64,000 bases of DNA from Croceicoccus mobilis (GCF_001661965.1 NZ_LYWZ01000017.1:1-64000); one strand, 5' to 3'; counted from the stretch's first letter, positions 1-64,000 are shown. Numbers and translations are program-made. The notes: generated from the sequence alone by a model not told the origin.

Positions 1-233
1 GCCAGGACCGACGCTGGGATCTCGGCGGGCGAGACTGGAAATGCGCCCAGAAACCGGGCGCTCGTCAGCATCACGGCAAAGCCGAGCCGATTGTGGTCGC
101 CGCGCAGAGTTCCAATGAGGTCGCGATCAGTTTGGTCCAGATGGAAATATCGCGCGAGTTGATCGGCCGACGGTTCGCCATCAAAGCGGGCAAAGCCCTG
201 ACGCTGGGCGTCAGTGAGGTGACGGGTGGGCAT
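1..233 (-). CDS. tnpA: Tn3-family transposase TnpA, N-terminal part (cut by window edge)
   Basis: Reading the minus strand from the ATG at 233 gives 77 codons with no stop, beginning MPTRHLTDAQRQGFARFDGE and containing ARYFHLDQTDRDLI and RGDHNRLGFAVML. This is the conserved N-terminal domain of Tn3-family transposases (DDE transposases of about 990 residues that act on 38-bp terminal repeats). The gene runs off the left edge, so whether the catalytic part is intact cannot be seen. It is divergent from the resolvase gene at 365, the arrangement of Tn3 itself, where res lies between tnpA and tnpR. Family assignment is by recognition of the N-terminal motif. Confidence 0.85.
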   Translation of the reverse strand, partial: MPTRHLTDAQRQGFARFDGEPSADQLARYFHLDQTDRDLIGTLRGDHNRLGFAVMLTSARFLGAFPVSPAEIPASVL

Positions 234-364
234 ACCGTGCGAAACTTTCAACTTTTGCGAAGGGGACGGCCCATGCCGATAAACAAGGCGAATTTCTTCG
301 CAAAACATATGTGCGAAACAAAATTGTTTTGCAGTAACTTTCGCACAATATCTGGAGCAGTCGC
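234..364. other. Putative res (resolution) site and tnpA/tnpR promoter region
   Basis: The 131-bp spacer between the divergent transposase and resolvase genes holds several related half-sites. TGTGCGAAA (310-318) is inverted against TTTCGCACA (339-347). GTGCGAAAC (237-245) faces TTTTGCGA (253-260). TTCGCA lies at 297-302. Three dyads in a tnpA-tnpR spacer is the known layout of a Tn3-type res site, bound by the resolvase and used both for cointegrate resolution and for autoregulation of both genes. Exact subsite limits are inferred. Confidence 0.6.
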
Positions 365-925
365 ATGAAGCTCGGCTACGCGCGCGTTTCCACCGAGGAT
401 CAGAACTTGGAAATCCAGCGCGGTCGGCTCTCGGAGGCGGGCTGTGAAATGATGTTCGAAGAGAAAATATCGGGGGCCGCTCGTGGCCGGCCCGAGCTTG
501 AAAAGCTGATGGGTCACCTGCGCAAAGACGATGTTCTCGTCGTCGCCCGCCTCGATCGTTTGGCGCGATCCACCATCGAACTCCTGCACATCGCGGAACG
601 CATCAAGGAAAAGCAGGCAGGATTACAATCGCTTGATGAACCTTGGGCCGATACCACGTCCCCGTCTGGCGTGATGATCATGACCGTATTCGCTGGGATC
701 GCCCAGTTCGAGCGGACTCTCATATTGAGCCGAACCGAGGAGGGGCGAAAGGCGGCGATGGCGCGCGGTGTGAGCTTCGGACGCCCAAAGAAAATGCGCC
801 CAGATCAGGCGGAGCTCGCTCGCCAACTCGTTCTCGAGGGTAAGTCCATTAGCGCCGTCGCAAGGACCTTCAACGTTCACCCGGCCACCATCTATCGCTG
901 TATCGAGCCAAACAGTGCCTTATGA
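365..925 (+). CDS. tnpR: Tn3-type serine recombinase (resolvase)
   Basis: This 186-residue protein has the normal length of a Tn3 resolvase, which resolves cointegrates at res. The N-terminal catalytic domain begins MKLGYARVSTEDQ, with the nucleophilic serine at residue 9 and arginines in the VARLDRLARS helix. The C-terminal third (GRPKKMRPDQ..., then SISAVARTFNVHPATIYR) is a Hin-like helix-turn-helix. It sits beside the partial transposase, separated by the res-like spacer. The stop codon (923-925) overlaps the 3' end of the opposite-strand gene at 920. I could not recognise a 38-bp terminal inverted repeat downstream, so this end of the transposon looks abutted to the catabolic genes rather than cleanly bounded. 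Confidence 0.93.
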   Translation: MKLGYARVSTEDQNLEIQRGRLSEAGCEMMFEEKISGAARGRPELEKLMGHLRKDDVLVVARLDRLARSTIELLHIAERIKEKQAGLQSLDEPWADTTSPSGVMIMTVFAGIAQFERTLILSRTEEGRKAAMARGVSFGRPKKMRPDQAELARQLVLEGKSISAVARTFNVHPATIYRCIEPNSAL

Positions 926-1255
926 CACTTTCCTGTTCCGCTCAGCCGCACGACCCAGATTGCGGTAGCTGCCGGAAGCGCGCGCCTCTGCCTCCAGAAC
1001 GGCGCGTAATGATGCCGCGCCGGTGCCATTTGCATCACGCCATGCGACTGCCTTGGCCAGCAATCCCGTCAGCCGCGCGATATCGGTAGTCAGGATCTGA
1101 CCCTCGTGCTCGATCCTCAGCGCGATATGGCGCAACAGATGTTCGATGGTCGCCGCCGTGCTGCGCCCGTCGACATCGGTAAGGCGGGGCACGATCTCAC
1201 GCGTGAAGGCGGACTGGACCGTGGCCAGAACCTCAAGGCAGGTTGGGTGGATCAT
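920..1255 (-). CDS. Small helical protein, DUF6285/LvaB-like (tentative)
   Basis: The product is 111 residues, predicted helical and soluble. It starts MIHPTCLEVLATVQSAFTRE and continues with IVPRL and IEHLLRHIALRIEHE. The pattern resembles small proteins (DUF6285 type, LvaB in the levulinate pathway) encoded next to APH-like kinases, and it follows the kinase gene at 1260-2348 by only 4 bp. A similar helical stretch appears fused to the N terminus of the kinase at 46841. Its likely role is partner of the upstream kinase; this is inference from context. The stop codon lies inside the end of tnpR, so the last few residues may be transposon-derived. The length is still close to what I expect for the family. 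Confidence 0.6.
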   Translation of the reverse strand: MIHPTCLEVLATVQSAFTREIVPRLTDVDGRSTAATIEHLLRHIALRIEHEGQILTTDIARLTGLLAKAVAWRDANGTGAASLRAVLEAEARASGSYRNLGRAAERNRKVS

Positions 1256-1259
1256 GATC

Positions 1260-2348
1260 TCAAGCCTCCTCGCCCTCGTCGAACATATCGATTGATTCGT
1301 TCATTTCCTCGAACAATTGGGGATCGGCGGGCGGCCCCAGCCCCAGCGCATGGGCCATGACCCGGCGCACCACATGTTGCGGTTCGGTTGTTGTCCAGCC
1401 CTGGCGTACGGTCGCATTGGGGCTGCGGCGCACCACATTCGTGGTAAAGGCAAACATTACCATGCGCCCGAACAGGCGGGCCAGCTGGTAATAGCGCACA
1501 TTGTCCATCGATACCGGCACGCGGGCCTGCGTGTTGTAGTAATCGACCGCCATCTCATGGTCCCAGACGGTTTCGCCCTCGATCTCGATCGCTTCGGTAA
1601 AGCCCTGCACCATGGCCAGATCGCTGGCCGGATCGCCGACGATCGATTCCTCCCAATCGCTCATCGCAACAATTTGCCCGTCGCGAAACACTTCTTCGCC
1701 AAGGCCATTGGTGCCCTTGCACAGGCTGATCCGGGCGGCAGACGGTGCGTTGGCGCGCAAGAAGGCATGCGCCTCGTGCATCAGCGGCTGCGGCTCGCCG
1801 CCGAATTCATCGAAACGGCGCATCAACAATTCCAGATAGAACGGTGCCGCTTGCGCCTCGTCGGCAGGGGCGCCGAACAGCTCTCCGAAACCGGCCGCGC
1901 GCCAGTCGGCATCATGCACCTTGGCCAGGGCGCGCATATGTTCGCGCGATGCTTCCAGCTGGATGCGCTTCGCCTCGTCGCTATCGGTGCCGAAGCCGGG
2001 CACTTGCCACGACCCGTCCACCAGTTCGCGGGTATAGAACGGGCGCGGAGTTTTCGCCGGGTCGCTTTCCCAGAACAGCGCGCGGGCATGCGGAATGTCC
2101 GTCTTCCCCAGAGCTCGATAACATTCATATTCGCGGTCGAGCGGCGTGGGATCGCCTGCCCCTGCCGGATGATCGGCACGCAGCGTGAGCTGGTGTTCAC
2201 CGTTATCGTCGCGGTATCGCGCAAACCATGTCTGACGCGATGTACCGCGGGTAAAGCGCGTGAACTCCACGACATCGACAGTATGGCCCGACCGGTTCGC
2301 CAAATAGGCAGCGAACCAGCTGCCATTGAATTCATCGGGCACAATCAT
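1260..2348 (-). CDS. APH-like phosphotransferase family protein with altered catalytic loop
   Basis: The start is the ATG at 2348 (MIVPDEFNGSWFAAYL), giving 362 residues; reading further upstream would run into the SDR in a wrong frame. The fold pattern is that of aminoglycoside phosphotransferase-like kinases: N lobe with FTRFTRGTSRQTWFARY (about 29-46) and a DFG-like Asp in SDWEESIVGDPASDLA (D231). The usual catalytic loop HxDxxxxN is replaced by CKGTNGLGEE (210-219), so His and Asp are absent. It is co-transcribed with the SDR upstream and the small helical protein downstream. It may phosphorylate a hydroxyl or hydroxyacyl-CoA with unusual active-site residues, or be a non-kinase. Family is clear, activity uncertain. 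Confidence 0.8.
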   Translation of the reverse strand: MIVPDEFNGSWFAAYLANRSGHTVDVVEFTRFTRGTSRQTWFARYRDDNGEHQLTLRADHPAGAGDPTPLDREYECYRALGKTDIPHARALFWESDPAKTPRPFYTRELVDGSWQVPGFGTDSDEAKRIQLEASREHMRALAKVHDADWRAAGFGELFGAPADEAQAAPFYLELLMRRFDEFGGEPQPLMHEAHAFLRANAPSAARISLCKGTNGLGEEVFRDGQIVAMSDWEESIVGDPASDLAMVQGFTEAIEIEGETVWDHEMAVDYYNTQARVPVSMDNVRYYQLARLFGRMVMFAFTTNVVRRSPNATVRQGWTTTEPQHVVRRVMAHALGLGPPADPQLFEEMNESIDMFDEGEEA

Positions 2349-2362
2349 GTGCGCCGGCCCGA

Positions 2363-3262
2363 TCAAGGGTCGAGTTCCTGCCCGCGGTCGATGCCCGCAT
2401 TCTTGCGCGCTTCGGCGACGATCTTCTTGACGCCCGCGTCGATCTCGGTCGGGTCCATCGACGCTTCCATCTGCGGACCGTGCTGCCAGCTCTCGATCAC
2501 CGAATAGCCAAAGCCCCATGCCTCGAACACGCGGCCGCTGATCGGCGCGGACTGTTCGCTGGCGAGATAGGCGACCAGAGTCGCGATCCATTCGGGAGCG
2601 CGGCGGCGTTCCTGCTCTTCGGTCAGTTCGCGCAGACCTTCGGTCATGCGGGTCTGGGCGCGCGGTGCGATCGCATTCAGGCGCACGCCATAGCGCGTCA
2701 GCTCGCGTGCGGCGACAATGGTCATGGTCGCGATGCCCGCCTTGGCCGCGGCATAGTTCGTCTGGCCGATATTGGCGAAGAGGGCGCTGTGCGAGGTTGT
2801 ATTGATGACGCTGCGATCGGCCTTCTTTCCGGCCTTTTCCTGCGCCCGCCAGAAATTGGCGGCATGATGCATCGGCGCAAACGTACCCTTCATGTGCACC
2901 TTGGTCACAACGTCCCATTCATCTTCGGACATGTTGACCATCATGCGGTCGCGCAGGATGCCCGCGTTGTTTACCAGTATGTGCAGGTCGCCGAACGTGT
3001 CGATGGCCTGCTCGACCATCTGCTTGGCCGCACTCCAGTCCGATACGTCTGATGTGTTGATCGCGGCCTTGCCGCCCATCTTCTCGATTTCCGAAACAAC
3101 TTCCTGCGCAGGGGTCTGGTCGGCGCCCTCACCCGAAGCGGAGGAGCCCAGATCGTTCACGATCACATTGGCCCCATGTTTCGCCAACATCAGCGCATGC
3201 GCGCGGCCAAGCCCGCGCCCGGCCCCTGTCACGATTGCGGTCCGACCTTCCAGCAAGCTCAT
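2363..3262 (-). CDS. SDR-family oxidoreductase (3-hydroxyacyl-CoA dehydrogenase-like)
   Basis: The start is the ATG at 3262 (MSLLEGRTAIVTG), 6 bp after a GGGAG ribosome site; the longer upstream reading has a poor start. This gives 299 residues. The NAD(P) motif is TGAGRGLGRAHAL (about 11-23), NNAG is present, and the catalytic set is Ser in NTTSHSA with Tyr/Lys in YAAAKAG. A charged insertion, WRAQEKAGKKADRSVIN, precedes the active-site Ser, a feature of larger SDRs related to peroxisomal multifunctional enzyme type 2 (hydroxyacyl-CoA dehydrogenases). It is the first gene of the operon with the kinase-like gene 14 bp downstream. Three copies of the palindromic operator lie upstream. Substrate unknown. 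Confidence 0.85.
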   Translation of the reverse strand: MSLLEGRTAIVTGAGRGLGRAHALMLAKHGANVIVNDLGSSASGEGADQTPAQEVVSEIEKMGGKAAINTSDVSDWSAAKQMVEQAIDTFGDLHILVNNAGILRDRMMVNMSEDEWDVVTKVHMKGTFAPMHHAANFWRAQEKAGKKADRSVINTTSHSALFANIGQTNYAAAKAGIATMTIVAARELTRYGVRLNAIAPRAQTRMTEGLRELTEEQERRRAPEWIATLVAYLASEQSAPISGRVFEAWGFGYSVIESWQHGPQMEASMDPTEIDAGVKKIVAEARKNAGIDRGQELDP

Positions 3263-3334
3263 CGTCATCTCCCGATCCGGTTTTCGTTTTCGTCGTCGCG
3301 GCATGACGGAAACCCGCCTCGGCCGCCCAAACTA

Positions 3335-3348
3335 GTACGCTGGCTAAC
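3335..3348. promoter_or_regulatory. Regulon palindrome, site 1
   Basis: GTACGCTGGCTAAC, 73 bp before the SDR start at 3262 and within the divergent promoter region shared with the lipoyl/E2 genes. Confidence 0.6.
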
Positions 3349-3376
3349 CTTATGGCTTGGCGCGGTCAAGAATAAA

Positions 3377-3390
3377 GTATGCATGGTCAC
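3377..3390. promoter_or_regulatory. Regulon palindrome, site 2 (weak right half)
   Basis: GTATGCATGGTCAC, 42 bp from site 1 (about four helical turns). The left half matches well and the right half is degenerate. Confidence 0.45.
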
Positions 3391-3434
3391 CTTCATGCTG
3401 GCGGCGATTGCCTTTCTGCGTGTTGACGGATACC

Positions 3435-3448
3435 GTAAGCTAGCGTAT
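3435..3448. promoter_or_regulatory. Regulon palindrome, site 3
   Basis: GTAAGCTAGCGTAT, flanked by GATACC on the left. It is the copy nearest the lipoyl-domain gene at 3564. Confidence 0.6.
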
Positions 3449-3563
3449 CGAATCCGGGAAACGCCCATCGAGGGCACGCCGCACGATGCGCCGGACGGGC
3501 GGAAACGTGACGGGGAACGGAGAGATTCTGGCCAGTGGGCCGGTGCTGAAGAGGAATTGCGAC

Positions 3564-3794
3564 ATGGCGACTGAAGTGGTGCTCCCCAAGCTCGGCTTTT
3601 CGATGAATGAGGGCACTTTGGCCGAATGGCTGGTGGCCGATGGCGGCGCGGTGACAGAAGGCGAGCCGCTGTTCGCGCTGGAAAGCGACAAGTCGACGCA
3701 AGAGGTCGAGGCCCCCTGCTCGGGCACGCTCAAGATCCTGAAAGAGGTGGGCGAGACCTATCCAGTCGGCACGGTGCTGGGCGAAATTTCCTGA
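3564..3794 (+). CDS. Stand-alone lipoyl (biotinyl-lipoyl) domain protein
   Basis: The start is the ATG at 3564 with GAGGA 8 bp upstream, giving 76 residues. This is a single lipoyl domain: VVLPKLGFSMNEGTL, then LESDKSTQEVEAPCSG with the attachment lysine K43, then GETYPVGTVLGEI. It would carry a lipoyl group as the swinging arm of a 2-oxoacid dehydrogenase-type complex. The stop codon overlaps the start of the E2 catalytic domain gene by one base (TGATG), so the two together form an E2 split into separate chains. No E1, E3 or lipoylation gene is in the window. A biotin-carrier role is less likely because the usual MKM context is missing. Confidence 0.85.
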   Translation: MATEVVLPKLGFSMNEGTLAEWLVADGGAVTEGEPLFALESDKSTQEVEAPCSGTLKILKEVGETYPVGTVLGEIS

Positions 3795-4546
3795 TGGCGA
3801 CGGTCGCCGACACGATCGGCGCGCTGGCCCCGTTCCCGGACATCGATTTCAGCGAGTTCGGAGAAGTCGAGGTCAAGCCGCTGTCGCGCATCCAGAAGCT
3901 GACGGGCGCGTTCCTCGGCCGTAACTGGGTGGCAATCCCGCATGTCACCCATCACGACGAAATCGACGTGACCGAGGCGGAGGAGCGCCGCCGCACCTTT
4001 AACGAAAGCAATGGCGTCAAGGTCACCCCCGTCGTGCTGCTGGTCAAGGCGCTGGCCCGCGCGCTGGGCGAATTCCCGCAGTTCAACAGCTCGCTTTCGG
4101 CGGACGGCAATTCGCTGATATACAAGAAATTCACTCATGTGGGCGTAGCGGTCGATACCCCGAACGGCCTGCTGGTCCCGGTCCTGCGCGATTGCGAGGG
4201 CAAGGGGCTGGCGCAGATCGCGACCGAGCTGTCCGCCATCGCCGAAAAGGCGCGGACCAAGGGGCTTGCCATGCAGGAGATGATGGGCAGTTCCATGTCG
4301 ATCAGCTCGCTGGGTCATATCGGCGGGACAGCGTTCACGCCCATCGTCAATTCGCCCGATGTCGCGATTTTAGGCGCGACCGCGATGCAGATGCGTCCGG
4401 CGCCCGCCGATGACGGTTCGGTTATCTGGCGCAAGATGCTGCCGCTTTCGCTGAGCTATGACCATCGCGTGATCAATGGCGCGGATGCCGCCCGCTTCGT
4501 GCGGGCGCTGGGCGTGGCGATGGCCGATCCGGCGCTGATCGCCTGA
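3794..4546 (+). CDS. 2-oxoacid dehydrogenase E2 acyltransferase catalytic domain only
   Basis: The protein is 250 residues, equal to the bare catalytic domain of dihydrolipoamide acyltransferases (full E2 proteins are about 400-550). It has VKPLSRIQKLTGAFLGRNW at the start, HVGVAVDTPNGLLVPVLRD in the middle, and the active-site motif SYDHRVINGADAARF, with catalytic His about residue 224. There is no lipoyl domain (it is supplied by the preceding gene) and no peripheral-subunit-binding domain. It would transfer an acyl group from lipoyl to CoA. It is translationally coupled to 3564-3794. The acyl group is unknown. The absence of E1/E3 genes here means that partners must be elsewhere or lost. 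Confidence 0.88.
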   Translation: MATVADTIGALAPFPDIDFSEFGEVEVKPLSRIQKLTGAFLGRNWVAIPHVTHHDEIDVTEAEERRRTFNESNGVKVTPVVLLVKALARALGEFPQFNSSLSADGNSLIYKKFTHVGVAVDTPNGLLVPVLRDCEGKGLAQIATELSAIAEKARTKGLAMQEMMGSSMSISSLGHIGGTAFTPIVNSPDVAILGATAMQMRPAPADDGSVIWRKMLPLSLSYDHRVINGADAARFVRALGVAMADPALIA

Positions 4547-5350
4547 CTAGCCGTTCGCCGCGTTGCATCCTGCTATGCGGCCGAACAGCGATCCCGACGA
4601 CAGGGTCATTCCGCTGCCATAACCCTTGGCGGTCTGGATGATCGTCGCCGCACAGCTGCCCGCCGCGAACAGGCCGGGGGTCGCCGTGCCATCTTTCGCG
4701 ATCACGCGCGCATCGGCATCGACCTTCAGCCCGCCCAGCGTGTGATAATGATAAAGCACCCGCCCAAGCGACAGGTCGAAGGCGGCGAAAGGCGGCTTGT
4801 CCAGCGGTCGCAGCCAATCGCGATATTTGCCCAATTTCCTGTCGCGCCCCGCCGCCGTAATCGCCTAACGCGCGCTGCAGCTGGCAAGCCGGAAATCCCA
4901 ACCCCGCTTCCATTTCTTCGATGCTTTCCCATCCGTCGACGAGTTCGTAGCGAAAGAATTCGCCTAGTTCGGGTTAAGCGAAATCTTCCGAATCGAGGAT
5001 GAGCCAAGCCTTCCCGCCGGGCTGTTCGAAAACATGCGCAGCCGTGCGCCCGTGATAGCTGTCCTCAGTCACGAAACGCTGGCCATGGACATTGACGATG
5101 ACCCCGCTGATCAGCTGCGCGGGTGGAAAAAGCTGGCGGTGGCGTGAACCGCGTCCATCCCCTCCACCGCCGCGTCCATCACCTGTGCCAGCGCGTTGCC
5201 CGAACCGTCGCCATCGCTCGATCTTTCAAGGACGAGGACGCTGGCGCCCGCTGCCCGAGCCGCAAGCGCGGCGCTGGCCCCCGGCGATGCCGGGATTGAC
5301 AATTATGACATCTGCCCCCGTGCCCGCATCAACCCGCGTGCCCGGATCGT
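4547..5350 (-). pseudogene. Decayed FAD-dependent dehydrogenase, 3-ketosteroid dehydrogenase/fumarate reductase flavoprotein family
   Basis: Fragments of one flavoprotein appear in order on the minus strand but in different frames. An FAD-binding N terminus reads GADVIIVNPGIAG (about 5330-5285), then in another frame ASAALAARAAGASVLVLERS. A middle piece carries VHGQRFVTEDSYHGRTAAHV and a stop after LILDSEDFA. An intact C-terminal part (from about 4834) has FAAFDLSLGRVLYHYHTLGG, then ATPGLFAAGSCAATIIQTAKG and GYGSGMTLSSGSLFGRIAG. The total is about half the normal length of 500+ residues, so there are frameshifts, a stop and internal deletions. It was the last gene of the SDR-Rieske-P450 operon. 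The family includes steroid delta-1 dehydrogenases. Confidence 0.8.
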
Positions 5351-5351
5351 G

Positions 5352-5387
5352 CCCAGTAACCGGAGCGGGCCCAGTAACCGGAGCGGG
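5352..5387. repeat. Two tandem copies of an 18-bp unit
   Basis: CCCAGTAACCGGAGCGGG occurs at 5352-5369 and again at 5370-5387, between the P450 stop and the decayed flavoprotein. It sits where the flavoprotein start should be and is probably a scar of the decay. Confidence 0.8.
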
Positions 5388-5392
5388 CGTGG

Positions 5393-6649
5393 TCAGCGCC
5401 GGAAAATCACCGGCACGTCGCTCAGCGCATGAAAGCCGAAGACGGGATCGTATTGCACCTCATCCGCAGGCCGCGCCAGCTCCACGCTGTCATAACGGTC
5501 GAGGATCGCGTTGAAGGCCTGGTCCAGCTCCTCACGCGCAAGGGCGCTGCCCGCGCAGTGGTGGACGCCCATGCCAAAGGTGCAATGGGCCGACTTGTTC
5601 TTGCGGTCGATGTCGAATTCCAGCGGGTCGTCGAAATGCTTTTCCGCATGGCTGCCCGATCCCCACATGACGAAGACGCAGTCGCCCTTACGCAATTGTA
5701 CGCCGCCCAGTTCCACATCTTCCAGCACCGTGCGCGGCGTGGTGGTGGCGGGCGCATCGCGGCGGAGCACTTCGAGGTAGAAATCCTTGACCAGCGAACG
5801 ATCCGCCTTGATCCGCGACCACAGCGCCGGGTTCTTTGCCAATGTCAGCATCCCCGAAGACAGGGCATTGCGCGTTGTTTCATTGCCGGCGATCACGGTA
5901 ACATGCGCCATCGAAAGCGCCTCGTCCAAAGTGGCAGGGCGCCCGTCGAATTCGGCATTTGCAAAGGCACTGAGCAGATTGTCGGCGGGGCATTCGCGAT
6001 ATTCCTTCAGCCGCTTTGTCAGATAGTCATAGCCCTTCACGATCGTTTCGGTAGCGCTCAACGCACGTTCCATCGGATGGGTCGGATCGACCAGATGGGT
6101 GAATTCATCCGAATAAAAGCGGAAGAATTCCGAATCCGAATAGGGAATGCCAAGGATCAGGCAAATCACCTTGAGCGGTAGCGGGACCGAAAATGCCTCG
6201 ACGAAATTGACCGGTACGCCATCGGGAATATCGGCTAGCAGGTCGGCGATGATCGCCTCTATCCTGTTGCGCCAACCCCGGATGCTGCCCGGCCCGATCA
6301 CATCGGTCACAACCTTGCGATAGTCGAGCGAATGGGGCGGATCGGTCGCCTGCAGCGTGCGCACGATCGTATGGCCCGCCGCCTCGAACTTCTCCGCAAG
6401 TTCGGGGGCGAATTCATCGCCCCAGCGCCAGATGCTGGCATCGGGGTTGTTGCTGAATTTGTCGGTGCTGCGTGCGATATATTCGATTTCCTCGCGCCCG
6501 GTCACGACATAGACCGGCACGCGCGCGCCCGGCACGTCTATGGGGTAGACCGGGGCCTGTTCGCGCAGCATCTGCCATGCCTGGTGCGGACATGACAGGT
6601 TTTCCGGCGTGAATAGCTGAAAGCCCGACAGGCTGCTGCTCTCGTTCAT
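5393..6649 (-). CDS. Cytochrome P450 monooxygenase
   Basis: The protein is 418 residues, normal for a soluble bacterial P450. Visible motifs are the I-helix VIAGNETTRNAL (about 240-251), the K-helix ExxR in EVLRRD, and the haem loop FGMGVHHCAG with the axial cysteine at about 365. It would hydroxylate a hydrophobic substrate using electrons from a ferredoxin and reductase, neither of which is encoded in the window. The start at 6649 has GGAG 7 bp upstream. It lies 20 bp downstream of the Rieske oxygenase gene in the same operon, and the decayed steroid-dehydrogenase-like gene follows. I cannot assign the CYP family from sequence alone. Confidence 0.92.
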   Translation of the reverse strand: MNESSSLSGFQLFTPENLSCPHQAWQMLREQAPVYPIDVPGARVPVYVVTGREEIEYIARSTDKFSNNPDASIWRWGDEFAPELAEKFEAAGHTIVRTLQATDPPHSLDYRKVVTDVIGPGSIRGWRNRIEAIIADLLADIPDGVPVNFVEAFSVPLPLKVICLILGIPYSDSEFFRFYSDEFTHLVDPTHPMERALSATETIVKGYDYLTKRLKEYRECPADNLLSAFANAEFDGRPATLDEALSMAHVTVIAGNETTRNALSSGMLTLAKNPALWSRIKADRSLVKDFYLEVLRRDAPATTTPRTVLEDVELGGVQLRKGDCVFVMWGSGSHAEKHFDDPLEFDIDRKNKSAHCTFGMGVHHCAGSALAREELDQAFNAILDRYDSVELARPADEVQYDPVFGFHALSDVPVIFRR

Positions 6650-6669
6650 GGCATGACTCCATAAGGCCG

Positions 6670-8118
6670 TTATGCAAGGCCTGCTTTCTTGTCGTTCAGA
6701 TAGAGGTCGAGTTCGGCAAGGAACTGCTGGATGCGGCGTTCCTGCTCGCTCAGCACGATATGTTTCAGCCCCCGGCTCTTCATCCCCCGGTGCAGCGTGA
6801 CCATATTGTCGAGGTCCTGGATCAGCAGTTCGCTGCTTGGCGGGTTGTCGAAGGGCGAGAATTCTCGCTCTGGTCGGGTTTCGCCGGTAACATCGGCATC
6901 GTCGTCTACGCCCATATAGGCAGGCGGACGCTTGCCATCGGCCAGTCGGCGGGTCAGCACGATATTGTCCCAGAACCCTTTTTCGGGGTCGGTCGGATGC
7001 GGGCGAAACCGCATCACCAGAATGCCTTCGGGGTGCATGTTCAGCGTGACATTGGGGAACAGGGTGGGGTTCCAGTCATCGGTGATCTGATTGTCGGTAA
7101 ACCCGTCATAATCGATGCCGAACGGCTTGTTCTCCCGCTTGCCCTGCTGGATCGCACGGCGCACGCCGGTCGCATCGCCGCGATAGCGCGACGCTTTCAG
7201 CCCCGCTTCCTCCAGCATGAAAGCGAGCGCCACGTTCACGTGTTTCGTGTCAGGCCAGCGCTGGCTGACCATGCCCAGCGGGAAGAGATTGCGATTATGG
7301 CCGTTGGGATAGAAATCATACTGATAGAAATGATCGTCCATCATCAGCTTGGCCTGAGGGTGCGTCGCATGTGCGTGGTAGGCTTCGTTGAAGACGGTCA
7401 TCAGCGTCTTCCAATTGGCCGGAATCTCGACGGTCAGCTCTTTCACCACATACATCTCGTCGATGCGGTAGCTTTCCATCATTGGCATCACGCCGGCGTA
7501 GAATTCCTCGAACGGGATCGGCGTTTTCGCCATCGACACGAAGATCAACCCGTTCCATTCGCGCACATGCACCGGGGTGAGGTCCAGATCCTGATCGAGC
7601 ACCTCTTTGGCAAAACTCTCGCGGTCGGTCACGCGGACGTTCTTGCCCTTGAGGTTGAAGCGCCACGAATGGACGATGCAGGTAAAGCAGTCGAACCCCT
7701 TGCCGAAATCGCCTTGCACCAGCTCGTTACCGCGATGCTTGCAGACGTTGAAGAAGGCGGAAACCTCTCCGGGGGCGGAACGAACGATAATCAGCGACTG
7801 AGGGCCGATGTCGAATCTGAACCAGTCGCCCTTGTCCTGCAGATCGCTCGCGAAACCGGCCAGCAGCCAGGTTTTGCTCCAGAGCTTTTCCTCTTCGAGC
7901 TTCTTGTCCGCATCGCCGATGAAACGATCGGTCTCGACGATGCGGTAATCGGCGATGTCGGGATAGATTTCATCGAGGCGGGTGTCGGACTTGCCCTCAT
8001 AATCGGCAGTGATTTCGCCCGGTTCGAGAAGGAGGCTTTCGGGATCGGCCATCACGTCCTTGATCGGCCGGTCGTTGAACCGGATCGCCCTGTAGCGGTC
8101 GGTGGCCTTGGTCGCCAT
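6670..8118 (-). CDS. Rieske non-haem iron oxygenase, large subunit
   Basis: The start is chosen at ATG 8118 (MATKATDRYRAIRF), with GGAG upstream; the ORF could extend 5 codons. The protein is 482 residues. The [2Fe-2S] Rieske ligands are C126, H128 (CKHRG), C147 and H150 (CIVHSW). The mononuclear iron site is in FNEAYHAHATHPQ (H248, H253). It would hydroxylate or dihydroxylate a ring using NAD(P)H-derived electrons. No small subunit, ferredoxin or reductase gene adjoins, which suggests an alpha-only three-component monooxygenase (the KshA type is one example). It lies in an operon between an SDR and a P450. Substrate unknown. Confidence 0.92.
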   Translation of the reverse strand: MATKATDRYRAIRFNDRPIKDVMADPESLLLEPGEITADYEGKSDTRLDEIYPDIADYRIVETDRFIGDADKKLEEEKLWSKTWLLAGFASDLQDKGDWFRFDIGPQSLIIVRSAPGEVSAFFNVCKHRGNELVQGDFGKGFDCFTCIVHSWRFNLKGKNVRVTDRESFAKEVLDQDLDLTPVHVREWNGLIFVSMAKTPIPFEEFYAGVMPMMESYRIDEMYVVKELTVEIPANWKTLMTVFNEAYHAHATHPQAKLMMDDHFYQYDFYPNGHNRNLFPLGMVSQRWPDTKHVNVALAFMLEEAGLKASRYRGDATGVRRAIQQGKRENKPFGIDYDGFTDNQITDDWNPTLFPNVTLNMHPEGILVMRFRPHPTDPEKGFWDNIVLTRRLADGKRPPAYMGVDDDADVTGETRPEREFSPFDNPPSSELLIQDLDNMVTLHRGMKSRGLKHIVLSEQERRIQQFLAELDLYLNDKKAGLA

Positions 8119-8143
8119 TGCAATGCTCCGCAAATCGTCGTTG

Positions 8144-8167
8144 GCGGGCGCCGCAGCAGGCGCCCGC
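8144..8167. promoter_or_regulatory. Intra-operon GC hairpin
   Basis: GCGGGCGCC (8144-8152) pairs with GGCGCCCGC (8159-8167) around a 6-nt loop, between the SDR stop at 8181 and the Rieske start at 8118. There is no T tract, so it is more likely an mRNA processing or stability element than a strong terminator. Confidence 0.5.
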
Positions 8168-8180
8168 TGATGTCACAGGA

Positions 8181-8942
8181 TCAGAACTGGATGCGCTTGG
8201 TGTAACCGCCGTCGATGACGAGGTTCGCGCCGATGATATATTTCGCCGCCGGGCTGGAGAGGAAAACGATGCCTGGTGCCACATCCTCGGGCGAACCCAT
8301 CCGGTTGCCGAGCGGGATCTGCCCCTCGATGCCCTCGACCAGCTCGGGCATCACGGCCTTTACCCCGTCCCAATTGCCGCCGGGATAGCAGATCGGGCCG
8401 GGCGAAACGCAGTTGACGCGAATACCCTTGGGCGCGAGGGCCTGCGACAATTGCGAGGCATAGGTGATAAGCGCGCCCTTGATCGCGTTAAATGCTTGCG
8501 GGACGAGGAAGGTCTCGACGGCGGCGGTGCTCGACATCATCACGATGGAGCCGGCATCGGATTTCTCCAGATAAGGCTCAAGCGCCTCGACCGCGTCGAC
8601 CGCGCCCAGCATGTCGATGCGAAAGCTTTCCTCCCAGTCCTGAGCGCCATTCGCGCCCGAAGAGCTGATCGAGTGGATGAAGATGTCGCAGCCGCCCAGC
8701 TCGTCGGCAAGGCCTGCCAGCATCGCCTTGTATTCTTCGCGGTCGTCCAGCACGAATTCGCGCGTCACATATTTGCCGCCCTTGCCTGCAAAGCCCGAAG
8801 CCAGCTCGTCCAGCGCCTCGCCATTTCTTGAAAACATGCCGATGTCGCAGCCCTCGGCCGCAAACAGCTTGACCGCTTCCTTGCTGAGACCGCGCGTCGC
8901 GCCGCCGATGATGACCTTCTTACCCTTAAGACCAAGATCCAT
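8181..8942 (-). CDS. SDR-family protein lacking the catalytic tyrosine
   Basis: The protein is 253 residues and starts MDLGLKGKKVIIGGATRGLSKEA after a GGGAGTAAGAA ribosome site. It has the SDR fold pattern and a typical C-terminal end (GANLVIDGGYTKR), but several signature residues differ. The glycine motif ends in Ser (GGATRGLS). NNAG is replaced by HSIS (about 90-93). The YxxxK motif reads FNAIK, with Phe at 151 and Lys at 155. Ser at 137/138 is kept. It is the first gene of the SDR-Rieske-P450 operon. It may bind NAD(P) without normal dehydrogenase chemistry, act as another kind of reductase, or be a non-catalytic partner. Confidence 0.85.
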   Translation of the reverse strand: MDLGLKGKKVIIGGATRGLSKEAVKLFAAEGCDIGMFSRNGEALDELASGFAGKGGKYVTREFVLDDREEYKAMLAGLADELGGCDIFIHSISSSGANGAQDWEESFRIDMLGAVDAVEALEPYLEKSDAGSIVMMSSTAAVETFLVPQAFNAIKGALITYASQLSQALAPKGIRVNCVSPGPICYPGGNWDGVKAVMPELVEGIEGQIPLGNRMGSPEDVAPGIVFLSSPAAKYIIGANLVIDGGYTKRIQF

Positions 8943-9119
8943 TTCTTACTCCCATGTCGCGAACGGCCCGTCCCGGACCGCAGCAATTGATCGGTCAGGC
9001 GGCGCGATGGGAACGGCTCCTCCCGCAAGTCCAGCTGCAAGCCCGACCCACGGTAATCACCTCTCCTCCTGCACGCACCGGCCGGAGCCTGTGCTCGATT
9101 TTCTATCTTATCGGAGATA

Positions 9120-9133
9120 GTATGCACGCATAT
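9120..9133. promoter_or_regulatory. Regulon palindrome, site 4
   Basis: GTATGCACGCATAT, a near-perfect dyad in the 265-bp divergent region between the SDR-Rieske-P450 operon (start 8942) and the crotonase (start 9208). On the minus strand it overlaps a possible promoter, TTGTCG at 9142-9147 and TACTAT at 9118-9123 with 18 bp between. Confidence 0.65.
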
Positions 9134-9207
9134 CTTTTTCGCGACAAGGGCAATTGTACGCTTCCTTTCGAATGGCGGGAGGCAAGGGCCCGCCATGGGG
9201 AACGAGG

Positions 9208-9957
9208 ATGGAATGGGATGTTCAGCATGTCCGGGCCGAGCGCCGGGAAGTACCGGGCGGCGTGCTTGAAGTGGTGCTCGACCGCGCGGCCAGTCGCAAT
9301 GCGATGACAACCGTGATGGTCGCCGAAATTCTCGCGATCCTCGACACGGATGAAGCGGTCGCGGCAGGCGCCATCGTGTTGAGCGGCGGCGGACGCGGCT
9401 TTTGCGCCGGAAGCGATCTGGCAGCGCTGGCCGCCATGACCGCGGGCGAACGCAGCCGGTTCGAGGCCGATTGCGGCACGCTGGCGCGCAGGATCGTCGC
9501 GTACCCCCGGCCGGTTGTGTGCGCGGTCCATGGGTTTGCGATTGGCGGCGGCCTGACTTTGGCGGCAGCCTGCGACATCGTGGTCAGCAGCCCGGATGCG
9601 AAATGGAGCCTGCCCGAAGTGCCGATCGGCCTCTTCCCGGCCTGGGGACTGGAGGGCGTCACGACAAGGGCAGGGATCGTCGCCGCCCGCCGCCTGTCCT
9701 TTGGCATCGACATTCTGTCGGGCGCCGATGCCCATGCCTGCGGGCTGGTTGATCGACTGGCCGACGATCCGGTCGCGGCCGCCCGCGACATCGCGGCGCA
9801 GCTCGCCGGTCTGCCCCATGCGCAATGCAGCTTCGTTAAGGAGTATTTCGCCGTTCCACGCCGGGGCGAGGAAGCGGACCGCCACGCCAATCGCCTGTTC
9901 ACCGCATCCTGCGCGACGGACGAAGCGGAAGCCGGTTTCAAGCGATTCGTACGCTAG
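9208..9957 (+). CDS. Enoyl-CoA hydratase/isomerase (crotonase) family protein
   Basis: The start is ATG 9208 (MEWDVQHVRAERREV) with GGGGA 6 bp upstream, giving 249 residues. Crotonase features are the oxyanion-hole segment GGGRGFCAGSDLAALA and HGFAIGGGLTLAAACDIVV. Of the two classical acid/base glutamates, the first (in GGGxE) is Thr here, while the second is kept in SLPEVPIG. It is therefore likely an isomerase or another crotonase reaction rather than a standard hydratase. The stop codon lies inside operator site 5. The next gene (kinase at 10058) has its own promoter region but may also be read through from here. Confidence 0.85.
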   Translation: MEWDVQHVRAERREVPGGVLEVVLDRAASRNAMTTVMVAEILAILDTDEAVAAGAIVLSGGGRGFCAGSDLAALAAMTAGERSRFEADCGTLARRIVAYPRPVVCAVHGFAIGGGLTLAAACDIVVSSPDAKWSLPEVPIGLFPAWGLEGVTTRAGIVAARRLSFGIDILSGADAHACGLVDRLADDPVAAARDIAAQLAGLPHAQCSFVKEYFAVPRRGEEADRHANRLFTASCATDEAEAGFKRFVR

Positions 9958-9962
9958 CTATT
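9949..9962. promoter_or_regulatory. Regulon palindrome, site 5
   Basis: GTACGCTAGCTATT. It covers the crotonase stop codon and touches the putative -35 box at 9961-9966. Confidence 0.65.
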
Positions 9963-9990
9963 GACTTGGCTAATGCAGGCTTCTTAAACT
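9961..9990 (+). promoter_or_regulatory. Putative sigma-70 type promoter for the kinase operon
   Basis: TTGACT (9961-9966) and TAAACT (9985-9990) are separated by 18 bp, about 70 bp before the start codon at 10058. The two palindromes flank it: site 5 overlaps the -35 edge and site 6 lies over the expected transcription start, a layout typical of repression. Confidence 0.5.
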
Positions 9991-9991
9991 A

Positions 9992-10005
9992 GTACGCAAG
10001 CTATC
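9992..10005. promoter_or_regulatory. Regulon palindrome, site 6
   Basis: GTACGCAAGCTATC, 43 bp downstream of site 5 (about four helical turns) and 53 bp before the kinase start codon. Confidence 0.65.
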
Positions 10006-10057
10006 AAAGTAGCTGCGGGAGTCGCCGGTTCAGGCGCCGCCGAATTGGGAGACGCCG

Positions 10058-11230
10058 ATGGAGACCGATGCCGCGCGCATCCGCGATCTTTTCGCAACCG
10101 AGGTGCATGAAGCGGCCGTGACCAAGGCCGAGCAGGTGCCGCCATCCTATGGTGCCATCACGCTGGAATGGCTGAACGACGTCTTGTGCCGTGATCGAGG
10201 CGATGTGCGCGTCACCGAATTCTCCTTTGACGAGCGCGATGACGGCTCGTCCAACAGGCGGCGGATCTGGCTTGGCTATAACGCCGTGGGGCAGGACGCC
10301 GATCTGCCCTCCAGCGTCTTTTGCAAGGCTGCGGAATCGCTGGAAAACCGCATTGTGCTGGGTGTCTCCGATACGGCGCGGGCAGAGGCCGATTTCTATC
10401 GCCTCGTCCAGCCCAGCCTTTCGATACCGACTCCGCAGGCCCGCTATGCCCGGTTCGACCCGGCCAATTTCGCCTATCTGATCATGATGGACGACATGGC
10501 GCACGACGTGCGCTTTCCCGATGAGCGCCACATGATAAGCCGCGACCAGGCCGAACAGATGGTGGCAACACTGGCAAGCCTGCACAGCCAGTTTTACCAG
10601 AGCCCGGAGCTTGGAACGAGCGCTCTGCCCTTCAAGACCTGGCCGGTCTGGTGGGCCGGGATGATGCGCGGATCGCTCGATTTTCCCGATTTCTGCGACA
10701 TGGGTTTCGAATGTATTGCCCCGCGCCTTCCCGCAGCTCTGGTCAGCCGCCGCGCCGATGTCTGGCCCGCGACGATGGCTTCGGTCGCGCGGCACGAACA
10801 TTTGCCCCACACGCTGATCCACAGCGACGTCCATCTCAAGAACTGGTTCATCGCAGGTGACGGGCGGATGGGTTTGCACGACTGGCAACTGACCACCATC
10901 GGCCATTGGTCGCGCGACTTCGCCTTTGCCCTGACCAGCGCGCTGACCGTCGATCAGCGCCGCAACTGGTTCGAGGATCTGCTCAGGCTCTATCTCGAAG
11001 AAATGGCGGCAAGCGGTGCAGGGCCAATCGATTACGACGATGCCTTTCGCAATGTTCGCGAACAGCTGATGACGGTGTTCGCCTTCTGGACAATCACCAT
11101 GTGCCCGACCGGCGACATGCCCGCCATGCAGCCCGAGCGCACCACCACCGAATTCCTCATTCGCATGGGCACCGCGATCGACGATTACGGATCTATCGAC
11201 TCGCTGCTCAATTCGGAGACTCCGGCATGA
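10058..11230 (+). CDS. CHK/ecdysteroid-kinase-like phosphotransferase
   Basis: The protein is 390 residues, starting at ATG 10058 with GGGAGA upstream. The kinase fold is complete: SSNRRRIWLGYN (nucleotide loop), likely ATP lysine K90 (VFCKAAE), catalytic loop LIHSDVHLKNWF (H255, D257) and metal-binding Asp in LHDWQL (D275). The DVHLKNW form resembles eukaryotic CHK/ecdysteroid kinases that phosphorylate steroid or small-molecule alcohols. A close paralogue lies at 25390-26559. It is coupled to the SnoaL gene (ATGA overlap). Its probable role is phosphorylation of a hydroxylated pathway intermediate; the substrate is not determined. Confidence 0.88.
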   Translation: METDAARIRDLFATEVHEAAVTKAEQVPPSYGAITLEWLNDVLCRDRGDVRVTEFSFDERDDGSSNRRRIWLGYNAVGQDADLPSSVFCKAAESLENRIVLGVSDTARAEADFYRLVQPSLSIPTPQARYARFDPANFAYLIMMDDMAHDVRFPDERHMISRDQAEQMVATLASLHSQFYQSPELGTSALPFKTWPVWWAGMMRGSLDFPDFCDMGFECIAPRLPAALVSRRADVWPATMASVARHEHLPHTLIHSDVHLKNWFIAGDGRMGLHDWQLTTIGHWSRDFAFALTSALTVDQRRNWFEDLLRLYLEEMAASGAGPIDYDDAFRNVREQLMTVFAFWTITMCPTGDMPAMQPERTTTEFLIRMGTAIDDYGSIDSLLNSETPA

Positions 11231-11667
11231 GCAATGACGTTCAGGCGATCCGCCTCCTCAAGGCTCGCTATTTCCGCTTTATCGACGAAAAACGCTGGGA
11301 TGAGCTCAATGGCTTGTTCACCCGCGACCTCGTCTTCGACGTGCGCGGCGGCATGGCGCCGAGCACGCTGGCCGACAGCTATGACGACCCCCCGATCCAG
11401 GGCGCCGACGCGGCTGTCGCTTTCCTGCGCAAGGCGCTGGACCCGGCGATTTCCATCCACCAGGGCTTCATGCCCGAGATCGAGATCACCGGTCTCAAAT
11501 GCGCGCGCGGGATCTGGGCGATGTCCGATATCATCCGCGCCCCCGAAGGCGGCCCCTACCGAGAGATCAGGGGCCATGGCCATTACCACGAAACCTACCG
11601 CAAATGCAGCGGCGTCTGGCACATCGCGAAGCTGCGCCTGACGCGGCTGGCCGTCGACATCACCTGA
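11227..11667 (+). CDS. SnoaL-like (NTF2 fold) protein, group A
   Basis: The protein is 146 residues; its ATG overlaps the kinase stop codon. It starts MSNDVQAIRLLKARYFRFID and ends GHGHYHETYRKCSGVWHIAKLRLTRL, the cone-shaped alpha/beta-barrel pattern of NTF2/SnoaL proteins (isomerases, dehydratases, or binding proteins). It is most similar in this window to 38746-39198: both have LKARYFR, a GHMPEIEI-like strand and GHYHETY near the end. It is part of the operon 10058-14273 with the kinase and the lipocalin-like gene. Function unknown; a dehydratase or isomerase on a cyclic intermediate is plausible. Confidence 0.82.
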   Translation: MSNDVQAIRLLKARYFRFIDEKRWDELNGLFTRDLVFDVRGGMAPSTLADSYDDPPIQGADAAVAFLRKALDPAISIHQGFMPEIEITGLKCARGIWAMSDIIRAPEGGPYREIRGHGHYHETYRKCSGVWHIAKLRLTRLAVDIT

Positions 11668-11685
11668 TTAGCCGAAAGACCAGAC

Positions 11686-12693
11686 ATGCCCAACGTCCCC
11701 GTCAACGATTACCCGTGGGAAGGCCCCTTCCCCGACACGCCCAACTGGAGCGAAAATTTCCTGCTAGCCGGGCAGGACCCAAAAGCCGGGGTCGGTTTCT
11801 GGATGCATTGCGGGCGCTGGAGGAAGGACCTCGACATGTTCCGCGAGACCGTGGTGGTGCGCCTGCCCGACGGCACGGTCGCGGCATCGCGCGCGATCGG
11901 CAATGCCAATTCGGCCAAGGATGGCCCCGGCGGCCCCCATTACGCGATCCGTATCGTCGAACCGGGGGCAAGGCTCACTTATCGCTACAATGGCGGCATC
12001 CGCCGCGTGCCGTCGGCGGGCATGAAGACCGCGCTGGTCCCCGAAGGCCCGCGTACGCCGATGAAGATCGATCTGGCCTTTGCATCCGACGCCGATGTCT
12101 GGGACCTGCACAAGGTCGGCGGATCGCAGGATTTCCTGCCCGCAGGCCATATCGAACAGATCGGCCGTGTTACCGGCATCATCCGCGTGGGCGATGACGC
12201 GTATGACATCGACACCATCGCCAATCGCGACCATTCGCTCGGCCCGCGCGACAACAAGGACCTGATGAACCACCAATGGCATCAGGGCTATTTCGAGAAC
12301 GGGATCAGCTTCCTGCTGTTCGACGCCATGACGCGAAGCGACGGCAAGGTCGTGTTCTCCGAAGCCGCCGTCTATGAAGGCGACAGGCTTTACGAGGCCG
12401 AGCTGGAACTGCCGTGGCGCTGCGACGATGCCGCGCGCGACCATGATCCGGTGCGCTTCAAGCTCCATTACGCCAATGGCACGCTCGATATCGAGACGAC
12501 GGAGTATCAGACCGATTCCTACCTGTCGCTAACCTCGCCCAACGATCAATATGTCGGCGTCTATCCGACCGAGGGCGATACGCCGACACTGGTGCTGGCC
12601 GAGCAGTCGGTCGGGCTGATGCTGAACGGTTCGGTCCCCGGTTACGGCTGCTTCGAGCGCACGATTAACGGCCACGTCGAACCCGAGGCATGA
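11686..12693 (+). CDS. Lipocalin-like protein (AttH/CrtC type), function unknown
   Basis: The protein is 335 residues, with no signal peptide and no membrane segment. The sequence is rich in beta strands and has two halves. The second contains HIEQIGRVTGIIRVG and ANRDHSLGPRDNKDL, the RDHSxGxRD signature I associate with AttH/CrtC-like double-lipocalin proteins. These bind or hydrate hydrophobic molecules (the carotenoid 1,2-hydratase CrtC is the best-known member). It sits 18 bp after the SnoaL gene and 8 bp before the TetR gene. It might carry or hydrate a hydrophobic intermediate; this is inference only. Confidence 0.65.
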   Translation: MPNVPVNDYPWEGPFPDTPNWSENFLLAGQDPKAGVGFWMHCGRWRKDLDMFRETVVVRLPDGTVAASRAIGNANSAKDGPGGPHYAIRIVEPGARLTYRYNGGIRRVPSAGMKTALVPEGPRTPMKIDLAFASDADVWDLHKVGGSQDFLPAGHIEQIGRVTGIIRVGDDAYDIDTIANRDHSLGPRDNKDLMNHQWHQGYFENGISFLLFDAMTRSDGKVVFSEAAVYEGDRLYEAELELPWRCDDAARDHDPVRFKLHYANGTLDIETTEYQTDSYLSLTSPNDQYVGVYPTEGDTPTLVLAEQSVGLMLNGSVPGYGCFERTINGHVEPEA

Positions 12694-12700
12694 GCGTTCC

Positions 12701-13405
12701 GTGACGCTCCCCTTCTCTCCGCCCGAGTTGCCCGAGGCGAAGATGCGCCTGCTGGTGGAGGCCGAGCGGGCGTTTGGCGAACATGGCATCGCCAATGCCT
12801 CGCTGCGGGAGATTTCGGAACGGGCGGGGCATCGCAACCGGTCTGCGGTGCAATATCATTTCGGCGATCGTGACGGCTTGGTCGTCGCGCTTCTGCAAAT
12901 GCGGCGTCCGCAGGTGGACAAGATCCGCGCGGGCTTCTTTGCCGCGCTCGGCCTCGACATAGGGAGCAGCCCCAGTGAGGTTCTGGTCGAGGCGATCGCC
13001 GGACCCCTGCTCTTCAGCGAGTTGCGCAGCCGGCTGCAGCCCTATGCCCGGACGGTTCACGCCCTGCTGCAATATGATGTCGATGGCGAACTTTGGCGAC
13101 AGACCGGCGATGCCGCGCCGCTGACCCGGTCGATCTATGCCGCGCTGCGCCTGCGGGGCCGGGGGATGGACGATGCCGAATGGCGCATGCGGCAGCTCGC
13201 CTTTGGCAGGTGCTGCGTCGATCTGGCCGCACATCGCGGCGCGATTTTTCCCGGTGGCACGATGGCCGATCAGCAACTGGCGGCAAAACTGATCGACATG
13301 CTGTGCGCGATGCTGCTGGCCCCCGCCACGGCCCAGCCGACACCCGCCCGGACGAACTGTACGATCTGGCGGACGATCGGTCGTATCGAGAATCTCGTGA
13401 CCTAG
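12701..13405 (+). CDS. TetR/AcrR-family transcriptional regulator
   Basis: The start is GTG 12701; an ATG at 12743 is an alternative with better Shine-Dalgarno spacing. The protein is 234 residues. The N-terminal helix-turn-helix is clear: LVEAERAFGEHGIANASLREISERAGHRNRSAVQYHFGDRDGLV (about 17-62). The C-terminal ligand domain is divergent, with a long tail rich in Pro and Arg. It lies inside the operon transcribed from the promoter bracketed by palindrome sites 5 and 6, so it could autoregulate through them. It is one of two TetR-type candidates for the window-wide palindrome, the other being at 49133. Confidence 0.85.
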   Translation: MTLPFSPPELPEAKMRLLVEAERAFGEHGIANASLREISERAGHRNRSAVQYHFGDRDGLVVALLQMRRPQVDKIRAGFFAALGLDIGSSPSEVLVEAIAGPLLFSELRSRLQPYARTVHALLQYDVDGELWRQTGDAAPLTRSIYAALRLRGRGMDDAEWRMRQLAFGRCCVDLAAHRGAIFPGGTMADQQLAAKLIDMLCAMLLAPATAQPTPARTNCTIWRTIGRIENLVT

Positions 13406-13478
13406 GTTACCATATGCATCGAAAGGCCCCGAACCGCGCACGAACGGATAGACGGCAGGGGCCGGAGAAGGAGTCGAA

Positions 13479-14273
13479 ATGAGCGATCTGAAAAGCGAAA
13501 TTTTCAAGGGTAAAGCGGTCGTCGTCACGGGGGCGTCGAGCGGTATCGGCCAATCCATCGCGATCGAGCTGGGCCGCTGCGGTGCCGATGTCTGGCTGGT
13601 GGGGCAATCGGAAACCGGGCTGGCCGAAACCGTCTCTGCCATTGCCGACGCCGGGGGACCGCCTGCTACGCCCGTCAGCATCGACCTTTCGCAGCGGGGC
13701 CCGCTGGCCGCGTTGATCGCGCAAGTGGGTAGCGATCATCCGCATCTCTTCGCCGTCATCAACAATGCGGGCGTGATGTATCCCGAACCGATCATGGAGG
13801 GCACCTTTGAGCGCTGGCAGGCCATGCTCGACATCAATGTCATGGCGCAGCTTGAAGGGAGCCAGGCGGCGGTCAAAGCGATGCGCGCGCGGGGCAAGAC
13901 CGGTCATGTCATCAATATCGGATCGGTCCAGGGCCGGTTCGAGGAGCCGGGCGTCTATGGCATCTCGAAAAAGGCGGCCGAGATGATCGGAGAGACTTTG
14001 CGCAAGGAACTGGAGCACGACGACATCCGCGTCGCCACCGTGATCCTTGGCGGTTTTGCGACAAAGCTGTCGCGCGGTTTCAACGAACAGAGCCTCAGGA
14101 ATATCGCGGGCAATCTCGAAAAGCTCGGGATCGACCGGACCAGCCCCGAGATCAGCCGCATCGTCGGAGACCCGCAGCACGTTGCCAATGTCGTGCACTA
14201 CATTCTCGAACAACCGATCGACATCAACCTGCACGAAGTCTTCATCCGACCGCCCATCAGCACCAAGGCGTGA
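13479..14273 (+). CDS. SDR-family oxidoreductase
   Basis: The protein is 264 residues, starting at ATG 13479 with AAGGAG 5 bp upstream. NAD(P) motif TGASSGIGQSIAIEL; NNAG in VINNAGVMYPEP; catalytic Ser in NIGSVQGRF and YGISKKAAE for Tyr/Lys. The C terminus (HVANVVHYILEQPIDINLHEVFIRP) matches classical SDRs that lack the common VDGG ending, such as the YdfG/serine-dehydrogenase-like group. It is the last gene of the operon that begins at 10058. The short gap before it (13406-13478) holds only a half match (GGTTAC) to the regulon palindrome. Substrate unknown. Confidence 0.85.
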   Translation: MSDLKSEIFKGKAVVVTGASSGIGQSIAIELGRCGADVWLVGQSETGLAETVSAIADAGGPPATPVSIDLSQRGPLAALIAQVGSDHPHLFAVINNAGVMYPEPIMEGTFERWQAMLDINVMAQLEGSQAAVKAMRARGKTGHVINIGSVQGRFEEPGVYGISKKAAEMIGETLRKELEHDDIRVATVILGGFATKLSRGFNEQSLRNIAGNLEKLGIDRTSPEISRIVGDPQHVANVVHYILEQPIDINLHEVFIRPPISTKA

Positions 14274-14278
14274 CCGCC

Positions 14279-14713
14279 ATGGCCCTGCACCACTATCCGC
14301 AAGATCGGATGGGCCTGTCTCCACGGCCGCCCGATTTCGCATCAGACACGCCCGTCGAACGCCCGAAGCGGTCCACGTGCGGACCTGCCGGACAGATCGA
14401 GGAGCTGAACTCCTCGCTGGCTGAATTGCTCATGCAGGACCTTCGGGTCGAGAACGGATGCCTGCGCCTGCTGCATCTGGGATCGGACCGCTCGGTGACG
14501 ATCACGCTCGCCAGCGGAGAGAGTGTACGGCTTGAACCGGTAGAAATCGCGATCGTATTTTACGGCGACGGGCACCGGGTGGGCGATGGTCCGAACCCGG
14601 AAAGACCGGCAGCCCGTCGTAATGCGCGCGTGCGCGGCTTCCATCGGGCTCAAGCCGGTAAAAGGAGCGCGGCGCCAGCCCGGTCTTCACGATGCTGTAG
14701 AGCAGCCGGGTGA
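14279..14713 (+). CDS. Doubtful small ORF overlapping the end of the reductase gene
   Basis: An open frame of about 145 codons starts at ATG 14279 (a GTG at 14270 is also possible). The middle part, from about 14400 to 14600, reads like real protein (LNSSLAELLMQDLRVENG, then SVTITLASGESVRLEPVEIA). The last 110 bases run antisense into conserved reductase sequence and are probably not genuine. I recognise no family. It may be a fragment brought in by the rearrangement that removed the reductase C terminus. No good ribosome site is visible. Confidence 0.2.
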   Translation: MALHHYPQDRMGLSPRPPDFASDTPVERPKRSTCGPAGQIEELNSSLAELLMQDLRVENGCLRLLHLGSDRSVTITLASGESVRLEPVEIAIVFYGDGHRVGDGPNPERPAARRNARVRGFHRAQAGKRSAAPARSSRCCRAAG

Positions 14714-17700
14714 TCATGTCGGTTTCGTTATACTGCCCGACATAGCGGCGGTGCGGCATGATCATGTTGGGCCTGAAAACATTGACCGGCAGGCCGAACA
14801 GGTCATGCGCCTCGCGCAGCAGCACTTCGCCGGCCCATTTGCTGGCGGCATAGCCATTGGCATAGGCATCGCTGAGCGGGACCGGATCTGGCACATTGCG
14901 CACGTCGGTGTCTTCGGGTGCCGAGGTCAGGCTGGGCAGCAGTGCCGGAACGCCCACGGTCGATATGTAATCGAAACGCTTGAGCCGACAGGTCAGGGCC
15001 AGCGCGATCAGCTCTGCCGCACCCTTCACATTGGGCGCAAACAGGTTTTCGTATGACAGGCGATGGTTCACCAATGCTGCGGGATGGACGATGTGATCGA
15101 CTTTCTCGGCAAGCATGGCGAAACTATCTTCGCCAAGTCCGAGGCGATGGTCCGCCAGGTCGCCGCACAGCACGGTAAGATGGTTTTCCGCCAATTCTCG
15201 GAACCGGGCCAGAAGATCGGGATCGCTCTTGTCGAATGCCGCCTCGAGCCGCTCTCGCGCTTCTTTTTCGGTCTTGCCGCGGGCGAGGCAGTAAACGGTG
15301 CCGTCGCAGCCGGCGGCATGTTCCAGCCATTCAAGGCACAGGAACCGGCCCAGAAAGCCATTGGCGCCCGTCACCAGCACGTTGCGGATCTCATCCGCCG
15401 GGGGCGCCGCCTGCGATGCGCCGGTCAAGGTTTCCTCTGCGATGAATTTATAGAGCTTGAGATCGTCGGCGCGCAGAATATCGCTTTGCGGGTGGACATC
15501 GCCCATGGTCACCCCCTCACCGGCCAGCAGCCGTTCGATCAGTTGGGCCAGCCAGCCGACGCTGGCGGCCGGGTGCAGGATCGCGCTAGCCGGGACAGAT
15601 ACGCCGAACATCTCTTCCAAAAGCAGCGACATGCCGACCGCGCCCAGCGAATCCCCGCCCAGATCGCCAAAGCTGCGCGGACTTTCGACATCGACCGTGG
15701 CCAGGCCGAGATTAGCCTTGAATGCGCCTGCGACCTTTTCGGCGACGCTGCCCTCGCCCCCTTCGCGCAGGCGCGCCAGTTCAGCCTGCTGCTGCCGGTC
15801 CATCTCTTCATACTTGGCTTCCAGCCGGTCTGCGTATTTGCGCTTCCGATTGGGCCTCAGCGGTTTTCGGGCGCTCGACAGCAGGCCGTTTTCATAGCTG
15901 AAAGCTTCCCGTTCGATGATGACGTCGCGCGGGATTTCGAAATTCTTCAGCTCCGCCTTGCGCGCAACCTCTTTCAATTCGCGCAGCACCAGTTCGCGCA
16001 ATTCGGCATCGTCAGGCGCATGCCCCAACCCGGCGCGCGCAACCTCGATATCGGGCACCACCACGGCAAGCAGATAGGAGCGATAGGAGCTGCCATAGAC
16101 GAAGCACTGCTCGATCAGCGAACTATTGCCGAGGAAGGTCGTCTCAAGCGGGCCGACCGCGACGAATTCGGCCTGGCTCAGCTTGATCACATTGCCACGC
16201 CGGTCGACCCAGACGATATGGTCGGGTCCGCGCTGTTCCATGATATCGCCGGTCTTGAGATAACCGTCCTCGCTAAAGACCGAGGCGGTTGCTTCGGGCC
16301 GTTTGTAATAGCCTTGGAACAATTTGTCGGTCTTCACATAAAGCTCGCCGCGCGGGAACGGCTTGTCGGTCGTGAAATAGCCCAGTTCGGGCACATCGAC
16401 GAGCTTGAACTCGGTCCCCATATAGCCGGTCAGCCGGTTGCCCTGCGTGATGGCGGCCGCGCCCGCTTCGGTCTGGCCATAACCTTCGACGAAGGGCATT
16501 TCGAAACATTCGGCGATAAAGCGGCGCACTTCGGGCGCGGTGGGGGATGATCCGACCCCGCCGCCGCACAGCCTGTCACCCAGATGGCGGTCCTTCATCT
16601 CGGCCCGTACGGCAGCGTCGGCCATCGCCTCGTCCTCTCCGCGCGCAATGCGGCGCTGCAGTTCCGACTGGAAATGCTGATAGACCAGTTCGCACACACG
16701 CGGGATGAACAGGATGCCGGTCGGGCGGGCGATGCGGAAATCGTCGAACAGGGTCGACATGTCGCTATGCAAGGTGAAATAGGCCGTGCCGCCCTGCGCC
16801 AGCGTGGAATGCACCATGTTGCGGCCCATGAAATGATTCATCGGCGCATAGGCGACCTGCACCGTCGGCGCATAGGCCGGGATGGTCTCGTTCCAGAACT
16901 GGGAGCTGATCCGGTCATGGATGATCGCCCCCTTGGGCTTGCCGGTGCTGCCCGAGGTGTACATGATCATCGAGACATGGTCCGGCCCTGTTTCGGGCAG
17001 AGGCTGCCAAGGGATCGCAGCCCCGCGCGCGACCGCCTCGTCAAAGGTGATAAGCTTTACCATGCCGCCCGCATCGGCCAGCGCCTTGCGTGCCTGCGCG
17101 ATGGCGGAACGTTCGGCATCGACCCGGTCATCGCTATCCATCACGATCAAGCTGCGGATCGTTTCCTGCCCGATGGCATAGCCGGTCGCGACGTCGAGGT
17201 TATCGATAGAGGCAGCAAGGACGACAGGCGCTATATCGGTCAGGATTTCGCGCATGTCGGGACCGGGCAGATTGGCCTGCAGCGGAACCGAAACCGTTTG
17301 CGCGTAATTGCAGGCAAGGTCGATGGTCGCCATCTGCGCACCGGTAAAGGCAATGAAGGCGATCATCTCGCCCGCGGCAGCGCCATGCTCCGCATCGTGC
17401 TGCCACAGGCTGGCGATCGCCTCTATCCTACGGGAAAGCTCGGCATAGCTGATCGTATCGAACCGATCCGTATAGCGCCGCACCATGCGTCCGGCCCCGT
17501 CATCGTCCAGCTCGTAATGGCGCGAACCTAGCGCAGGCCTGTCGGCATAGCCTTCCAGCACCGCCGCGATCATATGCCGATAGGAAGCGTCCGGCCGTTG
17601 CAGCGCGGCGGTCACCCCGGGTTCGGGAACGCGTGCCGCGATTTCGGGGTCGTTTGCGATCATCCGGCGCATCTTCGCGCGCGCTACTTCGACAAGGTGG

Positions 17701-17723
17701 CTCTGGTTGAATTCTTCGGTCAT
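14502..17723 (-). CDS. car: Carboxylic acid reductase (adenylation-thiolation-reductase), C-terminally truncated
   Basis: The protein is 1073 residues against about 1170 for the family. The adenylation domain has YTSGSTGKPKGAIIHDR (about 267-283) and EGYGQTEAGAAAI. The carrier domain has the phosphopantetheine serine in GDLGGDSLGAVGMS. The reductase domain begins VLVTGANGFLGRF and has the Tyr/Lys pair in YANGYAASKWAGE. It would reduce a carboxylic acid to an aldehyde with ATP and NADPH after phosphopantetheinylation. After RAHYDGLPV the family normally continues DFxAxAI...; here the frame changes to unrelated, Arg-rich sequence, so about 130 C-terminal residues are lost. Activity is doubtful. 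ACAGGA precedes the start. It follows the MFS gene by 33 bp. Confidence 0.87.
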   Translation of the reverse strand: MTEEFNQSHLVEVARAKMRRMIANDPEIAARVPEPGVTAALQRPDASYRHMIAAVLEGYADRPALGSRHYELDDDGAGRMVRRYTDRFDTISYAELSRRIEAIASLWQHDAEHGAAAGEMIAFIAFTGAQMATIDLACNYAQTVSVPLQANLPGPDMREILTDIAPVVLAASIDNLDVATGYAIGQETIRSLIVMDSDDRVDAERSAIAQARKALADAGGMVKLITFDEAVARGAAIPWQPLPETGPDHVSMIMYTSGSTGKPKGAIIHDRISSQFWNETIPAYAPTVQVAYAPMNHFMGRNMVHSTLAQGGTAYFTLHSDMSTLFDDFRIARPTGILFIPRVCELVYQHFQSELQRRIARGEDEAMADAAVRAEMKDRHLGDRLCGGGVGSSPTAPEVRRFIAECFEMPFVEGYGQTEAGAAAITQGNRLTGYMGTEFKLVDVPELGYFTTDKPFPRGELYVKTDKLFQGYYKRPEATASVFSEDGYLKTGDIMEQRGPDHIVWVDRRGNVIKLSQAEFVAVGPLETTFLGNSSLIEQCFVYGSSYRSYLLAVVVPDIEVARAGLGHAPDDAELRELVLRELKEVARKAELKNFEIPRDVIIEREAFSYENGLLSSARKPLRPNRKRKYADRLEAKYEEMDRQQQAELARLREGGEGSVAEKVAGAFKANLGLATVDVESPRSFGDLGGDSLGAVGMSLLLEEMFGVSVPASAILHPAASVGWLAQLIERLLAGEGVTMGDVHPQSDILRADDLKLYKFIAEETLTGASQAAPPADEIRNVLVTGANGFLGRFLCLEWLEHAAGCDGTVYCLARGKTEKEARERLEAAFDKSDPDLLARFRELAENHLTVLCGDLADHRLGLGEDSFAMLAEKVDHIVHPAALVNHRLSYENLFAPNVKGAAELIALALTCRLKRFDYISTVGVPALLPSLTSAPEDTDVRNVPDPVPLSDAYANGYAASKWAGEVLLREAHDLFGLPVNVFRPNMIMPHRRYVGQYNETDMITRLLYSIVKTGLAPRSFYRLEPDGSRARAHYDGLPVFPGSDHRPPGARRRKIRSRFLPVQAVHSLRWRA

Positions 17724-17756
17724 GTCCGATCCTGTCCCGTTGGTCTTTTTTGATTT

Positions 17757-18944
17757 TCAATCGCTCAGCGGCCGCGGCCTGAACGCCCCAAAGAGCGCTG
17801 CCACAAGCGCGAAGCTTGCGATGTGGAGGAGGACCGGCAGGCGATAGCTGCCGGTTTCCTCGAACAGAAAGCCTGCCAGAGGTGCCGCGCCGAACAGGAA
17901 GGGCACCTTGTAGAAATAGACCTGCCCCATCGCGGTGGCGAAGTTCTGTGCCCCAAGCCAGCTGCCGACCAGCACCCCGCACAGGCCCACGATCGCGCCC
18001 GACATCATGCCCGCCAGCCCAGCGGCAACAAGCAACAGCGGCAGATTGGCGCCAAGCACCAGCAGCAATGCCCACGGCACCGTCCAGCACAGCGCCTGGA
18101 CCACGACTGCGCGGCGACCTCCAATGCGATCCGCCAGCCAGCCGAACAGCAGCGCCCCGATCGCCGCGCCGATCCCGAACCATATCAGCTGGAAGGACCG
18201 GTTCCCGTGCAGCGCCCGGCCTTCCAGCAGCGGACCTGCACCGGGCGCTTGCGCATCGGCCTGCGGTCCTGCCTCCGCGTTTGCGCCATAGGCTTCGCAG
18301 CCTGCCCGCGCCGGAGTGTCGACCACGGCCAGCAGGACAGGGACCAGCGCAAGCGAAACGCCAAGCGCCATCACGAACACTCCCTCCAGCCCGTATCCGG
18401 CAAGCACGAAGGCCGTGAGGATCGGGAAGAGCGAGACGAATAGCGGCATATTCACGAAGCCCAGTGCCCTGCCCTTGCCGCCATGGAACCAGTTCGCCAC
18501 AAGCGTGGAGGAAGGCAGCACGCCCAGCAGGCAGACGCCCGGACCGATCACCAGCGCATAGATCGCCAGCACCGCCCCAATCGATGGAGCAAGCGCGAGC
18601 AGCGCATAGCCCGTGGCACAGATCAGGGCACCCGCGATCATCATCGCGCGCAGCGAAACGCGCCGCGTCAGCCGACCGACAAGCGGCGATGACAACCCCA
18701 TCACCAGCGTCATCGCTGCAAGGCCCGATGCTGCCAGCGTGCGTGTCGTCGCATACTCCGCCTCCAGCGCGGTGACGATGGTGCCGTAGATTCCGAAATT
18801 CATCCCGATCGCGCAGTTCTGCGCGAGGAAGACGATGACCAGCATGCGCCAGGCCGGATGATGCCCGCTGCGCTGCCATGATGGTCGGGAACGCGGTCGC
18901 GTCGCCTCTCCATTCCAATCCTGCCGCTTCGGCATGTCCTGCAT
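17757..18944 (-). CDS. MFS transporter (OFA/MCT-like)
   Basis: The start is ATG 18944 (MQDMPKRQDWNGEA), with GAAGGA upstream; the ORF continues upstream without a better start. The protein is 395 residues. About 12 membrane segments are visible, beginning at WRMLVIVFLAQNCAIGMNFGIYG, with an inter-half loop around 210-230. It resembles monocarboxylate/oxalate-formate antiporter-type MFS carriers and is a paralogue of 39170-40429 (shared NxG(I/S)YG(T/A)xV start and a GNWF/ANWF G-K-G segment). It probably moves a carboxylic substrate or metabolite across the inner membrane. It is co-oriented with the reductase gene downstream and divergent from the TonB receptor. Confidence 0.85.
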   Translation of the reverse strand: MQDMPKRQDWNGEATRPRSRPSWQRSGHHPAWRMLVIVFLAQNCAIGMNFGIYGTIVTALEAEYATTRTLAASGLAAMTLVMGLSSPLVGRLTRRVSLRAMMIAGALICATGYALLALAPSIGAVLAIYALVIGPGVCLLGVLPSSTLVANWFHGGKGRALGFVNMPLFVSLFPILTAFVLAGYGLEGVFVMALGVSLALVPVLLAVVDTPARAGCEAYGANAEAGPQADAQAPGAGPLLEGRALHGNRSFQLIWFGIGAAIGALLFGWLADRIGGRRAVVVQALCWTVPWALLLVLGANLPLLLVAAGLAGMMSGAIVGLCGVLVGSWLGAQNFATAMGQVYFYKVPFLFGAAPLAGFLFEETGSYRLPVLLHIASFALVAALFGAFRPRPLSD

Positions 18945-19178
18945 CCCTCGTCCTTCATGGCGGCGCGACGTCGCCGGTGCCCCGGCCTGCCGCCGTGTTT
19001 CCTCGCTAATTGGACAGGGTCCCCCGGCCATTTGAAGCCCCGCCACCCCAATCTGGCGTTTCGGTGCGGTCTGCTGGACGGCCTGCGATTTTCGTCGGGC
19101 AGCGATTGAGGCAGCTTTCGCCGCACTGGTTCGACCGGCTGCGAAAAACAAAAAGGCCGGCGGGAGAGGGAAAGAGAC

Positions 19179-21584
19179 ATGATTGAATTCAAAGCCTTGT
19201 CATGCTCGTCACTGGCGATCGACATGGTCGTGATGGCTCAGCCCGTCCGGGCGCAATCCTCAGCCGACCAAGCAGACACGCAGGAAGAAGTGCATGAACC
19301 GAGCGCTGCGCACGAAATCGTCGTGACCGCCCGCAAGCGAAACGAAACGCTGATTTCGGTACCCGTCGCGGTCACGGCCTTTACCGGTGCCAATCTCGAT
19401 CAGCGGGGGGTCAGCGATCTCGATGCCGTGGCCGCGATCACCCCCGCGCTGGTCGTGGGCGAAGGGGGCGGCACGGTGCAGGGCGGCAGCATATCGCTGC
19501 GCGGCATCAGCGCTTCGGATTCGAATCCGTTTGGCGATCAGGCGGTATCCTTCAACATGGACGGCGTCGCCATCGCCCGCGCATCGGTGAGGCGCATGGG
19601 CGAATTCGACCTTGCCCAGATCGAGGTGCTCAAGGGCCCGCAGGCCCTGTTCTTTGGCAAGAACAGTCCGGGCGGCGTGGTGACCATTCGCACGAATGAC
19701 CCCGGCCCCGAGTTCGAGGCACAGCTTTCGGGCGGCTATGAATTCAACGCCCGCGAATACAAGATCGACGGCTTCGTCTCGACCCCGCTCACCCAGACGC
19801 TGGGACTGCGCGTCGCGGGCTATTATTCGAACATGGATGGCTGGGTGACCAGCCAGATCCCCGCAGACGCAGATTTGCAGCAGAACACGAAGCGGGTTCC
19901 GCAGCATGAGGACTGGGGCGTGCGCGGCACGCTGAAATTCGACAATGGCGACGATTTCGACGCGACGCTCAAGCTGACCTATGGCGAACGATCGGGCGAT
20001 TCATCGACGGCCAATGTCCAGTTCGTGAATTGCCCGACCGGCAGCCCGCAGGGCGGCGGCGTCGACGATTGCACCGCCAATGACACCGTCAGCGTTTCCG
20101 ATCTGGGCGACGGCTATGCGCAATATGATCCGCGCTGGGGTGATGGCACGACCTTCCTCGACCAGCAGCAATTGCTCGGCTCGCTGGTGATGAACTATCT
20201 CGTCACGCCCGATGTCATGCTGACCTCGGTCACGGGCGTCTATGACGTCAGCCTCGACAATATCGCCAATTATTCGGCCAGCTATACGGCCGGCGTCCTG
20301 CTGCCGAGCTACAATGTCCTCGACATCACCGAATATTCGCAGGAATTGCGGGTCGCGACCGATTTCGGCGGCCCTGTCGATTTCACAGCCGGCGGCTATT
20401 ACCAGGACACGAAGGTGACCAATGGCTCGCACACCTTCCTTGGCGCGCCATCGCTGGGGGGTATCTATCCGCTGGAGGTCAGCGACTATCTGCTGCAACA
20501 AAAGGGGAGCGCATGGTCGATCTTCCTGCAGACGATCGTGCGGCCGATCGACACGATCGAGCTATCCTTTGGCGCGCGCTATTCGCATGAAAAGAAGCGC
20601 CTCGCCTTCCTCGAAAGCGATCCCAATGGCGCGACGCCGGTCAGTCGGGACACCGGGCGGGTGCTGGTTGATACGCCGGTCGACCGGGTCAGCTTCGACA
20701 ATCTTTCGCCCGAAGTCACGTTGAGCTGGCGGCCGAATTCCGACCTGACCCTCTATGGCTCTTACAAGGAAGGCTTCCTGTCGGGCGGGTTCAATTCGGG
20801 CGCGACCGATTTCGCGACCAATCTCACCTATGACCCCCAGCTGGTCAAAGGGTTCGAGGCGGGCATCAAGGCCTTTGTCCTCGGCAATCAGCTGCGCCTT
20901 GGCCTTACCGCCTATACCTATGACATCACCGATCTGCAGGTACAGGTGACCGTCAGCGGCCTCGTCCAGCGGCTGACCAATGCGGGCAGCGTACGCAGCA
21001 AGGGGGTCGAGTTCGATTTCGATTTTACCCCGCGTGCCGTGCCCGGCCTTACGCTGTTCGGGGCGCTTGCCTATGGCGATGGCAAATACACCGATTACCA
21101 GGGCAATTGCTATCGCGGCCAGAACGCGTCATCGCCAGTGCCATGCGTCGAACAGGTCAGCCGCCAGACCGGCGCGGTCATCCTCGCGCAGGACCTGTCG
21201 GGAACCGAGCTCCTGCGCATGACCGAATGGAGCGGGAGCCTGGGCTTCAGCCTCGATACCACAATCGCTGACAGCTTCGCCTTCGGCCTGACCGGGGACA
21301 TGCTCTATTCCGATGGCTATATCACCGACGCGACCTCCTCGCCCGGCGGCCGGACCGACAGCTATACCATGTTCAACGCATCGGTCCGGGTGGGCACCAT
21401 CGACGAACGCTACGAACTGGCGCTGATCGGGCGCAACCTGACCGAAGAATATTGCTGGACCCGCACATCCGATCGCCCCTTCACCGGCACCGCGCCGGGT
21501 GTGACGCCGGGCGTGCTGGGTGATTCGGTATCGTCGGTGAACCGGGGGCGCGAAATCATGCTGCGGGCGACGGTTCGTTTCTGA
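19179..21584 (+). CDS. TonB-dependent outer-membrane receptor
   Basis: The protein is 801 residues. It has an export signal ending AQPVRA|QSS (about residue 25), then a TonB-box-like segment, HEIVVTARKRNET. The plug domain has SLRGIS, VSFNMDGV, QIEVLKGPQALFFGKNSPGGVV and TIRTNDPGP, and a beta barrel runs to a final Phe (LRATVRF). It would import a bulky or scarce hydrophobic substrate, as most sphingomonad receptors in catabolic clusters do. The signal peptide is odd, with an acidic residue and two Met in the hydrophobic part (SLAIDMVVMA). A strong GGGAGAGGGAAAGAG ribosome site supports the start. None of the regulon palindromes is visible upstream. Confidence 0.9.
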   Translation: MIEFKALSCSSLAIDMVVMAQPVRAQSSADQADTQEEVHEPSAAHEIVVTARKRNETLISVPVAVTAFTGANLDQRGVSDLDAVAAITPALVVGEGGGTVQGGSISLRGISASDSNPFGDQAVSFNMDGVAIARASVRRMGEFDLAQIEVLKGPQALFFGKNSPGGVVTIRTNDPGPEFEAQLSGGYEFNAREYKIDGFVSTPLTQTLGLRVAGYYSNMDGWVTSQIPADADLQQNTKRVPQHEDWGVRGTLKFDNGDDFDATLKLTYGERSGDSSTANVQFVNCPTGSPQGGGVDDCTANDTVSVSDLGDGYAQYDPRWGDGTTFLDQQQLLGSLVMNYLVTPDVMLTSVTGVYDVSLDNIANYSASYTAGVLLPSYNVLDITEYSQELRVATDFGGPVDFTAGGYYQDTKVTNGSHTFLGAPSLGGIYPLEVSDYLLQQKGSAWSIFLQTIVRPIDTIELSFGARYSHEKKRLAFLESDPNGATPVSRDTGRVLVDTPVDRVSFDNLSPEVTLSWRPNSDLTLYGSYKEGFLSGGFNSGATDFATNLTYDPQLVKGFEAGIKAFVLGNQLRLGLTAYTYDITDLQVQVTVSGLVQRLTNAGSVRSKGVEFDFDFTPRAVPGLTLFGALAYGDGKYTDYQGNCYRGQNASSPVPCVEQVSRQTGAVILAQDLSGTELLRMTEWSGSLGFSLDTTIADSFAFGLTGDMLYSDGYITDATSSPGGRTDSYTMFNASVRVGTIDERYELALIGRNLTEEYCWTRTSDRPFTGTAPGVTPGVLGDSVSSVNRGREIMLRATVRF

Positions 21585-21591
21585 AATACGG

Positions 21592-21605
21592 TATTCTAGA
21601 GTACG
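21592..21605. promoter_or_regulatory. Regulon palindrome, site 7
   Basis: GTATTCTAGAGTAC, one of the most symmetrical copies, directly after the receptor stop codon and 74 bp before the acyl-CoA dehydrogenase start. Confidence 0.6.
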
Positions 21606-21678
21606 ATATCGGAGTTCGCGGCGCCCCGTGCGGTCCCGCGGCTCCGGCATCAGAGGATCGCTGAAAAGGAACACACCC

Positions 21679-22845
21679 ATGCAGATCGAACTGTCGCCGG
21701 ATCACGAGACGATCCGGGACGAGGTGAAGAAGATCGTCGACAAGTTCGGTGACGAATACTGGTCCGAAGCCAGCGAAACCGAACGTTTCCCCGAGGAGTT
21801 CCACCGCGCCATGGCCGATGCGGGCTGGCTCGGCATTACCATGCCTGAAGAGTTGGGCGGCGCAGGGCTTGGCGTGACCGAGGCAGCGATCATGATGCAC
21901 ACCGTCACCTCGGGTAGCGGCGGCTATAATGCGGCGAGCACGCTGCACCTCAACCTGTTCGGCCCGCACGCCGTCGTGGTTTACGGCAATGACGAGCAGA
22001 AGGCGCGCATGCTCCCCGGCCTCATCAACGGGACCGACAAGGCGTGTTTCGGCGTGACCGAACCCGATGCCGGGCTCGACACCACCAGCATCACGACGTT
22101 CGCGAAAAAGGTGCCGGGCGGATATCGCGTCAGCGGGCGCAAGATCTGGACATCAACCGGCCAGGTGGCGAACAAGATCCTCCTGCTGACGCGCACCACG
22201 CCCAAGGACCAGTGCAGGAAGCCCACCGACGGGCTGACCCTGTTCTACACCGATCTCGACAAGACGCAGATCAGCGTCACCAAGATCCCCAAGATGGGCC
22301 GCAACGCAGTGGATTCGAACCTCACCTTCATCGACGATTACTTCGTGCCCGAAGAAGACCGCATCGGAGCCGAAGGTGACGGGTTCAAATGCATCCTCCA
22401 CAGCCTCAACCCCGAACGGATCCTCGTCGCGGTGGAGGCGATCGGCTTTGCGCAGAACGCCCTGAACCGCGCGGCGCAATATGCGTGTGAGCGCGTGGTG
22501 TTCGGAAGGCCCATCGGCCAGAACCAGGGGATCGCCCATCCGCTCGCCGAAAACTGGATGGAGCTGGAATCGGCGTTCTGGATGGCGATGCGCGCGGCCT
22601 ATCTCTACGACGCGGGCAAGCCCTGCGGGGCGGAGGCGAACACCGCCAAATTCCTTGGTGGGCGCGCCTGTTTCAACGCCTGCACCCGCGCCGTGATGAC
22701 CCATGGCGGTATGGGCTATGCCAGGGAATATCAGGTCGAACGCTTTTTCCGCGATTCCATCCTGCCTGTCATCACTCCGGTCAGCCCGGAGATGATCATG
22801 AACTTCATCGCGGAAAAGGTGCTGGGACTTCCCAAGTCATATTAG
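21679..22845 (+). CDS. Acyl-CoA dehydrogenase
   Basis: The start is ATG 21679 (MQIELSPDHETIRDEV) with AAAGGA 8 bp upstream, giving 388 residues. The ACAD pattern is complete: MPEELGGAGLG, CFGVTEPDAGLDTTS, GRKIWTSTG (FAD and substrate loops), and THGGMGYAREYQVERFFRD. At the position of the MCAD-type catalytic Glu (YEGT) this protein reads ITPVS, but Glu246 in SLNPERILV matches the isovaleryl-CoA/long-chain type base. It would introduce a 2,3-double bond into an acyl-CoA and pass electrons to ETF. It stands alone with its own palindrome-bearing promoter and converges on the crotonase at 22881. Confidence 0.9.
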   Translation: MQIELSPDHETIRDEVKKIVDKFGDEYWSEASETERFPEEFHRAMADAGWLGITMPEELGGAGLGVTEAAIMMHTVTSGSGGYNAASTLHLNLFGPHAVVVYGNDEQKARMLPGLINGTDKACFGVTEPDAGLDTTSITTFAKKVPGGYRVSGRKIWTSTGQVANKILLLTRTTPKDQCRKPTDGLTLFYTDLDKTQISVTKIPKMGRNAVDSNLTFIDDYFVPEEDRIGAEGDGFKCILHSLNPERILVAVEAIGFAQNALNRAAQYACERVVFGRPIGQNQGIAHPLAENWMELESAFWMAMRAAYLYDAGKPCGAEANTAKFLGGRACFNACTRAVMTHGGMGYAREYQVERFFRDSILPVITPVSPEMIMNFIAEKVLGLPKSY

Positions 22846-22859
22846 GCCGAAAGCCTAAT
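22841..22859. terminator. Short hairpin at the convergent gene ends
   Basis: ATTAGGC (22841-22847) pairs with GCCTAAT (22853-22859) around CGAAA, overlapping the dehydrogenase stop. It is small and has no T run, so it is a weak terminator candidate. Confidence 0.4.
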
Positions 22860-22880
22860 GCGAACACGGCGGCCGATGGA

Positions 22881-23681
22881 TCAGGACCAATAGGCCTGGT
22901 CCATCGTTTCGCCCGCGGCCAACCTGTCATTATAGGCGCGCATGGTCGCCATGCTGTCGGGATTGGCGAACAGGCTTTGGCTGATCGTCTGATCGTTCTG
23001 GATACCGTCGGACTGGTTCAGATCCTCGGCCTCGCCCAGCATCTTCTTCATGCCGGCAACCGCTTGCGGGGGGTTCCCTGCGATGACGCTGGCCAGTTCC
23101 AGCGCGGCCTCTACCGCCTTGCCGGTGGGCACCACCTTGTTGCAGCCGCCCAGTTCGTACAGTCGCTGCGCGGTCAGCGGGCGGCCGGTCAGCACCACTT
23201 CGGCCGCGACAGTGCGCCCGATCAGCCGCATCAGCCGCGAAGTACCGCCAATGCCGGTACCCGCGCCGATGATCACTTCGGGCTGGCTAAAGCGAACCTG
23301 CTCCTCGGCCACGCGCAGGTCGCAGGCCCAGCCCAGTTCGCAGCCCCCGCCCGAGGTATCGCCATTGACCGCCGCGATGGTCACCGCCGTGCCGCGATTG
23401 ATCGTCTGGAGCGAACGGAACCAGCCCGAACCGTCGCCGCTCGCCTCCTTACCCTCGACAAGGTTCAGCAGATCGTCGAGCGAGGCATGTTCGAGCCAGT
23501 GGCCGGGGACGGAAGACGCCAGGACGATGACCCGCGCCCCATCGGCGATTACCTCGTCCAGAGCATTGGCCAAATGATCGACCGTTGCGCAGGTGGTCAG
23601 GTGCCCCGGATCTCCGCCGTCGCCTACTGTCAGAAGCGCCACGCCATCTTCCGGCCTGTCGATCGTTACATTGCCTGCCAT
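22881..23681 (-). CDS. Enoyl-CoA hydratase (crotonase) family protein
   Basis: The protein is 266 residues, with GAGGAGA just before the ATG at 23681. It has NGDTSGGGCELGWACDLRVA and VRFSQPEVIIGAGTGIGGT, so both classical glutamates (GGGCE and QPE) are present and hydratase activity is plausible. The N-terminal half is less typical: at the CoA-binding strand it reads SSVPGHWLEHASLDDLL instead of GxxxxFCAGxD. It is divergent from the acyl-CoA synthetase across a 127-bp promoter region holding palindrome site 8, and convergent with the acyl-CoA dehydrogenase. A beta-oxidation-like role is inferred. Confidence 0.85.
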   Translation of the reverse strand: MAGNVTIDRPEDGVALLTVGDGGDPGHLTTCATVDHLANALDEVIADGARVIVLASSVPGHWLEHASLDDLLNLVEGKEASGDGSGWFRSLQTINRGTAVTIAAVNGDTSGGGCELGWACDLRVAEEQVRFSQPEVIIGAGTGIGGTSRLMRLIGRTVAAEVVLTGRPLTAQRLYELGGCNKVVPTGKAVEAALELASVIAGNPPQAVAGMKKMLGEAEDLNQSDGIQNDQTISQSLFANPDSMATMRAYNDRLAAGETMDQAYWS

Positions 23682-23732
23682 ATACTATCTCCTCTTCCCG
23701 GCGGCGTTCGCTGGCGGAACGCTTGCCAATTG

Positions 23733-23746
23733 GTTTGCCAGCACAC
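23733..23746. promoter_or_regulatory. Regulon palindrome, site 8
   Basis: GTTTGCCAGCACAC between the divergent crotonase (52 bp away) and acyl-CoA synthetase (63 bp away). An extra half-site-like GCTTGCCA lies just upstream. Confidence 0.5.
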
Positions 23747-23808
23747 TATCTTGCCGTCACAGGCTGTCAATCGACAAAGGCAGCGCAGGAAAGCGCGGAG
23801 TGGTGAGG

Positions 23809-25380
23809 ATGGATCAGGCTTCGAAAGACGATCGCTGGCGCGCGCTGGCCGTGCCCACTTTCCATGCGGTCGTGCGCGATCATGCCCGCAGCACGCCAGA
23901 TGCTCCCGCAATCGTGTTCGCCGGCAGGTCGACCAGCTATGCCGAACTTGATCGCCTGGCCGACCGCGGGGCGGCGCTGATGCAGGCGCGTGGTATTGTA
24001 CCGGGCAGCCGCGTCTTGTTCATCGGACGCAATTGCGACGCCATCGCCGTCTTCGCGCTGGCGGCAGAGCGGATCGGCGCCGTGCCGGTGCCGTTGAACT
24101 GGCGGCTCGCCCCTGAAGAGATGGTGCGGATCGCGGCGGATTGCGAGACTCCGCTCGTCTTTGCCACCGATGCTTTCCGGGCGCTCGACGATCAAATCAC
24201 CGCACGGATAGGGGCCGATATCCTCAGCGCCGACATGCTGGTCGCACCGCTGGGCGACGCGGCTCCAGACCCGGTCGACCTTGTCACCGATCCTGAAACG
24301 ATCGCGCTTCAGGTCTATACCTCGGGCACAACCGGCGCGCCCAAGGGGGTGATGCTTTCCCACCGGGCGATGCTGGGCATCAACACGGTGCGCGCGCGGC
24401 TCGAATGGGACCGCTGGGGCGCCGATGACGTCACCCTCGTCAGCGCGCCGCTTGGCCATATCGGGGCATTCGGCATGATGGCGCGGGCGCTGTTCTTTGG
24501 CGGCTGCTGCGTGATCGAGGAGCAATTCGAGGTGAAGGCCACATTGGAGGCGATCGAACACTACCGCGTCACAAAACTCGCGCTCGTCCCCACCGCGATC
24601 AAGATGCTGCTCGATCACCCGGACGCGGTCAAGGTCGATTTCTCCAGCCTCGACCAGATCGTATATGGCTCGGCACCGATCACGCCCGATCTCTTGCAGC
24701 GAGCCATCGCCGCCTTCGGCTGCCGCTTCGTGCAGAGCTATGGCCAGACCGAGACCAGCGGCCCGGTCGTGGCGCTGCCGCCCGGCGATCATGACCCGGG
24801 CGGCAGTCGCCGCATGACAGGCGCGGGCCTTCCCATGCCCGAAACCGAGGTAAGGATCGTCGCGCCCGGCGGTCAGCCCCTGCGCGCGGGCGAGACAGGG
24901 GAGATCCTGATCCGCTCGGTCGCCAATATGTCGGGATACTGGAAACGGCAGAGCGACAGCCGCGCCGCGCTCGACAGCGATGGCTGGGTGCATACAGGCG
25001 ATGCCGGATATCTCGACCAGGACGGCTATCTCTATGTCCGCTCCCGCGTGAAGGAGATGATCATCACCGGTGCGGAAAACGTCTATCCGGCAGAGGTGGA
25101 GAGCGCCTTTTCAGCTCATCCCGACGTGGCCGAAGTCGCTGCGATCGGCGTGCCCGATCCGCATTGGGGCGAAGCGGTGGTCGCCATCGTCGTGCCCCGG
25201 CGCGGCACGAAACCCGAAGCGCAGGCGATGCGCGAATGGGCCCGCCCGCTGATCGCGGGTTACAAGCTGCCCAAGACGATCCATTTCGTGTCCGCCCTGC
25301 CGCTCACCACCACCGGCAAGGTCGACAAGCGGGCGCTGACCGCACGTTTCTCGGTCAATCTCGCGCCCGCTCCCCGCTAG
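23809..25380 (+). CDS. Acyl-CoA synthetase (AMP-forming)
   Basis: The start is ATG 23809 (MDQASKDDRWRALAV), giving 523 residues; the open frame extends upstream through the promoter region without a good start. Adenylate-forming motifs are present: VYTSGTTGAPKGVMLSH (P-loop), QSYGQTETSG, DGWVHTGDAGYLDQDG, RVKEMIITGAENVYPAEVE, and the C-terminal catalytic lysine in TTTGKVDKRAL. It activates a carboxylic acid to its CoA thioester with ATP. It is the only complete CoA ligase in the window, so it is the probable entry enzyme to the beta-oxidation-like genes. The chain or ring acid it uses is not evident. Confidence 0.92.
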   Translation: MDQASKDDRWRALAVPTFHAVVRDHARSTPDAPAIVFAGRSTSYAELDRLADRGAALMQARGIVPGSRVLFIGRNCDAIAVFALAAERIGAVPVPLNWRLAPEEMVRIAADCETPLVFATDAFRALDDQITARIGADILSADMLVAPLGDAAPDPVDLVTDPETIALQVYTSGTTGAPKGVMLSHRAMLGINTVRARLEWDRWGADDVTLVSAPLGHIGAFGMMARALFFGGCCVIEEQFEVKATLEAIEHYRVTKLALVPTAIKMLLDHPDAVKVDFSSLDQIVYGSAPITPDLLQRAIAAFGCRFVQSYGQTETSGPVVALPPGDHDPGGSRRMTGAGLPMPETEVRIVAPGGQPLRAGETGEILIRSVANMSGYWKRQSDSRAALDSDGWVHTGDAGYLDQDGYLYVRSRVKEMIITGAENVYPAEVESAFSAHPDVAEVAAIGVPDPHWGEAVVAIVVPRRGTKPEAQAMREWARPLIAGYKLPKTIHFVSALPLTTTGKVDKRALTARFSVNLAPAPR

Positions 25381-25389
25381 CGCCGCCGA

Positions 25390-26559
25390 TCAGGCGGGAA
25401 TGTCCAGCGAGCCGAGGTCGTCGATCGCCACGGCAAGGCGGTGGATAAACTCGCGCGTGGTATCATAGGGCTGCATATCGGGCATGTCGGCCGCCGGCGT
25501 CAGCGTCATCGTCCACCATGCGAGCGCGGACAGCATCTGTTCGCGGTAATGGTCCCACGCTTCGTCAAAGGTTACCCTGGGCCCGCCTGCCGCATGCAGC
25601 CGGTCGAGGTAATAGGCCACGAGATCACGCTCCATCACCCGGCGCTGTTCGGGTTTCAGCGCGGTGCCGATGGTATAGGCAAGATCGCGCGACCAGTGAC
25701 CGCGGCAGCTGACCTGCCAATCGCCAAGGCCCATGGCACTGCCACGCATATACCAGTTCTTTAGATGCACGTCGTTGTGGGTCAGCGTTTCGGGAAGCCC
25801 CTTGTGACGGTCGACCGCGCGCATGGTGGCGGGCCAGATCTCGCTCTCACGCGCGAACAGGCGTTCGGGCACGAATTCCTCCGAAGCGAGGAAGCCGTCG
25901 ACGCAGCATTTCTCGAACCCGTTGCGTTCGCACAAAAGGTGAAAGCGGTCGCGGAACACGATCATGTCGGAGAACTTGCCCTGGAACAGCGGGCTTTCGT
26001 GGAACTGGCCATGCACCTTGCCCAGAAGTTCCATCTGACTGTGTGCCAGATCCTCGTGCATCTCGGTCTTGTGCGAACAGAAAGTCACCTCGTCCGCGAT
26101 ATCCCTGAGCACGATGATCGACGCCCAGCTTTCGGGATCATAGGCCGCGAAATAGGCTTCGGGCGCGTCAATATCGAGGGTGGGGCGGATATCGTTGAAG
26201 AAACGCACCTCGCTCTTCGTGCCGGCTGTCGAAAGCAGGATGCGGTTGGCCAGGTCCTGCGTCGCCTTGCAGAACACCGATTTGGCAAGGCCCGCGTCGC
26301 GGCCCGCCTGATTATACTCGACGTAAATCCGCCGCCGGTTCGACGTACCGGTATCGGGATCGCCCAGCATCACCTCGGTCACCTCGGCGCCGGGCGTGTC
26401 GCGGCACAGGATCGCGGTCATCCATTCGGGCGTGATCGCATCATAGCTGACCGGAATGTCGCCATATTTTACGGCAAGCGGCTTCTCCACCTGCTCGCGG
26501 GCGAAGATTTCCTTGATCCGCTCGAACTTGTCGGCGCTGGCGGTGGATGATTGGGTCAC
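25390..26559 (-). CDS. CHK/ecdysteroid-kinase-like phosphotransferase (paralogue of 10058)
   Basis: The start is GTG 26559 (VTQSSTASADKFERIK) with AAGGAAG upstream, giving 389 residues. It aligns along its length with the kinase at 10058: TSNRRRIYVEYN, VFCKATQDL (ATP lysine K98), LTHNDVHLKNWYM (H261, D263, N268), LGDWQVSCRGHWSRD (D280). All catalytic residues are intact. It is the second gene of a two-gene operon after the SDR at 26570, 10 bp apart. A kinase coupled to an SDR fits phosphorylation of an alcohol made or used by that SDR (inference). The stop lies 9 bp from the convergent synthetase stop. Confidence 0.88.
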   Translation of the reverse strand: MTQSSTASADKFERIKEIFAREQVEKPLAVKYGDIPVSYDAITPEWMTAILCRDTPGAEVTEVMLGDPDTGTSNRRRIYVEYNQAGRDAGLAKSVFCKATQDLANRILLSTAGTKSEVRFFNDIRPTLDIDAPEAYFAAYDPESWASIIVLRDIADEVTFCSHKTEMHEDLAHSQMELLGKVHGQFHESPLFQGKFSDMIVFRDRFHLLCERNGFEKCCVDGFLASEEFVPERLFARESEIWPATMRAVDRHKGLPETLTHNDVHLKNWYMRGSAMGLGDWQVSCRGHWSRDLAYTIGTALKPEQRRVMERDLVAYYLDRLHAAGGPRVTFDEAWDHYREQMLSALAWWTMTLTPAADMPDMQPYDTTREFIHRLAVAIDDLGSLDIPA

Positions 26560-26569
26560 GATCTTCCTT

Positions 26570-27331
26570 TCATTCTGCAAGCGCGCCGCCATCGACCACG
26601 AGAGCGTGCCCGTTGACATAGCTTGCCTTGTCGGATGCCAGCCATATGGCGGCTTCGGCCATTTCCTCCGGCGTGGCCATGCGGCCCATCGGGGAGTGAT
26701 TTTCGAGCATGGACCGGATCTCGTCCGATTGGGACGCAACCGCCTCGACCATGGGGGTGCGGGTGGTGCCCGGGCACAATGCATTCACGCGAATATTCTG
26801 GCGAGCATATTGCAGGGCGGCGGTCTTGGTCAGCCCGATGACCGCATGCTTGCTGGCGGTATAGGCAGGCTGCGGCCCGGTGCGCGAGGCGATGAACCCT
26901 GCAAGCGATGCCGTATTGACGATGCTGCCGCCGCCCCGTTCGAGCAGGGCGGGAACTTCGTGCCGAATGCATCGCATCACCCCATGCAGGTTTACGTCCA
27001 GCAGTTTCGCGCTGCCTTCCTCGGTCCAGAGATTATCGTCGGGAATGACGATCCCGGCATTGTTGAAGGCACAGTCGAGACCGCCGAACGAATCGCGGGC
27101 ACATGCGACCAGCGCGGCCACATCGTCATCGACGGTCACATCGACCCGCAGCGATTCGGCGGTGCCGCCTTCGCCCCTTATCGCACGGGCGGTTGCCTCG
27201 GCTGCGGCCGGATCGATATCGGATACCACGACTTTCGCGGCCCGGCGCGCGAACAACAGGCTGACCGCGCGGCCGATGCCATCGCCGGCACCGGTCACTG
27301 CCACCACCTTGCCCTCGAACCAGGGTTCCAC
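26570..27331 (-). CDS. SDR-family oxidoreductase
   Basis: The start is GTG 27331 (VEPWFEGKVVAVTG), with GGGAGAG upstream; a TTG one codon earlier is possible. The protein is 253 residues. It is a classical SDR: TGAGDGIGRAVSLL, FNNAGIVIPDD, Ser in NTASLAGF, YTASKHAVIGL, and C-terminal NGHALVVDGGALAE. It probably oxidises a secondary alcohol with NAD+, the usual preference when an Asp follows the second beta strand (VVVSDID). It heads the operon with the kinase at 25390 and is divergent from the SDR pair at 27516. Confidence 0.88.
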   Translation of the reverse strand: MEPWFEGKVVAVTGAGDGIGRAVSLLFARRAAKVVVSDIDPAAAEATARAIRGEGGTAESLRVDVTVDDDVAALVACARDSFGGLDCAFNNAGIVIPDDNLWTEEGSAKLLDVNLHGVMRCIRHEVPALLERGGGSIVNTASLAGFIASRTGPQPAYTASKHAVIGLTKTAALQYARQNIRVNALCPGTTRTPMVEAVASQSDEIRSMLENHSPMGRMATPEEMAEAAIWLASDKASYVNGHALVVDGGALAE

Positions 27332-27400
27332 CAATGCTCTCCCACCTTCTTGCGATGCCGACGCGACATCCGGCCTTTACTAGCCGTTCGATAACATACA

Positions 27401-27414
27401 ATATGCTTGCGTAC
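27401..27414. promoter_or_regulatory. Regulon palindrome, site 9
   Basis: ATATGCTTGCGTAC, lying 67-70 bp before the minus-strand SDR start and 102 bp before the plus-strand SDR start. Confidence 0.6.
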
Positions 27415-27515
27415 TTGTTTGGTGTCTAGGGGCAATGCGGCGCAAGCGCAATGATTGCCGCTCCCCTGCCACTACCGACCTGCAGGCGGCCTGCGCCAAC
27501 GGTCCGGTGGGAGAG

Positions 27516-28307
27516 ATGGATTTGGATTTCAGTGGCAAAGCCGCATTGGTCACGGGTTCGACCCGAGGGATCGGGCTGGCCTGCGCGCAACTATTGGCGC
27601 GGCGCGGCGCGCGCGTCGCCATCAGCTCGCGCAAGGCCGATGTGTGCGAGCAAGTCGCCGCCAATCTGCGAAGCGAGGGATGCGATGCGGTTGCGATTCC
27701 CGCCCATGCGGCGCGCGATGACGATCTGGCCCGGCTCGTAAGCGGGACCGTGGAGGCCTTTGGCACGCTCGATATCGCGGTCGCCTGCGCGGGCATCAAT
27801 CCCAGCTTCGACCCGCTGACGGACCTGTCCGAGGCGAGCTGGGCCAAGGTGCTCGACACCAATCTATCGGGTCCGCTGCGGCTTGCTCGCCATGCCCTGC
27901 CCGCGATGGGCCCGGGCGGGGCGATGGTCGCGGTTTCCTCGGTCAACGCGGGCTTCGCCATGCCGGGCAGCGGCGCCTATGGCATATCGAAGGCGGCGCT
28001 GGAGCAGATGGTGCGGCAGCTGGCCGTGGAATGGGGGCCGCATGGCATCAGGGTCAATGCGGTCAGCCCCGGCACCACCGACACCGACATGATCCGCGCG
28101 TTGAAACAGCGCCCCGGCTTCATCGACAGGATCACCGCCGACACCCCGCTGGGCCGGATCGCCGACTCGGCGGACATCGCCCATGCCATCGCCTTTTTCG
28201 CCTCCGACCATGCCGCCCATGTGACGGGGCAGGTGCTGGTCGTCGATGGCGGGCAGACGATCATGCGCGGCACATATCCCGAAAACACCAAAACCGGAGA
28301 GGAATGA
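27516..28307 (+). CDS. SDR-family oxidoreductase
   Basis: The start is ATG 27516 (MDLDFSGKAALVTGS), after GGTGGGAGAG; the upstream extension is low-complexity and has no ribosome site. The protein is 263 residues. Motifs: TGSTRGIGLACAQLL, ACAGINPSFDP (NNAG variant), Ser in AVSSVNAGF, YGISKAALEQMV, and QVLVVDGGQTI near the end. A Ser/Arg pair after beta 2 (ISSRKAD) suggests NADP. One base pair separates its stop from the next SDR start, so the two are translationally linked and may act in sequence or on related substrates. Confidence 0.87.
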   Translation: MDLDFSGKAALVTGSTRGIGLACAQLLARRGARVAISSRKADVCEQVAANLRSEGCDAVAIPAHAARDDDLARLVSGTVEAFGTLDIAVACAGINPSFDPLTDLSEASWAKVLDTNLSGPLRLARHALPAMGPGGAMVAVSSVNAGFAMPGSGAYGISKAALEQMVRQLAVEWGPHGIRVNAVSPGTTDTDMIRALKQRPGFIDRITADTPLGRIADSADIAHAIAFFASDHAAHVTGQVLVVDGGQTIMRGTYPENTKTGEE

Positions 28308-28308
28308 C

Positions 28309-29154
28309 ATGCGAGACCTGACAGGAAAAACGGCGGTCGTGCTGGGCGCATCGGCCGAAGGCGGCACCGGCTGGGGCATTGCCGAGGCGCTGGCGCAGGC
28401 CGGCGCGAATGTCGTGGTCGGCGCGCGCAGCATGGGGCCGCTGCAAAAGCTGGCCGACAAGATCGGCGGCCTAGCCGTTAAATGCGATGCCGGCAGCGAG
28501 GACGATATTTCGGCCATGGGCGATGCGGCGGCGGAGAAATACGGCAAGATCGACATCGCGGTGAATTCCGCCGCCACGCCGACATTGTCGATGATCCGCG
28601 ACATCACCCCCGAACTGATGCAGCAGGCGGTTTCCACCAACCTGTTCGGCATGACCTATTTCGTAAAACACATGGCGCGCCACATGCCCGATGGCGGCGC
28701 GATGGTGCTCATTTCATCGATGAGCGCGACGCACCCCATCGAACCGCATTTCGCCTATGCCGCGGCAAAGGCGGGGATGGAGTGCATGATCAAATATGCC
28801 GCGCGCGAATTCGCCGACCAGAAGATCCGCGTGAACGGCATCCGCATCGCCACCGTATATTCCGACATGGCGAAATCGCATTACGATTCGCCCGGCATCA
28901 CCGAACGTTTCGTGCATGAAATCCCGGCGGGCCGGCTGGGCCTGCCTTCGGACATGGCGGATACGGTGCTGTGGCTGGCGGGCAATGATTACATCACCGG
29001 CAGCATGCTCGACATTGCGGGCGGCAACCAGATCAACCGCTTCCCCTTCCTGAGCGAACTGCCGGGATCGGGCGCGAGCTATGAAGGCGCAGGCGCGCTG
29101 GCCGATCGGGAATCGGGCAAGGGTTTCGACGCGGGCAGCCTGTCAAAAGGCTGA
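28309..29154 (+). CDS. SDR-family oxidoreductase with extended glycine motif
   Basis: The start is ATG 28309 with GAGAGGA upstream, giving 281 residues. The nucleotide motif reads LGASAEGGTGWGIAEAL, two to three residues longer than the usual TGxxxGxG. The rest is classical: NSAATPTLSM, ISSMSATHPIEPHFAYAAAKAGMECM (Ser, Tyr, Lys present), and a GSMLDIAGGNQ ending followed by a tail of about 35 residues (ELPGSGASYEGAGALADRESG...) not usual in SDRs. It is coupled to the SDR upstream. Substrate unknown. Confidence 0.85.
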   Translation: MRDLTGKTAVVLGASAEGGTGWGIAEALAQAGANVVVGARSMGPLQKLADKIGGLAVKCDAGSEDDISAMGDAAAEKYGKIDIAVNSAATPTLSMIRDITPELMQQAVSTNLFGMTYFVKHMARHMPDGGAMVLISSMSATHPIEPHFAYAAAKAGMECMIKYAAREFADQKIRVNGIRIATVYSDMAKSHYDSPGITERFVHEIPAGRLGLPSDMADTVLWLAGNDYITGSMLDIAGGNQINRFPFLSELPGSGASYEGAGALADRESGKGFDAGSLSKG

Positions 29155-29184
29155 CCCCGGGGGCTGACCCCGGGGGGCTGACCC
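29149..29184. repeat. Short tandem repeat around the SDR stop codon
   Basis: GGCTGACCCCGG (29149-29160) is repeated at 29162-29173, and a third partial copy (GGGCTGACCC) follows at 29175-29184. It starts at the last codons of the SDR and includes its stop. Confidence 0.75.
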
Positions 29185-29207
29185 GCGCCGCCGTTACTGT
29201 CGTAAGG

Positions 29208-29229
29208 GGGCGCGGTTCAGGCCGCGCCC
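29208..29229. terminator. Hairpin between convergent SDR and GMC genes
   Basis: GGGCGCGG (29208-29215) pairs with CCGCGCCC (29222-29229) around a 6-nt loop containing the stop codon of the minus-strand gene. It could end transcripts from both sides. Confidence 0.45.
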
Positions 29230-30851
29230 TGCAGGTTGCGCAGCCGCGCATCTTCGAGGATCAGGTCGGATGCGCGCCAGCCGGTCGCCATGGCAGGCCC
29301 GTTGGTATTGCCCGACACCAGCCCCGGCATGATCGAACAATCGACCACGCGCAGCCCGCTTACCCCGCGAACCCGGCAGCGTTCGTCGACGACCGATCCC
29401 GCATCGCGCCCCATGCGGCAGCTGCGCACCGCATGGGTGCCGCACAATGCATGCGTCTTGAACGCGGCGAGTATCTGCTCGTCCGTCTGCACATCCGCGC
29501 CGAATGCCACCTCGCTCTCGATGAAACGGGCGATGGCGGGCTGCGACATCAGCCTGCGGATATAATGCACCGTATCGACCGCCGCCTTGCGGTCGTCTGC
29601 CGTGGCCAGCCAGTTGGGCTCGATCGCCAGCGGCGCGTCCATGTCCGGCCCGGTGATGGCCAGCTCCGCCTCGCTCTGCAGCCCGACGAGCTGCGCGGTG
29701 ATCGACATGCCCGGCTCGCGCTCCACCTCCTGCATGGGGGCGACCGAATCGTTGTCCTCGTCGATGTGCAGCGTCCACCCGCTGCCATAAAGCTGCAGGT
29801 CGGGCCGCGCCTTGTCGGGCGATGTCTTGACGAAGGCGCCCACTTCCATCGCCCCGTTCGACAATGGGCCGGACTTGAACAGCAGATATTGCGCCACGCT
29901 TTTGGCAAGGCCCGTACCACGCAGGCGGTGGTTGACGCCCTTCTCGTCCTTCAACCGATAGGTCATCATGATGCCGAGATGTTCAAGGATACGGCGGCCC
30001 ACGTCGGGACTGTCGTGTATCACCTCGATCCCATGGCTTTTCAAAAGATCGGCCGGACCGATGCCCGACACCTGCAAAAGCTTCGGAGAGATCAGCGCGC
30101 CGGTGGCAAGGATGATCTCCCCGTCGGTCCCGATCCGTTGGGGCTTGCCGTCGATCCTGCATTGCAACGCAATGGCGCGCCCGTCGACGATCACGATCTT
30201 TTCCACCGACACGCCGGTCATCACGGTCAGGTTCGACCGGCCCCGCGCTGGGTCGAGGAAGGCGACCGCCGCGCTCTGCCGCTTCCCCTTCTTGATGTTG
30301 TAGCAGTAATAGCCGATCCCCTCCTGGTCCTCGCGGTTGATATCCTCATAATGGCGGGGAAGGCCCATTTCCTCGCCCGCCTCGATCAGCGCCTCGGCCA
30401 GCGGATAGCGGAACTTGTTGGTGGTGATGTGGACCGGCCCGCCCACGCCGCGCGTGCCATCGTCGCCCAGCTCGTGATCCTCGATCGAGCGGAAGGCCTG
30501 CTTCATCTTGTCCCAGCCCCAGTCGTCGCCCGCTTCCTGCCGCCAGATCTCGTAATCCTCGGGCTGGCCGCGCACATAGATCATGCCGTTGATCGCCGAC
30601 GATCCGCCCAGCCCCTTGCCGCGCTGCCATGTCTCGGCCTTGCTCTTGGCGCCGCCCACGGGGAAGTTCCAGCAATGCTGCTCGCTCATGACCAGCTTGC
30701 CGATGCCCTTTGGCATGTCGACGAGGAAATCGCGGTTCTCGCCGCCCGCTTCCAGCAGCAGCACCCGGTTTTGCGGATCGGCAGAGAGCCGGTTGGCCAG
30801 CACGCATCCGGCAGAGCCTGCCCCCACGATGATATAGTCGTAACGGTCCAT
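29217..30851 (-). CDS. GMC-family FAD oxidoreductase (choline dehydrogenase-like)
   Basis: The start is ATG 30851 (MDRYDYIIVGAGSAG), giving 544 residues; upstream in-frame codons cover the promoter. FAD motif GAGSAGCVLANRL (10-22), GMC signature GKGLGGSSAINGMIYVRG, second signature GALISPKLLQVSGIGP, and C-terminal catalytic region HALCGTHAVRSCRMG with His and DCSIMPGLVSGNTNGPAMATG with Asn. It oxidises a primary or secondary alcohol and is soluble. It is divergent from the barrel-like/phosphatase pair across two palindromes. In a degradative setting it likely turns a side-chain or ring hydroxyl into aldehyde or ketone. Confidence 0.92.
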   Translation of the reverse strand: MDRYDYIIVGAGSAGCVLANRLSADPQNRVLLLEAGGENRDFLVDMPKGIGKLVMSEQHCWNFPVGGAKSKAETWQRGKGLGGSSAINGMIYVRGQPEDYEIWRQEAGDDWGWDKMKQAFRSIEDHELGDDGTRGVGGPVHITTNKFRYPLAEALIEAGEEMGLPRHYEDINREDQEGIGYYCYNIKKGKRQSAAVAFLDPARGRSNLTVMTGVSVEKIVIVDGRAIALQCRIDGKPQRIGTDGEIILATGALISPKLLQVSGIGPADLLKSHGIEVIHDSPDVGRRILEHLGIMMTYRLKDEKGVNHRLRGTGLAKSVAQYLLFKSGPLSNGAMEVGAFVKTSPDKARPDLQLYGSGWTLHIDEDNDSVAPMQEVEREPGMSITAQLVGLQSEAELAITGPDMDAPLAIEPNWLATADDRKAAVDTVHYIRRLMSQPAIARFIESEVAFGADVQTDEQILAAFKTHALCGTHAVRSCRMGRDAGSVVDERCRVRGVSGLRVVDCSIMPGLVSGNTNGPAMATGWRASDLILEDARLRNLQGAA

Positions 30852-30911
30852 GCCGGTCTGTCCTCTCTTGCTGGCATTGCAGCGTTCCGCGCGGTTTATC
30901 CGCGCATGATA

Positions 30912-30925
30912 GTATGGACGCATAC
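30912..30925. promoter_or_regulatory. Regulon palindrome, site 10
   Basis: GTATGGACGCATAC, near-perfect dyad, 61 bp before the GMC start. Confidence 0.65.
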
Positions 30926-30926
30926 G

Positions 30927-30940
30927 GTAACATGGCGTAC
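30927..30940. promoter_or_regulatory. Regulon palindrome, site 11
   Basis: GTAACATGGCGTAC, starting 15 bp after site 10 and 41 bp before the start at 30981. The right half matches well and the left half is weaker. The tight spacing suggests cooperative binding. Confidence 0.5.
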
Positions 30941-30980
30941 GGTATCGTCCAGAAAAAACGAAAGCCAAGGAGAGGCGGGC

Positions 30981-31856
30981 ATGACCGAGGGGTCGATGCT
31001 GGAAAGCATTCTAGTCGTGTACCAGAACCCGCTGGAGGGACGGCTTGCCGCCTATGACGACTGGTATACCAATATCCATATCCGCGATGCCATGCGCCTT
31101 GATGGCGCAATCGCGACGCAGCGTTTCGCGGTGCACCCGCTGCAGCCGGTGCTGGATGGGGCAAAGTGCCTGCCCTTTCACTGGGCGCACACGATCTATG
31201 AATGGGAAAGCGCCGCCGCCTCCGTCAAAGGTCATGCGGAGCGCGCGGGGACGCCGCAGATGGAGATCACGCGCGATGCCAGCTTTGCGGGGCTGCGCGA
31301 TTTCTTCTTTCGGCCCCGCCATCTGTCGCATGGCTGGTCGCCGCAGGAAGGTTTCCGGCGCGGGGATGCGGTGCTGACCGTGCTGCTGCAACCCGCAGGC
31401 GATCCAGAGGAATTCGTCAGCTGGTTCGCGCAATCCCATGCGCCATGGGCGACCGGGCTGCCGGGGCTGGAGACGGCGGGGCTGTTCACCCTGCATGAGG
31501 AACAGTCGCTGCCGATCACCTGCCCATGGCCAATGGTCGCCATCTATGGGCTGTCCGATGCAGGAGCCGCGCTGGCCGCATGGGGCGATGGCCATGACAG
31601 GCGCGATCCCGCCGGGCTGGCGATAATGGTCGCGGCGATGGAACAGGGCTGCTGGCAAAAACGGATCGAGCGGCTGACATCCGGCGAAGTCCTGTCGCCC
31701 CCGCCCGCAGCGCAGGCCGCAGAGGCGCGGGCGCGGTTGGATCACGCGGGCCGGTATTTCACCGCAGCCGAGCTTGCCGGAACGCTGGACGCAATCAGCC
31801 CCGTGCCCGGCGATCCGCAGCCATCCGCCCCGGTCGAAACCGCCCTCGATGGGTAG
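30981..31856 (+). CDS. Two-half dimeric alpha/beta-barrel-like protein, function unknown
   Basis: The start is ATG 30981 (MTEGSMLESILVVYQNP) with AAGGAGAGG upstream, giving 291 residues; the frame is also open upstream, but that is antisense to the GMC gene. Two related halves are visible: ESILVVYQNPLEGRLAAYDDWYTNIHI (about 8-34) and DAVLTVLLQPAGDPEEFVSWFAQSHAPW (about 133-160), each a strand followed by a helix ending in H-x-x-W/I. This is the layout of EthD/antibiotic-monooxygenase-type ferredoxin-like folds. There is no membrane segment. Its stop overlaps the phosphatase start by 8 bases. Possible roles are an accessory or small cofactor-free enzyme. Confidence 0.6.
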   Translation: MTEGSMLESILVVYQNPLEGRLAAYDDWYTNIHIRDAMRLDGAIATQRFAVHPLQPVLDGAKCLPFHWAHTIYEWESAAASVKGHAERAGTPQMEITRDASFAGLRDFFFRPRHLSHGWSPQEGFRRGDAVLTVLLQPAGDPEEFVSWFAQSHAPWATGLPGLETAGLFTLHEEQSLPITCPWPMVAIYGLSDAGAALAAWGDGHDRRDPAGLAIMVAAMEQGCWQKRIERLTSGEVLSPPPAAQAAEARARLDHAGRYFTAAELAGTLDAISPVPGDPQPSAPVETALDG

Positions 31857-32538
31857 GGCCGAGGATGCCGAAGGGCTCGCCCATCGTTCGCAGCAGCGCT
31901 ATCGCCTGCCCGATGGCGCACGGCAAATCATTCTCGTGCGCCATGGCGCCAGCATCGGGCCCACGCTCGACATCATCGAACTGGGCGCACTGACAATCAG
32001 CGATCCGGTATTGTCCGAAGACGGGCAATTGCAGGCCGATGCGCTGGCCCATGCCTATCGTGAAGAGCGCATCGACCACATCTTCGTCACCCCGTTGCGC
32101 CGCACCCATCAGACGGCAGCGCCGCTGGCGCGCGCGTGGGCGATGGAACCGCGCGTGATAGAGGATCTGCGCGAAGTGCATCTAGGCGACTGGGAGCACG
32201 CATTTTACGAACATGCCGCCGCCGGCAACCCGATCCTGCGCCGGATGTATGCAGAGGAAAGCTGGGAAGTCATTCCCAATGCCGAACCGATGGCTGCCTT
32301 TGCCGAAAGGCTGCGGCGCGGGATCGAGGCGTTGGTGGCGCTGACCGAACCGGGTGAAACCTCCTTTGCCGTGTCGCATGGCGCAGCCATTGCCGAAATC
32401 TGCCGGCAGGCCACCGGTAGCAGGCCGTTTGCCTTTATCAGCCCGGAAAATTCCTCGGCCTCGCGGCTGATCGTCAATGCCGACGGCAGCTGGCGGCTGC
32501 GCAGCTTCAACGATGTTTCGCATTTACGCGGCGACTAA
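31849..32538 (+). CDS. Histidine phosphatase (phosphoglycerate mutase-like)
   Basis: The start is ATG 31849, inside the end of the previous gene, giving 229 residues. The RHG motif is in QIILVRHGASIGP (about 24-36). Other conserved sites are TPLRRTHQTAAPLA, EVHLGDWE with an acid, and the second His in FAVSHGAAIAEI. It hydrolyses phosphomonoesters through a phosphohistidine. In a window with four phosphotransferase-like genes it could remove a phosphate placed on an intermediate, or it may be a general phosphatase. Its tight coupling with the gene upstream argues for a pathway role. Confidence 0.87.
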   Translation: MGRAEDAEGLAHRSQQRYRLPDGARQIILVRHGASIGPTLDIIELGALTISDPVLSEDGQLQADALAHAYREERIDHIFVTPLRRTHQTAAPLARAWAMEPRVIEDLREVHLGDWEHAFYEHAAAGNPILRRMYAEESWEVIPNAEPMAAFAERLRRGIEALVALTEPGETSFAVSHGAAIAEICRQATGSRPFAFISPENSSASRLIVNADGSWRLRSFNDVSHLRGD

Positions 32539-32553
32539 ATTTCCCAGACGAAA

Positions 32554-32575
32554 AGGGGCGCCAGATGGCGCCCCT
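32554..32575. terminator. Bidirectional terminator hairpin
   Basis: AGGGGCGCC (32554-32562) pairs with GGCGCCCCT (32567-32575) around AGAT, between the convergent phosphatase and Rieske genes. It is flanked by short A and CT-rich stretches. Confidence 0.7.
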
Positions 32576-32599
32576 CCCCTCATGGATCGATCCCGCCGG

Positions 32600-34012
32600 T
32601 CAGCCTTGCGCTGCCACCATCTTCTGGATGGTCGCGGCCCAGTGGCGGATGATCTTCTCCTGATAGCGCCCCAGCCTCGTATGGGACTGGGTGGGGTCGG
32701 CGGCATGCGCGCCCCTTTGGATCTTGGGCATGTTCGACATGTCCTGATCGAAAATATACCCCAGGCCCCCGAACGAGGCGACATTCTCGAACACGCTGTC
32801 CTCTGGCCCCAGTTCGATCACCTCTTCCGCCGGCGGCGTCTCGCGCCCTTCGGGCACGGGAAGCAGCAGGCGAACCTCAAAGAAGCTCTTTTCCGGGTCC
32901 TCCGGGTGGGGCGTGAACTGATAGGTCATGGGCACGCCTTCCGTCATCCAGAAGGCAGAGTGCGGGAACATGAAATACAGGAAGCTGTCCATCATCGCCG
33001 CATCGGGGATGGTGATGTCACGCCCGTAATATTGCTTCAGCACCTTGCGGTGCCAGTCCGCCGCCTGCTGGCGCACGTCCTGGTCCGGGTCGAACTTGGG
33101 CACGTCATAGCCCGGATAGTGCCACATCACCATGAACTCGGCCCATGCCTCGGCGGCGGCCAGGTGGGTGGCGGACGCAGGCGCATGCATGCTGGGCGTG
33201 GCAGAGGTCGCGACATTGCGCCCGACCTGTCCGTTTTCCCCCGGCCACACGTCATATTGCGCCTGGCTGTCGCCGGTAAACGGCACCGCCTCGGGGTGCG
33301 TGGCATAGAGGTGATAGGCTTCCTGAAACGCCTCCTGCGAAATTTTCCAGTTGGCCTTGACCAGCTTGCGGAAGCGGCCCGCCGTATAGCGGCGTTCGGG
33401 GGCGAAGCTGCGGAAATGCTCGGGCAGCACGCCCAGCGCTTCTTCCAGCGGCGCGCAATCGGGATCGGCATTGATAAAGATGAACCCGCCCCAGCGGCCC
33501 AGCTTCACTTCGGGCAGCGAACCGTTCGTGCGATTGATCTGCCCGAAATCCCAATGGCTGGGGATGCGCTTCAGCCGTCCGTCCACGCTCCATTCCCAGC
33601 CGTGATAGGGGCAGCGGATCGTGTCGCCCGCTTCCTTTTCCATGCAGAGCATGGTCCCGCGATGCAGGCAGCTGTTGTAGAACGCCTTGAATTCATCCTC
33701 GCCCGAACGGACGATGAAATAGGAATCGTTGCCCACCTGAAACGGCGTGCGGTCGCCGATATTGGGCATGTCCTCTTCGCGGCAGGCATAAAGCCAGCAC
33801 ATGCGCCAGATCGCATCGCGCTCCTTCGCGGCAAAGGCGGGATCGTAATAGATGCTGTAATCGACATTTAGCGGCGCAGGATCGAAATCGGACAGATCGG
33901 TAAGGACCGGGTGATCGGGATCGAACCGCTCCTTTTGCCACAGCACATGGGCCAGCGGCCTTTCGTCCGAGCCATAGCCGTCGAGGAACTTCTGGGGATC
34001 AGCCTCAGCCAT
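32600..34012 (-). CDS. Rieske non-haem iron oxygenase, large subunit
   Basis: The protein is 470 residues. Rieske ligands C115, H117 (CLHRG), C134 and H137 (CPYHGW). Mononuclear iron site in FQEAYHLYATHPE (H234, H239). A GAGAGG ribosome site precedes the ATG at 34012. It resembles the oxygenase at 55228: both have a long N-terminal lead, IDP/YYDPAF-like entry, and a MFPHS/IFPN segment near 350. An alpha-only terminal oxygenase is likely, since no small subunit or electron carrier is adjacent. Palindrome site 12 lies 66 bp upstream. It follows the acyl-CoA dehydrogenase pair on the same strand but has its own promoter region. Confidence 0.92.
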   Translation of the reverse strand: MAEADPQKFLDGYGSDERPLAHVLWQKERFDPDHPVLTDLSDFDPAPLNVDYSIYYDPAFAAKERDAIWRMCWLYACREEDMPNIGDRTPFQVGNDSYFIVRSGEDEFKAFYNSCLHRGTMLCMEKEAGDTIRCPYHGWEWSVDGRLKRIPSHWDFGQINRTNGSLPEVKLGRWGGFIFINADPDCAPLEEALGVLPEHFRSFAPERRYTAGRFRKLVKANWKISQEAFQEAYHLYATHPEAVPFTGDSQAQYDVWPGENGQVGRNVATSATPSMHAPASATHLAAAEAWAEFMVMWHYPGYDVPKFDPDQDVRQQAADWHRKVLKQYYGRDITIPDAAMMDSFLYFMFPHSAFWMTEGVPMTYQFTPHPEDPEKSFFEVRLLLPVPEGRETPPAEEVIELGPEDSVFENVASFGGLGYIFDQDMSNMPKIQRGAHAADPTQSHTRLGRYQEKIIRHWAATIQKMVAAQG

Positions 34013-34077
34013 TGTTACAAACCTCTCATCATGTTTTCCGCCCGCCTGTCATGCGGGGCGATATTTTCCACGAGATA

Positions 34078-34091
34078 ATAACCCAGCATAC
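34078..34091. promoter_or_regulatory. Regulon palindrome, site 12
   Basis: On the minus strand GTATGCTGGGTTAT, 66 bp before the Rieske start at 34012. Confidence 0.55.
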
Positions 34092-34130
34092 GGTATCGTG
34101 CAAGCGAGCAGCCAAGTGAGGCAGGCGCGC

Positions 34131-35288
34131 TCATTCGCCATCGACAGCCTTTGCAAATCGTTCCAGATGCACCGCCTCGTCGCCGAGCAGCCGGTTGATG
34201 ACGAACAGGCGTCGGTAATGATGGCTGATGGCCAGTTCCTCGGTCACGCCGATACCGCCGTGCATCTGGATAGCCTCGCGCCCGACATGCAATCCGGCAT
34301 GGCCCGTCTGCGCCTTCAATGCGGAAACCGCCGCCGCGCGGGCAGATGCGTCGACCGACGCGATGCCGCCATCCGCCATCGCCGCCTGGGCCGCACCCAA
34401 GGCATGGAACAGCAGCGACCGCGTCATCTCGACCTCGATCAGCATGTCGGCCATGCGGTGCTGCAACACCTGGAAATTGGCAAGCGGGACGCGGAACTGG
34501 GTGCGGGTCAAAAGGTAGTCGCGAGTCGCCCAAAGCGCCGCCTCCATCGTGCCCAGCGCCCCGGCGCATAGCGCGATCAGCGCCTCGTCGACCGCCCTGG
34601 CAAAGGCGAGCTCGCCCTCGTCGCCCATCGCGACAAGCGCATCGCCTGCCACCGCGACCTCATCGAGCGTAACGTCGCACACATGGCTATTGTCGAGCAG
34701 GCGGTAAGGACGCAGCGCCACGCCATTGGCCCTGGCCGGGATGGCGAAGACAGCAAGCCCGCCATCACCCATCGCGGGCACAAGGATGAGGTCGGCGCTT
34801 GCCGCTCCCTCGACCAGCGATTTTGCGCCGGAGATAGTGAAACCGTCGCCATTGCGGTCGAAACGGGTCGCGATCATCCGGAAATCGCCGCGCGCTCCGG
34901 CTTCATGCATGGCGGCGGCGATCCGCGTCTCGCCCATCATGACCGGCTCGATCATTTCGGCAATCGCTGCATGCGGGCTGCTGGCGAGCAGGTTGATCGC
35001 CGCGACATGGACGGCAAAAGGCTCGTTCACCAGCGCCTTGCCCAGTTCCTGCGCGATTACCGCGTTCTCGATGGCGCTGCCGCCGAAACCGCCCGCCTCT
35101 TCGGGCAGGCCAGCGCCCAGCCAGCCCAGCTCGGCAAAAACCGCCCAGTGAGCGGGATCGCGCCCCTCGCTTCCGCGAATGGCACGCATGCGGCTATCCC
35201 AGTCATATTCGCGCTCTGTAAAGCGGCGCACGCTGTCGGCGATGGCCTGCTGTTCCGGGGTCAGCTCGAAAATCATCGTCTCGCTCAC
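34131..35288 (-). CDS. Acyl-CoA dehydrogenase, probable second subunit of a heteromeric enzyme
   Basis: The protein is 385 residues; the start (ATG 35288) overlaps the stop of the larger dehydrogenase gene (ATGA), so expression is coupled. It has ACAD features: GLPEEAGGFGGSAIENAVIAQELG, TRTQFRVPLANFQVLQHRMADM, and IQMHGGIGVTEELAISHHYRR. The usual mid-domain substrate/FAD motifs are weak (EAGARGD instead of TEPxAGSD), and the C-terminal catalytic position reads VINRLLGD, with no YEGT Glu. Such paired, dissimilar ACADs form alpha2beta2 enzymes in steroid side-chain and ring degradation (FadE26-FadE27, ChsE types), where one chain is non-catalytic. The heteromeric assembly here is inferred. Confidence 0.85.
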   Translation of the reverse strand: MSETMIFELTPEQQAIADSVRRFTEREYDWDSRMRAIRGSEGRDPAHWAVFAELGWLGAGLPEEAGGFGGSAIENAVIAQELGKALVNEPFAVHVAAINLLASSPHAAIAEMIEPVMMGETRIAAAMHEAGARGDFRMIATRFDRNGDGFTISGAKSLVEGAASADLILVPAMGDGGLAVFAIPARANGVALRPYRLLDNSHVCDVTLDEVAVAGDALVAMGDEGELAFARAVDEALIALCAGALGTMEAALWATRDYLLTRTQFRVPLANFQVLQHRMADMLIEVEMTRSLLFHALGAAQAAMADGGIASVDASARAAAVSALKAQTGHAGLHVGREAIQMHGGIGVTEELAISHHYRRLFVINRLLGDEAVHLERFAKAVDGE

Positions 35289-36502
35289 AGGCCCAGCACC
35301 GTCCTGGCGATCAGCGTGCGCTGGATCTCGTTCGCGCCGCCATAGATCGTGGTCGCCCGGCGGAACATCGCCTTGGCCGAAATGCCGATGCCGTGTTCGG
35401 GCACGGGCGGGTCGAAATCTTCCGCGATCGGGCCATGTTCGCCTTCCTTGCTGGTCAGCACGGCCAGCCCCGCATCGCCCAGCGCCTCGTCGGCAAGCTC
35501 GGCAACGCGCTGGCGCAATTCGGATCCGCGTACCTTTACCAGCGAGGCGATATTGGCGTTCTCCGGGTCATGTTCGTTCGACAGCACGCGCAGCACCGCA
35601 AATTCAAGTGCGAGCGTATCGATCTCGATCCGGGCCAGCTTGCGGCGAAATTCGGGGTCCTCCATCAGCGGGCGGCCGTTCTTCACCTCGCGCGCGGCAA
35701 TATCGCGCAACTGGGCGATGTCGCGCTTAGTATGCGGCACCTCGGCGCTGTTGGTCCGTTCGTTGGTGAGCAGGAATTTGGCATAGGTCCAGCCTGCGCC
35801 TTCCTCTCCGACCAGATTTTCGGCCGGCACGCGCACGTCCTCGAAAAACACCTCATTGACCGTGACGCCTTCGTCCAGCGTACGGATCGGGCGCATGGTG
35901 ATGCCGGGGCTCTTGAGATCGACGAGCAGCGCCGAAATGCCCTGCTGCGGCTTCACCTCCTGATCGGTGCGGACGAGGAGGAAGATCCAGTCGGCATGAT
36001 GCCCCTCGGTCGTCCATGTCTTCTGCCCGTTGACGAGGTATTCGTCGCCGTCGCGGTCGGCCCGCGTGCGCAGCGAGGCAAGGTCCGACCCTGCCCCCGG
36101 CTCGGAAAAGCCCTGCGCCCAGAAGGTTTCCCCCGAACGGATACCGGGCAAGAAGCGCGCCTTCATCGCTTCGCTGCCGAAGGTATAGAGGACAGGCGCG
36201 ACCAGCTCGGGCCCGATCCGATCGACCGTCGGCGCATAAGCGCGGCGCATCTCTTCCTCGAAAATGTATTTCCGGATGCCGCTCCACCCCGGCCCGCCGA
36301 ATTCACGCGGCCAGTGCGGCATCGACCAGCCCTGCTTGTCGAGGATCGCGCACCAACGGGCCTGGTCCTCGCGGTTGGGATGGTAATCCCATCTGGCGCG
36401 GCGGCGCAGGTCGTCGGGCAGATTATCCGCGATGAACGCGCGCACCGTCTGGCGGAATTCCTTGTCACCATCGCTGAAGCTTGGCTGCATGACCTTGTCC
36501 AT
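35285..36502 (-). CDS. Acyl-CoA dehydrogenase, probable partner subunit
   Basis: The start is taken at ATG 36502 (MDKVMQPSFSDGDKEF) after GGAACGGGAGG; an ATG at 36490 is an alternative. The protein is 405 residues. It has the more typical ACAD motifs: FGGPGWSG, FSEPGAGSDLASLRT, GQKTWTTEGHHADW, and a C-terminal RATTIYGGANEIQRTLIA. This protein and the 34131 product are clearly different subfamilies, as in heterotetrameric steroid ACADs. Palindrome site 13 is only 35 bp before the start codon. It would dehydrogenate a bulky side-chain or ring-derived acyl-CoA with ETF as acceptor; the substrate is inferred from the pairing only. Confidence 0.88.
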   Translation of the reverse strand: MDKVMQPSFSDGDKEFRQTVRAFIADNLPDDLRRRARWDYHPNREDQARWCAILDKQGWSMPHWPREFGGPGWSGIRKYIFEEEMRRAYAPTVDRIGPELVAPVLYTFGSEAMKARFLPGIRSGETFWAQGFSEPGAGSDLASLRTRADRDGDEYLVNGQKTWTTEGHHADWIFLLVRTDQEVKPQQGISALLVDLKSPGITMRPIRTLDEGVTVNEVFFEDVRVPAENLVGEEGAGWTYAKFLLTNERTNSAEVPHTKRDIAQLRDIAAREVKNGRPLMEDPEFRRKLARIEIDTLALEFAVLRVLSNEHDPENANIASLVKVRGSELRQRVAELADEALGDAGLAVLTSKEGEHGPIAEDFDPPVPEHGIGISAKAMFRRATTIYGGANEIQRTLIARTVLGL

Positions 36503-36536
36503 CCTCCCGTTCCGATAGGCTCGGAATCGCAAACAA

Positions 36537-36550
36537 GTTCGCTAGTATAC
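36537..36550. promoter_or_regulatory. Regulon palindrome, site 13
   Basis: GTTCGCTAGTATAC, 35 bp before the start codon of the acyl-CoA dehydrogenase pair. Confidence 0.6.
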
Positions 36551-36584
36551 TATATTGCGGACAATGCAAACCCGTCTGGCGCGC

Positions 36585-37097
36585 TCAACCCCCACGCGGC
36601 ATCAGCGGCAGGCACCGATAGGAATAATCATCCGCTGCCGCGCCATTTTCGCCCAGCATGTCGAGCAGCCTGGCATCCTCCTCCAGCACGTCCTGAGAGA
36701 GGATCGCATCCCAGACGAGCCGCCGATACGCGATCTTCCATGCGCCCTCGCGCTTCTCGTAATTGTCGAGATAGCGGCCATGGACGACCAGATGGCGCGC
36801 AGATTCGCTCGTGCGGTGATAGGCGGTGAAATATAATTCGCCATCCGCCTTGTCGCCCTCGATGGCGAAAACCTTCGAATGGATCTGGTGCTGCGTCACC
36901 TCGTAATTGCCCATCAGCGCGGGCATGGCGGCGATGAAGCCATCGACACCGCCCTGATAGGCCGTGCCATGCTCGTCGATGGCGTCGGGGTGATAGACGC
37001 TGCGCAGCAGCTCCATGTCGCGCCGATCGATCGCGCGCGCATAACGGCCTGCAAGGTCCTCCAGCGCGAGGCGCGCGCCGATGGTTTCGATATCCAT
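36585..37097 (-). CDS. SnoaL-like (NTF2 fold) protein, group B
   Basis: The protein is 170 residues. It starts MDIETIGARLALEDLAGRYARAIDRRDMELLRSVYHPDAIDEHG, the Y-x-R-A-I-D-R-x-D...YHPDA-D-x-HG signature shared with 37102, 48265 and (less closely) 54586. The end contains HLVVHGRYLDNYEKREGAWKIAYRR. The fold is a small alpha+beta cone used by scytalone dehydratase and ketosteroid isomerase-like enzymes. Conserved Asp and His near residues 38-43 could be catalytic. It lies 4 bp after the paralogue at 37102 in a two-gene operon. Reaction unknown. Confidence 0.83.
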   Translation of the reverse strand: MDIETIGARLALEDLAGRYARAIDRRDMELLRSVYHPDAIDEHGTAYQGGVDGFIAAMPALMGNYEVTQHQIHSKVFAIEGDKADGELYFTAYHRTSESARHLVVHGRYLDNYEKREGAWKIAYRRLVWDAILSQDVLEEDARLLDMLGENGAAADDYSYRCLPLMPRGG

Positions 37098-37101
37098 CCG
37101 C

Positions 37102-37704
37102 CTATACCGTCATCGGGATGCGATTGAGATAGACCGGGTCCTGCCGGTCGCGCCTGCCGGGCAGGTTGAAATCGGCAACGCCCCCCTGGTCGGTGATCCG
37201 GCGCGATGGGCGAATATCGTTCCATTCATTGGTGATCTTGCGGCGCAGCACTTTCCATTCGCCGTTGCGGCGTTCGAACAGATCGATGTAGCGGCCACCG
37301 CAATAATAATCGTGATAAAGGTCGATCAGCCCCGCTTCCTTGACGCGGGCGGCGTAATCCTCCCCGAAATAGGGCGTGACCGCAGCCTCGCCCCCATGGC
37401 AGCGCTGATACGCCCAGTAATAGGCTTCGGATGTGGCGAAATCGCCGTCCACCTCGATCAGCGAGTGGGTGACGGTGTGAATGCCATCGAGGATCGCGGT
37501 CTTCAGCGTCGGGATGATGAATTCGGCAAACTCATGCGCATTGCCCGAATACGAGCCGTGATCGTCGGTGCCGTCGGGGTGGTACACCGTCTTCAGCAAT
37601 TCGAGATCGCAGCGGTCGATGGCGCGGCAATAGGTGGCGAGGACCTTCTCGATCTCTTGCCGGTCGAGGACGAGTTGCAGCTTGGCTTCGAATGTGTCGG
37701 CCAT
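37102..37704 (-). CDS. SnoaL-like (NTF2 fold) protein, group B, with C-terminal extension
   Basis: The protein is 200 residues, with AAGGA before ATG 37704. It begins MADTFEAKLQLVLDRQEIEKVLATYCRAIDRCDLELLKTVYHPD, then GTDDHGSYSGNAHEFAEFIIP, and later YCGGRYIDLFERRNGEWKVLRR. It is longer than its neighbour at 36585 by a C-terminal tail (DQGGVADFNLPGRRDRQDPVYLNRIP). The two adjacent paralogues may form a heteromer or act on successive intermediates. Palindrome site 14 lies 51 bp upstream. Confidence 0.83.
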   Translation of the reverse strand: MADTFEAKLQLVLDRQEIEKVLATYCRAIDRCDLELLKTVYHPDGTDDHGSYSGNAHEFAEFIIPTLKTAILDGIHTVTHSLIEVDGDFATSEAYYWAYQRCHGGEAAVTPYFGEDYAARVKEAGLIDLYHDYYCGGRYIDLFERRNGEWKVLRRKITNEWNDIRPSRRITDQGGVADFNLPGRRDRQDPVYLNRIPMTV

Positions 37705-37754
37705 GATATCCTTCCCGATTGAGACGCTGTTGCCGCGTCGCTTCGGTCAATATC

Positions 37755-37768
37755 GTAACCTAACACAC
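37755..37768. promoter_or_regulatory. Regulon palindrome, site 14 (weak)
   Basis: GTAACCTAACACAC, 51 bp before the SnoaL start at 37704. It is a poorer match, with both outer GTxA/xxAC ends kept. Confidence 0.4.
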
Positions 37769-37797
37769 CAGATTCACAAGAGGCTGCTTGCGACTGC

Positions 37798-38595
37798 TCA
37801 ACGTCCCTTGAATTCGGGCCGCCGCTTTTCGATCAGCGAGGTCACGCCCTCGCGAAAATCCTCGGTGTCGAGCGTCAGCCCTTCATAGGCGGCGCCGATC
37901 TCGAAGGCGGTAGCGAACAGCTGGCGCAGCGGGGCATTGGTCGCCATCTTGGTATAGCGGATCGCCGATTGCGCGCCTTTGGCAAGCCGGGCGGCATAGG
38001 CCGCAACCTTTTCGTCCAGCTCCTCGGCAGGCACGCAAAATGTGATGAGACCCAGCGATTCGGCGTCGGGGGCGGCAATCGCTTCGCCTGTCAGCAGGTA
38101 ATGCTTCGCCTTGGCATAGCCGATGAGCTGCGGCCAGATGAACGCACCGCCATCACCCGCCGCCATGCCCAGGCGGACATGCGGATCGGCGAAACGCGCG
38201 TGTTCTGCTGCAAAGATGACATCGCACACCAGCGCGATCGACGCGCCAAAGCCGAAGGCATCGCCATTCACCTTGGCAATGATCGGTTTCGGGCAATCGA
38301 GCACCGAATGGACGATCCGCCGAATGGTCCGCAGCTCGCGCACAAAGGGATTGCGCTCTCCCCTGATCTGCTTGCCCAGCCATTCCATGTCGCCGCCTGC
38401 CGAAAAGGCGCGGCCATTGCCGGTCAGCACGATGATGTCGGATTCAGGATCGTCGGCGGCCTCGTCAAAGACGCGGCCCATCTCGACATGCAGATCATGG
38501 CCGACCGCGTTCAGCAGGCCGGGCCGGTTCATCGCGATGGTCAGGACGCGGCCCTCGCGCGTGATCACCAATTGGCTGTAGCTGTCGAAGTTCAA
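37798..38595 (-). CDS. Enoyl-CoA hydratase/isomerase (crotonase) family protein
   Basis: The start is most likely TTG 38595, with GGGAGGAA 7 bp upstream (LNFDSYSQLVITREGRVLTI), giving 265 residues. Crotonase motifs: GNGRAFSAGGDMEWLG, NGDAFGFGASIALVCDVIFA, RFADPHVRLGMAAGDGGAF. Both classical glutamates are replaced (Ser at GxGxE, His in DPHV), but DPHV...AGDGG is a recognised crotonase variant with an Asp near the active site. It probably carries out an isomerisation, hydration or ring-opening on a CoA ester other than simple enoyl hydration. It is divergent from the SnoaL gene at 38746 across palindrome site 15. Confidence 0.84.
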   Translation of the reverse strand: MNFDSYSQLVITREGRVLTIAMNRPGLLNAVGHDLHVEMGRVFDEAADDPESDIIVLTGNGRAFSAGGDMEWLGKQIRGERNPFVRELRTIRRIVHSVLDCPKPIIAKVNGDAFGFGASIALVCDVIFAAEHARFADPHVRLGMAAGDGGAFIWPQLIGYAKAKHYLLTGEAIAAPDAESLGLITFCVPAEELDEKVAAYAARLAKGAQSAIRYTKMATNAPLRQLFATAFEIGAAYEGLTLDTEDFREGVTSLIEKRRPEFKGR

Positions 38596-38692
38596 CGCGT
38601 TTCCTCCCGTCCCGGCGCCTGTCGGTTCGCCCCCGAGCGACCCGAACAAAGCCTTTCGCTCTTTTCATCCCGATTCCAATAGGGATAAGATC

Positions 38693-38706
38693 GTAAGCAA
38701 GGCAAC
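38693..38706. promoter_or_regulatory. Regulon palindrome, site 15
   Basis: GTAAGCAAGGCAAC, 40 bp before the SnoaL start at 38746 and 98 bp before the crotonase start at 38595. Confidence 0.5.
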
Positions 38707-38745
38707 CATCTTATGTGCCGAGCAAAAAAACGGGAGAGAACACCC

Positions 38746-39198
38746 ATGCCATCCGACATCGAAACCCTGCTGGCGACAGAGGCGATCAAGAAGCTCAAGG
38801 CCCGCTATTTCCGCTGCATGGATACGCATGACTGGGACGGGCTTGCCGAAGTCTTCGCCGCCGATTGCCGGTTTGATCCGCATGGCGCGCTGGAGGAAAA
38901 TCCCGACACTACCGGCACCGAGCCCATCGCCGGACGCGAGGCCGCGGTCGCCTATATAAGCGCGGGGATCGCGCCAATCACCTCGGCCCATTTCGGACAT
39001 ATGCCCGAAATCGAGATCCTGTCGGACACCGAGGCAACCGGCATCTGGGCGCTGGCCGACATATTGCGCACGCCGACGGGGGAGCCGTTCGATGTATTCC
39101 GCGGCTATGGCCATTATCACGAGACCTATGTGAAAGAGGGCGGCCAATGGCGCATCGCCACGCTGCGCATCACGCGGATGCTGGTGGAGATGCGCTGA
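38746..39198 (+). CDS. SnoaL-like (NTF2 fold) protein, group A
   Basis: The start is ATG 38746 (MPSDIETLLATEAIKKLKARYFR) with GGGAGAG upstream, giving 150 residues. It is close in pattern to 11227-11667: LKARYFRCMDTHDWDGLAEVF, HFGHMPEIEIL, GYGHYHETYVKEGGQWRIATLRITR. The 3' end overlaps the convergent MFS gene by 29 bp. It is probably an isomerase, dehydratase or ligand-binding protein acting on the same class of intermediate as the 11227 product. Confidence 0.83.
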   Translation: MPSDIETLLATEAIKKLKARYFRCMDTHDWDGLAEVFAADCRFDPHGALEENPDTTGTEPIAGREAAVAYISAGIAPITSAHFGHMPEIEILSDTEATGIWALADILRTPTGEPFDVFRGYGHYHETYVKEGGQWRIATLRITRMLVEMR

Positions 39199-40429
39199 GA
39201 ACGGTCGCGCCGGGGCGATAGAACAACTTCAGAAGGCCGATGGCGACCATGCTGGCGATATGCAGCCAGATCGTCGCCGCATAGCCGCCGGTCGCGTCAT
39301 ACATGGCGCCGGCCAGCGGCGGCGCGCCAAAGAGGAAGGGGATCTGCAGCAGGTAGCACAGCCCCATCGCCATGCCGACATTGCGCCCGCCCAGCCATTC
39401 GCCCATGGTCGCGCCGAACAATGTGACGATACCATTGCTGCACACCCCGATCATCACCGCCAGCAGCAGCAATAGCGGCAGCGTGTCGGCGACCAGCAGG
39501 CCCAGCCAGCCCGGAATCAGCGCAAAGGCCAGCACCGCAAAGGCGCGACCCCCGCCCAGCCTGTCGGCAAGGAAACCGAACAGCGGCGCACCCGCAAGAC
39601 CCGCTAACCCGAACCCGGCCAGCACCAGCGACGCCGACGGCAGGTCGAGGCCGCGATCCATCGACAGCCCGACGATCTGCGTCACCATCACAAGGCCCGC
39701 CGCGCTGAGGATCGAAACCGCGAGCGTCAGCACCTGGAAAGGGCGGCTCGACAATATCTGGCGCGTCGTCATGCCCGGTTGCACCGCGCCATCGTCATCA
39801 TGCTCGGCCCCACGCGCGCGCTGATTAGCCTGCTCGGGCCGGTCCACCAGTAACAGCAGCAGCGGCAGCAGCGCCAGCATCAGCACCGCGCCCGACAGGA
39901 ACGTCGCCGAAAGCCCCGCCGCCGACAGCACCATGGCCGCAGCGACCGGCATGATCGCATTGCCGATGGGAATATTGGCCAGCCCCAGCGCCTTGCCCCG
40001 CCCGGTGACGAACCAGTTGCCGATGATCGTGGTGCACGGAATGATCGCGAACAGGCAAAAACCCGGCCCGACCAGCAAGAGATAGCTTGCCAGCAGGACA
40101 TAGATCGATTCGGTCAGCGACGGCACCGCCAGCCCCGCCGCGTTCATCACGATTCCCACCGCCATCAGCAGCCGCAGCGGCACGCGTCGCATCAGCGAAC
40201 CCACCACCGGCGACATCAGCCCCATGCTCAGCGTGAGCATTGAAACCCCGCCCGATGCCAGCGCCCGGCTGGTGCCGAACCCGGTTTCGATCGCGCCGAC
40301 CAGCGCGCCATAGGCGGAGAAATTCACTCCCAGCGCGACATTGATGAGGATGAAGCAGATGCCGACCATCCGCCACCCGTGAAAGGGCGCGACACCGCCG
40401 CCCGCGATGGTGCTTTCCTGCATCGACAT
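39170..40429 (-). CDS. MFS transporter (OFA/MCT-like)
   Basis: The protein is 419 residues with about 12 membrane segments, beginning WRMVGICFILINVALGVNFSAYG. There is a cytoplasmic loop with RPEQANQRARGAEHDDDG at the middle, and a second half starting FQVLTLAVSILSAAGLVMV. It is a paralogue of the transporter at 17757. AGGAG stands before ATG 40429; an ATG two codons in (40423) is also possible. Palindrome site 16 is 41 bp upstream. It probably imports or exports an organic acid intermediate. The gene end overlaps the convergent SnoaL gene by 29 bp. Confidence 0.86.
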   Translation of the reverse strand: MSMQESTIAGGGVAPFHGWRMVGICFILINVALGVNFSAYGALVGAIETGFGTSRALASGGVSMLTLSMGLMSPVVGSLMRRVPLRLLMAVGIVMNAAGLAVPSLTESIYVLLASYLLLVGPGFCLFAIIPCTTIIGNWFVTGRGKALGLANIPIGNAIMPVAAAMVLSAAGLSATFLSGAVLMLALLPLLLLLVDRPEQANQRARGAEHDDDGAVQPGMTTRQILSSRPFQVLTLAVSILSAAGLVMVTQIVGLSMDRGLDLPSASLVLAGFGLAGLAGAPLFGFLADRLGGGRAFAVLAFALIPGWLGLLVADTLPLLLLLAVMIGVCSNGIVTLFGATMGEWLGGRNVGMAMGLCYLLQIPFLFGAPPLAGAMYDATGGYAATIWLHIASMVAIGLLKLFYRPGATVLSASPPASA

Positions 40430-40469
40430 GCTCTCCTGTCCGCTGGGCCGGTCGCTGCCGGGCCAATTA

Positions 40470-40483
40470 GTTTGCTATATTAC
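40470..40483. promoter_or_regulatory. Regulon palindrome, site 16
   Basis: GTTTGCTATATTAC between the divergent MFS (41 bp) and VOC (60 bp) genes. Confidence 0.5.
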
Positions 40484-40542
40484 TATATCGTGGTTATGAG
40501 CATGGCAACGGCCAAGAAAGCCGAAGCGAGAGGACGAAAAGC

Positions 40543-41076
40543 ATGGCCATTCCGATCGGGGGACCTGCCCAGCAAATCGCCTATTTCGTGCCCGACGTGG
40601 TCGAGGCGGCGATGCAGCACAGCGCAATTTACGGCTCTGGCCCCTATTACGTGGTCCGCGAAATCCCGCTGACGACCTGCCTGTATTACGAAGAGCCCGC
40701 GCATTTCGTGCACACCTCGGCCTATGGCCAGTGGGGCGAGGTCATGATCGAGTTCGTGCAGCAGGATAGCGCCGAGCGGTCATGCTTTACCGATCTCTAC
40801 CCCGATGGCGCGCAGGGCATGCACCATGTCGCGCTGATCGTCGACGATCTGAAATCGGCCATGCACGGGTTCGAAGACGCCGGACACCCGGCCGCGCTTT
40901 ATGCCGAAGTCGCGCCCGGACAAGGTTTCGCCATGATGGATTGCGTGGCCGAGCTTGGTCATTTCATCGAGTTATACGAACCGAGCGAGGCACTGCTCGG
41001 CGTCTATGAACTTGTCCGGGCAAGCGCGCAGGGATGGGACGGCAGCGATCCGATCCGGGATTTGAGCTTTTCGTGA
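40543..41076 (+). CDS. VOC (glyoxalase/dioxygenase fold) protein with WDGSDPIR tail
   Basis: The protein is 177 residues. It has two VOC modules: QQIAYFVPDVVEAAMQHSAIYGSGPYYV and GMHHVALIVDDLKSAMHGFEDAG, with metal-ligand candidates His (MHHVA) and Glu (HFIELYEP). It ends ASAQGWDGSDPIRDLSFS, a tail shared with 58397 (WDGSDPIRAFAL) and with the partial gene at the right edge (WDGSDPVRAMPG). Known VOC enzymes are epimerases, lyases, glyoxalases or ring-cleavage dioxygenases; the reaction here is unknown. It is divergent from the MFS gene. Confidence 0.83.
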   Translation: MAIPIGGPAQQIAYFVPDVVEAAMQHSAIYGSGPYYVVREIPLTTCLYYEEPAHFVHTSAYGQWGEVMIEFVQQDSAERSCFTDLYPDGAQGMHHVALIVDDLKSAMHGFEDAGHPAALYAEVAPGQGFAMMDCVAELGHFIELYEPSEALLGVYELVRASAQGWDGSDPIRDLSFS

Positions 41077-41090
41077 TGCGCAAGCGCGCT

Positions 41091-41573
41091 TCAATCCGCT
41101 TTCTGGCGGAAGCCGTCGATCATGACGTCAAGCAAGGCGATCGTCTGCTCCAGCCGATCCTCGCCCATCAGCTCGTGAATGCGCTGGTCCTGCATGGCGC
41201 CTGCCTGTTGCAGCGTATCGCGCACCTCGCGACCCTTGTCGGTCAGGTGGACGGTGATCACGCGGCGGTCGCCTTCATGCCGGCGCCGCTCGATCAGGCC
41301 CGCCGCCTCCAGCCGCCCGAGCGTCTTGCCGGTCGAGGCCTTGCCGATTTCCAGCCTGCGCGCAAGCTCCACCTGCGAGAGCGGCTCCTCGATCCACAAT
41401 TCGCCCAGCACATAGGCCTGCGCGGGGGCGACACCCGTATCCGCGATGCGCGACATATATTCGGACTGAAGCAGGCGCGAGAGAAGCTGCGTCTTATAGG
41501 CAAGCGTATCCTTGAAGCAGTGATCGACCGCCTGCGCATCCGCCCCGGATCCGATCCCGCTCGCAATATTCAT
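41091..41573 (-). CDS. MarR-family transcriptional regulator
   Basis: The start is ATG 41573 (MNIASGIGSGADAQAVD) after GAGGGA, giving 160 residues. The winged helix is clear: PLSQVELARRLEIGKASTGKTLGRLEAAGLIERRRHEGDRRVITVHLTDKG (about 65-115), with the DxRxxxV/ITLT-type wing. MarR proteins usually repress a neighbouring gene and respond to an aromatic or phenolic ligand. It is convergent with the VOC gene and divergent from the SDR at 41739. The palindrome at 41662 is a candidate operator. Confidence 0.9.
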   Translation of the reverse strand: MNIASGIGSGADAQAVDHCFKDTLAYKTQLLSRLLQSEYMSRIADTGVAPAQAYVLGELWIEEPLSQVELARRLEIGKASTGKTLGRLEAAGLIERRRHEGDRRVITVHLTDKGREVRDTLQQAGAMQDQRIHELMGEDRLEQTIALLDVMIDGFRQKAD

Positions 41574-41661
41574 CGTGAAAAGTCCCTCGTCATTGCGTCT
41601 GTTCGGTTCACCCCCGGCATTCGCGGACCATGGTGCATTGCCAGAGCATAACAGACCGCGG

Positions 41662-41681
41662 TTGCCGCGCAATTGGCGCAA
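41662..41681. promoter_or_regulatory. Imperfect palindrome, candidate MarR operator
   Basis: TTGCCGCGCAATTGGCGCAA lies between the divergent MarR and SDR genes. It does not match the window-wide GTAYGC palindrome, so it may serve the local MarR protein. Confidence 0.35.
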
Positions 41682-41738
41682 GGGCGCATTCCACCGCGAT
41701 CAACCCCACCGTCATGAACACATAATCGGGAGAATGAA

Positions 41739-42524
41739 ATGCCAGCAAGATTGGAAGGTCGCATCGCCGTCATCACAGGTGCATCGCGCGGGCAGGGAGA
41801 GGCCACTGCACGCCTTTTCGCCGAGGAAGGCGCGAAAGTCGTCGTCGCCGACATCTCCGAACCCGAAGGCGAAGCGGTCGCCGCCAGCATCGGGGACAGC
41901 GCCATGTTCCAGCAGCTCGACGTGTCGAGCGAGGAGAGCTGGGCTGCACTGATCGCCCGCGTCAGCGGCGAATGGGGGGCGCCCGACATCCTCGTCAACA
42001 ATGCAGGGATCGTCCATTCGGTCGACGCGCTGAACCTTGAGAAAAAGGATTTCGAGCGCGTGCTGTCGATCAATCTGATCGGCGCGTGGCTGGGCATCAA
42101 GGCCGTGGCCCCCGGCATGATCGACAAGGGCAAGGGCGCGATCGTCAATATCGTGTCGAGTTCGGGCCTGATCGGCATGAACGGGCTGACCGCCTATCTC
42201 TCCAGCAAATGGGCCTTGCGCGGGCTGACCAAGAATTGCGCGATGGAACTGGGCTATCGCGGCATCCGGGTGAACGCGGTGTTCCCGGGCGGCATCAACA
42301 CCCGCATGGGCAATGTCACCGGCGACGCGCCCGAGGACCTTAATAAATATTACACCGGCCAGACCATCCAGCGCATCGGCGAACCCGAAGAGGTCGCGCG
42401 CACCAGCCTGTTCCTGTGCAGCGACGATGCGTCCTATCTGGCAGGCGCGGAAATCGCGGTCGATGGCGGACAGACGCTGGGGGCCTTTACCCCGTTCCTG
42501 CCGGGTGCGCCCGATAATCTGTGA
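41739..42524 (+). CDS. SDR-family oxidoreductase (20-beta-hydroxysteroid dehydrogenase-like)
   Basis: The protein is 261 residues, with GGGAG 7 bp before the ATG. TGASRGQGEATARLFAEEG, VVVADISEPEG (Asp, NAD preference), VNNAGIVHSVD, Ser in NIVSSSGLIGMNGLTAY, YLSSKWALRGL, and AGAEIAVDGGQTLGAF. The GASRGQG form with MG(L/I)..YxxSKWAxRG is characteristic of 3-alpha/20-beta-hydroxysteroid dehydrogenase-like SDRs; the gene at 51181 is a close paralogue. The steroid assignment is a family resemblance only. It is probably controlled by the divergent MarR regulator. Confidence 0.88.
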   Translation: MPARLEGRIAVITGASRGQGEATARLFAEEGAKVVVADISEPEGEAVAASIGDSAMFQQLDVSSEESWAALIARVSGEWGAPDILVNNAGIVHSVDALNLEKKDFERVLSINLIGAWLGIKAVAPGMIDKGKGAIVNIVSSSGLIGMNGLTAYLSSKWALRGLTKNCAMELGYRGIRVNAVFPGGINTRMGNVTGDAPEDLNKYYTGQTIQRIGEPEEVARTSLFLCSDDASYLAGAEIAVDGGQTLGAFTPFLPGAPDNL

Positions 42525-42529
42525 CGCCT

Positions 42530-42565
42530 ATGGCGCGGGAAATGGCTTTTCCTTCCCCGCGCCAT
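42530..42565. terminator. Bidirectional terminator hairpin
   Basis: ATGGCGCGGG (42530-42539) pairs with CCCGCGCCAT (42556-42565), with a 16-nt loop containing GGCTTTTCC. It lies between the convergent SDRs ending at 42524 and 42576. Confidence 0.65.
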
Positions 42566-42575
42566 TCACGGCGGG

Positions 42576-43352
42576 TCAGATATTGCTGTTGGCCCCGTCG
42601 ATGAAATATTCCCCGCCCGAGATATAGGAGGCGGCATCCGAGGCGAGGAACGCGACAAGCGCGCCCGTTTCTTCCGGCCGGCCAAGCCGACCCAGCGGAA
42701 TCGCGTTCAGGATCGCCTCGCGGATGGCGGGATCGGTGACCTGTTCGAAACCCTTGCGCACCATTTCGGTATCATGCGCGCCGGGATGCACCGAATTCAC
42801 GCGGATGCCATATTGGCCCAGCCATGCCGCCGAAGTCTTGGTCAGATTGGCCAGCGCCGCCTTGGTCGCGGAATATACGGTGGTGGAGACGACCACCTTG
42901 CGCGTCGAATTGGACGATAGGTTGACGATCGAGCCGCCGCCGGCATCCTTCATGTGCGGGATAACCGCCTGCATGCCGATAAAGGGGCCGATCAGGTTCA
43001 CCTCCACGATATTGCGAAACTGCTCTTCCGTCGCGGACTCGATGGTCTCGACAAAATTGATACCGGCATTGTTGACGAGGATGTCGAGCCCGCCAAATTC
43101 GGCGAGCGTTGCGGCGACAATCTCCTGCCACGCCGCCGCATCGCGCACGTCGTGGTGGCGGAAAACGGCCTTGTGCCCTGCCCCGCCCATCGCCGCTGCC
43201 AGCGCTTCGCCTTCGGCGTCGAGCACATCGGTGATCATCACCCTTGCGCCGTTTTCCGCCAAGGCCCAGGCGATTCCCTCTCCCAGGCCGCGCGCGCCGC
43301 CGGTGACGATGGCGGTTTTGCCGGAAAGATCGTTCGAATTCGTTCTGCGCAT
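42576..43352 (-). CDS. SDR-family oxidoreductase
   Basis: The start is ATG 43352 (MRRTNSNDLSGKTAIVTG), giving 258 residues. TGGARGLGEGIAWALAENG, MITDVLDAEGE (Asp, NAD-type), VNNAGINFVE, Ser in NLSSNSTRKVVVS, VYSATKAALANL, and a GGEYFIDGANSNI ending. It is typical of alcohol/diol dehydrogenases of catabolic clusters. It is divergent from the VOC gene at 43493 with palindrome site 17 between them. Substrate unknown. Confidence 0.87.
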   Translation of the reverse strand: MRRTNSNDLSGKTAIVTGGARGLGEGIAWALAENGARVMITDVLDAEGEALAAAMGGAGHKAVFRHHDVRDAAAWQEIVAATLAEFGGLDILVNNAGINFVETIESATEEQFRNIVEVNLIGPFIGMQAVIPHMKDAGGGSIVNLSSNSTRKVVVSTTVYSATKAALANLTKTSAAWLGQYGIRVNSVHPGAHDTEMVRKGFEQVTDPAIREAILNAIPLGRLGRPEETGALVAFLASDAASYISGGEYFIDGANSNI

Positions 43353-43425
43353 TATCCTCGCTCTCCCATGCTGCGGCTCCATGCTGCAATAAATGCTGCG
43401 TCATTGCGCTTGCCGCCACGAGAAA

Positions 43426-43439
43426 GGATGCTAGCATAT
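43426..43439. promoter_or_regulatory. Regulon palindrome, site 17
   Basis: GGATGCTAGCATAT; the inner ATGC-TA-GCAT is a perfect dyad. It is 54 bp before the VOC start and 74 bp before the SDR start. Confidence 0.55.
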
Positions 43440-43492
43440 TATCCTGACGGTGCCAGCCAATGCTGCCGCGAAAATATATCAAGGAGAGAACG

Positions 43493-44008
43493 ATGACAGC
43501 CCGGACAGGCGTGCTGAACCAGATGGCCTATGTCGTGCCCGACATCGAAAAAGCCATCGATTTCTGGACGCAGGTAATGGGCGTCGGCCCGTTCTTCGTC
43601 TTTCCCGAACTAAACGCCACGCGCGGCGATTACCGGGGTGAGGACTACATCTACAAGTTCGGCGCGGCGATCGCCTATTCGGGCGAAACCAATATTGAGC
43701 TGATCGAACCGCGCGGTCCCTCGATCTTCGACGATTTCCTCAAGGCAGGCGGTACGGGTGTGCATCACACCTGCCGATTCGTTGACGACATGGCTACCGC
43801 CCAGGCCGAGATCGAGGCAGTGGGCGCGACACGACTTCAGGGGGCCAGCTTTGGCCCGGGGTCGGAAGTGGCCTATTTCGACATGACCGGCGATGAGACC
43901 ATGATCCTCGAACTTGCGCAATTGCCGCCCGAATCGGCCGGGCTGTTCGATGCGGTCAAACAGGCCGGAAACGATTGGGACGGGAAAACCCGCACGATCA
44001 GCTTCTAG
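43493..44008 (+). CDS. VOC (glyoxalase/dioxygenase fold) protein
   Basis: The start is ATG 43493 (MTARTGVLNQMAYVVPD) with AAGGAGAG upstream, giving 171 residues. Modules: LNQMAYVVPDIEKAIDFWTQVMGVGPFFVF and GVHHTCRFVDDMATAQAEIEAVG, metal candidates His in VHHTC and Glu in MILELAQ. It ends QAGNDWDGKTRTISF, a shortened relative of the WDGSDPIR tail in other VOC proteins here. It probably forms a dimer and acts on a CoA ester or cyclic intermediate. Reaction not known. Confidence 0.83.
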   Translation: MTARTGVLNQMAYVVPDIEKAIDFWTQVMGVGPFFVFPELNATRGDYRGEDYIYKFGAAIAYSGETNIELIEPRGPSIFDDFLKAGGTGVHHTCRFVDDMATAQAEIEAVGATRLQGASFGPGSEVAYFDMTGDETMILELAQLPPESAGLFDAVKQAGNDWDGKTRTISF

Positions 44009-44026
44009 GCTGGCGGGCGGCAGCTT

Positions 44027-44476
44027 CTAGGCAGGTGCCTGGGCAAACGCCGCCTGCGGCATGTCGTGGAAATTGAATTCCAGCCTGATGCCGTCTGGAT
44101 CGATCACGAAAAGCTGCCGCAGCGAGGCCGCCGGGAAATCATTGACTTCACAGCGCAGACCCATCGCGTCGATGCGGCTGCGCCACGTGTCGTAATCCGA
44201 ACATGAAAAGGCGACATGGTGCAATGCGCCCGTCCCCTGCCCGTCATCGCCATCCCGCTCTGACGGGGTGGCGATGTGGATCACGGCATGCCCTGCGCCA
44301 TTGCGCAGCCACGCATATCGCGCAGGGTCAAGCCCCGGCGGCGCGTCCCGCGTCAATAGGAGAAGCCGCTCGTAGAACGCGCATGCCTCCTCCAGCCGGT
44401 CGGTGCGGATATTAACGTGGTCGATAAGCACCGGCGCCGTGCCGCCCATATCAGGCGGCCCCGTATCAGGCGGCAC
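44027..44476 (-). CDS. VOC (glyoxalase fold) protein
   Basis: The protein is 149 residues; the start overlaps the end of the Rieske gene by 11 bp, so it is translationally coupled to it. VLIDHVNIRTDRLEEACAFYERLLLL and ALHHVAFSCSDYDTWRSRIDAMG, then QLFVIDPDGIRLEFNFHD, with the usual His...His...Glu metal ligands. This is closer to classical glyoxalase/bleomycin-resistance proteins than the WDGSDP group. It may open or rearrange the product of the oxygenase; this is inference from coupling. Confidence 0.83.
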   Translation of the reverse strand: MPPDTGPPDMGGTAPVLIDHVNIRTDRLEEACAFYERLLLLTRDAPPGLDPARYAWLRNGAGHAVIHIATPSERDGDDGQGTGALHHVAFSCSDYDTWRSRIDAMGLRCEVNDFPAASLRQLFVIDPDGIRLEFNFHDMPQAAFAQAPA

Positions 44477-45809
44477 AATCCTCGGCCCTCACGCCCGAAC
44501 CCTTCGGCTGCGGGCGGAAACCGGCGATATAGCGGTCGATCATCTCGTGATATTGCGCCACCCGGCGTTCCTGGTTGGCAAGAATTGCCCCCCCATAGCC
44601 GCGTGAGCGCATGCCCTCCTGCTGCCCCGCCATGACCCACGCATCGCCGTCGAGCACCACGCCAAGGCTCTTGTCGCCATATTCGACGATCTCGCGCTCG
44701 GCATGGCCGGCGCGCGGGCCATCGGCGGTGACCAGTTCGGTGTTCGCATTGGCCCCGCCAAAGGAATAGTACCAGCAATCGAACAGGCATTTTTCCGGAT
44801 CGGTCCGGTCGGGTATCGCGCGCAGGAACAGCATTCCGTCGGGATTGAGCGAGGTCGCGAAATTCGGGAAGACCGTGTAGTGGAACACGTCGGTCAGCTG
44901 CTCGTCGCTCATCGCGTCATAGTAATGCAGGCCGCGTCCCGCGCCCAGCTTCCGCTTCTGCTGCTGGATCGCTTCGCGCGCATCGCGTTCACGGCCGATG
45001 AAGTCGGCCGGATCGAGTTCCCACGCGATCAGATCGGCCTCGATAGGCTTGGTCATGCGCGGCTTGCCGGGGGGCAGGCGGTGGGCGGGCAGGCAGCATT
45101 TGGTCTGGCCCAACGCATGCCCGTTTTCATACAGCTCCAGCCGGGTTTCGCTGAAGTGGTCCTCGGCATATTCGATGCCTTCGGGATGGGCGGTGGGCAG
45201 GTGATAGGTCTCATGGAAATTATCCATGAGCAGCTTCCAGTTGCACGGCATGTTGACCGACATCGCCTGAATGCGCGTCATGTGCTCCAGCGGATAGGCC
45301 TGCCACTCGTCCCGGATCGGCCCCAGCGAATCGGCCAGCGATGCGCAGTCGGGATCCATGTTGATCCACACGAAGCCCGAAAACACCTCACAGGCCACCT
45401 CGACCAGTCCGGCGCGCGGGCAGGGATCGCCGCCGGCAAAATCCTCCGGGTCCTGCGCATAGCTGCACCGACCGTCCAGCTCGAAGCGCCATGAATGATA
45501 GGCGCAGGTAAAGGCCGGCATCGACCCTTCCTCGACATGGACAAGCTTGTTCCCCCGGTGCTGGCAGACATTGTAGAATGCCTTTACCCCGCCGTCTTCC
45601 TGACGCACGATCAGGATGGACTCGGGACCGATCTGCTCCAGCATGAAATCGCCAGCCTCGGCAATATCGTCGGCGCGGATGGTGACGAGCCAGCTTTTCG
45701 TCCAGACATTGTCCCATTCCGCCTGCATGAAAGCGCGCGAAGTATAGCGCTCTCCGGCAAGCGGGCGTGCCCTGCCCTGCATGACGTTCCCGGTGGCTTC
45801 GTGGCCCAT
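44466..45809 (-). CDS. Rieske non-haem iron oxygenase, large subunit
   Basis: The protein is 447 residues, with GGAGA 5 bp before ATG 45809. Rieske ligands C82, H84 (CQHRG), C102, H105 (CAYHSW). Mononuclear iron site NFHETYHLPTAHPE (H203, H208). The internal part (AIQQQKRKLGAGRGLHYYDAMSDEQLTD) resembles the one at 6670, so these two form a subgroup distinct from 32600 and 55228. No small subunit or electron-transfer gene is adjacent. It is coupled to the downstream VOC gene, a pairing that fits hydroxylation followed by rearrangement. Confidence 0.92.
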   Translation of the reverse strand: MGHEATGNVMQGRARPLAGERYTSRAFMQAEWDNVWTKSWLVTIRADDIAEAGDFMLEQIGPESILIVRQEDGGVKAFYNVCQHRGNKLVHVEEGSMPAFTCAYHSWRFELDGRCSYAQDPEDFAGGDPCPRAGLVEVACEVFSGFVWINMDPDCASLADSLGPIRDEWQAYPLEHMTRIQAMSVNMPCNWKLLMDNFHETYHLPTAHPEGIEYAEDHFSETRLELYENGHALGQTKCCLPAHRLPPGKPRMTKPIEADLIAWELDPADFIGRERDAREAIQQQKRKLGAGRGLHYYDAMSDEQLTDVFHYTVFPNFATSLNPDGMLFLRAIPDRTDPEKCLFDCWYYSFGGANANTELVTADGPRAGHAEREIVEYGDKSLGVVLDGDAWVMAGQQEGMRSRGYGGAILANQERRVAQYHEMIDRYIAGFRPQPKGSGVRAEDCAA

Positions 45810-45865
45810 CTCGATCTCCTACCCAAGCGATTTCACCGGTCTGTTCATGCCGGTTGCGGATAATC

Positions 45866-45879
45866 GTATATTAGATTAC
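45866..45879. promoter_or_regulatory. Regulon palindrome, site 18
   Basis: GTATATTAGATTAC between the divergent Rieske (57 bp) and TIM-barrel (46 bp) genes. The outer GTA/TAC arms match and the inner GC is lost. Confidence 0.45.
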
Positions 45880-45924
45880 GATCTGCGGCAATCGCCCTTT
45901 GAGAGCGAAATCGGGAGAGAGATT

Positions 45925-46809
45925 GTGCCGCAGCATCGATGGCCTGCGAATGTCGAACTGGTCGCATCTTCCTGGATGGCCGAAGGCGCCCGCCCTGCTG
46001 CCGATGCCGGTCCGTGCCCCATCCCGATCGAACGCCGCGTCGCCGCCGCCGTCGCCGCAGGCTTTGCCGGGATCGGCCTCAACCGCGCCGATTACGAGGC
46101 CTTGATTGCGCAGCACGGCGCGGCGGGGCTTGCGCGCGTGCTTGGCGATGGGGGGGTGCGCCACGTCGAGCTTGAGACGGTGACAGGCTGGTGGAACGAC
46201 GATCCCGATGGCACCTGTTGGCGCGCAGCCTATGATGCGATGCTTTCCTTTTGCGCCCACTTCCCGGTCCGGCAGATCAAGCTCAACGGCGAGTTCAGCG
46301 CGGTCCCGGCCTCTATCGAATCCATGCGCGCAGGCTTTGTCCGGCTTGCCGAAAGCGCGGCCCAGGCAGGTACGATTGCCGCCCTTGAACCGGTCGCCTT
46401 TTCAAATGTGCGCAACGCCGCCACCGCACGCCTGATCGTCGCGAATAGCGCCGGACACGGCGGCGGCGTGATGCTCGACTGCTGGCATTTCGCGCGTCGG
46501 GGCATAGCGCCCGATGATCTGGGCGGGCTTACCGGCGCGGAAATCTGCGGAGTCGAAATTTCCAATATCGCACCCGACATCGTCGGTTCGCTGTTCGAGG
46601 ATACGGTCGATCATCGCCGCCTGCCAGATGAGGGGGTCTATGATGTCGCCGCCTTCCTGCGCGCGGTTGGCGACGCGGGTTATGCCGGGCCCATCGGCTG
46701 CGAGGTGCTGTCGATCCGGCTGCGCGAAATGCCGATCGAGGCGGCGATGCAAACGGCCGCTGATTCCGCACGCCGCACACTCAACGCCGTCGCCATGGTC
46801 CGCACGTGA
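45925..46809 (+). CDS. Sugar phosphate isomerase/epimerase-like TIM-barrel protein (AP endonuclease 2 family)
   Basis: The start is GTG 45925 (VPQHRWPANVELVASSW), preceded by GGGAGAGAG, giving 294 residues. It shows the xylose-isomerase-like barrel pattern: VELVASSW, IERRVAAAVAAGFAGIGL, VRHVELETVTGWW, TIAALEPVAFSNVRN, GGVMLDCWHFAR, and GYAGPIGCEVLS near the end. Conserved Glu, Asp, His and Glu could bind a divalent metal. Family members isomerise or epimerise hydroxy-ketones, or cleave C-C bonds in ring degradation. It is 31 bp upstream of the kinase gene at 46841 and probably in one operon with it. Confidence 0.82.
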   Translation: MPQHRWPANVELVASSWMAEGARPAADAGPCPIPIERRVAAAVAAGFAGIGLNRADYEALIAQHGAAGLARVLGDGGVRHVELETVTGWWNDDPDGTCWRAAYDAMLSFCAHFPVRQIKLNGEFSAVPASIESMRAGFVRLAESAAQAGTIAALEPVAFSNVRNAATARLIVANSAGHGGGVMLDCWHFARRGIAPDDLGGLTGAEICGVEISNIAPDIVGSLFEDTVDHRRLPDEGVYDVAAFLRAVGDAGYAGPIGCEVLSIRLREMPIEAAMQTAADSARRTLNAVAMVRT

Positions 46810-46840
46810 TCCGACCGCACCAGAAGAAGAGGACCTCGCA

Positions 46841-48268
46841 ATGACGATGTCGGCATATCTGTGGTCGACCGCCCGCGACCTGCGCGCGGTGGTGATGCCC
46901 GCAATCGAGGATGCAGCGGTGCGCGAAACGCTGCACAACGGGCTTCGCATCATCACCTGGATCGCCAATGCGCTGGAAGCTGACGCCCCCGATGGCACGA
47001 CCGCTCCGGGCGGAACCGGGGCCATCGCCGATACCGACCGGCTTGGCGGACCGCCGGAAAACGCGGCGGCTTGGCGTGGCAGCGGCGTGGCCATCGCGGC
47101 TTGCGCAAACCGGCTCGACACCGCCGAAGAGGGCGCGCTTGGCGTCGAGGCCGCCGCCATCGCGTGGGAAAAAGCCGCGCTGGACCAGGCCATCGCGCGG
47201 GTCGATGCCATCGAATACGGCACCGTTCAGGCAGACGGGGACGGACCGGGCCATGCTATCCGCCTCGCTCCCTTGCAGGAGTATCTGCAGCGTCGTTTCG
47301 GTGCGCCAAATCTTGCCATCACCTCTTTCAAGCCGATCCATGGCGGCCGGTCCCGACAAACCGCGCTATTCGGAATAGAGGGCTGCGCCACCCTCCCGCG
47401 CGAGATGGTCGTACAGCGCGGGCTGCCCGGCGGCGGGGCGGGCCCCGGCTTCATCGGCGAGGCGGTCCAGTTCGACCTGATCCAGGACCTGCTTGCCGCA
47501 GGGCTACGGGTGCCGACCCCCGTGCTGGTGGAAACCGAAGACCCGGCACTGGGCGCACCCTTCATGGTGGTGGAACGCGCCCGGGGCACCTGCTGCGAAC
47601 CCGATTTCTGGCTCGCGCCCGGCGATCGCTCGATCGTCCTCGACCTCGCGCGGGAAATGGCGCTGCTTCACCGGCACGATCCGGGCCGCCTCGGCACGCT
47701 GCTGCCGCAGGCGCGCAAGGCATGGGACGAAGCGGGCTGGCTTGCCGAACTCGACGATCTGGCAAGGGGATGGCACGCGGCCTGCCACTGGCCATCGGTC
47801 ACTATGTCGGCAGCCATCGCGTGGATGCGGGCCAATGCCGCCTGCATTAAGGACCGGCGCGGCCTCGTCCACAATGATTTCCTGTTCCACAACATCATGG
47901 CGGAAAACGGTCGCATTACCGGCGTGCTCGACTGGGAAATGACGTCCATCGGCCATCCGGGCGAGGATCTGGGCTATGCCTATCCGCTGATCAGCGGCAC
48001 CGGCCATTGGGATGCATTCCTCAAAACCTATCGCGACGAGGGCGGGGCCGAAGTCTCCCAGCGCGAAATCGACTATTTCGCCCTGCGCGCGGGGTTGCGG
48101 TTGATGAACATGGTCATGGCAGGCGGGCGCGACATCTTTGAAAGTGGCACCGCTGACGGTGTGCTGCCCGCCAGCGCGGGCGCACATTTCAGCCAGCGAT
48201 TGCTGCACCGCATCGCGGGCGTGCTGCAGGAAGTGCTGGCCCGGGACGCGGAACGCATCGCCGCCTAG
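46841..48268 (+). CDS. APH-like phosphotransferase with extra N-terminal helical domain
   Basis: The protein is 475 residues, about 110 longer than a plain APH-like kinase. Residues 1-125 are helical (SAYLWSTARDLRAVVMPAIED, RETLHNGLRIITWIANALEAD) and look like the separate small protein at 920-1255. The kinase part follows: FKPIHGGRSRQTALF (about 163-177), catalytic loop GLVHNDFLFHNIMAE (H344, D346, N351), and LDWEMTSIGHPGEDLGYAYP (D364). All kinase residues are present, unlike 1260-2348. APH-like kinases with a small partner phosphorylate gamma-hydroxyacyl-CoA in the levulinate pathway; a comparable role is inferred. The stop overlaps the SnoaL gene by 4 bp. Confidence 0.85.
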   Translation: MTMSAYLWSTARDLRAVVMPAIEDAAVRETLHNGLRIITWIANALEADAPDGTTAPGGTGAIADTDRLGGPPENAAAWRGSGVAIAACANRLDTAEEGALGVEAAAIAWEKAALDQAIARVDAIEYGTVQADGDGPGHAIRLAPLQEYLQRRFGAPNLAITSFKPIHGGRSRQTALFGIEGCATLPREMVVQRGLPGGGAGPGFIGEAVQFDLIQDLLAAGLRVPTPVLVETEDPALGAPFMVVERARGTCCEPDFWLAPGDRSIVLDLAREMALLHRHDPGRLGTLLPQARKAWDEAGWLAELDDLARGWHAACHWPSVTMSAAIAWMRANAACIKDRRGLVHNDFLFHNIMAENGRITGVLDWEMTSIGHPGEDLGYAYPLISGTGHWDAFLKTYRDEGGAEVSQREIDYFALRAGLRLMNMVMAGGRDIFESGTADGVLPASAGAHFSQRLLHRIAGVLQEVLARDAERIAA

Positions 48269-48792
48269 CGCACCAGCAGTTCATAGCTGCGGTCGCCGGG
48301 TTTCCTGCTGCCCGGCACTGCCTGCATGCCGAACGGCAGCTGCGACCAGTCCGCCGAATCGGGATATTCGCGCAGCCAGTCGAGGATAACGACGCGGTGC
48401 CCGATCTTCCACACGCCGCCGCGCCGCTCGAACCGATCCAGGTAGCGCCCTGCCACGATCAGGTCCCAGCGGCTGCCGTCTTCGCGCGGGATGCGGTGAA
48501 AGGCATGGAAATAGGATTCGCCGCGCGCATCTGCACCATCGACGTCGATCAATATGTTGCCCAGATTGTGCATCGTCTGATCCAGCGGGCCGAGCGCGGC
48601 CACGACATGCTCGACGAATTCCTCTCCCGTCCCTTCAAAGCCGACGTGTTCGTCGATCGCCCCGGGCCAATAGACGGACCGCAGCAGATCCTCGTCCAGC
48701 CGGTCGATGGCGCGGCAATAGCGATAGAGGCAGTCGCGGATCGCCTCGCGGTCGGCCAGTTCTTCGGCGAATTGTTCTCTCGACTTGTCCAT
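48265..48792 (-). CDS. SnoaL-like (NTF2 fold) protein, group B
   Basis: The protein is 175 residues. MDKSREQFAEELADREAIRD, then CLYRYCRAIDRLDEDLLRSVYWPGAIDEHVGFEG and YLDRFERRGGVWKIGHR, the same signature as 36585 and 37102. Asp and His in AIDEHVG are conserved candidates for catalysis. It is convergent with the kinase gene (4 bp overlap) and divergent from the small ORF/TetR unit. Reaction unknown; dehydratase or isomerase likely. Confidence 0.83.
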   Translation of the reverse strand: MDKSREQFAEELADREAIRDCLYRYCRAIDRLDEDLLRSVYWPGAIDEHVGFEGTGEEFVEHVVAALGPLDQTMHNLGNILIDVDGADARGESYFHAFHRIPREDGSRWDLIVAGRYLDRFERRGGVWKIGHRVVILDWLREYPDSADWSQLPFGMQAVPGSRKPGDRSYELLVR

Positions 48793-48878
48793 GATCGCTC
48801 TTCTCCCTGTATTGCTTGCGTTTTTCTTTGTGCCTTGCGCCGTTGCCCGAACCCGGGCGAGGTGATATGCATAATTTC

Positions 48879-48892
48879 GTTAGCGAACGTAC
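48879..48892. promoter_or_regulatory. Regulon palindrome, site 19
   Basis: GTTAGCGAACGTAC, 42 bp before the small ORF at 48934 and 241 bp before the TetR start. It is the only copy directly upstream of a regulator gene with no other annotated enzyme gene between. Confidence 0.55.
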
Positions 48893-48933
48893 GACCAAGA
48901 GATACGTCGCGACGGAAAGAGGAGCCCCAAGGG

Positions 48934-49074
48934 ATGCACGTGAAAAACGGCTATCTCTGTGCCTTTCATGCGCGTGCCCGCATGTGCCGGATGACGCCCG
49001 ACGGCGCCTGTCGCTCCAAGATGGATGCGCAGGCTCGCACAGACTGCAGGGGCGGTCCATTCGTGAAGATTTGA
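48934..49074 (+). CDS. Possible small Cys-rich ORF ahead of the TetR gene
   Basis: A 46-codon ORF (MHVKNGYLCAFHARARMCRM...) starts at ATG 48934, with AAAGAGGA 10 bp upstream, and ends TGA 49074. It contains four cysteines. It lies in the 340-bp gap between the SnoaL gene and the TetR gene, in the TetR direction and downstream of palindrome site 19, so it would be in the TetR leader transcript. I recognise no family. It may be a leader peptide or chance. Confidence 0.25.
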   Translation: MHVKNGYLCAFHARARMCRMTPDGACRSKMDAQARTDCRGGPFVKI

Positions 49075-49132
49075 TCCCGGGGCCAAAACATACAGCCCGG
49101 GGTATCCGGGGATCGAAGATAGAGGGAGAGCC

Positions 49133-49900
49133 ATGCTGGAAACGTCTGCAAACCTCGTTGGCACGCTCAACGCCAATGCCGCCTGCGTTCTCGATCATGC
49201 CGGTTCGATTTCCGTCCTGCGCCCCGCCGCGACCGGCGGGCGCCTGGCCCAGCGGCAGCGGCGCGAAAGCATTTTGGCGACCGCCCGGGAAATGATCGGC
49301 AGAAACGGATATGAACGGCTCGTGCTGCGCGAAGTGGCCGACATGTGCGGGGTTTCGGTGCAGACCGTCTATAATCTGGTCGGCGACCGCTCCAACGTGC
49401 TGGCCTCCGCCGTTACCGAGTTCATCGAGGTCGCGTTCCAGCATTCCAGCCATTTCAGCGATTTTCCCAATCGCTTCCTCGCCGTGGCGCATGTCTATTG
49501 GGCGACGGCTGCGAACAGCCCGGAATATGTGCGCGAAGCGACGCTCGCTTATTATTCGACCCAGTCGCAATATCGCGAACAGGTGAGTGGCGCGGCCATC
49601 CGCATTTTCGTCGATGCGCTGATCGCCATGAAGCGGCAGGGCCAGTTGCGCGCCGATCTCGACCTGCGCAGCGTCGCCCATCGTTTCGCTCAGCTTGCCG
49701 CAGCCGACGTGTTCGACTGGGCGAGCGGGGCGCGCAGCATCGAACGGCTGCGTCTCGATCTACTCGACAGCCATGCGATGATCCTCGAACACGCGCTGGT
49801 CCCGGCAGAGGCCGCGCGGGTGCGCGACTGGATCGCGAGGCAGCACGATATCGACCTGCGCGCGGCACGCGCATCGCAGGACGCTGCACAGGCCGCTTGA
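49133..49900 (+). CDS. TetR/AcrR-family transcriptional regulator
   Basis: The protein is 255 residues, with GAGGGAGAG just before the ATG. An unusually long N-terminal arm of about 38 residues precedes the DNA-binding domain: RLAQRQRRESILATAREMIGRNGYERLVLREVADMCGVSVQTVYNLVGDRSNVLA (about 37-91), with a typical TetR recognition helix. The C-terminal helical domain should bind a small-molecule or CoA-ester inducer. It is transcribed from a region with palindrome site 19, the pattern of an autoregulated TetR repressor, which makes it my first candidate for the factor that reads the window-wide palindrome. That link is inference. Confidence 0.88.
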   Translation: MLETSANLVGTLNANAACVLDHAGSISVLRPAATGGRLAQRQRRESILATAREMIGRNGYERLVLREVADMCGVSVQTVYNLVGDRSNVLASAVTEFIEVAFQHSSHFSDFPNRFLAVAHVYWATAANSPEYVREATLAYYSTQSQYREQVSGAAIRIFVDALIAMKRQGQLRADLDLRSVAHRFAQLAAADVFDWASGARSIERLRLDLLDSHAMILEHALVPAEAARVRDWIARQHDIDLRAARASQDAAQAA

Positions 49901-49903
49901 GGA

Positions 49904-51019
49904 TCAGCCCGCGACGCGGACGCGTTCGCCCGTTTCGCCGGCCCGCTCTATCGCATCGCACACACGGTGCAGGGCGAGCGCATCGTCGAAACGCGGGACA
50001 AGCGACGTCCCATCGCGGATGTCCGATGCAAGGAAGCCGTACATCGCCGCCACATTGTCGGCATAGATCGATATGTCGTGGGGCACGGCCAGATCGGCGG
50101 GCGGGGCAATCGGTGCCAGCGCTTCCTCCCCGCTCTTCGCTCCTTCAAGGGTAAGCGGCACGAACTGCCCGTGGCCGCCAAAGCCGGTCACCCGCAGGTC
50201 GCCTTCGGTCCCGTTGATCTCCCACGACAGCCCGGCCCCCTTTGGCATGCCGCCGCGATAATGGATGCTGAGCGGGGCGCCGCTTTCCAGCATGGCGCAG
50301 ACCAGTACCTGGTCGGGTGATGTCATCGTGGCGGTTTCGCCCGTGTCGCTTACCATGACCTGCTGCCGGCGGGTCGCGGTCATCGCGCTCAATTCCCGCA
50401 CCGGTCCAAGCGCGCGGGTCACCGCCGCCATCGTGTGCCCCAGCGGAATGGTCAGCATATTGGCACCGTTCTCGCGGTCCAGCGTGTAGGCATTGACCGC
50501 TTCGATCTCCGCCCCCCAATTAAGCCCGGTGCCGACAAGCGTGGAGGACAGTATCTCGCCGACATAGCCCGCTTTGACCAGATCGGCGACATGGCGCATG
50601 ACGGGCGCCCCGCAGGCCTGCATGCCGGCCGCTGCGATCACCCCCGCCCCGTTCGCGGCACCGCGCGCGGCTTCAGCCAGCGCCTCGGCTTCCGCCAGCG
50701 TCCGCGCGAGGGGCCATTCGCAATAGACATGCTTGCCCGCGTCCAGCGCCAGATCGACGATGGCGCGGTGATGCGGCACCTTGACCGTCACGACGACGAG
50801 ATCGACTTCGGGCACCCGTACCAGGTCACTGGCGCTGACATGCGCCCTGGGAATATCGAGCGCTTGCGCCGCGGCAGTCGCGCTTTCGAGGCTGGTGTTG
50901 GCGACACCGACGATTTCATACCGATCCGCCAAGGCGCGCAGCGCCGGTACATGGGCAAGCGCGCCCCAGCTCCGCCCCGGCTGCAGCCCCACGATGCCGA
51001 CGCCAATCCTGTCCTTCAT
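49904..51019 (-). CDS. Gfo/Idh/MocA-family oxidoreductase
   Basis: The start is ATG 51019 (MKDRIGVGIVGLQPGRSWG) with GAGGAA upstream, giving 371 residues. The N-terminal Rossmann part has GIVGLQPGRSWGALAHVPAL and the conserved EWP-type segment GKHVYCEWPLARTLAEAEAL (usually EKPLA). The C-terminal half is the substrate/oligomer domain with GLSWEINGTEGDLRVTG. It oxidises or reduces sugar- or cyclitol-like hydroxyls, and some members act on other ring alcohols. It is convergent with the TetR gene (3 bp apart) and divergent from the SDR at 51181. There is no clear palindrome in that divergent region. Confidence 0.88.
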   Translation of the reverse strand: MKDRIGVGIVGLQPGRSWGALAHVPALRALADRYEIVGVANTSLESATAAAQALDIPRAHVSASDLVRVPEVDLVVVTVKVPHHRAIVDLALDAGKHVYCEWPLARTLAEAEALAEAARGAANGAGVIAAAGMQACGAPVMRHVADLVKAGYVGEILSSTLVGTGLNWGAEIEAVNAYTLDRENGANMLTIPLGHTMAAVTRALGPVRELSAMTATRRQQVMVSDTGETATMTSPDQVLVCAMLESGAPLSIHYRGGMPKGAGLSWEINGTEGDLRVTGFGGHGQFVPLTLEGAKSGEEALAPIAPPADLAVPHDISIYADNVAAMYGFLASDIRDGTSLVPRFDDALALHRVCDAIERAGETGERVRVAG

Positions 51020-51180
51020 GAAATTCCTCGCTAATACCGTGATGCCCCCGTCTAGCCCGGTCGCATCGCGACATGTCCGGCAAGTCTGGACGATGGTCGC
51101 CATCCGTCCAATCAATCGCGTTGAACCGAGCCGGACCCCGCCTAACCTCCCAGCTGACAGCGATGACGAAAGGGTCCGCC

Positions 51181-51960
51181 ATGACAGGCAAGCTTGCAGG
51201 GAAAACAGCGATCATCACCGGTGCGGCGCAGGGCATGGGCGCAGCCACCGCCCGCCTTTTCGCGCAGGAAGGGGCGAATTGCCTGATGACCGACATCAGG
51301 CCCGAAGGCGCAGGGGTGGCCGATGAAATCGGCGCGTCCGCCCTGTTCGCGCGCCACGACGTAAGCGACGAGGATGACTGGAAGACCATTGCCGCGCTCG
51401 CGCTCGACCGGTTCGGCGGCGCCGACATATTGATCAACAATGCCGGTATCGTCTTCATGGGCGGCTCGATCCTCGAGATCGAACGCGCCGATTTCCAGCG
51501 CTTGTTCGACGTCAACACGATGGGCTGCTGGCTGGGGATCAAGCATGTCGCCCCGCAGATCATCGCCAACGGCGGAGGCGCGATCGTCAATATCGCCTCG
51601 ATCGCGGCGATCACCGGGCTGAACGGGATCGCACCCTATGCCGTCAGCAAATGGGGCGTGCGGGGCCTGTCGCGCACTGCTGCCCTCGAGCTTGGCCCCA
51701 AGGGCATCAGAGTCAACACGATCATGCCCGGCACGATCAATACGCAGATGGGCAATATCGCCAATGAGACGATCGAGGAGCTGAACGCGCGCCATCACCG
51801 CCAACCGGTTCAGCGCGTGGGTGAACCGCAGGACATCGCCTCGGCCTGCCTGTTCCTCGCCAGCGCCGATTCCGGCTATCTGGCAGGCACGGAGCTGGTG
51901 GTGGATGGCGGCATGACATCGGGTTTCTATACCGATGCCCTGCCCAATGGCGTCGACTAG
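51181..51960 (+). CDS. SDR-family oxidoreductase (20-beta-hydroxysteroid dehydrogenase-like)
   Basis: The start is ATG 51181 (MTGKLAGKTAIITGAAQGMG), chosen over an earlier in-frame ATG at 51163 for its AAAGGG site. The protein is 259 residues. GAAQGMGAATARLFAQEG, LMTDIRPEG (Asp), INNAGIVFMG, Ser in NIASIAAITGLNG, YAVSKWGVRGL, and GTELVVDGGMTSG. It is a paralogue of 41739, including the NTQMGNI/NTRMGNV segment in the substrate loop. It is likely an NAD-dependent hydroxysteroid-type or cyclic alcohol dehydrogenase; the substrate is not shown by sequence. Confidence 0.88.
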   Translation: MTGKLAGKTAIITGAAQGMGAATARLFAQEGANCLMTDIRPEGAGVADEIGASALFARHDVSDEDDWKTIAALALDRFGGADILINNAGIVFMGGSILEIERADFQRLFDVNTMGCWLGIKHVAPQIIANGGGAIVNIASIAAITGLNGIAPYAVSKWGVRGLSRTAALELGPKGIRVNTIMPGTINTQMGNIANETIEELNARHHRQPVQRVGEPQDIASACLFLASADSGYLAGTELVVDGGMTSGFYTDALPNGVD

Positions 51961-51978
51961 CCGGAGAAGCGGGGCGCG

Positions 51979-53226
51979 CTAGACCGCATCGAAGGCGATG
52001 TTAAGCCGCGATGCGCCCCATTGCATGTAGTGGCGGCGCATCTCCACCGCGTCGTCGCCATCGAGGCGCCAGTTCTTCGTCCGGCGAAGCATGGTTTCAA
52101 AGGCGATGCGCATTTCGGCACGGGCCAGCTGGTTGCCGATGCAAAGATGCGGCCCGTGGCCAAAGGCGAGATGCTGGCGCGCATTTGACCGTTCCGGATC
52201 GAACATGTCGGGATCGTCGAAGCGTGCAGGATCGCGGTTCCCCGCGGCCCACTGCAACTGGATGGTCGCGCCTTCGTGGATGGTCACGCCGGCGACCTCC
52301 ACATCTTCGAGCGCGCGGCGCCACAGGCACTGGACCGGCGCGTCGTGACGCATCAGCTCTTCGACGAAGTTCGGGATCATCCCGGGATGGGCGCGCAGCT
52401 TTTCTTCCAGGCCCTGGGTCTCGATGATGCGCAGCACGCCGGTGGGGATCAGCAGCGTGATCGAATCGTGCCCGCCCACGAATAGCGGCTGGACAAACCA
52501 GACAAGCTCCTGGTCGGTAAGGCGCCTGCCATCGACCTCGAAGGTGCGCACGTGATGCATGAAGGTGCCATCTTCCGCCGCCGAGGAGATATTGGCGCGC
52601 TCGAGGATATAGTTCAGGAGCTGGATAACCTTGCGGTTCATTTCCAGCTCGTTCGCCTCGTCGAAACCCGGTTCGGTCAGCGCGTTCGACGCATCGGTAT
52701 ATTCCTTGAGCCGCGCATGGTCGGATCGCGGCAGGCCAAGGAAATCGCCCGCGATGATTGCCGGAAAAACGCCCGACAGCTGCGAGGAAACTTCCATCCG
52801 GCCTGCGGGCAGCACCGCCTCGATCAGTTCGTCGACCAGCCCCTGGATATAGCTTTCCATCGCCTCGACACGCTGCGCGGTGAACAGCCGTTCGACCAGA
52901 GAGCGAAAGCGGCGGTGCGATGGCGGATCGTTCGTCACCAGCGTGTGGATCTGCAGCCATGCTTCCTCGCGGTACATGCGGTCGATCTCGTCGCGCAGCG
53001 GCGTGTCGCGTTCGACCAGCAGGCCGGTCCGGTTCGAGAAACGCTTGTTATCGCCGGCGATGCGCCGGACATCGGCATAATCCGTAACGATGTAGAAACC
53101 TGAATTTTCATCGCGCCATACGCCGCCCCTGGCATGCATCTCGGCATATTTCGCATAGGGGCAACCGCCTTCCATGACCTGCGTCATGTCCAGCGTGCCG
53201 CCCGTCCCGATTTCGTCTTCCAGCAT
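51979..53226 (-). CDS. Cytochrome P450 monooxygenase with Ser in the I-helix
   Basis: The start is ATG 53226 (MLEDEIGTGGTLDMTQ) with GGAGA 6 bp upstream, giving 415 residues; a TTG two codons earlier is possible. K-helix EELMRHDAP, haem loop LAFGHGPHLCIGNQLARAEM with axial Cys about 362. The I-helix reads FVGGHDSITLL, so the oxygen-activating Thr of the (A/G)GxxT motif is Ser. It has no partner ferredoxin or reductase nearby. It is divergent from the SDR at 53380. It is clearly distinct from the P450 at 5393. Substrate and CYP family not assigned. Confidence 0.92.
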   Translation of the reverse strand: MLEDEIGTGGTLDMTQVMEGGCPYAKYAEMHARGGVWRDENSGFYIVTDYADVRRIAGDNKRFSNRTGLLVERDTPLRDEIDRMYREEAWLQIHTLVTNDPPSHRRFRSLVERLFTAQRVEAMESYIQGLVDELIEAVLPAGRMEVSSQLSGVFPAIIAGDFLGLPRSDHARLKEYTDASNALTEPGFDEANELEMNRKVIQLLNYILERANISSAAEDGTFMHHVRTFEVDGRRLTDQELVWFVQPLFVGGHDSITLLIPTGVLRIIETQGLEEKLRAHPGMIPNFVEELMRHDAPVQCLWRRALEDVEVAGVTIHEGATIQLQWAAGNRDPARFDDPDMFDPERSNARQHLAFGHGPHLCIGNQLARAEMRIAFETMLRRTKNWRLDGDDAVEMRRHYMQWGASRLNIAFDAV

Positions 53227-53379
53227 CCGCAATCTCCTTCGCCATCCTTTTGCCCCAGACGAGGGGCCGGGTGGGCGGGATGTCTGGATGATGGCGCCGC
53301 GGCGTCAAACATTCGGCCGGGCAGCGGCGTCGCTTTGCGATAACCCATGGCGAAACATCGGGCTGGGAATGGAGGTGAG

Positions 53380-54201
53380 ATGCTGGAATCGCTGGACCTT
53401 TCGGGTCGCCACGCGCTTGTGACGGGCGGCGGCACCGGAATCGGGCTGGCCATGGCGACCGCGCTGGCCAGCCATGACGCCGCGGTGATGCTGGCAGGCA
53501 GGCGCGCCGAGGTGCTGGACAAGGCCGCGGACCTGATCCGCAAGAGGTGCCCCGGTGCGGCGGTTTCGTGCCAGACGGCCGATCTCTATGACGCGGCCTC
53601 TGTCGAGGCGCTGGGCCGCAACGCCCTCGACGCGCTGGGCCATGTCGATATCTTTCTCGGCAATGCAGGCGCGCTGCATTTCGAACCGGCCGACGCGATC
53701 ACCCTGGCTGAGGCCGAGCGCTGCCTCAGGGTCAATCTCACCGCCAACATGATGCTGGTGCAGCAAATGCTGCCCGGCATGCGGCAGCGCGGCTATGGGC
53801 GGATTCTGTTCAGTTCCTCCACCGCCTCGCGCAGCGTCGCGACCGGGCAGTGCAATGTCGCCTATTCCGCAGCAAAGGCGGGGCTCAACGCCTATGCCCG
53901 CTCGCTCGCCGCGGAATTCGGGCGCGATGGGGTGACCGCCAATGTCCTGCTGCTGGGCGTGATCTGGACCGAGATCCTGCACAAGGCCGTAGCCGATCTG
54001 AAAGCGGGCCAGGGCGATGCCGCAGCCGACGCGCTGACCGCCGGGTTCGAGGCCATGACCGCGACCGGCAGGCTGGGCGAGCCTGGCGATATCGCGGGCA
54101 TCGCCGCCCTGCTGGCCAGCCCTGCCGGCGCGCATGTCACGGGCGCCGAGATCCCGGTCGATGGCGGCAATGCGATCATGATGATGCCCTTTACCCGCTG
54201 A
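53380..54201 (+). CDS. SDR-family oxidoreductase
   Basis: The start is ATG 53380 (MLESLDLSGRHALVTG), with GGAGGTGAG directly upstream, giving 273 residues. TGGGTGIGLAMATAL, LAGRRAEVLD (Arg, NADP preference), GNAGALHFEP (NAG kept), Ser in FSSSTASRSV, YSAAKAGLNAYA, and GAEIPVDGGNAIMMM. It heads a plus-strand unit with EthD, SnoaL and Rieske genes (54224-56643). It probably oxidises or reduces a ring keto/hydroxyl group in the same route. Confidence 0.87.
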   Translation: MLESLDLSGRHALVTGGGTGIGLAMATALASHDAAVMLAGRRAEVLDKAADLIRKRCPGAAVSCQTADLYDAASVEALGRNALDALGHVDIFLGNAGALHFEPADAITLAEAERCLRVNLTANMMLVQQMLPGMRQRGYGRILFSSSTASRSVATGQCNVAYSAAKAGLNAYARSLAAEFGRDGVTANVLLLGVIWTEILHKAVADLKAGQGDAAADALTAGFEAMTATGRLGEPGDIAGIAALLASPAGAHVTGAEIPVDGGNAIMMMPFTR

Positions 54202-54223
54202 ACGCAGATACGGAGACGAATTC

Positions 54224-54589
54224 ATGTACAAAGTCCTGGTCTTTCTAAAACGCAAGCCGGGCATGTCGCTCTCAGCGTTCCGCGAATATTACGAAACCGT
54301 CCATCGCAAGCTGGGCGAACAGAGCATTCCCGGCGCCCGCCGCTACATGCGTCGTTACCTCGACCCCTTTGCCGATCCGCTGACCGGCGAAACGCGCGAA
54401 CTGGATTTCGACGTCATCACCGAGATCTGGTTCGACGACCGTGCCGCTTTCGAGAAAGTCGTGGCCCATTCCGCCACGGGCGACATCGGTGCGCGGATCG
54501 CGGCGGATGAGGAGAACCTGTTCGACCGCGGCAAGAACCGGTTTGCTGCGGTCGAAGAAGTCGAATCCGATCTGGAGCAACCGGCATGA
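54224..54589 (+). CDS. EthD-domain protein
   Basis: The protein is 121 residues, with GGAGA before the ATG. It starts MYKVLVFLKRKPGMSLSAFREYYETVH, the classic EthD signature (strand, then the xxHxxL helix HRKLGEQSIPGARRYMRRY). It has a dimeric ferredoxin-like barrel fold. EthD itself is an accessory protein needed for P450-dependent ether degradation; others have small decarboxylase/cyclase-like activities. It lies 22 bp after the SDR and its stop overlaps the SnoaL start (ATGA). A P450 gene (51979) lies nearby on the other strand. Confidence 0.83.
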   Translation: MYKVLVFLKRKPGMSLSAFREYYETVHRKLGEQSIPGARRYMRRYLDPFADPLTGETRELDFDVITEIWFDDRAAFEKVVAHSATGDIGARIAADEENLFDRGKNRFAAVEEVESDLEQPA

Positions 54590-55113
54590 CTAACGAAGAG
54601 ATCGCAGCCGAGGTGCACGATCTGGCCGCAAGGCGGGACATCATGGCTTGCATCAATCGCTATATGCGCGCGCAGGATCGCTGCGACCCCGAATTGCACA
54701 AGAGCGCATTCCACCCCGACGCCTTCGTCGATTGCGGGCCGGTGGCGGGCGATGTCGAGACATTCGTGCAATACGCGCAGGCCGGACTCGCCCAGTGCCA
54801 TTTCACCCATCACATGATCGGGCAGGTCGACCTTCTTGTAGACGGCGACCGGGCCACCGGCGAAGTCTATTTCATCGCCTATCACCGCATGGCGCTCGAT
54901 GACGAGGAAACCGACATGATCTTCGGCGGGCGCTATGTCGACGAATACGCCCGGCGCGGCGGCGAATGGCGGATCGTCCGACGCTGCGAGATCGCGGACT
55001 GGACCCGCACCGAGCCAGCCGCCGACCGGTTTTTCGCAATGGAGCCGGCCTATCGCCGCGGCGAACGCGAAGGCCGCGACTTCAGCTCCACCCGGGCATG
55101 GCCGATGTCTTGA
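54586..55113 (+). CDS. SnoaL-like (NTF2 fold) protein
   Basis: The protein is 175 residues, coupled to EthD. MTNEEIAAEVHDLAARRDIMACINRYMRAQDRCDPELHKSAFHPDAFVD is a variant of the group B signature (AQDRCD in place of AIDRxD, HPDA kept). It also has FHTHHM-like FTHHMIGQVDL and FGGRYVDEYARRGGEWRIVRR. It differs from the 36585 group by lacking the D-E/D-H-G triplet, replaced by VDCG, so the chemistry may differ. It precedes the Rieske gene by 114 bp. Confidence 0.83.
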   Translation: MTNEEIAAEVHDLAARRDIMACINRYMRAQDRCDPELHKSAFHPDAFVDCGPVAGDVETFVQYAQAGLAQCHFTHHMIGQVDLLVDGDRATGEVYFIAYHRMALDDEETDMIFGGRYVDEYARRGGEWRIVRRCEIADWTRTEPAADRFFAMEPAYRRGEREGRDFSSTRAWPMS

Positions 55114-55227
55114 GCATTTGGCCAAAGCGTAAATGCTTCCCCCCGCCATGGCTTGCATGAGTGAGCCGCCAGCGGTTTCCTGCCTGCATCAAAGGTCGCA
55201 GCATCGGGCCGGAAGGATGGCGAAAAC

Positions 55228-56643
55228 ATGAGCAAGTGGAAGATCGACACGCTGAGCCGGCCGGGCACGGCAGCGCAGGAGGGCGAGGATCCATCGCAGG
55301 TCTATCAGCGCCTGATCAGCAATGACCGCGTGGCCGCCCCTTCGCATATCGCGACCAGCCTGCCCGCCGACAATGGCACCGACGGACCGCCAAAGGCACG
55401 CTATATCGACCCGACTTTCCACCGGATTGAAATGGAGCGGCTCTGGCCGCGCGTCTGGCAATTCGCCTGCCGCGAAGAGGAGATTCCCGAGGTCGGCGAT
55501 CTTGTCGTCTATGACATCGGCGACATCAGCCATATCGTCGTGCGCACCGCGCCTGACGAGATCCGCGCCTATCGCAACGCCTGCCTGCACCGGGGCACTA
55601 GGCTGTGTCAGGAAGATACCAGCCTGCAGCAATTGCGCTGCCCGTTCCACGGCTTCACCTGGTCGCTGGAGGGCGAGCTGACCGAAGTGCCCTGCCGGTG
55701 GGACTTCCCCCAGATCGACCGGGCCGACATGCGCCTGCCGCAGGCAAGGGTGGAATGCTGGGGCGGCTTCGTCTTCATCAACATGGATGGCAATGCCCCG
55801 CCGCTAAATGAATATCTGGGTGTCCTGGACAGCAATTTGCCCGGCGAGAACTTCGCGAACAAATATATCGCGCACTATATCCGCAAGGTGCTGCCCGCGA
55901 ACTGGAAGGCCTGCATAGAGGCGTTTCTGGAGGCCTACCATTCGGTCGAGACGCATAGCTGGTCGATGGGCTTCACCAATGACGCCAATGCGCAATATGA
56001 CGTGTTTCCCGACACGCCCCATGTCAGCCGTTTTATGCATGCCTTCGGTGTGCAGAGCCCGCATCTCGACCGCGAATTGTCGGAACAGGAAGTGCTGGAG
56101 GAGCTGTTCTCCATCTTCTGGAGCGGCGAGCCGGCCCCAACCCTGCCGCCGGGTGAAAAGGCACGCGGCTTTGCCGCCGACCTCGTCCGACAGCAGCGGT
56201 CCGAAGCCATGGGCCGCGATTATTCGCAGGTATCCGACGCAGAGGCGCTGGATTCGATCGAATATTCGATCTTTCCCAACATGGTCCTGTTCCACGGGCT
56301 GGCGGTTCCGGTGGTCTATCGCTTCCGGCCCAATGGCAATGATCCCGACAGCTGCATCTTCGACCTGTTCATGCTGCTCGAATATCCGGAAGGCAGCCCC
56401 CGCCCCGACCCGGCCGAAGTGTTCGAGATGGGCGACATGACCTATCGCGAACTGACCGAAAAGCTCGGCTTCGATGCGTTTTTCGGCATCACCTACGATC
56501 AGGACACCGGCAATCTCGGGCTTCAGCAACAGGGCATGAAATCGCTGGAGAGCGACACGCTGATCTTCGCCCGCTATCAGGAATGCCGCCTGCGGCATTT
56601 CCACGAGATGATCACCCGCTATGTCGCGATGGCGCCTGAATGA
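55228..56643 (+). CDS. Rieske non-haem iron oxygenase, large subunit
   Basis: The protein is 471 residues, with GGAAGGA before ATG 55228. Rieske ligands C119, H121 (CLHRG), C138, H141 (CPFHGF). Mononuclear iron site FLEAYHSVETHSW (H238, H243). It belongs with 32600 by its long N-terminal lead and RVWQFACREEEIPEVGD (compare MCWLYACREEDMPNIGD). It is the last gene of the SDR-EthD-SnoaL unit and converges on the GST genes. It needs a ferredoxin and reductase not encoded here. Its substrate is presumably a ring system. Confidence 0.92.
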   Translation: MSKWKIDTLSRPGTAAQEGEDPSQVYQRLISNDRVAAPSHIATSLPADNGTDGPPKARYIDPTFHRIEMERLWPRVWQFACREEEIPEVGDLVVYDIGDISHIVVRTAPDEIRAYRNACLHRGTRLCQEDTSLQQLRCPFHGFTWSLEGELTEVPCRWDFPQIDRADMRLPQARVECWGGFVFINMDGNAPPLNEYLGVLDSNLPGENFANKYIAHYIRKVLPANWKACIEAFLEAYHSVETHSWSMGFTNDANAQYDVFPDTPHVSRFMHAFGVQSPHLDRELSEQEVLEELFSIFWSGEPAPTLPPGEKARGFAADLVRQQRSEAMGRDYSQVSDAEALDSIEYSIFPNMVLFHGLAVPVVYRFRPNGNDPDSCIFDLFMLLEYPEGSPRPDPAEVFEMGDMTYRELTEKLGFDAFFGITYDQDTGNLGLQQQGMKSLESDTLIFARYQECRLRHFHEMITRYVAMAPE

Positions 56644-56650
56644 CGTCGGC

Positions 56651-57415
56651 CTAGAACCGCATCGGCAGCACGAAATGCGTTTTCAGCATGTGCTGCCGGT
56701 GGGCAATCAGGGCGGCGGGCACCTTTATGCCGATCAGTTCGAGACAGCCGCGCGACCATTCGCGATAGAAATCGGGCATGGGACAATCGGCTTCGTCCAT
56801 CGGTGCCACCAGATTGGAAAAAGTGGTCCAGTAGATATCCGCAGCGCTCAGCCGGTCGCCGACGATATAGGGGCTGCCCGCTGCCTGCTGTCGTTCAAGC
56901 CGCCGCGCCAGCATTTCCATCACGGCGCCCGCCCGCATTGCCGAGTGCGCAAGGCTGCCGCCGCTGGAAAACTTGCGCTTCATATGGGCGACGGGCACTT
57001 CGCTCAACTGTCGCTCCATCACCTCCAGCATCAGCAGGCGGGCCGACCAGCCGAAACCGTCCTCGCCGCATAGCTCATGCGCAATGCCGAACATGGCGGT
57101 GCGCTCGTCCTCGTCATCGGGGACGAGCCGCGGTTCAGGGGCCAGCCGTTCGGCCAGCATCAGGATTTCCGACCAGTGCGCGCGCGGCCGTTCGTCGTCG
57201 AGCATGGCACAGGGCGCCGATGTCTGGCCGCTCCATTGCCGCAGCGCTTCATTGGGCGCTCCGCCTTCCTGGATGACGGGCCAGTAATCTATGCCCTTGA
57301 TGTCGAAAAAGGCGCGTGCCGCCTCTCCCCACGGTCCGGGCACGCCGCGCGTGAACGCGATCCTGAGACCGGGGAGCGCCATGGCTTCTTCCACGCTGAC
57401 ATAATCGCGCCGCAT
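56651..57415 (-). CDS. Glutathione S-transferase-like protein
   Basis: The start is ATG 57415 (MRRDYVSVEEAMALPGLRIAF), one base after the stop of the upstream GST, giving 254 residues. The thioredoxin-like N-terminal part (LRIAFTRGVPGPWGEAARAFFDIKGIDY) and helical C-terminal part (SPYIVGDRLSAADIYWTTFSNLVAP) fit the GST fold. The N-terminal half is divergent, with no clear catalytic Ser/Cys, and includes an insertion around 90-130. It is translationally linked to the GST at 57417. Possible roles are ether cleavage, dehalogenation or isomerisation with glutathione, or a binding partner. Confidence 0.78.
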   Translation of the reverse strand: MRRDYVSVEEAMALPGLRIAFTRGVPGPWGEAARAFFDIKGIDYWPVIQEGGAPNEALRQWSGQTSAPCAMLDDERPRAHWSEILMLAERLAPEPRLVPDDEDERTAMFGIAHELCGEDGFGWSARLLMLEVMERQLSEVPVAHMKRKFSSGGSLAHSAMRAGAVMEMLARRLERQQAAGSPYIVGDRLSAADIYWTTFSNLVAPMDEADCPMPDFYREWSRGCLELIGIKVPAALIAHRQHMLKTHFVLPMRF

Positions 57416-57416
57416 G

Positions 57417-58100
57417 TCACCGGCCTCCGGTGTTGAAGAGAATACGCCGGGTTTCCTCGTCGAAATCCTGCGGCGGGTCGACCGTGATGTCGGCCATGAC
57501 CCGCCGGACCGCCGGCCGTGCGCCGATCGCGGCGAACCAGCGCGCGACATTGGGATAATCGGACAGCGCGGTCACGTGGTGTGCGCGGAACAGCAGCCAC
57601 GGCCAGCAGGCGATATCCGCCACCGAATATTCGCCTGCCAGAAAGTCGCGATGCGCCAGGGCCGTATCGAGCACGCGGTAGAGGCGCGCGACCTCGCGGC
57701 TGAACCGCGCGATGGCATAGGGAAGCCTTTCGGGCGCGTAGTTGAGGAAATGGCCCGCCTGCCCCAGCATGGGCCCTTGTCCGCTCATCTGCCACATAAG
57801 CCAGGCGTGGGCCGCGCTGCGCGCCCGCACCGATGCCGGGACCAGCGCGCCGCCCTTTTCGGCAAGATAAAGGAGGATCGCGCCAGATTCGAACACCGAC
57901 AGCGGTTCGCCGCCGTCCGCTGGGTCGTCGTCGACGATCGCAGGGATGCGATTATTGGGGCTGATCGCCAGGAATTCGGGCGAGAACTGTTCCCCCGCCA
58001 TGATGTCGAGCGGCTCGCGGCGATAGGCGATGCCCAGCTCCTCCATGCCGATCAGCGCCTTGATGACATTGGGGGAATCCCCGCCATAAATCGAAATCAT
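57417..58100 (-). CDS. Glutathione S-transferase (YghU/YfcG-like)
   Basis: The start is ATG 58100 (MISIYGGDSPNVIKALIGMEELGI) with GAGGGG upstream, giving 227 residues. It has DSPNVIKAL, PLDIMAGEQFSPEFLAISPNNRIPAIVDDD and FESGAILLYLAEKGG (glutathione-binding segment), then FLAGEYSVADIACWPWL in the helical domain. The SPN/GEQ...FLAISPNNRIP pattern is the Nu-class disulfide-bond oxidoreductase type; sphingomonad beta-etherases are also GSTs but differ. It is the first of two linked GST genes. Confidence 0.87.
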   Translation of the reverse strand: MISIYGGDSPNVIKALIGMEELGIAYRREPLDIMAGEQFSPEFLAISPNNRIPAIVDDDPADGGEPLSVFESGAILLYLAEKGGALVPASVRARSAAHAWLMWQMSGQGPMLGQAGHFLNYAPERLPYAIARFSREVARLYRVLDTALAHRDFLAGEYSVADIACWPWLLFRAHHVTALSDYPNVARWFAAIGARPAVRRVMADITVDPPQDFDEETRRILFNTGGR

Positions 58101-58396
58101 GTTGCGCCCCTCAAATCCATAGTGCCGCGTCTGCGCCAGCATTGCGCAAAGCGGCCATGCGGGGGCACCATGTGCGGGAGGAAACCCTTGATGGCGGGGC
58201 CAGATGATCCATTCTTTGGGCTGGAACTGTCGGTGCCATGGCGTGGATGCCGGCTATCGCCTCGCTCAAGGGAGATCTGCCATGTCCCGCTCTGTGCCCG
58301 AGCTAATCGCTTGATGCCGCGCGGCGCCGCCACAATGGCGCAAGGACCGCGCTGCACCGGGCGGGCGCGGCTATGGCCTGCCCCGCCCTTCTTGCG
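58101..58396. other. Gap of about 300 bp with no recognisable gene
   Basis: Between the GST start (58100) and the VOC stop (58397) I see no gene, hairpin or copy of the regulon palindrome. Short open frames exist on both strands but none has a ribosome site or a recognisable family. It presumably holds the GST promoter. Confidence 0.5.
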
Positions 58397-58951
58397 TCAT
58401 AGCGCGAAGGCCCTGATCGGATCGCTGCCATCCCAGCCGCCGGCCGCCTCGGCCACGGTCTTGCTGAGAAGGTCGCTGACGGGCGTGCGGTCGACGAGTT
58501 CGATCATGCAGCCATGGGTCGCGCGCATGTCGACATAGGCCGTGCGCGATCCTGCGATTTCCATATAGGTGGCGGCACCATCGACCGTGACGCCAAGACT
58601 GCGCATCCCTTCGTCGAAGCCGCCAAAGGCGCGGCAGACGTGATGAAACCCGCTCTGCCCCGCAGGCACGCCGTCGCGGTAGGCCGACGGCCCCTCGCTG
58701 TTCTGCCGGATCAGTTCGAGCTGGCAAGGCCCCGCCTGCGCCAGCGCGATGCTGAAGGCGAGCGGCACGCGGCGCCCGCGATACAGCGCGTCGGGCACTT
58801 CGAGGTCGAAACGGAAGAACGGCCCGATCCCCAGCGCCAGCCAGCTTTTCATCGCCTGGTCGAGATCGTCCACCACCCAGGCCGTCTGGACCAGCGGAAA
58901 CGCGCTGTACCCGATGGCGGCGGCCGGGGGCGGTGTCACTGTCTGGTCCAT
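58397..58951 (-). CDS. VOC (glyoxalase/dioxygenase fold) protein with WDGSDPIR tail
   Basis: The start is ATG 58951 (MDQTVTPPPAAAIGYSAFP) with GGAG 6 bp upstream, giving 184 residues. Modules: PLVQTAWVVDDLDQAMKSWLALGIGPFFRF and GFHHVCRAFGGFDEGMRSLGV, metal candidates His (FHHVC) and Glu (CMIELVD). It ends EAAGGWDGSDPIRAFAL, the same tail as 40543 and the right-edge gene. Its 5' end overlaps the broken SDR gene at 58936. Reaction unknown. Confidence 0.83.
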   Translation of the reverse strand: MDQTVTPPPAAAIGYSAFPLVQTAWVVDDLDQAMKSWLALGIGPFFRFDLEVPDALYRGRRVPLAFSIALAQAGPCQLELIRQNSEGPSAYRDGVPAGQSGFHHVCRAFGGFDEGMRSLGVTVDGAATYMEIAGSRTAYVDMRATHGCMIELVDRTPVSDLLSKTVAEAAGGWDGSDPIRAFAL

Positions 58952-59196
58952 GCCATTCTCCAATCTTCCCTGTCGCCGGTGTCCATGTGATGGAACCGGG
59001 CGCCATGCGCATGGGCGATCTCCGGCCCATGGGCATCGTCTATATCGACCGCAACGACCTTCGCTCCTTCGCCGGCAAGCCGCTCGACGACCGCGGCACC
59101 TATGCCCGAGGCCGCGCCGGTCACGATCGCGACGCGCCCTTCGGAACGGCGGCAGCCGCCGCGCATGGCGGTTTCTTCCCTCGCTTGACCGCTCAT
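58936..59196 (-). pseudogene. SDR gene fragment (N-terminal third only)
   Basis: The frame begins ATG 59196 (overlapping the stop of the VOC gene at 59193) and encodes 86 residues: RVAIVTGAASGIGAAVVERLAGEGAKVVAVDIDD, then HHMDTGDREDW. This is a normal SDR Rossmann start with an Asp for NAD. The sequence then runs into the ribosome site and start of the VOC gene and stops at 58936. The NNAG, Ser, Tyr and Lys parts are missing, so a deletion fused the SDR remnant to the next gene. It cannot be an active SDR. Confidence 0.82.
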
Positions 59197-59681
59197 TTCG
59201 CGGTTCCCGGCAAATGTCGCATGTGCATCGGGTGCGACGGCTTCAGCACCTCCTGTATCTCGACCACATTGCCGTCGGGATCGCGCCCATAGGTTGCGGC
59301 CAGCCCCTGTTCGCGGTCGAACAGCGGGGGCCGGTGAAAGCGCATGCCCGCCGCCGACAGCCGCTCGTATTCAGCCTCGATATCGACGACATCGAGGCAG
59401 AAGTGGGTATAGCCATGATCGCATACCGGTCGGTCGGGGTCGCCCGGGCGCGGAGGGGGCGAGGAATATTCGAAGATCTCGAGGTGGAGGTCCCCCGCCT
59501 TCAGCATCGCCTGCCGCGCGGCGGAATCCTTTAGCGCCAGCACCTCGTCGATAAGCGGGTTTCCCCGGTCCCATCCCCCGGTCCAGCCGATCTGCTCAAA
59601 ACCCAGAACATCGGTATAGAACCCGACGAGCCGATCGAGATCGGGGGTGGAGACGGCCACGTGATGCAGTCCGCGTATCAT
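59193..59681 (-). CDS. VOC (glyoxalase fold) protein
   Basis: The protein is 162 residues, with GGGGG before ATG 59681. IRGLHHVAVSTPDLDRLVGFYTDVLGFEQ and YTHFCLDVVDIEAEYERLSAAGMRF, then YGRDPDGNVVEIQEVLKP, with His, His and Glu metal ligands in standard positions. It resembles lactoylglutathione lyase/dioxygenase-superfamily members common in sphingomonad catabolic operons. It is the first gene of a minus unit with the SDR fragment and the VOC at 58397. Confidence 0.85.
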   Translation of the reverse strand: MIRGLHHVAVSTPDLDRLVGFYTDVLGFEQIGWTGGWDRGNPLIDEVLALKDSAARQAMLKAGDLHLEIFEYSSPPPRPGDPDRPVCDHGYTHFCLDVVDIEAEYERLSAAGMRFHRPPLFDREQGLAATYGRDPDGNVVEIQEVLKPSHPMHMRHLPGTAK

Positions 59682-60096
59682 GCTGTGCCCCCGATCCTCT
59701 TAAGGCGAACCTGTCCCGGTCGCTTCCTGCCTGCCGACCGGTCAACGCCATTTCGGCTCCGGCGGTGGAAGGCGGCAGAATATGGCCGCCTCGCAGCGCG
59801 GCAACGCTCAAGTCTGGACAGATCGCCCCAATCACCAAAGCGCAAGAGCGCCCTTATCTCAGCTGTCGGTCCGCACGCGGACCGGGCTTCCGGGCCTATT
59901 TCTTTAAGCTTTGGCCCGACTGTCGAAACATGCCGACCTTATCCGCTGCGAAATCTTGTTCGCTGACGTACGAAAGCGGGGTGACCGGCCTTGGCGCCGA
60001 CCCGCAAAGCGGGCGAAAGCGGGACCGGGCTAACGGGAATCGGCGACACAGCCGAGCAGGCGGAGCGAAATCCGCAACGGGAGTGGGAGGTAATCC
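59682..60096. promoter_or_regulatory. 415-bp divergent promoter region of VOC and TonB receptor genes
   Basis: No gene is supported here; the short open frames lack ribosome sites and family resemblance. It contains palindrome site 20 at 59958, GC-rich repeats of GCGGGCGAAAGCGGG character around 60008-60022, and the receptor ribosome site GGGAGG just before 60097. A long leader of more than 100 bases for the receptor is implied if transcription starts near site 20. Confidence 0.5.
59958..59971. promoter_or_regulatory. Regulon palindrome, site 20
   Basis: GTTCGCTGACGTAC, 126 bp before the TonB receptor start at 60097. Confidence 0.55.
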
Positions 60097-62478
60097 ATGA
60101 AGTCGAGCTATACCGCAACAACGGCCCTGGCTGCCGTCATCGCGCTGGCCATGGCAGGCAATGCCAGGGCGCAGGATGCGAATGAAACCGATCGGCCTGA
60201 TCAGGCCGAGCCGATGCCCGCCGGTACTGGTGCGCCCGAGATCCTCGTGACCGCGCAAAGGCGGACAGAGCGCCTGCGCGATGTGCCGATATCCATGACG
60301 GTGGTCACGTCTGACAATCTGCAATCGGCAGGCGTCGTCGATACCGCCGGCCTCGAAAGGGTGACCCCCGGTCTCACCATGCAGCGCCAGAACGGCTATG
60401 TGAATCCATCGCTGCGCGGCATTTCCACCTCGGTCGTGACGGCGGGTGCCGAAAACCCGGTCGCGATCTATCTCGACGGCGTTTACGTCAGCAACATGGG
60501 CTCTTCGGTCTTTGCCTTGCCCGATGTCGAGCAGGTCGAAGTGCTGAAAGGTCCGCAGGGCACCTTGTTCGGCCGCAATGCGACCGGCGGCGCGATCCGT
60601 ATCACCACCAAGACACCCTCCTTCGTGCCGACCGGCAAGGTCGAGGTGATGACCGGCTTCTATCCCGGCGCGGCGGCCAGCCAGTCGGCCTACGACCTTG
60701 CGGTCCGCGGTTTCGTATCCGGGCCGATCGTCAATGACACGGTGGCCGCCAGCGTCGCCTTTTCCATGCAGAAGAGCAACGGCTATGGCGTCAATGTCGC
60801 CTATGGGCAGGTCTCGGAAGCTGTGGACCGCGTCTATGGCAGCGACCGGCTCATGGCGCTTGAGGACAAGCTGCTTCGCGGCAAACTCTATTTCGAGCCG
60901 AGCAGCAACTTCTCGCTTCTGCTTACCGGATATTGGACCGATACGCACAGCAGCCGGAACCAGGGCGGCTATCTTGCCCTGAATGGCACGGCGCTGACGC
61001 CCGGCGAATTGTCGTTCCCCGATCGAATAAGCCCCGTCAGGCCGTGGGAATCGAGCTATGACTCGCTGCGTCCGCACACCACTTCGAAAACGCGCGGCGC
61101 CAGCATGGTGGCCGATATCGGCTTCGACGGGATCGGGACCGTCACCTCGACGACAGCCTATGCCTGGTCGAAATATTCCGAATGGAACGATTCCGAAGCA
61201 TCCTACATCCCCGGCTGCCTCGCCGCCTTTGCCTGCACCGCCCCGTTCGATTCGATCCGCGACCGCAGCTTCCAGCAGGAACTGCTGTTCTCTTCCGAGA
61301 AATTCGGACCCTTCAGCTTTGTTGCGGGCGCGAATTATTACAAGGCCAATGCGCAGGTCTATGTGATGGTCAATGACTTCACCTACGGCCCCGACCCGCT
61401 GGGCGAAGTGCAGAACCCGCCGCTTTTCTTCTACACGCAGACGGTCAGGACCGACGCGCTCGGCTTCTTCTTCGAGGGCAGTTACGACCTGACCGACAGG
61501 CTGCACCTGTCAGCCGGCATCCGTTATAGCGACGAGAAGAAGACCGGCGTGCTCGATGTGTTCGGAGGCCTCGATTTCACGACGTTCGAGGTGGTGAACT
61601 TTTTGCCGCCCGACTTCGCGCTGACCGATACCAAGGCCAAGAAATGGACCCCGCGCGCATCGCTGCGCTACGAACTCGACGATCGGTCGAACGTCTATTT
61701 CACCTTCAGCCAGGGCTTCAAGTCGGGCATCATTCCCGGCGGCGCACCCGGCGCTGCCGAGGTGAAGCCCGAGCAGATCACCGCCTATGAGCTGGGCCTC
61801 AAGACCGCGCAGCCCGGATACAATCTGAACGCGGCGATATTCTATTACGATTACAAGGATATCCAGGTCCAGACGAATGGGGGCGCAGGCGGCGTCGTCA
61901 ATATCGTCGATAATGCGGCAAAGGCGCGGATCTATGGCCTCGACCTCGACGGATCGTTCGACCTGACCGATGCGTTCACCGTGCGCGGCGGCGTGTCGTG
62001 GATACCCTATGCCAAATATCTCGAATATCCCGGCGCCCCTGTGAACCTCCCGCGGCCGATCGATCCGGCAGACCCGCTCAATACCGATGTGACGGGCGGC
62101 GATGGCGTGTTCGTTCCCGGGCAAGGCATCGATCTTAGCGGAACGCGGCTTTTCAAGACCCCGAAGCTGACCGTCAGCATGACGGCGACCTATGCGATCC
62201 CCACCAGCGGGGGCGAGGTCACCGTCTCCCCCAATCTCTATTACGCATCGAAGCTGTGCACCGAGCCGACCCATCTGGCCGACCTGTGCACCGACAATCT
62301 CAAGGTAAATCTCGAAATCGCCTATGAACAGGACGATGGGCCGTGGCGCTTTGCGCTGTGGGGCCGCAACCTGACCAATGACGATTCCTTCGTCTCGGTG
62401 TCGAATAATGGCTCGGGCGTGCTGCTGATGCCCGGCGATCCGCTCGAAGTGGGACTGACTTCGACCTTCAGCTTCTGA
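60097..62478 (+). CDS. TonB-dependent outer-membrane receptor
   Basis: The protein is 793 residues. It has a clear signal peptide (TALAAVIALAMAGNARA|QDA), a TonB-box-like APEILVTAQRRTERL, plug domain with NPSLRGIST, AIYLDGVYVSNMG, DVEQVEVLKGPQGTLFGRNATGGAIRI, and a barrel ending VGLTSTFSF with the terminal Phe for BAM recognition. It is better conserved than the receptor at 19179. It imports a bulky substrate with energy from TonB-ExbBD. A palindrome copy upstream places it in the same apparent regulon as the catabolic genes, which supports substrate uptake over siderophore uptake. Confidence 0.93.
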   Translation: MKSSYTATTALAAVIALAMAGNARAQDANETDRPDQAEPMPAGTGAPEILVTAQRRTERLRDVPISMTVVTSDNLQSAGVVDTAGLERVTPGLTMQRQNGYVNPSLRGISTSVVTAGAENPVAIYLDGVYVSNMGSSVFALPDVEQVEVLKGPQGTLFGRNATGGAIRITTKTPSFVPTGKVEVMTGFYPGAAASQSAYDLAVRGFVSGPIVNDTVAASVAFSMQKSNGYGVNVAYGQVSEAVDRVYGSDRLMALEDKLLRGKLYFEPSSNFSLLLTGYWTDTHSSRNQGGYLALNGTALTPGELSFPDRISPVRPWESSYDSLRPHTTSKTRGASMVADIGFDGIGTVTSTTAYAWSKYSEWNDSEASYIPGCLAAFACTAPFDSIRDRSFQQELLFSSEKFGPFSFVAGANYYKANAQVYVMVNDFTYGPDPLGEVQNPPLFFYTQTVRTDALGFFFEGSYDLTDRLHLSAGIRYSDEKKTGVLDVFGGLDFTTFEVVNFLPPDFALTDTKAKKWTPRASLRYELDDRSNVYFTFSQGFKSGIIPGGAPGAAEVKPEQITAYELGLKTAQPGYNLNAAIFYYDYKDIQVQTNGGAGGVVNIVDNAAKARIYGLDLDGSFDLTDAFTVRGGVSWIPYAKYLEYPGAPVNLPRPIDPADPLNTDVTGGDGVFVPGQGIDLSGTRLFKTPKLTVSMTATYAIPTSGGEVTVSPNLYYASKLCTEPTHLADLCTDNLKVNLEIAYEQDDGPWRFALWGRNLTNDDSFVSVSNNGSGVLLMPGDPLEVGLTSTFSF

Positions 62479-62492
62479 TCCTCGCGCAAAAA

Positions 62493-62523
62493 GGGGCCGC
62501 TCCCCGTAAAAGGGAGCGGCCCC
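62493..62523 (+). terminator. Strong terminator hairpin after the TonB receptor
   Basis: GGGGCCGCTCCC (62493-62504) pairs perfectly with GGGAGCGGCCCC (62512-62523) around a 7-nt loop, 15 bp after the receptor stop. There is no T run on the plus strand, but it is preceded by AAAAA, so it would also serve the convergent SnoaL gene. Confidence 0.75.
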
Positions 62524-62535
62524 GGTTGGCGCAGC

Positions 62536-62575
62536 GGTGCTGCGGTGCTGCGGTGCTGCGGTGCTGCGGTGCTGC
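62536..62575. repeat. Five perfect tandem copies of an 8-bp unit
   Basis: GGTGCTGC is repeated five times without error between the receptor terminator and the stop of the SnoaL gene (62584). It is non-coding here. Such an array is prone to copy-number change by slippage. Confidence 0.9.
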
Positions 62576-62583
62576 GGGGACGA

Positions 62584-62991
62584 TTAGCCGATCGCGATAT
62601 CCTCGATAAAGGGCACCACCTTTTGCGGATCGTAGAATTCGCGCCAATAGGCGATCTGTCCGTCGACGATCCGGAACTGCCAGCAATATCCATTGGCGTA
62701 ATGCCGGCCGTCGACATGCGTGCCCGATGACGTGCAGGTGGCGAATAGTTCCCCCGCCCGGTCGGTTGCATAGACCTCGATATCGTGAAAGCCAAAGCTT
62801 GCCATGGTGTAGCGCACGCCGGCAAAGCGGGCCAGGATCTGGTCGCGCCCGTCGAACCGCGTCAACTGCCCCTCGGGCGAAAAGTGGGTTTCGACCAGCG
62901 CGTCGGCGCTGATCAGCGCGGCAAGCCCCGCCGCGTCATTGTCGCTGCCCAGACAGCGGAAGAATTCCGCCACGATCGCCTTGTCATTCAT
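62584..62991 (-). CDS. SnoaL-like (NTF2 fold) protein, group C
   Basis: The start is ATG 62991 (MNDKAIVAEFFRCLGSDNDA), giving 135 residues; GAGGAGG lies about 10 bp upstream. The pattern is that of SnoaL/ketosteroid-isomerase-like domains: VAEFFRCLGSDNDAAGLAALISADALVETHF, GRDQILARFAGVRYTMASFGFHDIEVYA, and YCWQFRIVDGQIAYWREFYDPQKVV at the end. It differs from the groups typified by 36585 and 11227. It converges on the TonB receptor and follows the SDR at 63147 on the same strand, 155 bp apart. Confidence 0.82.
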   Translation of the reverse strand: MNDKAIVAEFFRCLGSDNDAAGLAALISADALVETHFSPEGQLTRFDGRDQILARFAGVRYTMASFGFHDIEVYATDRAGELFATCTSSGTHVDGRHYANGYCWQFRIVDGQIAYWREFYDPQKVVPFIEDIAIG

Positions 62992-63146
62992 GGTCTCTGC
63001 GCCTCCTCTTCCCGTTCTTGTCATGGCTGCGGCGCAGGCGCCCGCCGGACCTGCACGCTAGCAGCATGCGCGATAGGCGCGGGGAAATTGCCTTTAAGAA
63101 CCGGCGCTCTCGTCAAATCTTCCAGAGCGCGAAAAAGCTTCGGGTT

Positions 63147-63923
63147 TCAGCTGAGATAGACCCCGCCATCGACATTGATCGTCTGCCCGACCAGGAAACC
63201 GGCCATCGGGCTGGCCAGGAACAGCGCCGTGCCGACCAGATCGCCGGGCTGGCCCAACCGACCGGCGGGAATTATCCCTTCGACCATTGCGGTGAATTGC
63301 GCCGCATCAATGCCAAAACGCGCACCCATGTCGCGCGACAGCGCCGACCACAGCGGCGTTTCGATCTGACCGGGCGCGATGGCGTTGACGCGCACGCCCT
63401 TTTTCACCAGCGCCAGCGCCGCGGATTGGGTGATCGAAATGACCGACGCCTTGCTGGCGCAATATACCGGGGCATTTTCGTCGCCTCGACGTCCGCCGAC
63501 AGACGCGATATTGACGATCGCCCCGCTCCCGCGTTCGGCCATGTGCCTTGCGGCAGCCTGCAGCATCATGAACAGGCCTGAGACATTGACCGCGTCAATC
63601 GCGGCCCAATCCTCACGCGTGGTATCGAACAGCGAAGGACAGCGAAACAACCCCGCCGCATTCACCAATACGTCGATCGCGCCATGGCTGGCGATGACGC
63701 CCGCGACCGCAGCGGCAATGCTGGCATCGTCGGCAACGTCCAGCGGGACGCCAATCGCATCGACCCCCTGCGCCGCCAGTGCCTGCGCCGCGTCGCCTGC
63801 CCCCTTGATGTCGCCCACCACGACCCGCGCGCCCTGCCCGCCAAAGCCTGCGGCAATCGCTTGCCCAATGCCGCTGGCACCGCCCGTGACGATAACGGTC
63901 TTGCCGGTCAGTCCCAGATCCAT
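63147..63923 (-). CDS. SDR-family oxidoreductase
   Basis: The protein is 258 residues, with GGAGGGGAA before ATG 63923. TGGASGIGQAIAAGFGGQG, VVVGDIKGAG (Asp), VNAAGLFRCP (NAAG), Ser in NIASVGGRRGD, YCASKASVISI, and VGQTINVDGGVYLS. It is a complete classical SDR. It lies 14 bp downstream of the VOC gene that is cut by the right window edge, so the two are probably co-transcribed. Substrate unknown. Confidence 0.88.
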   Translation of the reverse strand: MDLGLTGKTVIVTGGASGIGQAIAAGFGGQGARVVVGDIKGAGDAAQALAAQGVDAIGVPLDVADDASIAAAVAGVIASHGAIDVLVNAAGLFRCPSLFDTTREDWAAIDAVNVSGLFMMLQAAARHMAERGSGAIVNIASVGGRRGDENAPVYCASKASVISITQSAALALVKKGVRVNAIAPGQIETPLWSALSRDMGARFGIDAAQFTAMVEGIIPAGRLGQPGDLVGTALFLASPMAGFLVGQTINVDGGVYLS

Positions 63924-63937
63924 TTGTAATTCCCCTC

Positions 63938-64000
63938 CTAGCCCGGCATGGCGCGCACGGGATCGCTGCCGTCCCAGTCGCGCGCGGCCGCAACCATCAT
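63938..64000 (-). CDS. VOC-type protein, C-terminal end (cut by window edge)
   Basis: Minus-strand codons from the right edge read MMVAAARDWDGSDPVRAMPG followed by TAG at 63938. The tail RDWDGSDPVRAMPG matches the C termini of the VOC proteins at 40543 and 58397, so this is almost certainly the end of a third member of that group, just upstream of the SDR at 63147. The rest lies outside the window. Confidence 0.6.
   Translation of the reverse strand: MMVAAARDWDGSDPVRAMPG

Follow-up and report, generated by a model that had tools for sequence, protein, structure and literature searches.

The first 64,000 nucleotides of a Croceicoccus mobilis contig (NZ_LYWZ01000017.1:1-64000; hereafter the window) raise the question of what the palindrome repeated before their genes is, how far it extends and which protein reads it. 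A preliminary description had listed 20 sites of the form GTAYGC-NN-GCNTAC in 16 promoter regions and proposed a homodimeric TetR-type factor. Through de novo motif finding, we found that this 14-mer belongs to an even-width palindrome of 24 bp, ATATcGTAtGCtaGCaTACgATAT, which is longer and looser than the listed form, with a core of GTA-y-GC..GC-r-TAC and A/T-rich arms further out. In information content the outermost A/T pair is close to most positions of the core, whereas each flanking position outside the palindrome contributes no more than about 0.2 bits. Only 3 of the 20 listed sites match GTAYGCNNGCRTAC with at most one mismatch. With the 24-bp matrix, in whose training they took part, they score 15.4-27.8; a matrix from other organisms alone scores them 10.7-26.0 and retrieves the same sites on the contig. 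As the preliminary description also held, the consensus presumably bears no resemblance to the KstR/KstR2 operators of Actinobacteria.

All 20 listed sites exist, with 21592 one base off (the symmetric 14-mer starts at 21591), and the recount gave 22 sites scoring at least 13 in 17 promoter regions of the window. In the brackets that follow, each putative operator is given by its coordinates, the listed 14-mer start and its score, and gene families are from Pfam unless stated. The first site (3330..3353; 3335; 24.3), with the sequence AACTAGTACGCTGGCTAACCTTAT, lies between the divergent SDR gene 2363-3262(-) and lipoyl-domain gene 3486(+), and is followed by two more (3372..3395; 3377; 19.9, and 3430..3453; 3435; 23.0). 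Another (9115..9138; 9120; 24.3) is upstream of the enoyl-CoA hydratase gene 9208(+) (ECH_1) and of 8181-8942(-), SDR-like by eye. The APH-type kinase operon 10058-13405 (APH), which by an operon rule has four genes and includes tetR 12701, is preceded by two sites, one overlapping the end of gene 9208-9957 (9944..9967; 9949; 17.8) and one behind it (9987..10010; 9992; 16.6). The next site (13392..13415; 22.8), absent from the list, overlaps the end of tetR 12701-13405 and leaves 63 bp to the start of 13479(+), judged SDR-like by eye. Further sites precede an acyl-CoA dehydrogenase gene at 21679(+), named from model matches below cut-off (21586..21609; 21592; 26.6), and separate 22881-23681(-) from the AMP-binding CoA ligase gene 23809(+) (AMP-binding) (23728..23751; 23733; 23.3). 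The site between divergent genes that are SDR-like by eye (27396..27419; 27401; 24.2) has a weak, previously unlisted partner at a 15-bp offset (27381..27404; 13.7). The same offset links two sites (30907..30930; 30912; 17.7, and 30922..30945; 30927; 17.4) between the GMC oxidoreductase gene 29217-30851(-) (GMC_oxred) and 30981(+). Genes on the minus strand follow, namely the Rieske oxygenase gene 32600-34012(-) (Rieske) behind 34073..34096 (34078; 24.2), the acyl-CoA dehydrogenase gene 35285-36502(-) (Acyl-CoA_dh) with 34131-35288(-) behind 36532..36555 (36537; 27.8), and 37102-37704(-), SnoaL-like by eye, behind 37750..37773 (37755; 24.0). Divergent pairs flank five sites: 37798-38595(-) and 38746(+) (38688..38711; 38693; 23.3), the MFS gene 39170-40423(-) and VOC gene 40543(+) (MFS_1, Glyoxalase_4) (40465..40488; 40470; 26.3), 42576-43352(-) and 43493(+) (43421..43444; 43426; 20.8), the Rieske oxygenase gene 44466-45809(-) and 45976(+) (45861..45884; 45866; 24.7), and the SnoaL_4 gene 48265-48792(-) and tetR 49133(+) (48874..48897; 48879; 18.0). 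The last site (59953..59976; 59958; 15.4) is 120 bp before the TonB receptor gene 60097(+) (TonB_dep_Rec). Two doubtful sites, 41717 (11.4) and 53210 (11.0), were not in the list. The copies regarded as weak at 3377, 37755 and 45866 score 19.9, 24.0 and 24.7 with the 24-bp matrix.

The run of sites continues past the window. On the 150-kb contig, 50 sites scoring at least 13 were found in 34 promoter regions, heading 57 operons with 90 genes by simple rules; the pattern seen across the window is real, but its extent had been underestimated, as it runs through a cluster of about 120 kb, roughly twice the window length. At a score of at least 14, with gene ends trimmed by 15 and 25 bp, 45 sites on the contig are non-coding or at gene ends and none is coding; with untrimmed genes the counts are 43 and 2, the latter (9944 and 13392) both overlapping a gene's last bases. 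By comparison, 100 column-permuted palindromes gave a non-coding mean of 0.4 and a maximum of 3. A matrix from the window only recovered 18 non-coding and no coding sites of at least 14 in the remaining 86 kb (permuted mean 0.17, maximum 1). The earlier proposal of a single palindromic operator, mostly of catabolic genes and often between divergent ones, is supported.

A scan beyond the contig had been proposed as the refuting test. In 385,312 bp sampled from other contigs (nine contigs, 20 stretches, 9 of which were picked for holding the 14-mer or a model match), 7 places reach a score of 14 and 2 reach 20. The two highest-scoring places are upstream of etfBA and of ETF-QO, at about 14 bp from etfB and about 41 bp from ETF-QO (genes by Pfam). 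The bare 14-mer is not enriched genome-wide, with 16 places at up to one mismatch against 50 for the reversed pattern; 8 of the 16 are on the present contig, which makes up 3.6% of the genome. This lack of over-representation would suit palindromes that arose by chance or as a dispersed repeat family, an explanation whose probability is nevertheless negligible: it is contradicted by the confinement of the sites to non-coding DNA, the low permuted controls, the recovery of the same sites by held-out and cross-organism matrices, the low information outside the 24 bp, and the motif found upstream of the regulator orthologs described below.

A SlyA-like MarR gene, here called marR3, is encoded on the minus strand at contig 112,628-113,143, which is 49 kb past the end of the window, and probably starts with a TTG codon. 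Two sites, 113278 (21.5) and 113354 (19.5), are upstream of it. The MarR3 protein matches the Pfam models MarR_2 (7.7e-12) and MarR (3.3e-11), and 103 PDB sequences match a profile built from it and six relatives; among these, the 60 listed are MarR/SlyA-type or unnamed transcriptional regulators. The structure of the Rhizorhapis ortholog, 51% identical to MarR3 and modelled in its place, was predicted with a pLDDT of 87.9; its top Foldseek matches are MepR-DNA (4lln), SlyA-DNA (3q5f) and MarR, and it fits a fold with a recognition helix and a beta-wing.

The motif was also obtained independently of the present genome. Expectation maximization on the 320 bp upstream of 70 non-redundant MarR3 orthologs from other Proteobacteria, with this genome left out, gave ATATgGTAtGCTAGCaTACcATAT, which correlates with the contig matrix at r=0.92. 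A site of at least 13 is present in 36 of these 70 upstream regions and absent from 34, against a permuted mean of 1.4 and maximum of 7. The best 80 of 284 named ortholog loci (1.42 Mb) contain 337 such sites (permuted mean 21.5, maximum 84), with at least one in 71 loci and none in 9. Similar gene sets beside MarR3 orthologs hold clusters of sites scoring at least 13, none of them coding in the first three genomes: 17 in 80 kb (G222), 13 in 60 kb (G010), 20 in 120 kb (G024) and 7 in 39 kb (G087). Among the 11 first-found relatives' loci, four (L034, L036, L038 and L042) have a site just upstream of a marR-like gene. In 13 other genomes of the genus, G010 included, a model using sequence only matched nothing; since the matrix finds 13 sites in G010, that search is insensitive. 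Against the link to MarR3, no site of at least 13 was found in the 3-kb loci of seven MarR3 homologs (G082, G163, G100, G303, G048, G106 and G213), which are 44-48% identical to MarR3, while the G010 homolog, with its many sites, is only 38% identical. The 20-kb stretches around four of the seven contain only 0-3 sites. Several of the site-less loci carry a sister motif, GTAAAC-NN-GTTTAC, recognised after the fact.

From these sequence comparisons, the 24-mer is most likely the operator of an autoregulated MarR repressor governing a steroid/terpenoid-like acyl-CoA catabolic regulon, and the full explanation by MarR3 is very probable to us, as the motif follows MarR3 orthologs and not TetR homologs. 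For the same reason the TetR proteins once put forward as readers, 12701..13405(+) and 49133..49900(+) (both TetR_N), are unsupported and the likely regulator is outside the window, while a homodimeric one-component factor still fits. Both tetR genes lie inside the cluster, 12701 in the operon behind 9944/9987 and 49133 behind site 48874 (18.0), which may serve this gene as a target or may serve its divergent neighbour. The sphingomonad Caenibius tardaugens offers a further parallel. Its EdcR, according to passages in PMC8700777, is a TetR repressor of estradiol catabolism whose 24-bp palindrome likewise overlaps -10 boxes in a catabolic cluster; it differs from the present system in protein family, in acting on two operons and in half-site order (TACnAnTnGTA versus GTAnGCnnGCnTAC here), and on consensus comparison TAC and GTA stand in reverse order in its operator TnnCnnTACnAnTnGTAnnGnnA. 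Within 450 bp upstream, a site of at least 13 was found in 0 of 29 loci of TetR 12701 homologs and 0 of 6 of TetR 49133 homologs in other family genomes, these homologs being distant (23-48% identity, often in the DNA-binding domain only), as against 12 of 29 MarR3 homolog loci (13 of 30 with the present genome's own). The search with TetR 49133 matched 3 of 199 genomes, and neither G024 nor G087, both with site clusters, has a match at E<=1e-12, G087 being among the equally large genome sets drawn for MarR1 and TetR 12701; TetR 12701 has only weak matches in these two genomes, on other contigs. A reading of the palindrome by either TetR protein is thus very improbable.

Two further MarR proteins within the cluster, paralogs seen in the present genome only, could read the sites, alone or in competition with MarR3. 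MarR1 (41091..41573(-); MarR_2) has only the doubtful site 41717 upstream, whereas MarR2 (contig 73944) stands behind a strong one, 74557 (21.9), at 95 bp. Across 199 family genomes, MarR1 has no match above 39% identity and MarR2 none above 32% outside the present genome, and the best match of MarR1 in G087 is the MarR3 ortholog; MarR1 was accordingly rejected as the conserved partner of the motif. The two paralogs share only 24% and 20% identity with MarR3 and differ from it in their recognition helices, and elsewhere the same motif occurs with MarR3 orthologs, so that we consider a role of MarR1 or MarR2 as the reader unlikely.

Regarding the mode of action, the median distance from site to start codon is 70 bp (pairs within 200 bp), divergent genes account for 78 of 107 site-gene pairs, and 60 overlapping site pairs are exactly 15 bp apart. 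Of 81 well-fitting predicted -10 boxes, 40 begin within -10 to +5 relative to the operator centre, and TTGA/TTGC words occur 85 times upstream, at -52 to -20, against 21 times at mirror positions, these boxes being consensus guesses without shuffled control and the operator's T/A-rich arms resembling a -10 box. A MarR3 dimer would read the core through two recognition helices, and its wings would probably contact the A/T-rich outer arms. Because the operators are some 70 bp away from the start codons, in the -10/spacer zone, and many are between divergent genes, bound MarR3 would most likely keep RNA polymerase from one promoter or from two simultaneously; the protein would also occupy its own promoter, giving autoregulation. 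The closest solved relatives of MarR3 include SlyA, which in E. coli activates by antagonizing H-NS according to PMC5797941, and MarR3 might in this way be mainly an activator or anti-silencer. This is rather unlikely, given that the sites are at or downstream of predicted -35/-10 boxes and near start codons, where occlusion is the simplest account, and that many serve divergent genes. Under repression by MarR3, some compound of the pathway, possibly a CoA thioester or else the hydrophobic substrate, would free the protein from DNA and switch on about 57 operons together with etfBA and ETF-QO. Acyl-CoA dehydrogenases need electron-transfer flavoproteins. The substrates may be steroid/terpenoid-like ring compounds, as the enzyme families suggest.

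MarR3 has the predicted winged-helix fold, the sequence family and a putative palindromic operator in common with SlyA (3q5f), PA3341 (2fbh) and MepR (4lln). Passages in PMC5797941 place a 12-mer operator 22 bp upstream of slyA itself, so that a site before the regulator's own gene is also shared; the SlyA consensus TTAGCAAGCTAA reads TA-GC..GC-TA, while the MarR3 motif reads TA-n-GC..GC-n-TA, and on consensus comparison each half of GTAtGCtaGCaTAC is one base longer. The MarR3 motif further differs in its conserved outer ATAT arms and 15-bp overlapping pairs. Catabolic MarR proteins typically control one or a few operons, far fewer than the roughly 57 that would be under one local regulator here. 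In a relative, Sphingobium sp. SHPJ-2, PheR similarly represses the uptake and catabolism of phenanthrene, which is also a hydrophobic ring compound, but the portions of PMC13273656 that describe it give an IclR protein acting at PphnA1 with the essential core GCAACG. Among the Sphingobium of tomato roots and tomatine soil with steroidal-saponin catabolism (RC1, TomTYG74 and others), ten Tom strains have MarR3 orthologs (52-55% identity) on 0.9-1.0-Mb replicons listed as plasmids. In TomTYG74 the ortholog adjoins etfAB and the genes for thiolase, MaoC, CoA ester lyase and an acyl-CoA dehydrogenase, with 11 sites of at least 13 in 40 kb, a region that may or may not serve tomatidine. PMC10653915 reports that tomatine induces steroid-degradation genes, and the word 'marr' does not occur in its main text. 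A figure legend of PMC6678751 places a MarR gene of Sterolibacterium denitrificans, SEDNCHOL_10326, beside thiolase, enoyl-CoA hydratase and acyl-CoA dehydrogenase genes in the steroid-degrader's cluster, a likeness in gene context.

The literature searched, which included few subscription papers and no bioRxiv preprints, contained no description of the present regulon. Judged from sequence, one regulator probably switches the whole nutrient-breakdown cluster of about 120,000 letters on or off. To the reading as a whole we assign a probability of about one half: a single SlyA-like MarR repressor would act as pathway-wide master switch for about 57 operons (90 genes) in the 120-kb cluster and, on other contigs, for the ETF/ETF-QO genes. 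It would act at 24-bp operators that, especially in relatives, are often strung together as overlapping pairs with a 15-bp offset (two dimers separated by about 1.4 helical turns and probably binding cooperatively); switch and operator would have travelled together with catabolic gene sets among the Alpha-, Beta- and Gammaproteobacteria, while the inner bases would have been re-specified in a sister clade (GTAAAC-NN-GTTTAC). An orphan catabolic mega-cluster gains a searchable operator and a candidate regulator, corrected from the TetR proteins to MarR3. The operator lets pathway members be read from DNA across many Proteobacteria, including the ETF genes on other contigs, and the substrate becomes testable through the search for what releases MarR3 from the DNA. 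DNA choice by MarR proteins could be studied, as a natural experiment, on the operators that overlap at a 15-bp offset and on the GTATGC/GTAAAC split.

Every one of the 20 palindromic 14-mers listed in the preliminary description was present when read at its coordinates, but these 14 bp form just the inner part of a more extended palindrome. Palindromic EM on the window alone (31 promoter-bearing intergenic regions, 6,086 bp) favoured even widths, and the motif grew from 14 to 24-28 bp: ATATcGTAtGCTAGCaTACgATAT. Odd-width palindromes of 15-25 bp fitted more poorly than the adjacent even widths. The matrix refined on the whole contig C9 (NZ_LYWZ01000017.1) held 18.5 bits, with the strongest pair at T7/A18, followed by A1/T24, G6/C19, A8/T17, T4/A21, and C11/G14, and conservation was slight beyond 24-26 bp. 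The growth of the matrix and the conserved pairs outside the core thus indicate that the 14-mer is the centre of a longer sequence, and the palindrome is confirmed and extended.

Contig C9, whose bases 1-64000 make up the window, comprises 150,499 bp of a 4.2-Mb assembly of 32 contigs. At a matrix score of at least 14, the results showed 45 sites on C9 that were non-genic or a few bases from gene ends and none inside genes; column-permuted palindromes (n = 100) gave a mean of 0.4 non-coding sites, with a maximum of 3. With untrimmed gene calls, 43 sites were outside genes, and the other two, 9944 and 13392, lay at the end of a gene. The matrix trained on the window found 18 non-coding and no coding sites of at least 14 in the other 86 kb of the contig. 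At a score of at least 13, there were 50 sites in 34 promoter regions, 23 of which are divergent; the window holds 22 of these sites in 17 regions. Under simple rules (a gene starting no more than 320 bp from a site, gaps below 60 bp), 57 operons with 90 genes lie behind them, the operon count being a rule-of-thumb figure. Our home-made gene finder, whose gene starts and ends are approximate, called 117 genes between 2 and 127 kb of C9, and one of the 34 site regions is located at 134 kb.

Genome-wide, the 14-mer with at most one mismatch occurred at 16 places, 8 of them on C9, and the backward-pattern control at 50. R1, a sequence-only Infernal model of the palindrome, had ten matches with E ≤ 10, nine of them on C9 and the tenth on contig C6. 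Other contigs were sampled over 385 kb. This sample leans towards hits because 9 of its 20 stretches were selected for a 14-mer or model match; 7 places in it scored at least 14, and only totals were used, as genes were under-called on these 20-kb fragments and the coding/non-coding split is unreliable. Two of the seven scored at least 20: C6:18224, which precedes etfB in an etfBA pair by about 14 bp, and C17:118573, 41 bp before the gene of ETF-ubiquinone oxidoreductase (ETF-QO). ETF and ETF-QO accept electrons from acyl-CoA dehydrogenases, and therefore make functional sense as targets. ETF-QO gene copies, 99.5-100% identical, lie at the ends of C9, C6, and C17 (C9 148855-150489, L007:11468-13102, and L008:10633-12200), and probably mark where the assembly broke.

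The palindrome had been attributed to a TetR-type factor, with genes at 12701 and 49133 as candidates. We tested these on C9 together with the AraC gene at 64483 and the three MarR genes of the cluster: MarR1 (window 41091-41573, minus strand), MarR2 (C9 73944; L002:9944-10462), and the SlyA-like MarR3 (C9 112,628-113,143, minus strand; L004:8628-9143), which probably starts with TTG at 113,143. The best site within 450 bp upstream scored 4.6 for TetR 12701, 18.0 for TetR 49133, 11.4 for MarR1, 21.9 for MarR2, 21.5 for MarR3, and 14.5 for AraC. Since several candidates have an upstream site of their own, own-promoter sites alone do not decide the reader. We then compared homologs, found at unequal thresholds (1e-20 for MarR3, 1e-12 for the other queries), using loci that these searches returned: 30 of the MarR3 hits (a single hit for each locus), 29 of the 30 foreign TetR 12701 hits, and all 6 foreign TetR 49133 hits, with MarR2's single foreign hit left out. 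A site of at least 13 lay within 450 bp upstream in 13 of 30 MarR3-homolog loci (12 of 29 minus our own genome's). The corresponding counts were 0 of 29 for TetR 12701 and 0 of 6 for TetR 49133, which argues against the TetR reading, although these homologs are distant and the control is weaker than EM on MarR3-ortholog upstreams. The 16 hits of the MarR1 query, 5 of them with a site, are partly the same genes as the MarR3 hits (G087, G140, and G065) and give no clean control. MarR1 and MarR2 are 41-42% identical to each other, and in 199 family genomes neither has a match above 39% outside our own; these private paralogs are possible co-readers, MarR2 lying behind a strong site.

Scanning 84,980 species genomes yielded 284 confirmed MarR3 relatives, of which the best 80 were kept; from their record titles, we take these 80 to be Alpha-, Beta-, and Gammaproteobacteria. 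EM on the 320 bp upstream of 70 non-redundant relatives, with our own genome absent, returned ATATgGTAtGCTAGCaTACcATAT, a matrix that correlates at 0.92 with that of C9. A site of at least 13 was found upstream of 36 of the 70 (permuted mean 1.4, maximum 7), and about half of the ortholog upstreams had none. Run on C9 at a score of at least 14, this foreign matrix recovered 17 sites inside the window and a further 19 on the rest of the contig, none coding. Over the best 80 of the 284 ortholog loci (1.42 Mb), a set that includes overlapping or near-identical Sphingobium loci, there were 337 sites of at least 13 (permuted mean 21.5, maximum 84), with at least one in 71 loci and at least two in 60. 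The predicted structure of an ortholog is a MarR winged helix and matches SlyA-DNA and MepR-DNA complexes. These results suggest that the reader is most likely MarR3, in place of a TetR protein.

Within the family, R1 matched 12 of 249 genomes at E ≤ 2, our own included; the model is too weak for relatives, giving E-values near 1 and missing G010. The site lies directly upstream of a marR-like gene at 4 of the 11 foreign R1 loci (L034, L036, L038, and L042) and in catabolic surroundings at 2 (G087 and G024). The hits in G242, G198, G205, and G064, which by eye adjoin neither marR nor obvious catabolic genes, may be chance; over 20 kb of G205, the hit site alone reaches at least 11. When 298 family genomes were searched with the MarR3 protein, 58 matched at E ≤ 1e-20, led by G087 (51%), G024 (two copies, 45% and 43%), and then G222. 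In G087, two site pairs flank the marR3 ortholog, with a TonB receptor, a CoA ligase, and an oxidoreductase resembling a C9 one nearby (by eye), and 7 sites of at least 13 lie in the surrounding 39 kb. At the same score, G222 holds 17 sites in 80 kb, G010 13 in 60 kb, and G024 20 in 120 kb, none coding. The plasmid pTomTYG74a of Sphingobium sp. TomTYG74, a 1-Mb replicon (L233), carries a MarR3 ortholog and 11 sites of at least 13 in a 40-kb catabolic region, and nine other Tom strains also have the ortholog.

Seven family genomes with MarR3 homologs 44-48% identical had no site of at least 13 in their 3-kb loci, whereas many occur in G010, whose homolog is 38% identical. Over 20-kb stretches from four of the seven genomes (G106 with two stretches, G100, G048, and G213), we counted 0, 1, 1, 3, and 2 sites. 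A sister palindrome, GTAAAC-NN-GTTTAC, chosen after being noticed in earlier matches, occurred at 13 places with at most one mismatch in 22 low-motif loci, where the main core had 0; in 18 high-motif loci, the counts were 0 and 8, respectively. With at most two mismatches, it precedes the marR match by 2.2-2.35 kb in L197, L201, L212, L213, L216, L221, L229, and L230. Counted by eye, proteins with only the sister palindrome have RM for the main group's RL after the recognition helix in 9 of 15 and DAR or DGR replacing the wing's DRR in 10 of 15; among the main-group proteins listed, RM occurs in 0 of 22 and DGR in 1 of 22. Most of the alignment columns with the clearest separation between the two groups are N-terminal and poorly aligned. 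The whole pattern resembles a specificity split, recognised post hoc, within one MarR lineage.

Promoter geometry was analyzed for sites of at least 15 in five genomes, using site-gene pairs within 200 bp. The operator centre lies a median of 70 bp upstream of the start codon. Well-fitting -10 boxes start between -10 and +5 of the centre in 40 of 81 cases, a position at which the T/A arms of the operator itself favour a match. There are 85 TTGA/TTGC words at -52 to -20 versus 21 at mirror positions. Such placement of promoter boxes is suggestive only; in the simplest reading, a MarR3 dimer on the operator would occlude RNA polymerase, and a pathway compound would lift the occlusion. We pooled 398 sites of at least 12 from C9, from stretches of four relatives, and from 39 named loci: 60 pairs are spaced at exactly 15 bp, and the second most frequent offset up to 60 bp occurs 5 times. 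These doublets are a biased sample and not fully independent, because the 39 loci were selected for holding sites, overlapping or near-identical loci occur among those of Sphingobium, and only 3 pairs are in C9 (27381/27396, 30907/30922, and 77857/77872). The observed frequency is 0.15 pairs per site versus 0.0034 for matrix-sampled sites in random flanks, and A/T arms are common to both palindromes of a pair. Two dimers on a doublet would sit about 1.4 turns apart, on nearly opposite DNA faces; MepR likewise loads two dimers on some operators.

None of 10 enzymes received an NCBIfam name above cut-off; the substrate class was judged from enzyme families. The cluster encodes Rieske oxygenases, a P450, a CoA ligase, acyl-CoA dehydrogenases, hydratases, and a 3-ketosteroid-dehydrogenase-like flavoprotein, and the stretch of C9 from 19 to 117 kb has six TonB receptors. 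The P450 at 5393 is nearest to TamI, then to CYP125-type proteins. The flavoprotein at C9 71701 is nearest in the PDB to 3-oxosteroid dehydrogenases, and its NCBIfam model, 4-oxocyclohexanecarboxylate dehydrogenase, is far under cut-off. Four APH-type kinases lie among the catabolic genes (window 10058-11230, 25390-26559, and 46919-48268; L003:9169-10644), two of which also match an ecdysteroid-kinase-like family, and a histidine-phosphatase gene (window 31849-32538) belongs to a regulated operon. That tomatine-degrading Sphingobium carry MarR3 orthologs on large replicons fits a steroid-like substrate but is not proof of it. The regulon is unusual in size, spread, and operator layout, and its predicted enzymes and six TonB receptors suggest that hydrophobic ring compounds are taken up and degraded in a CoA-dependent manner.
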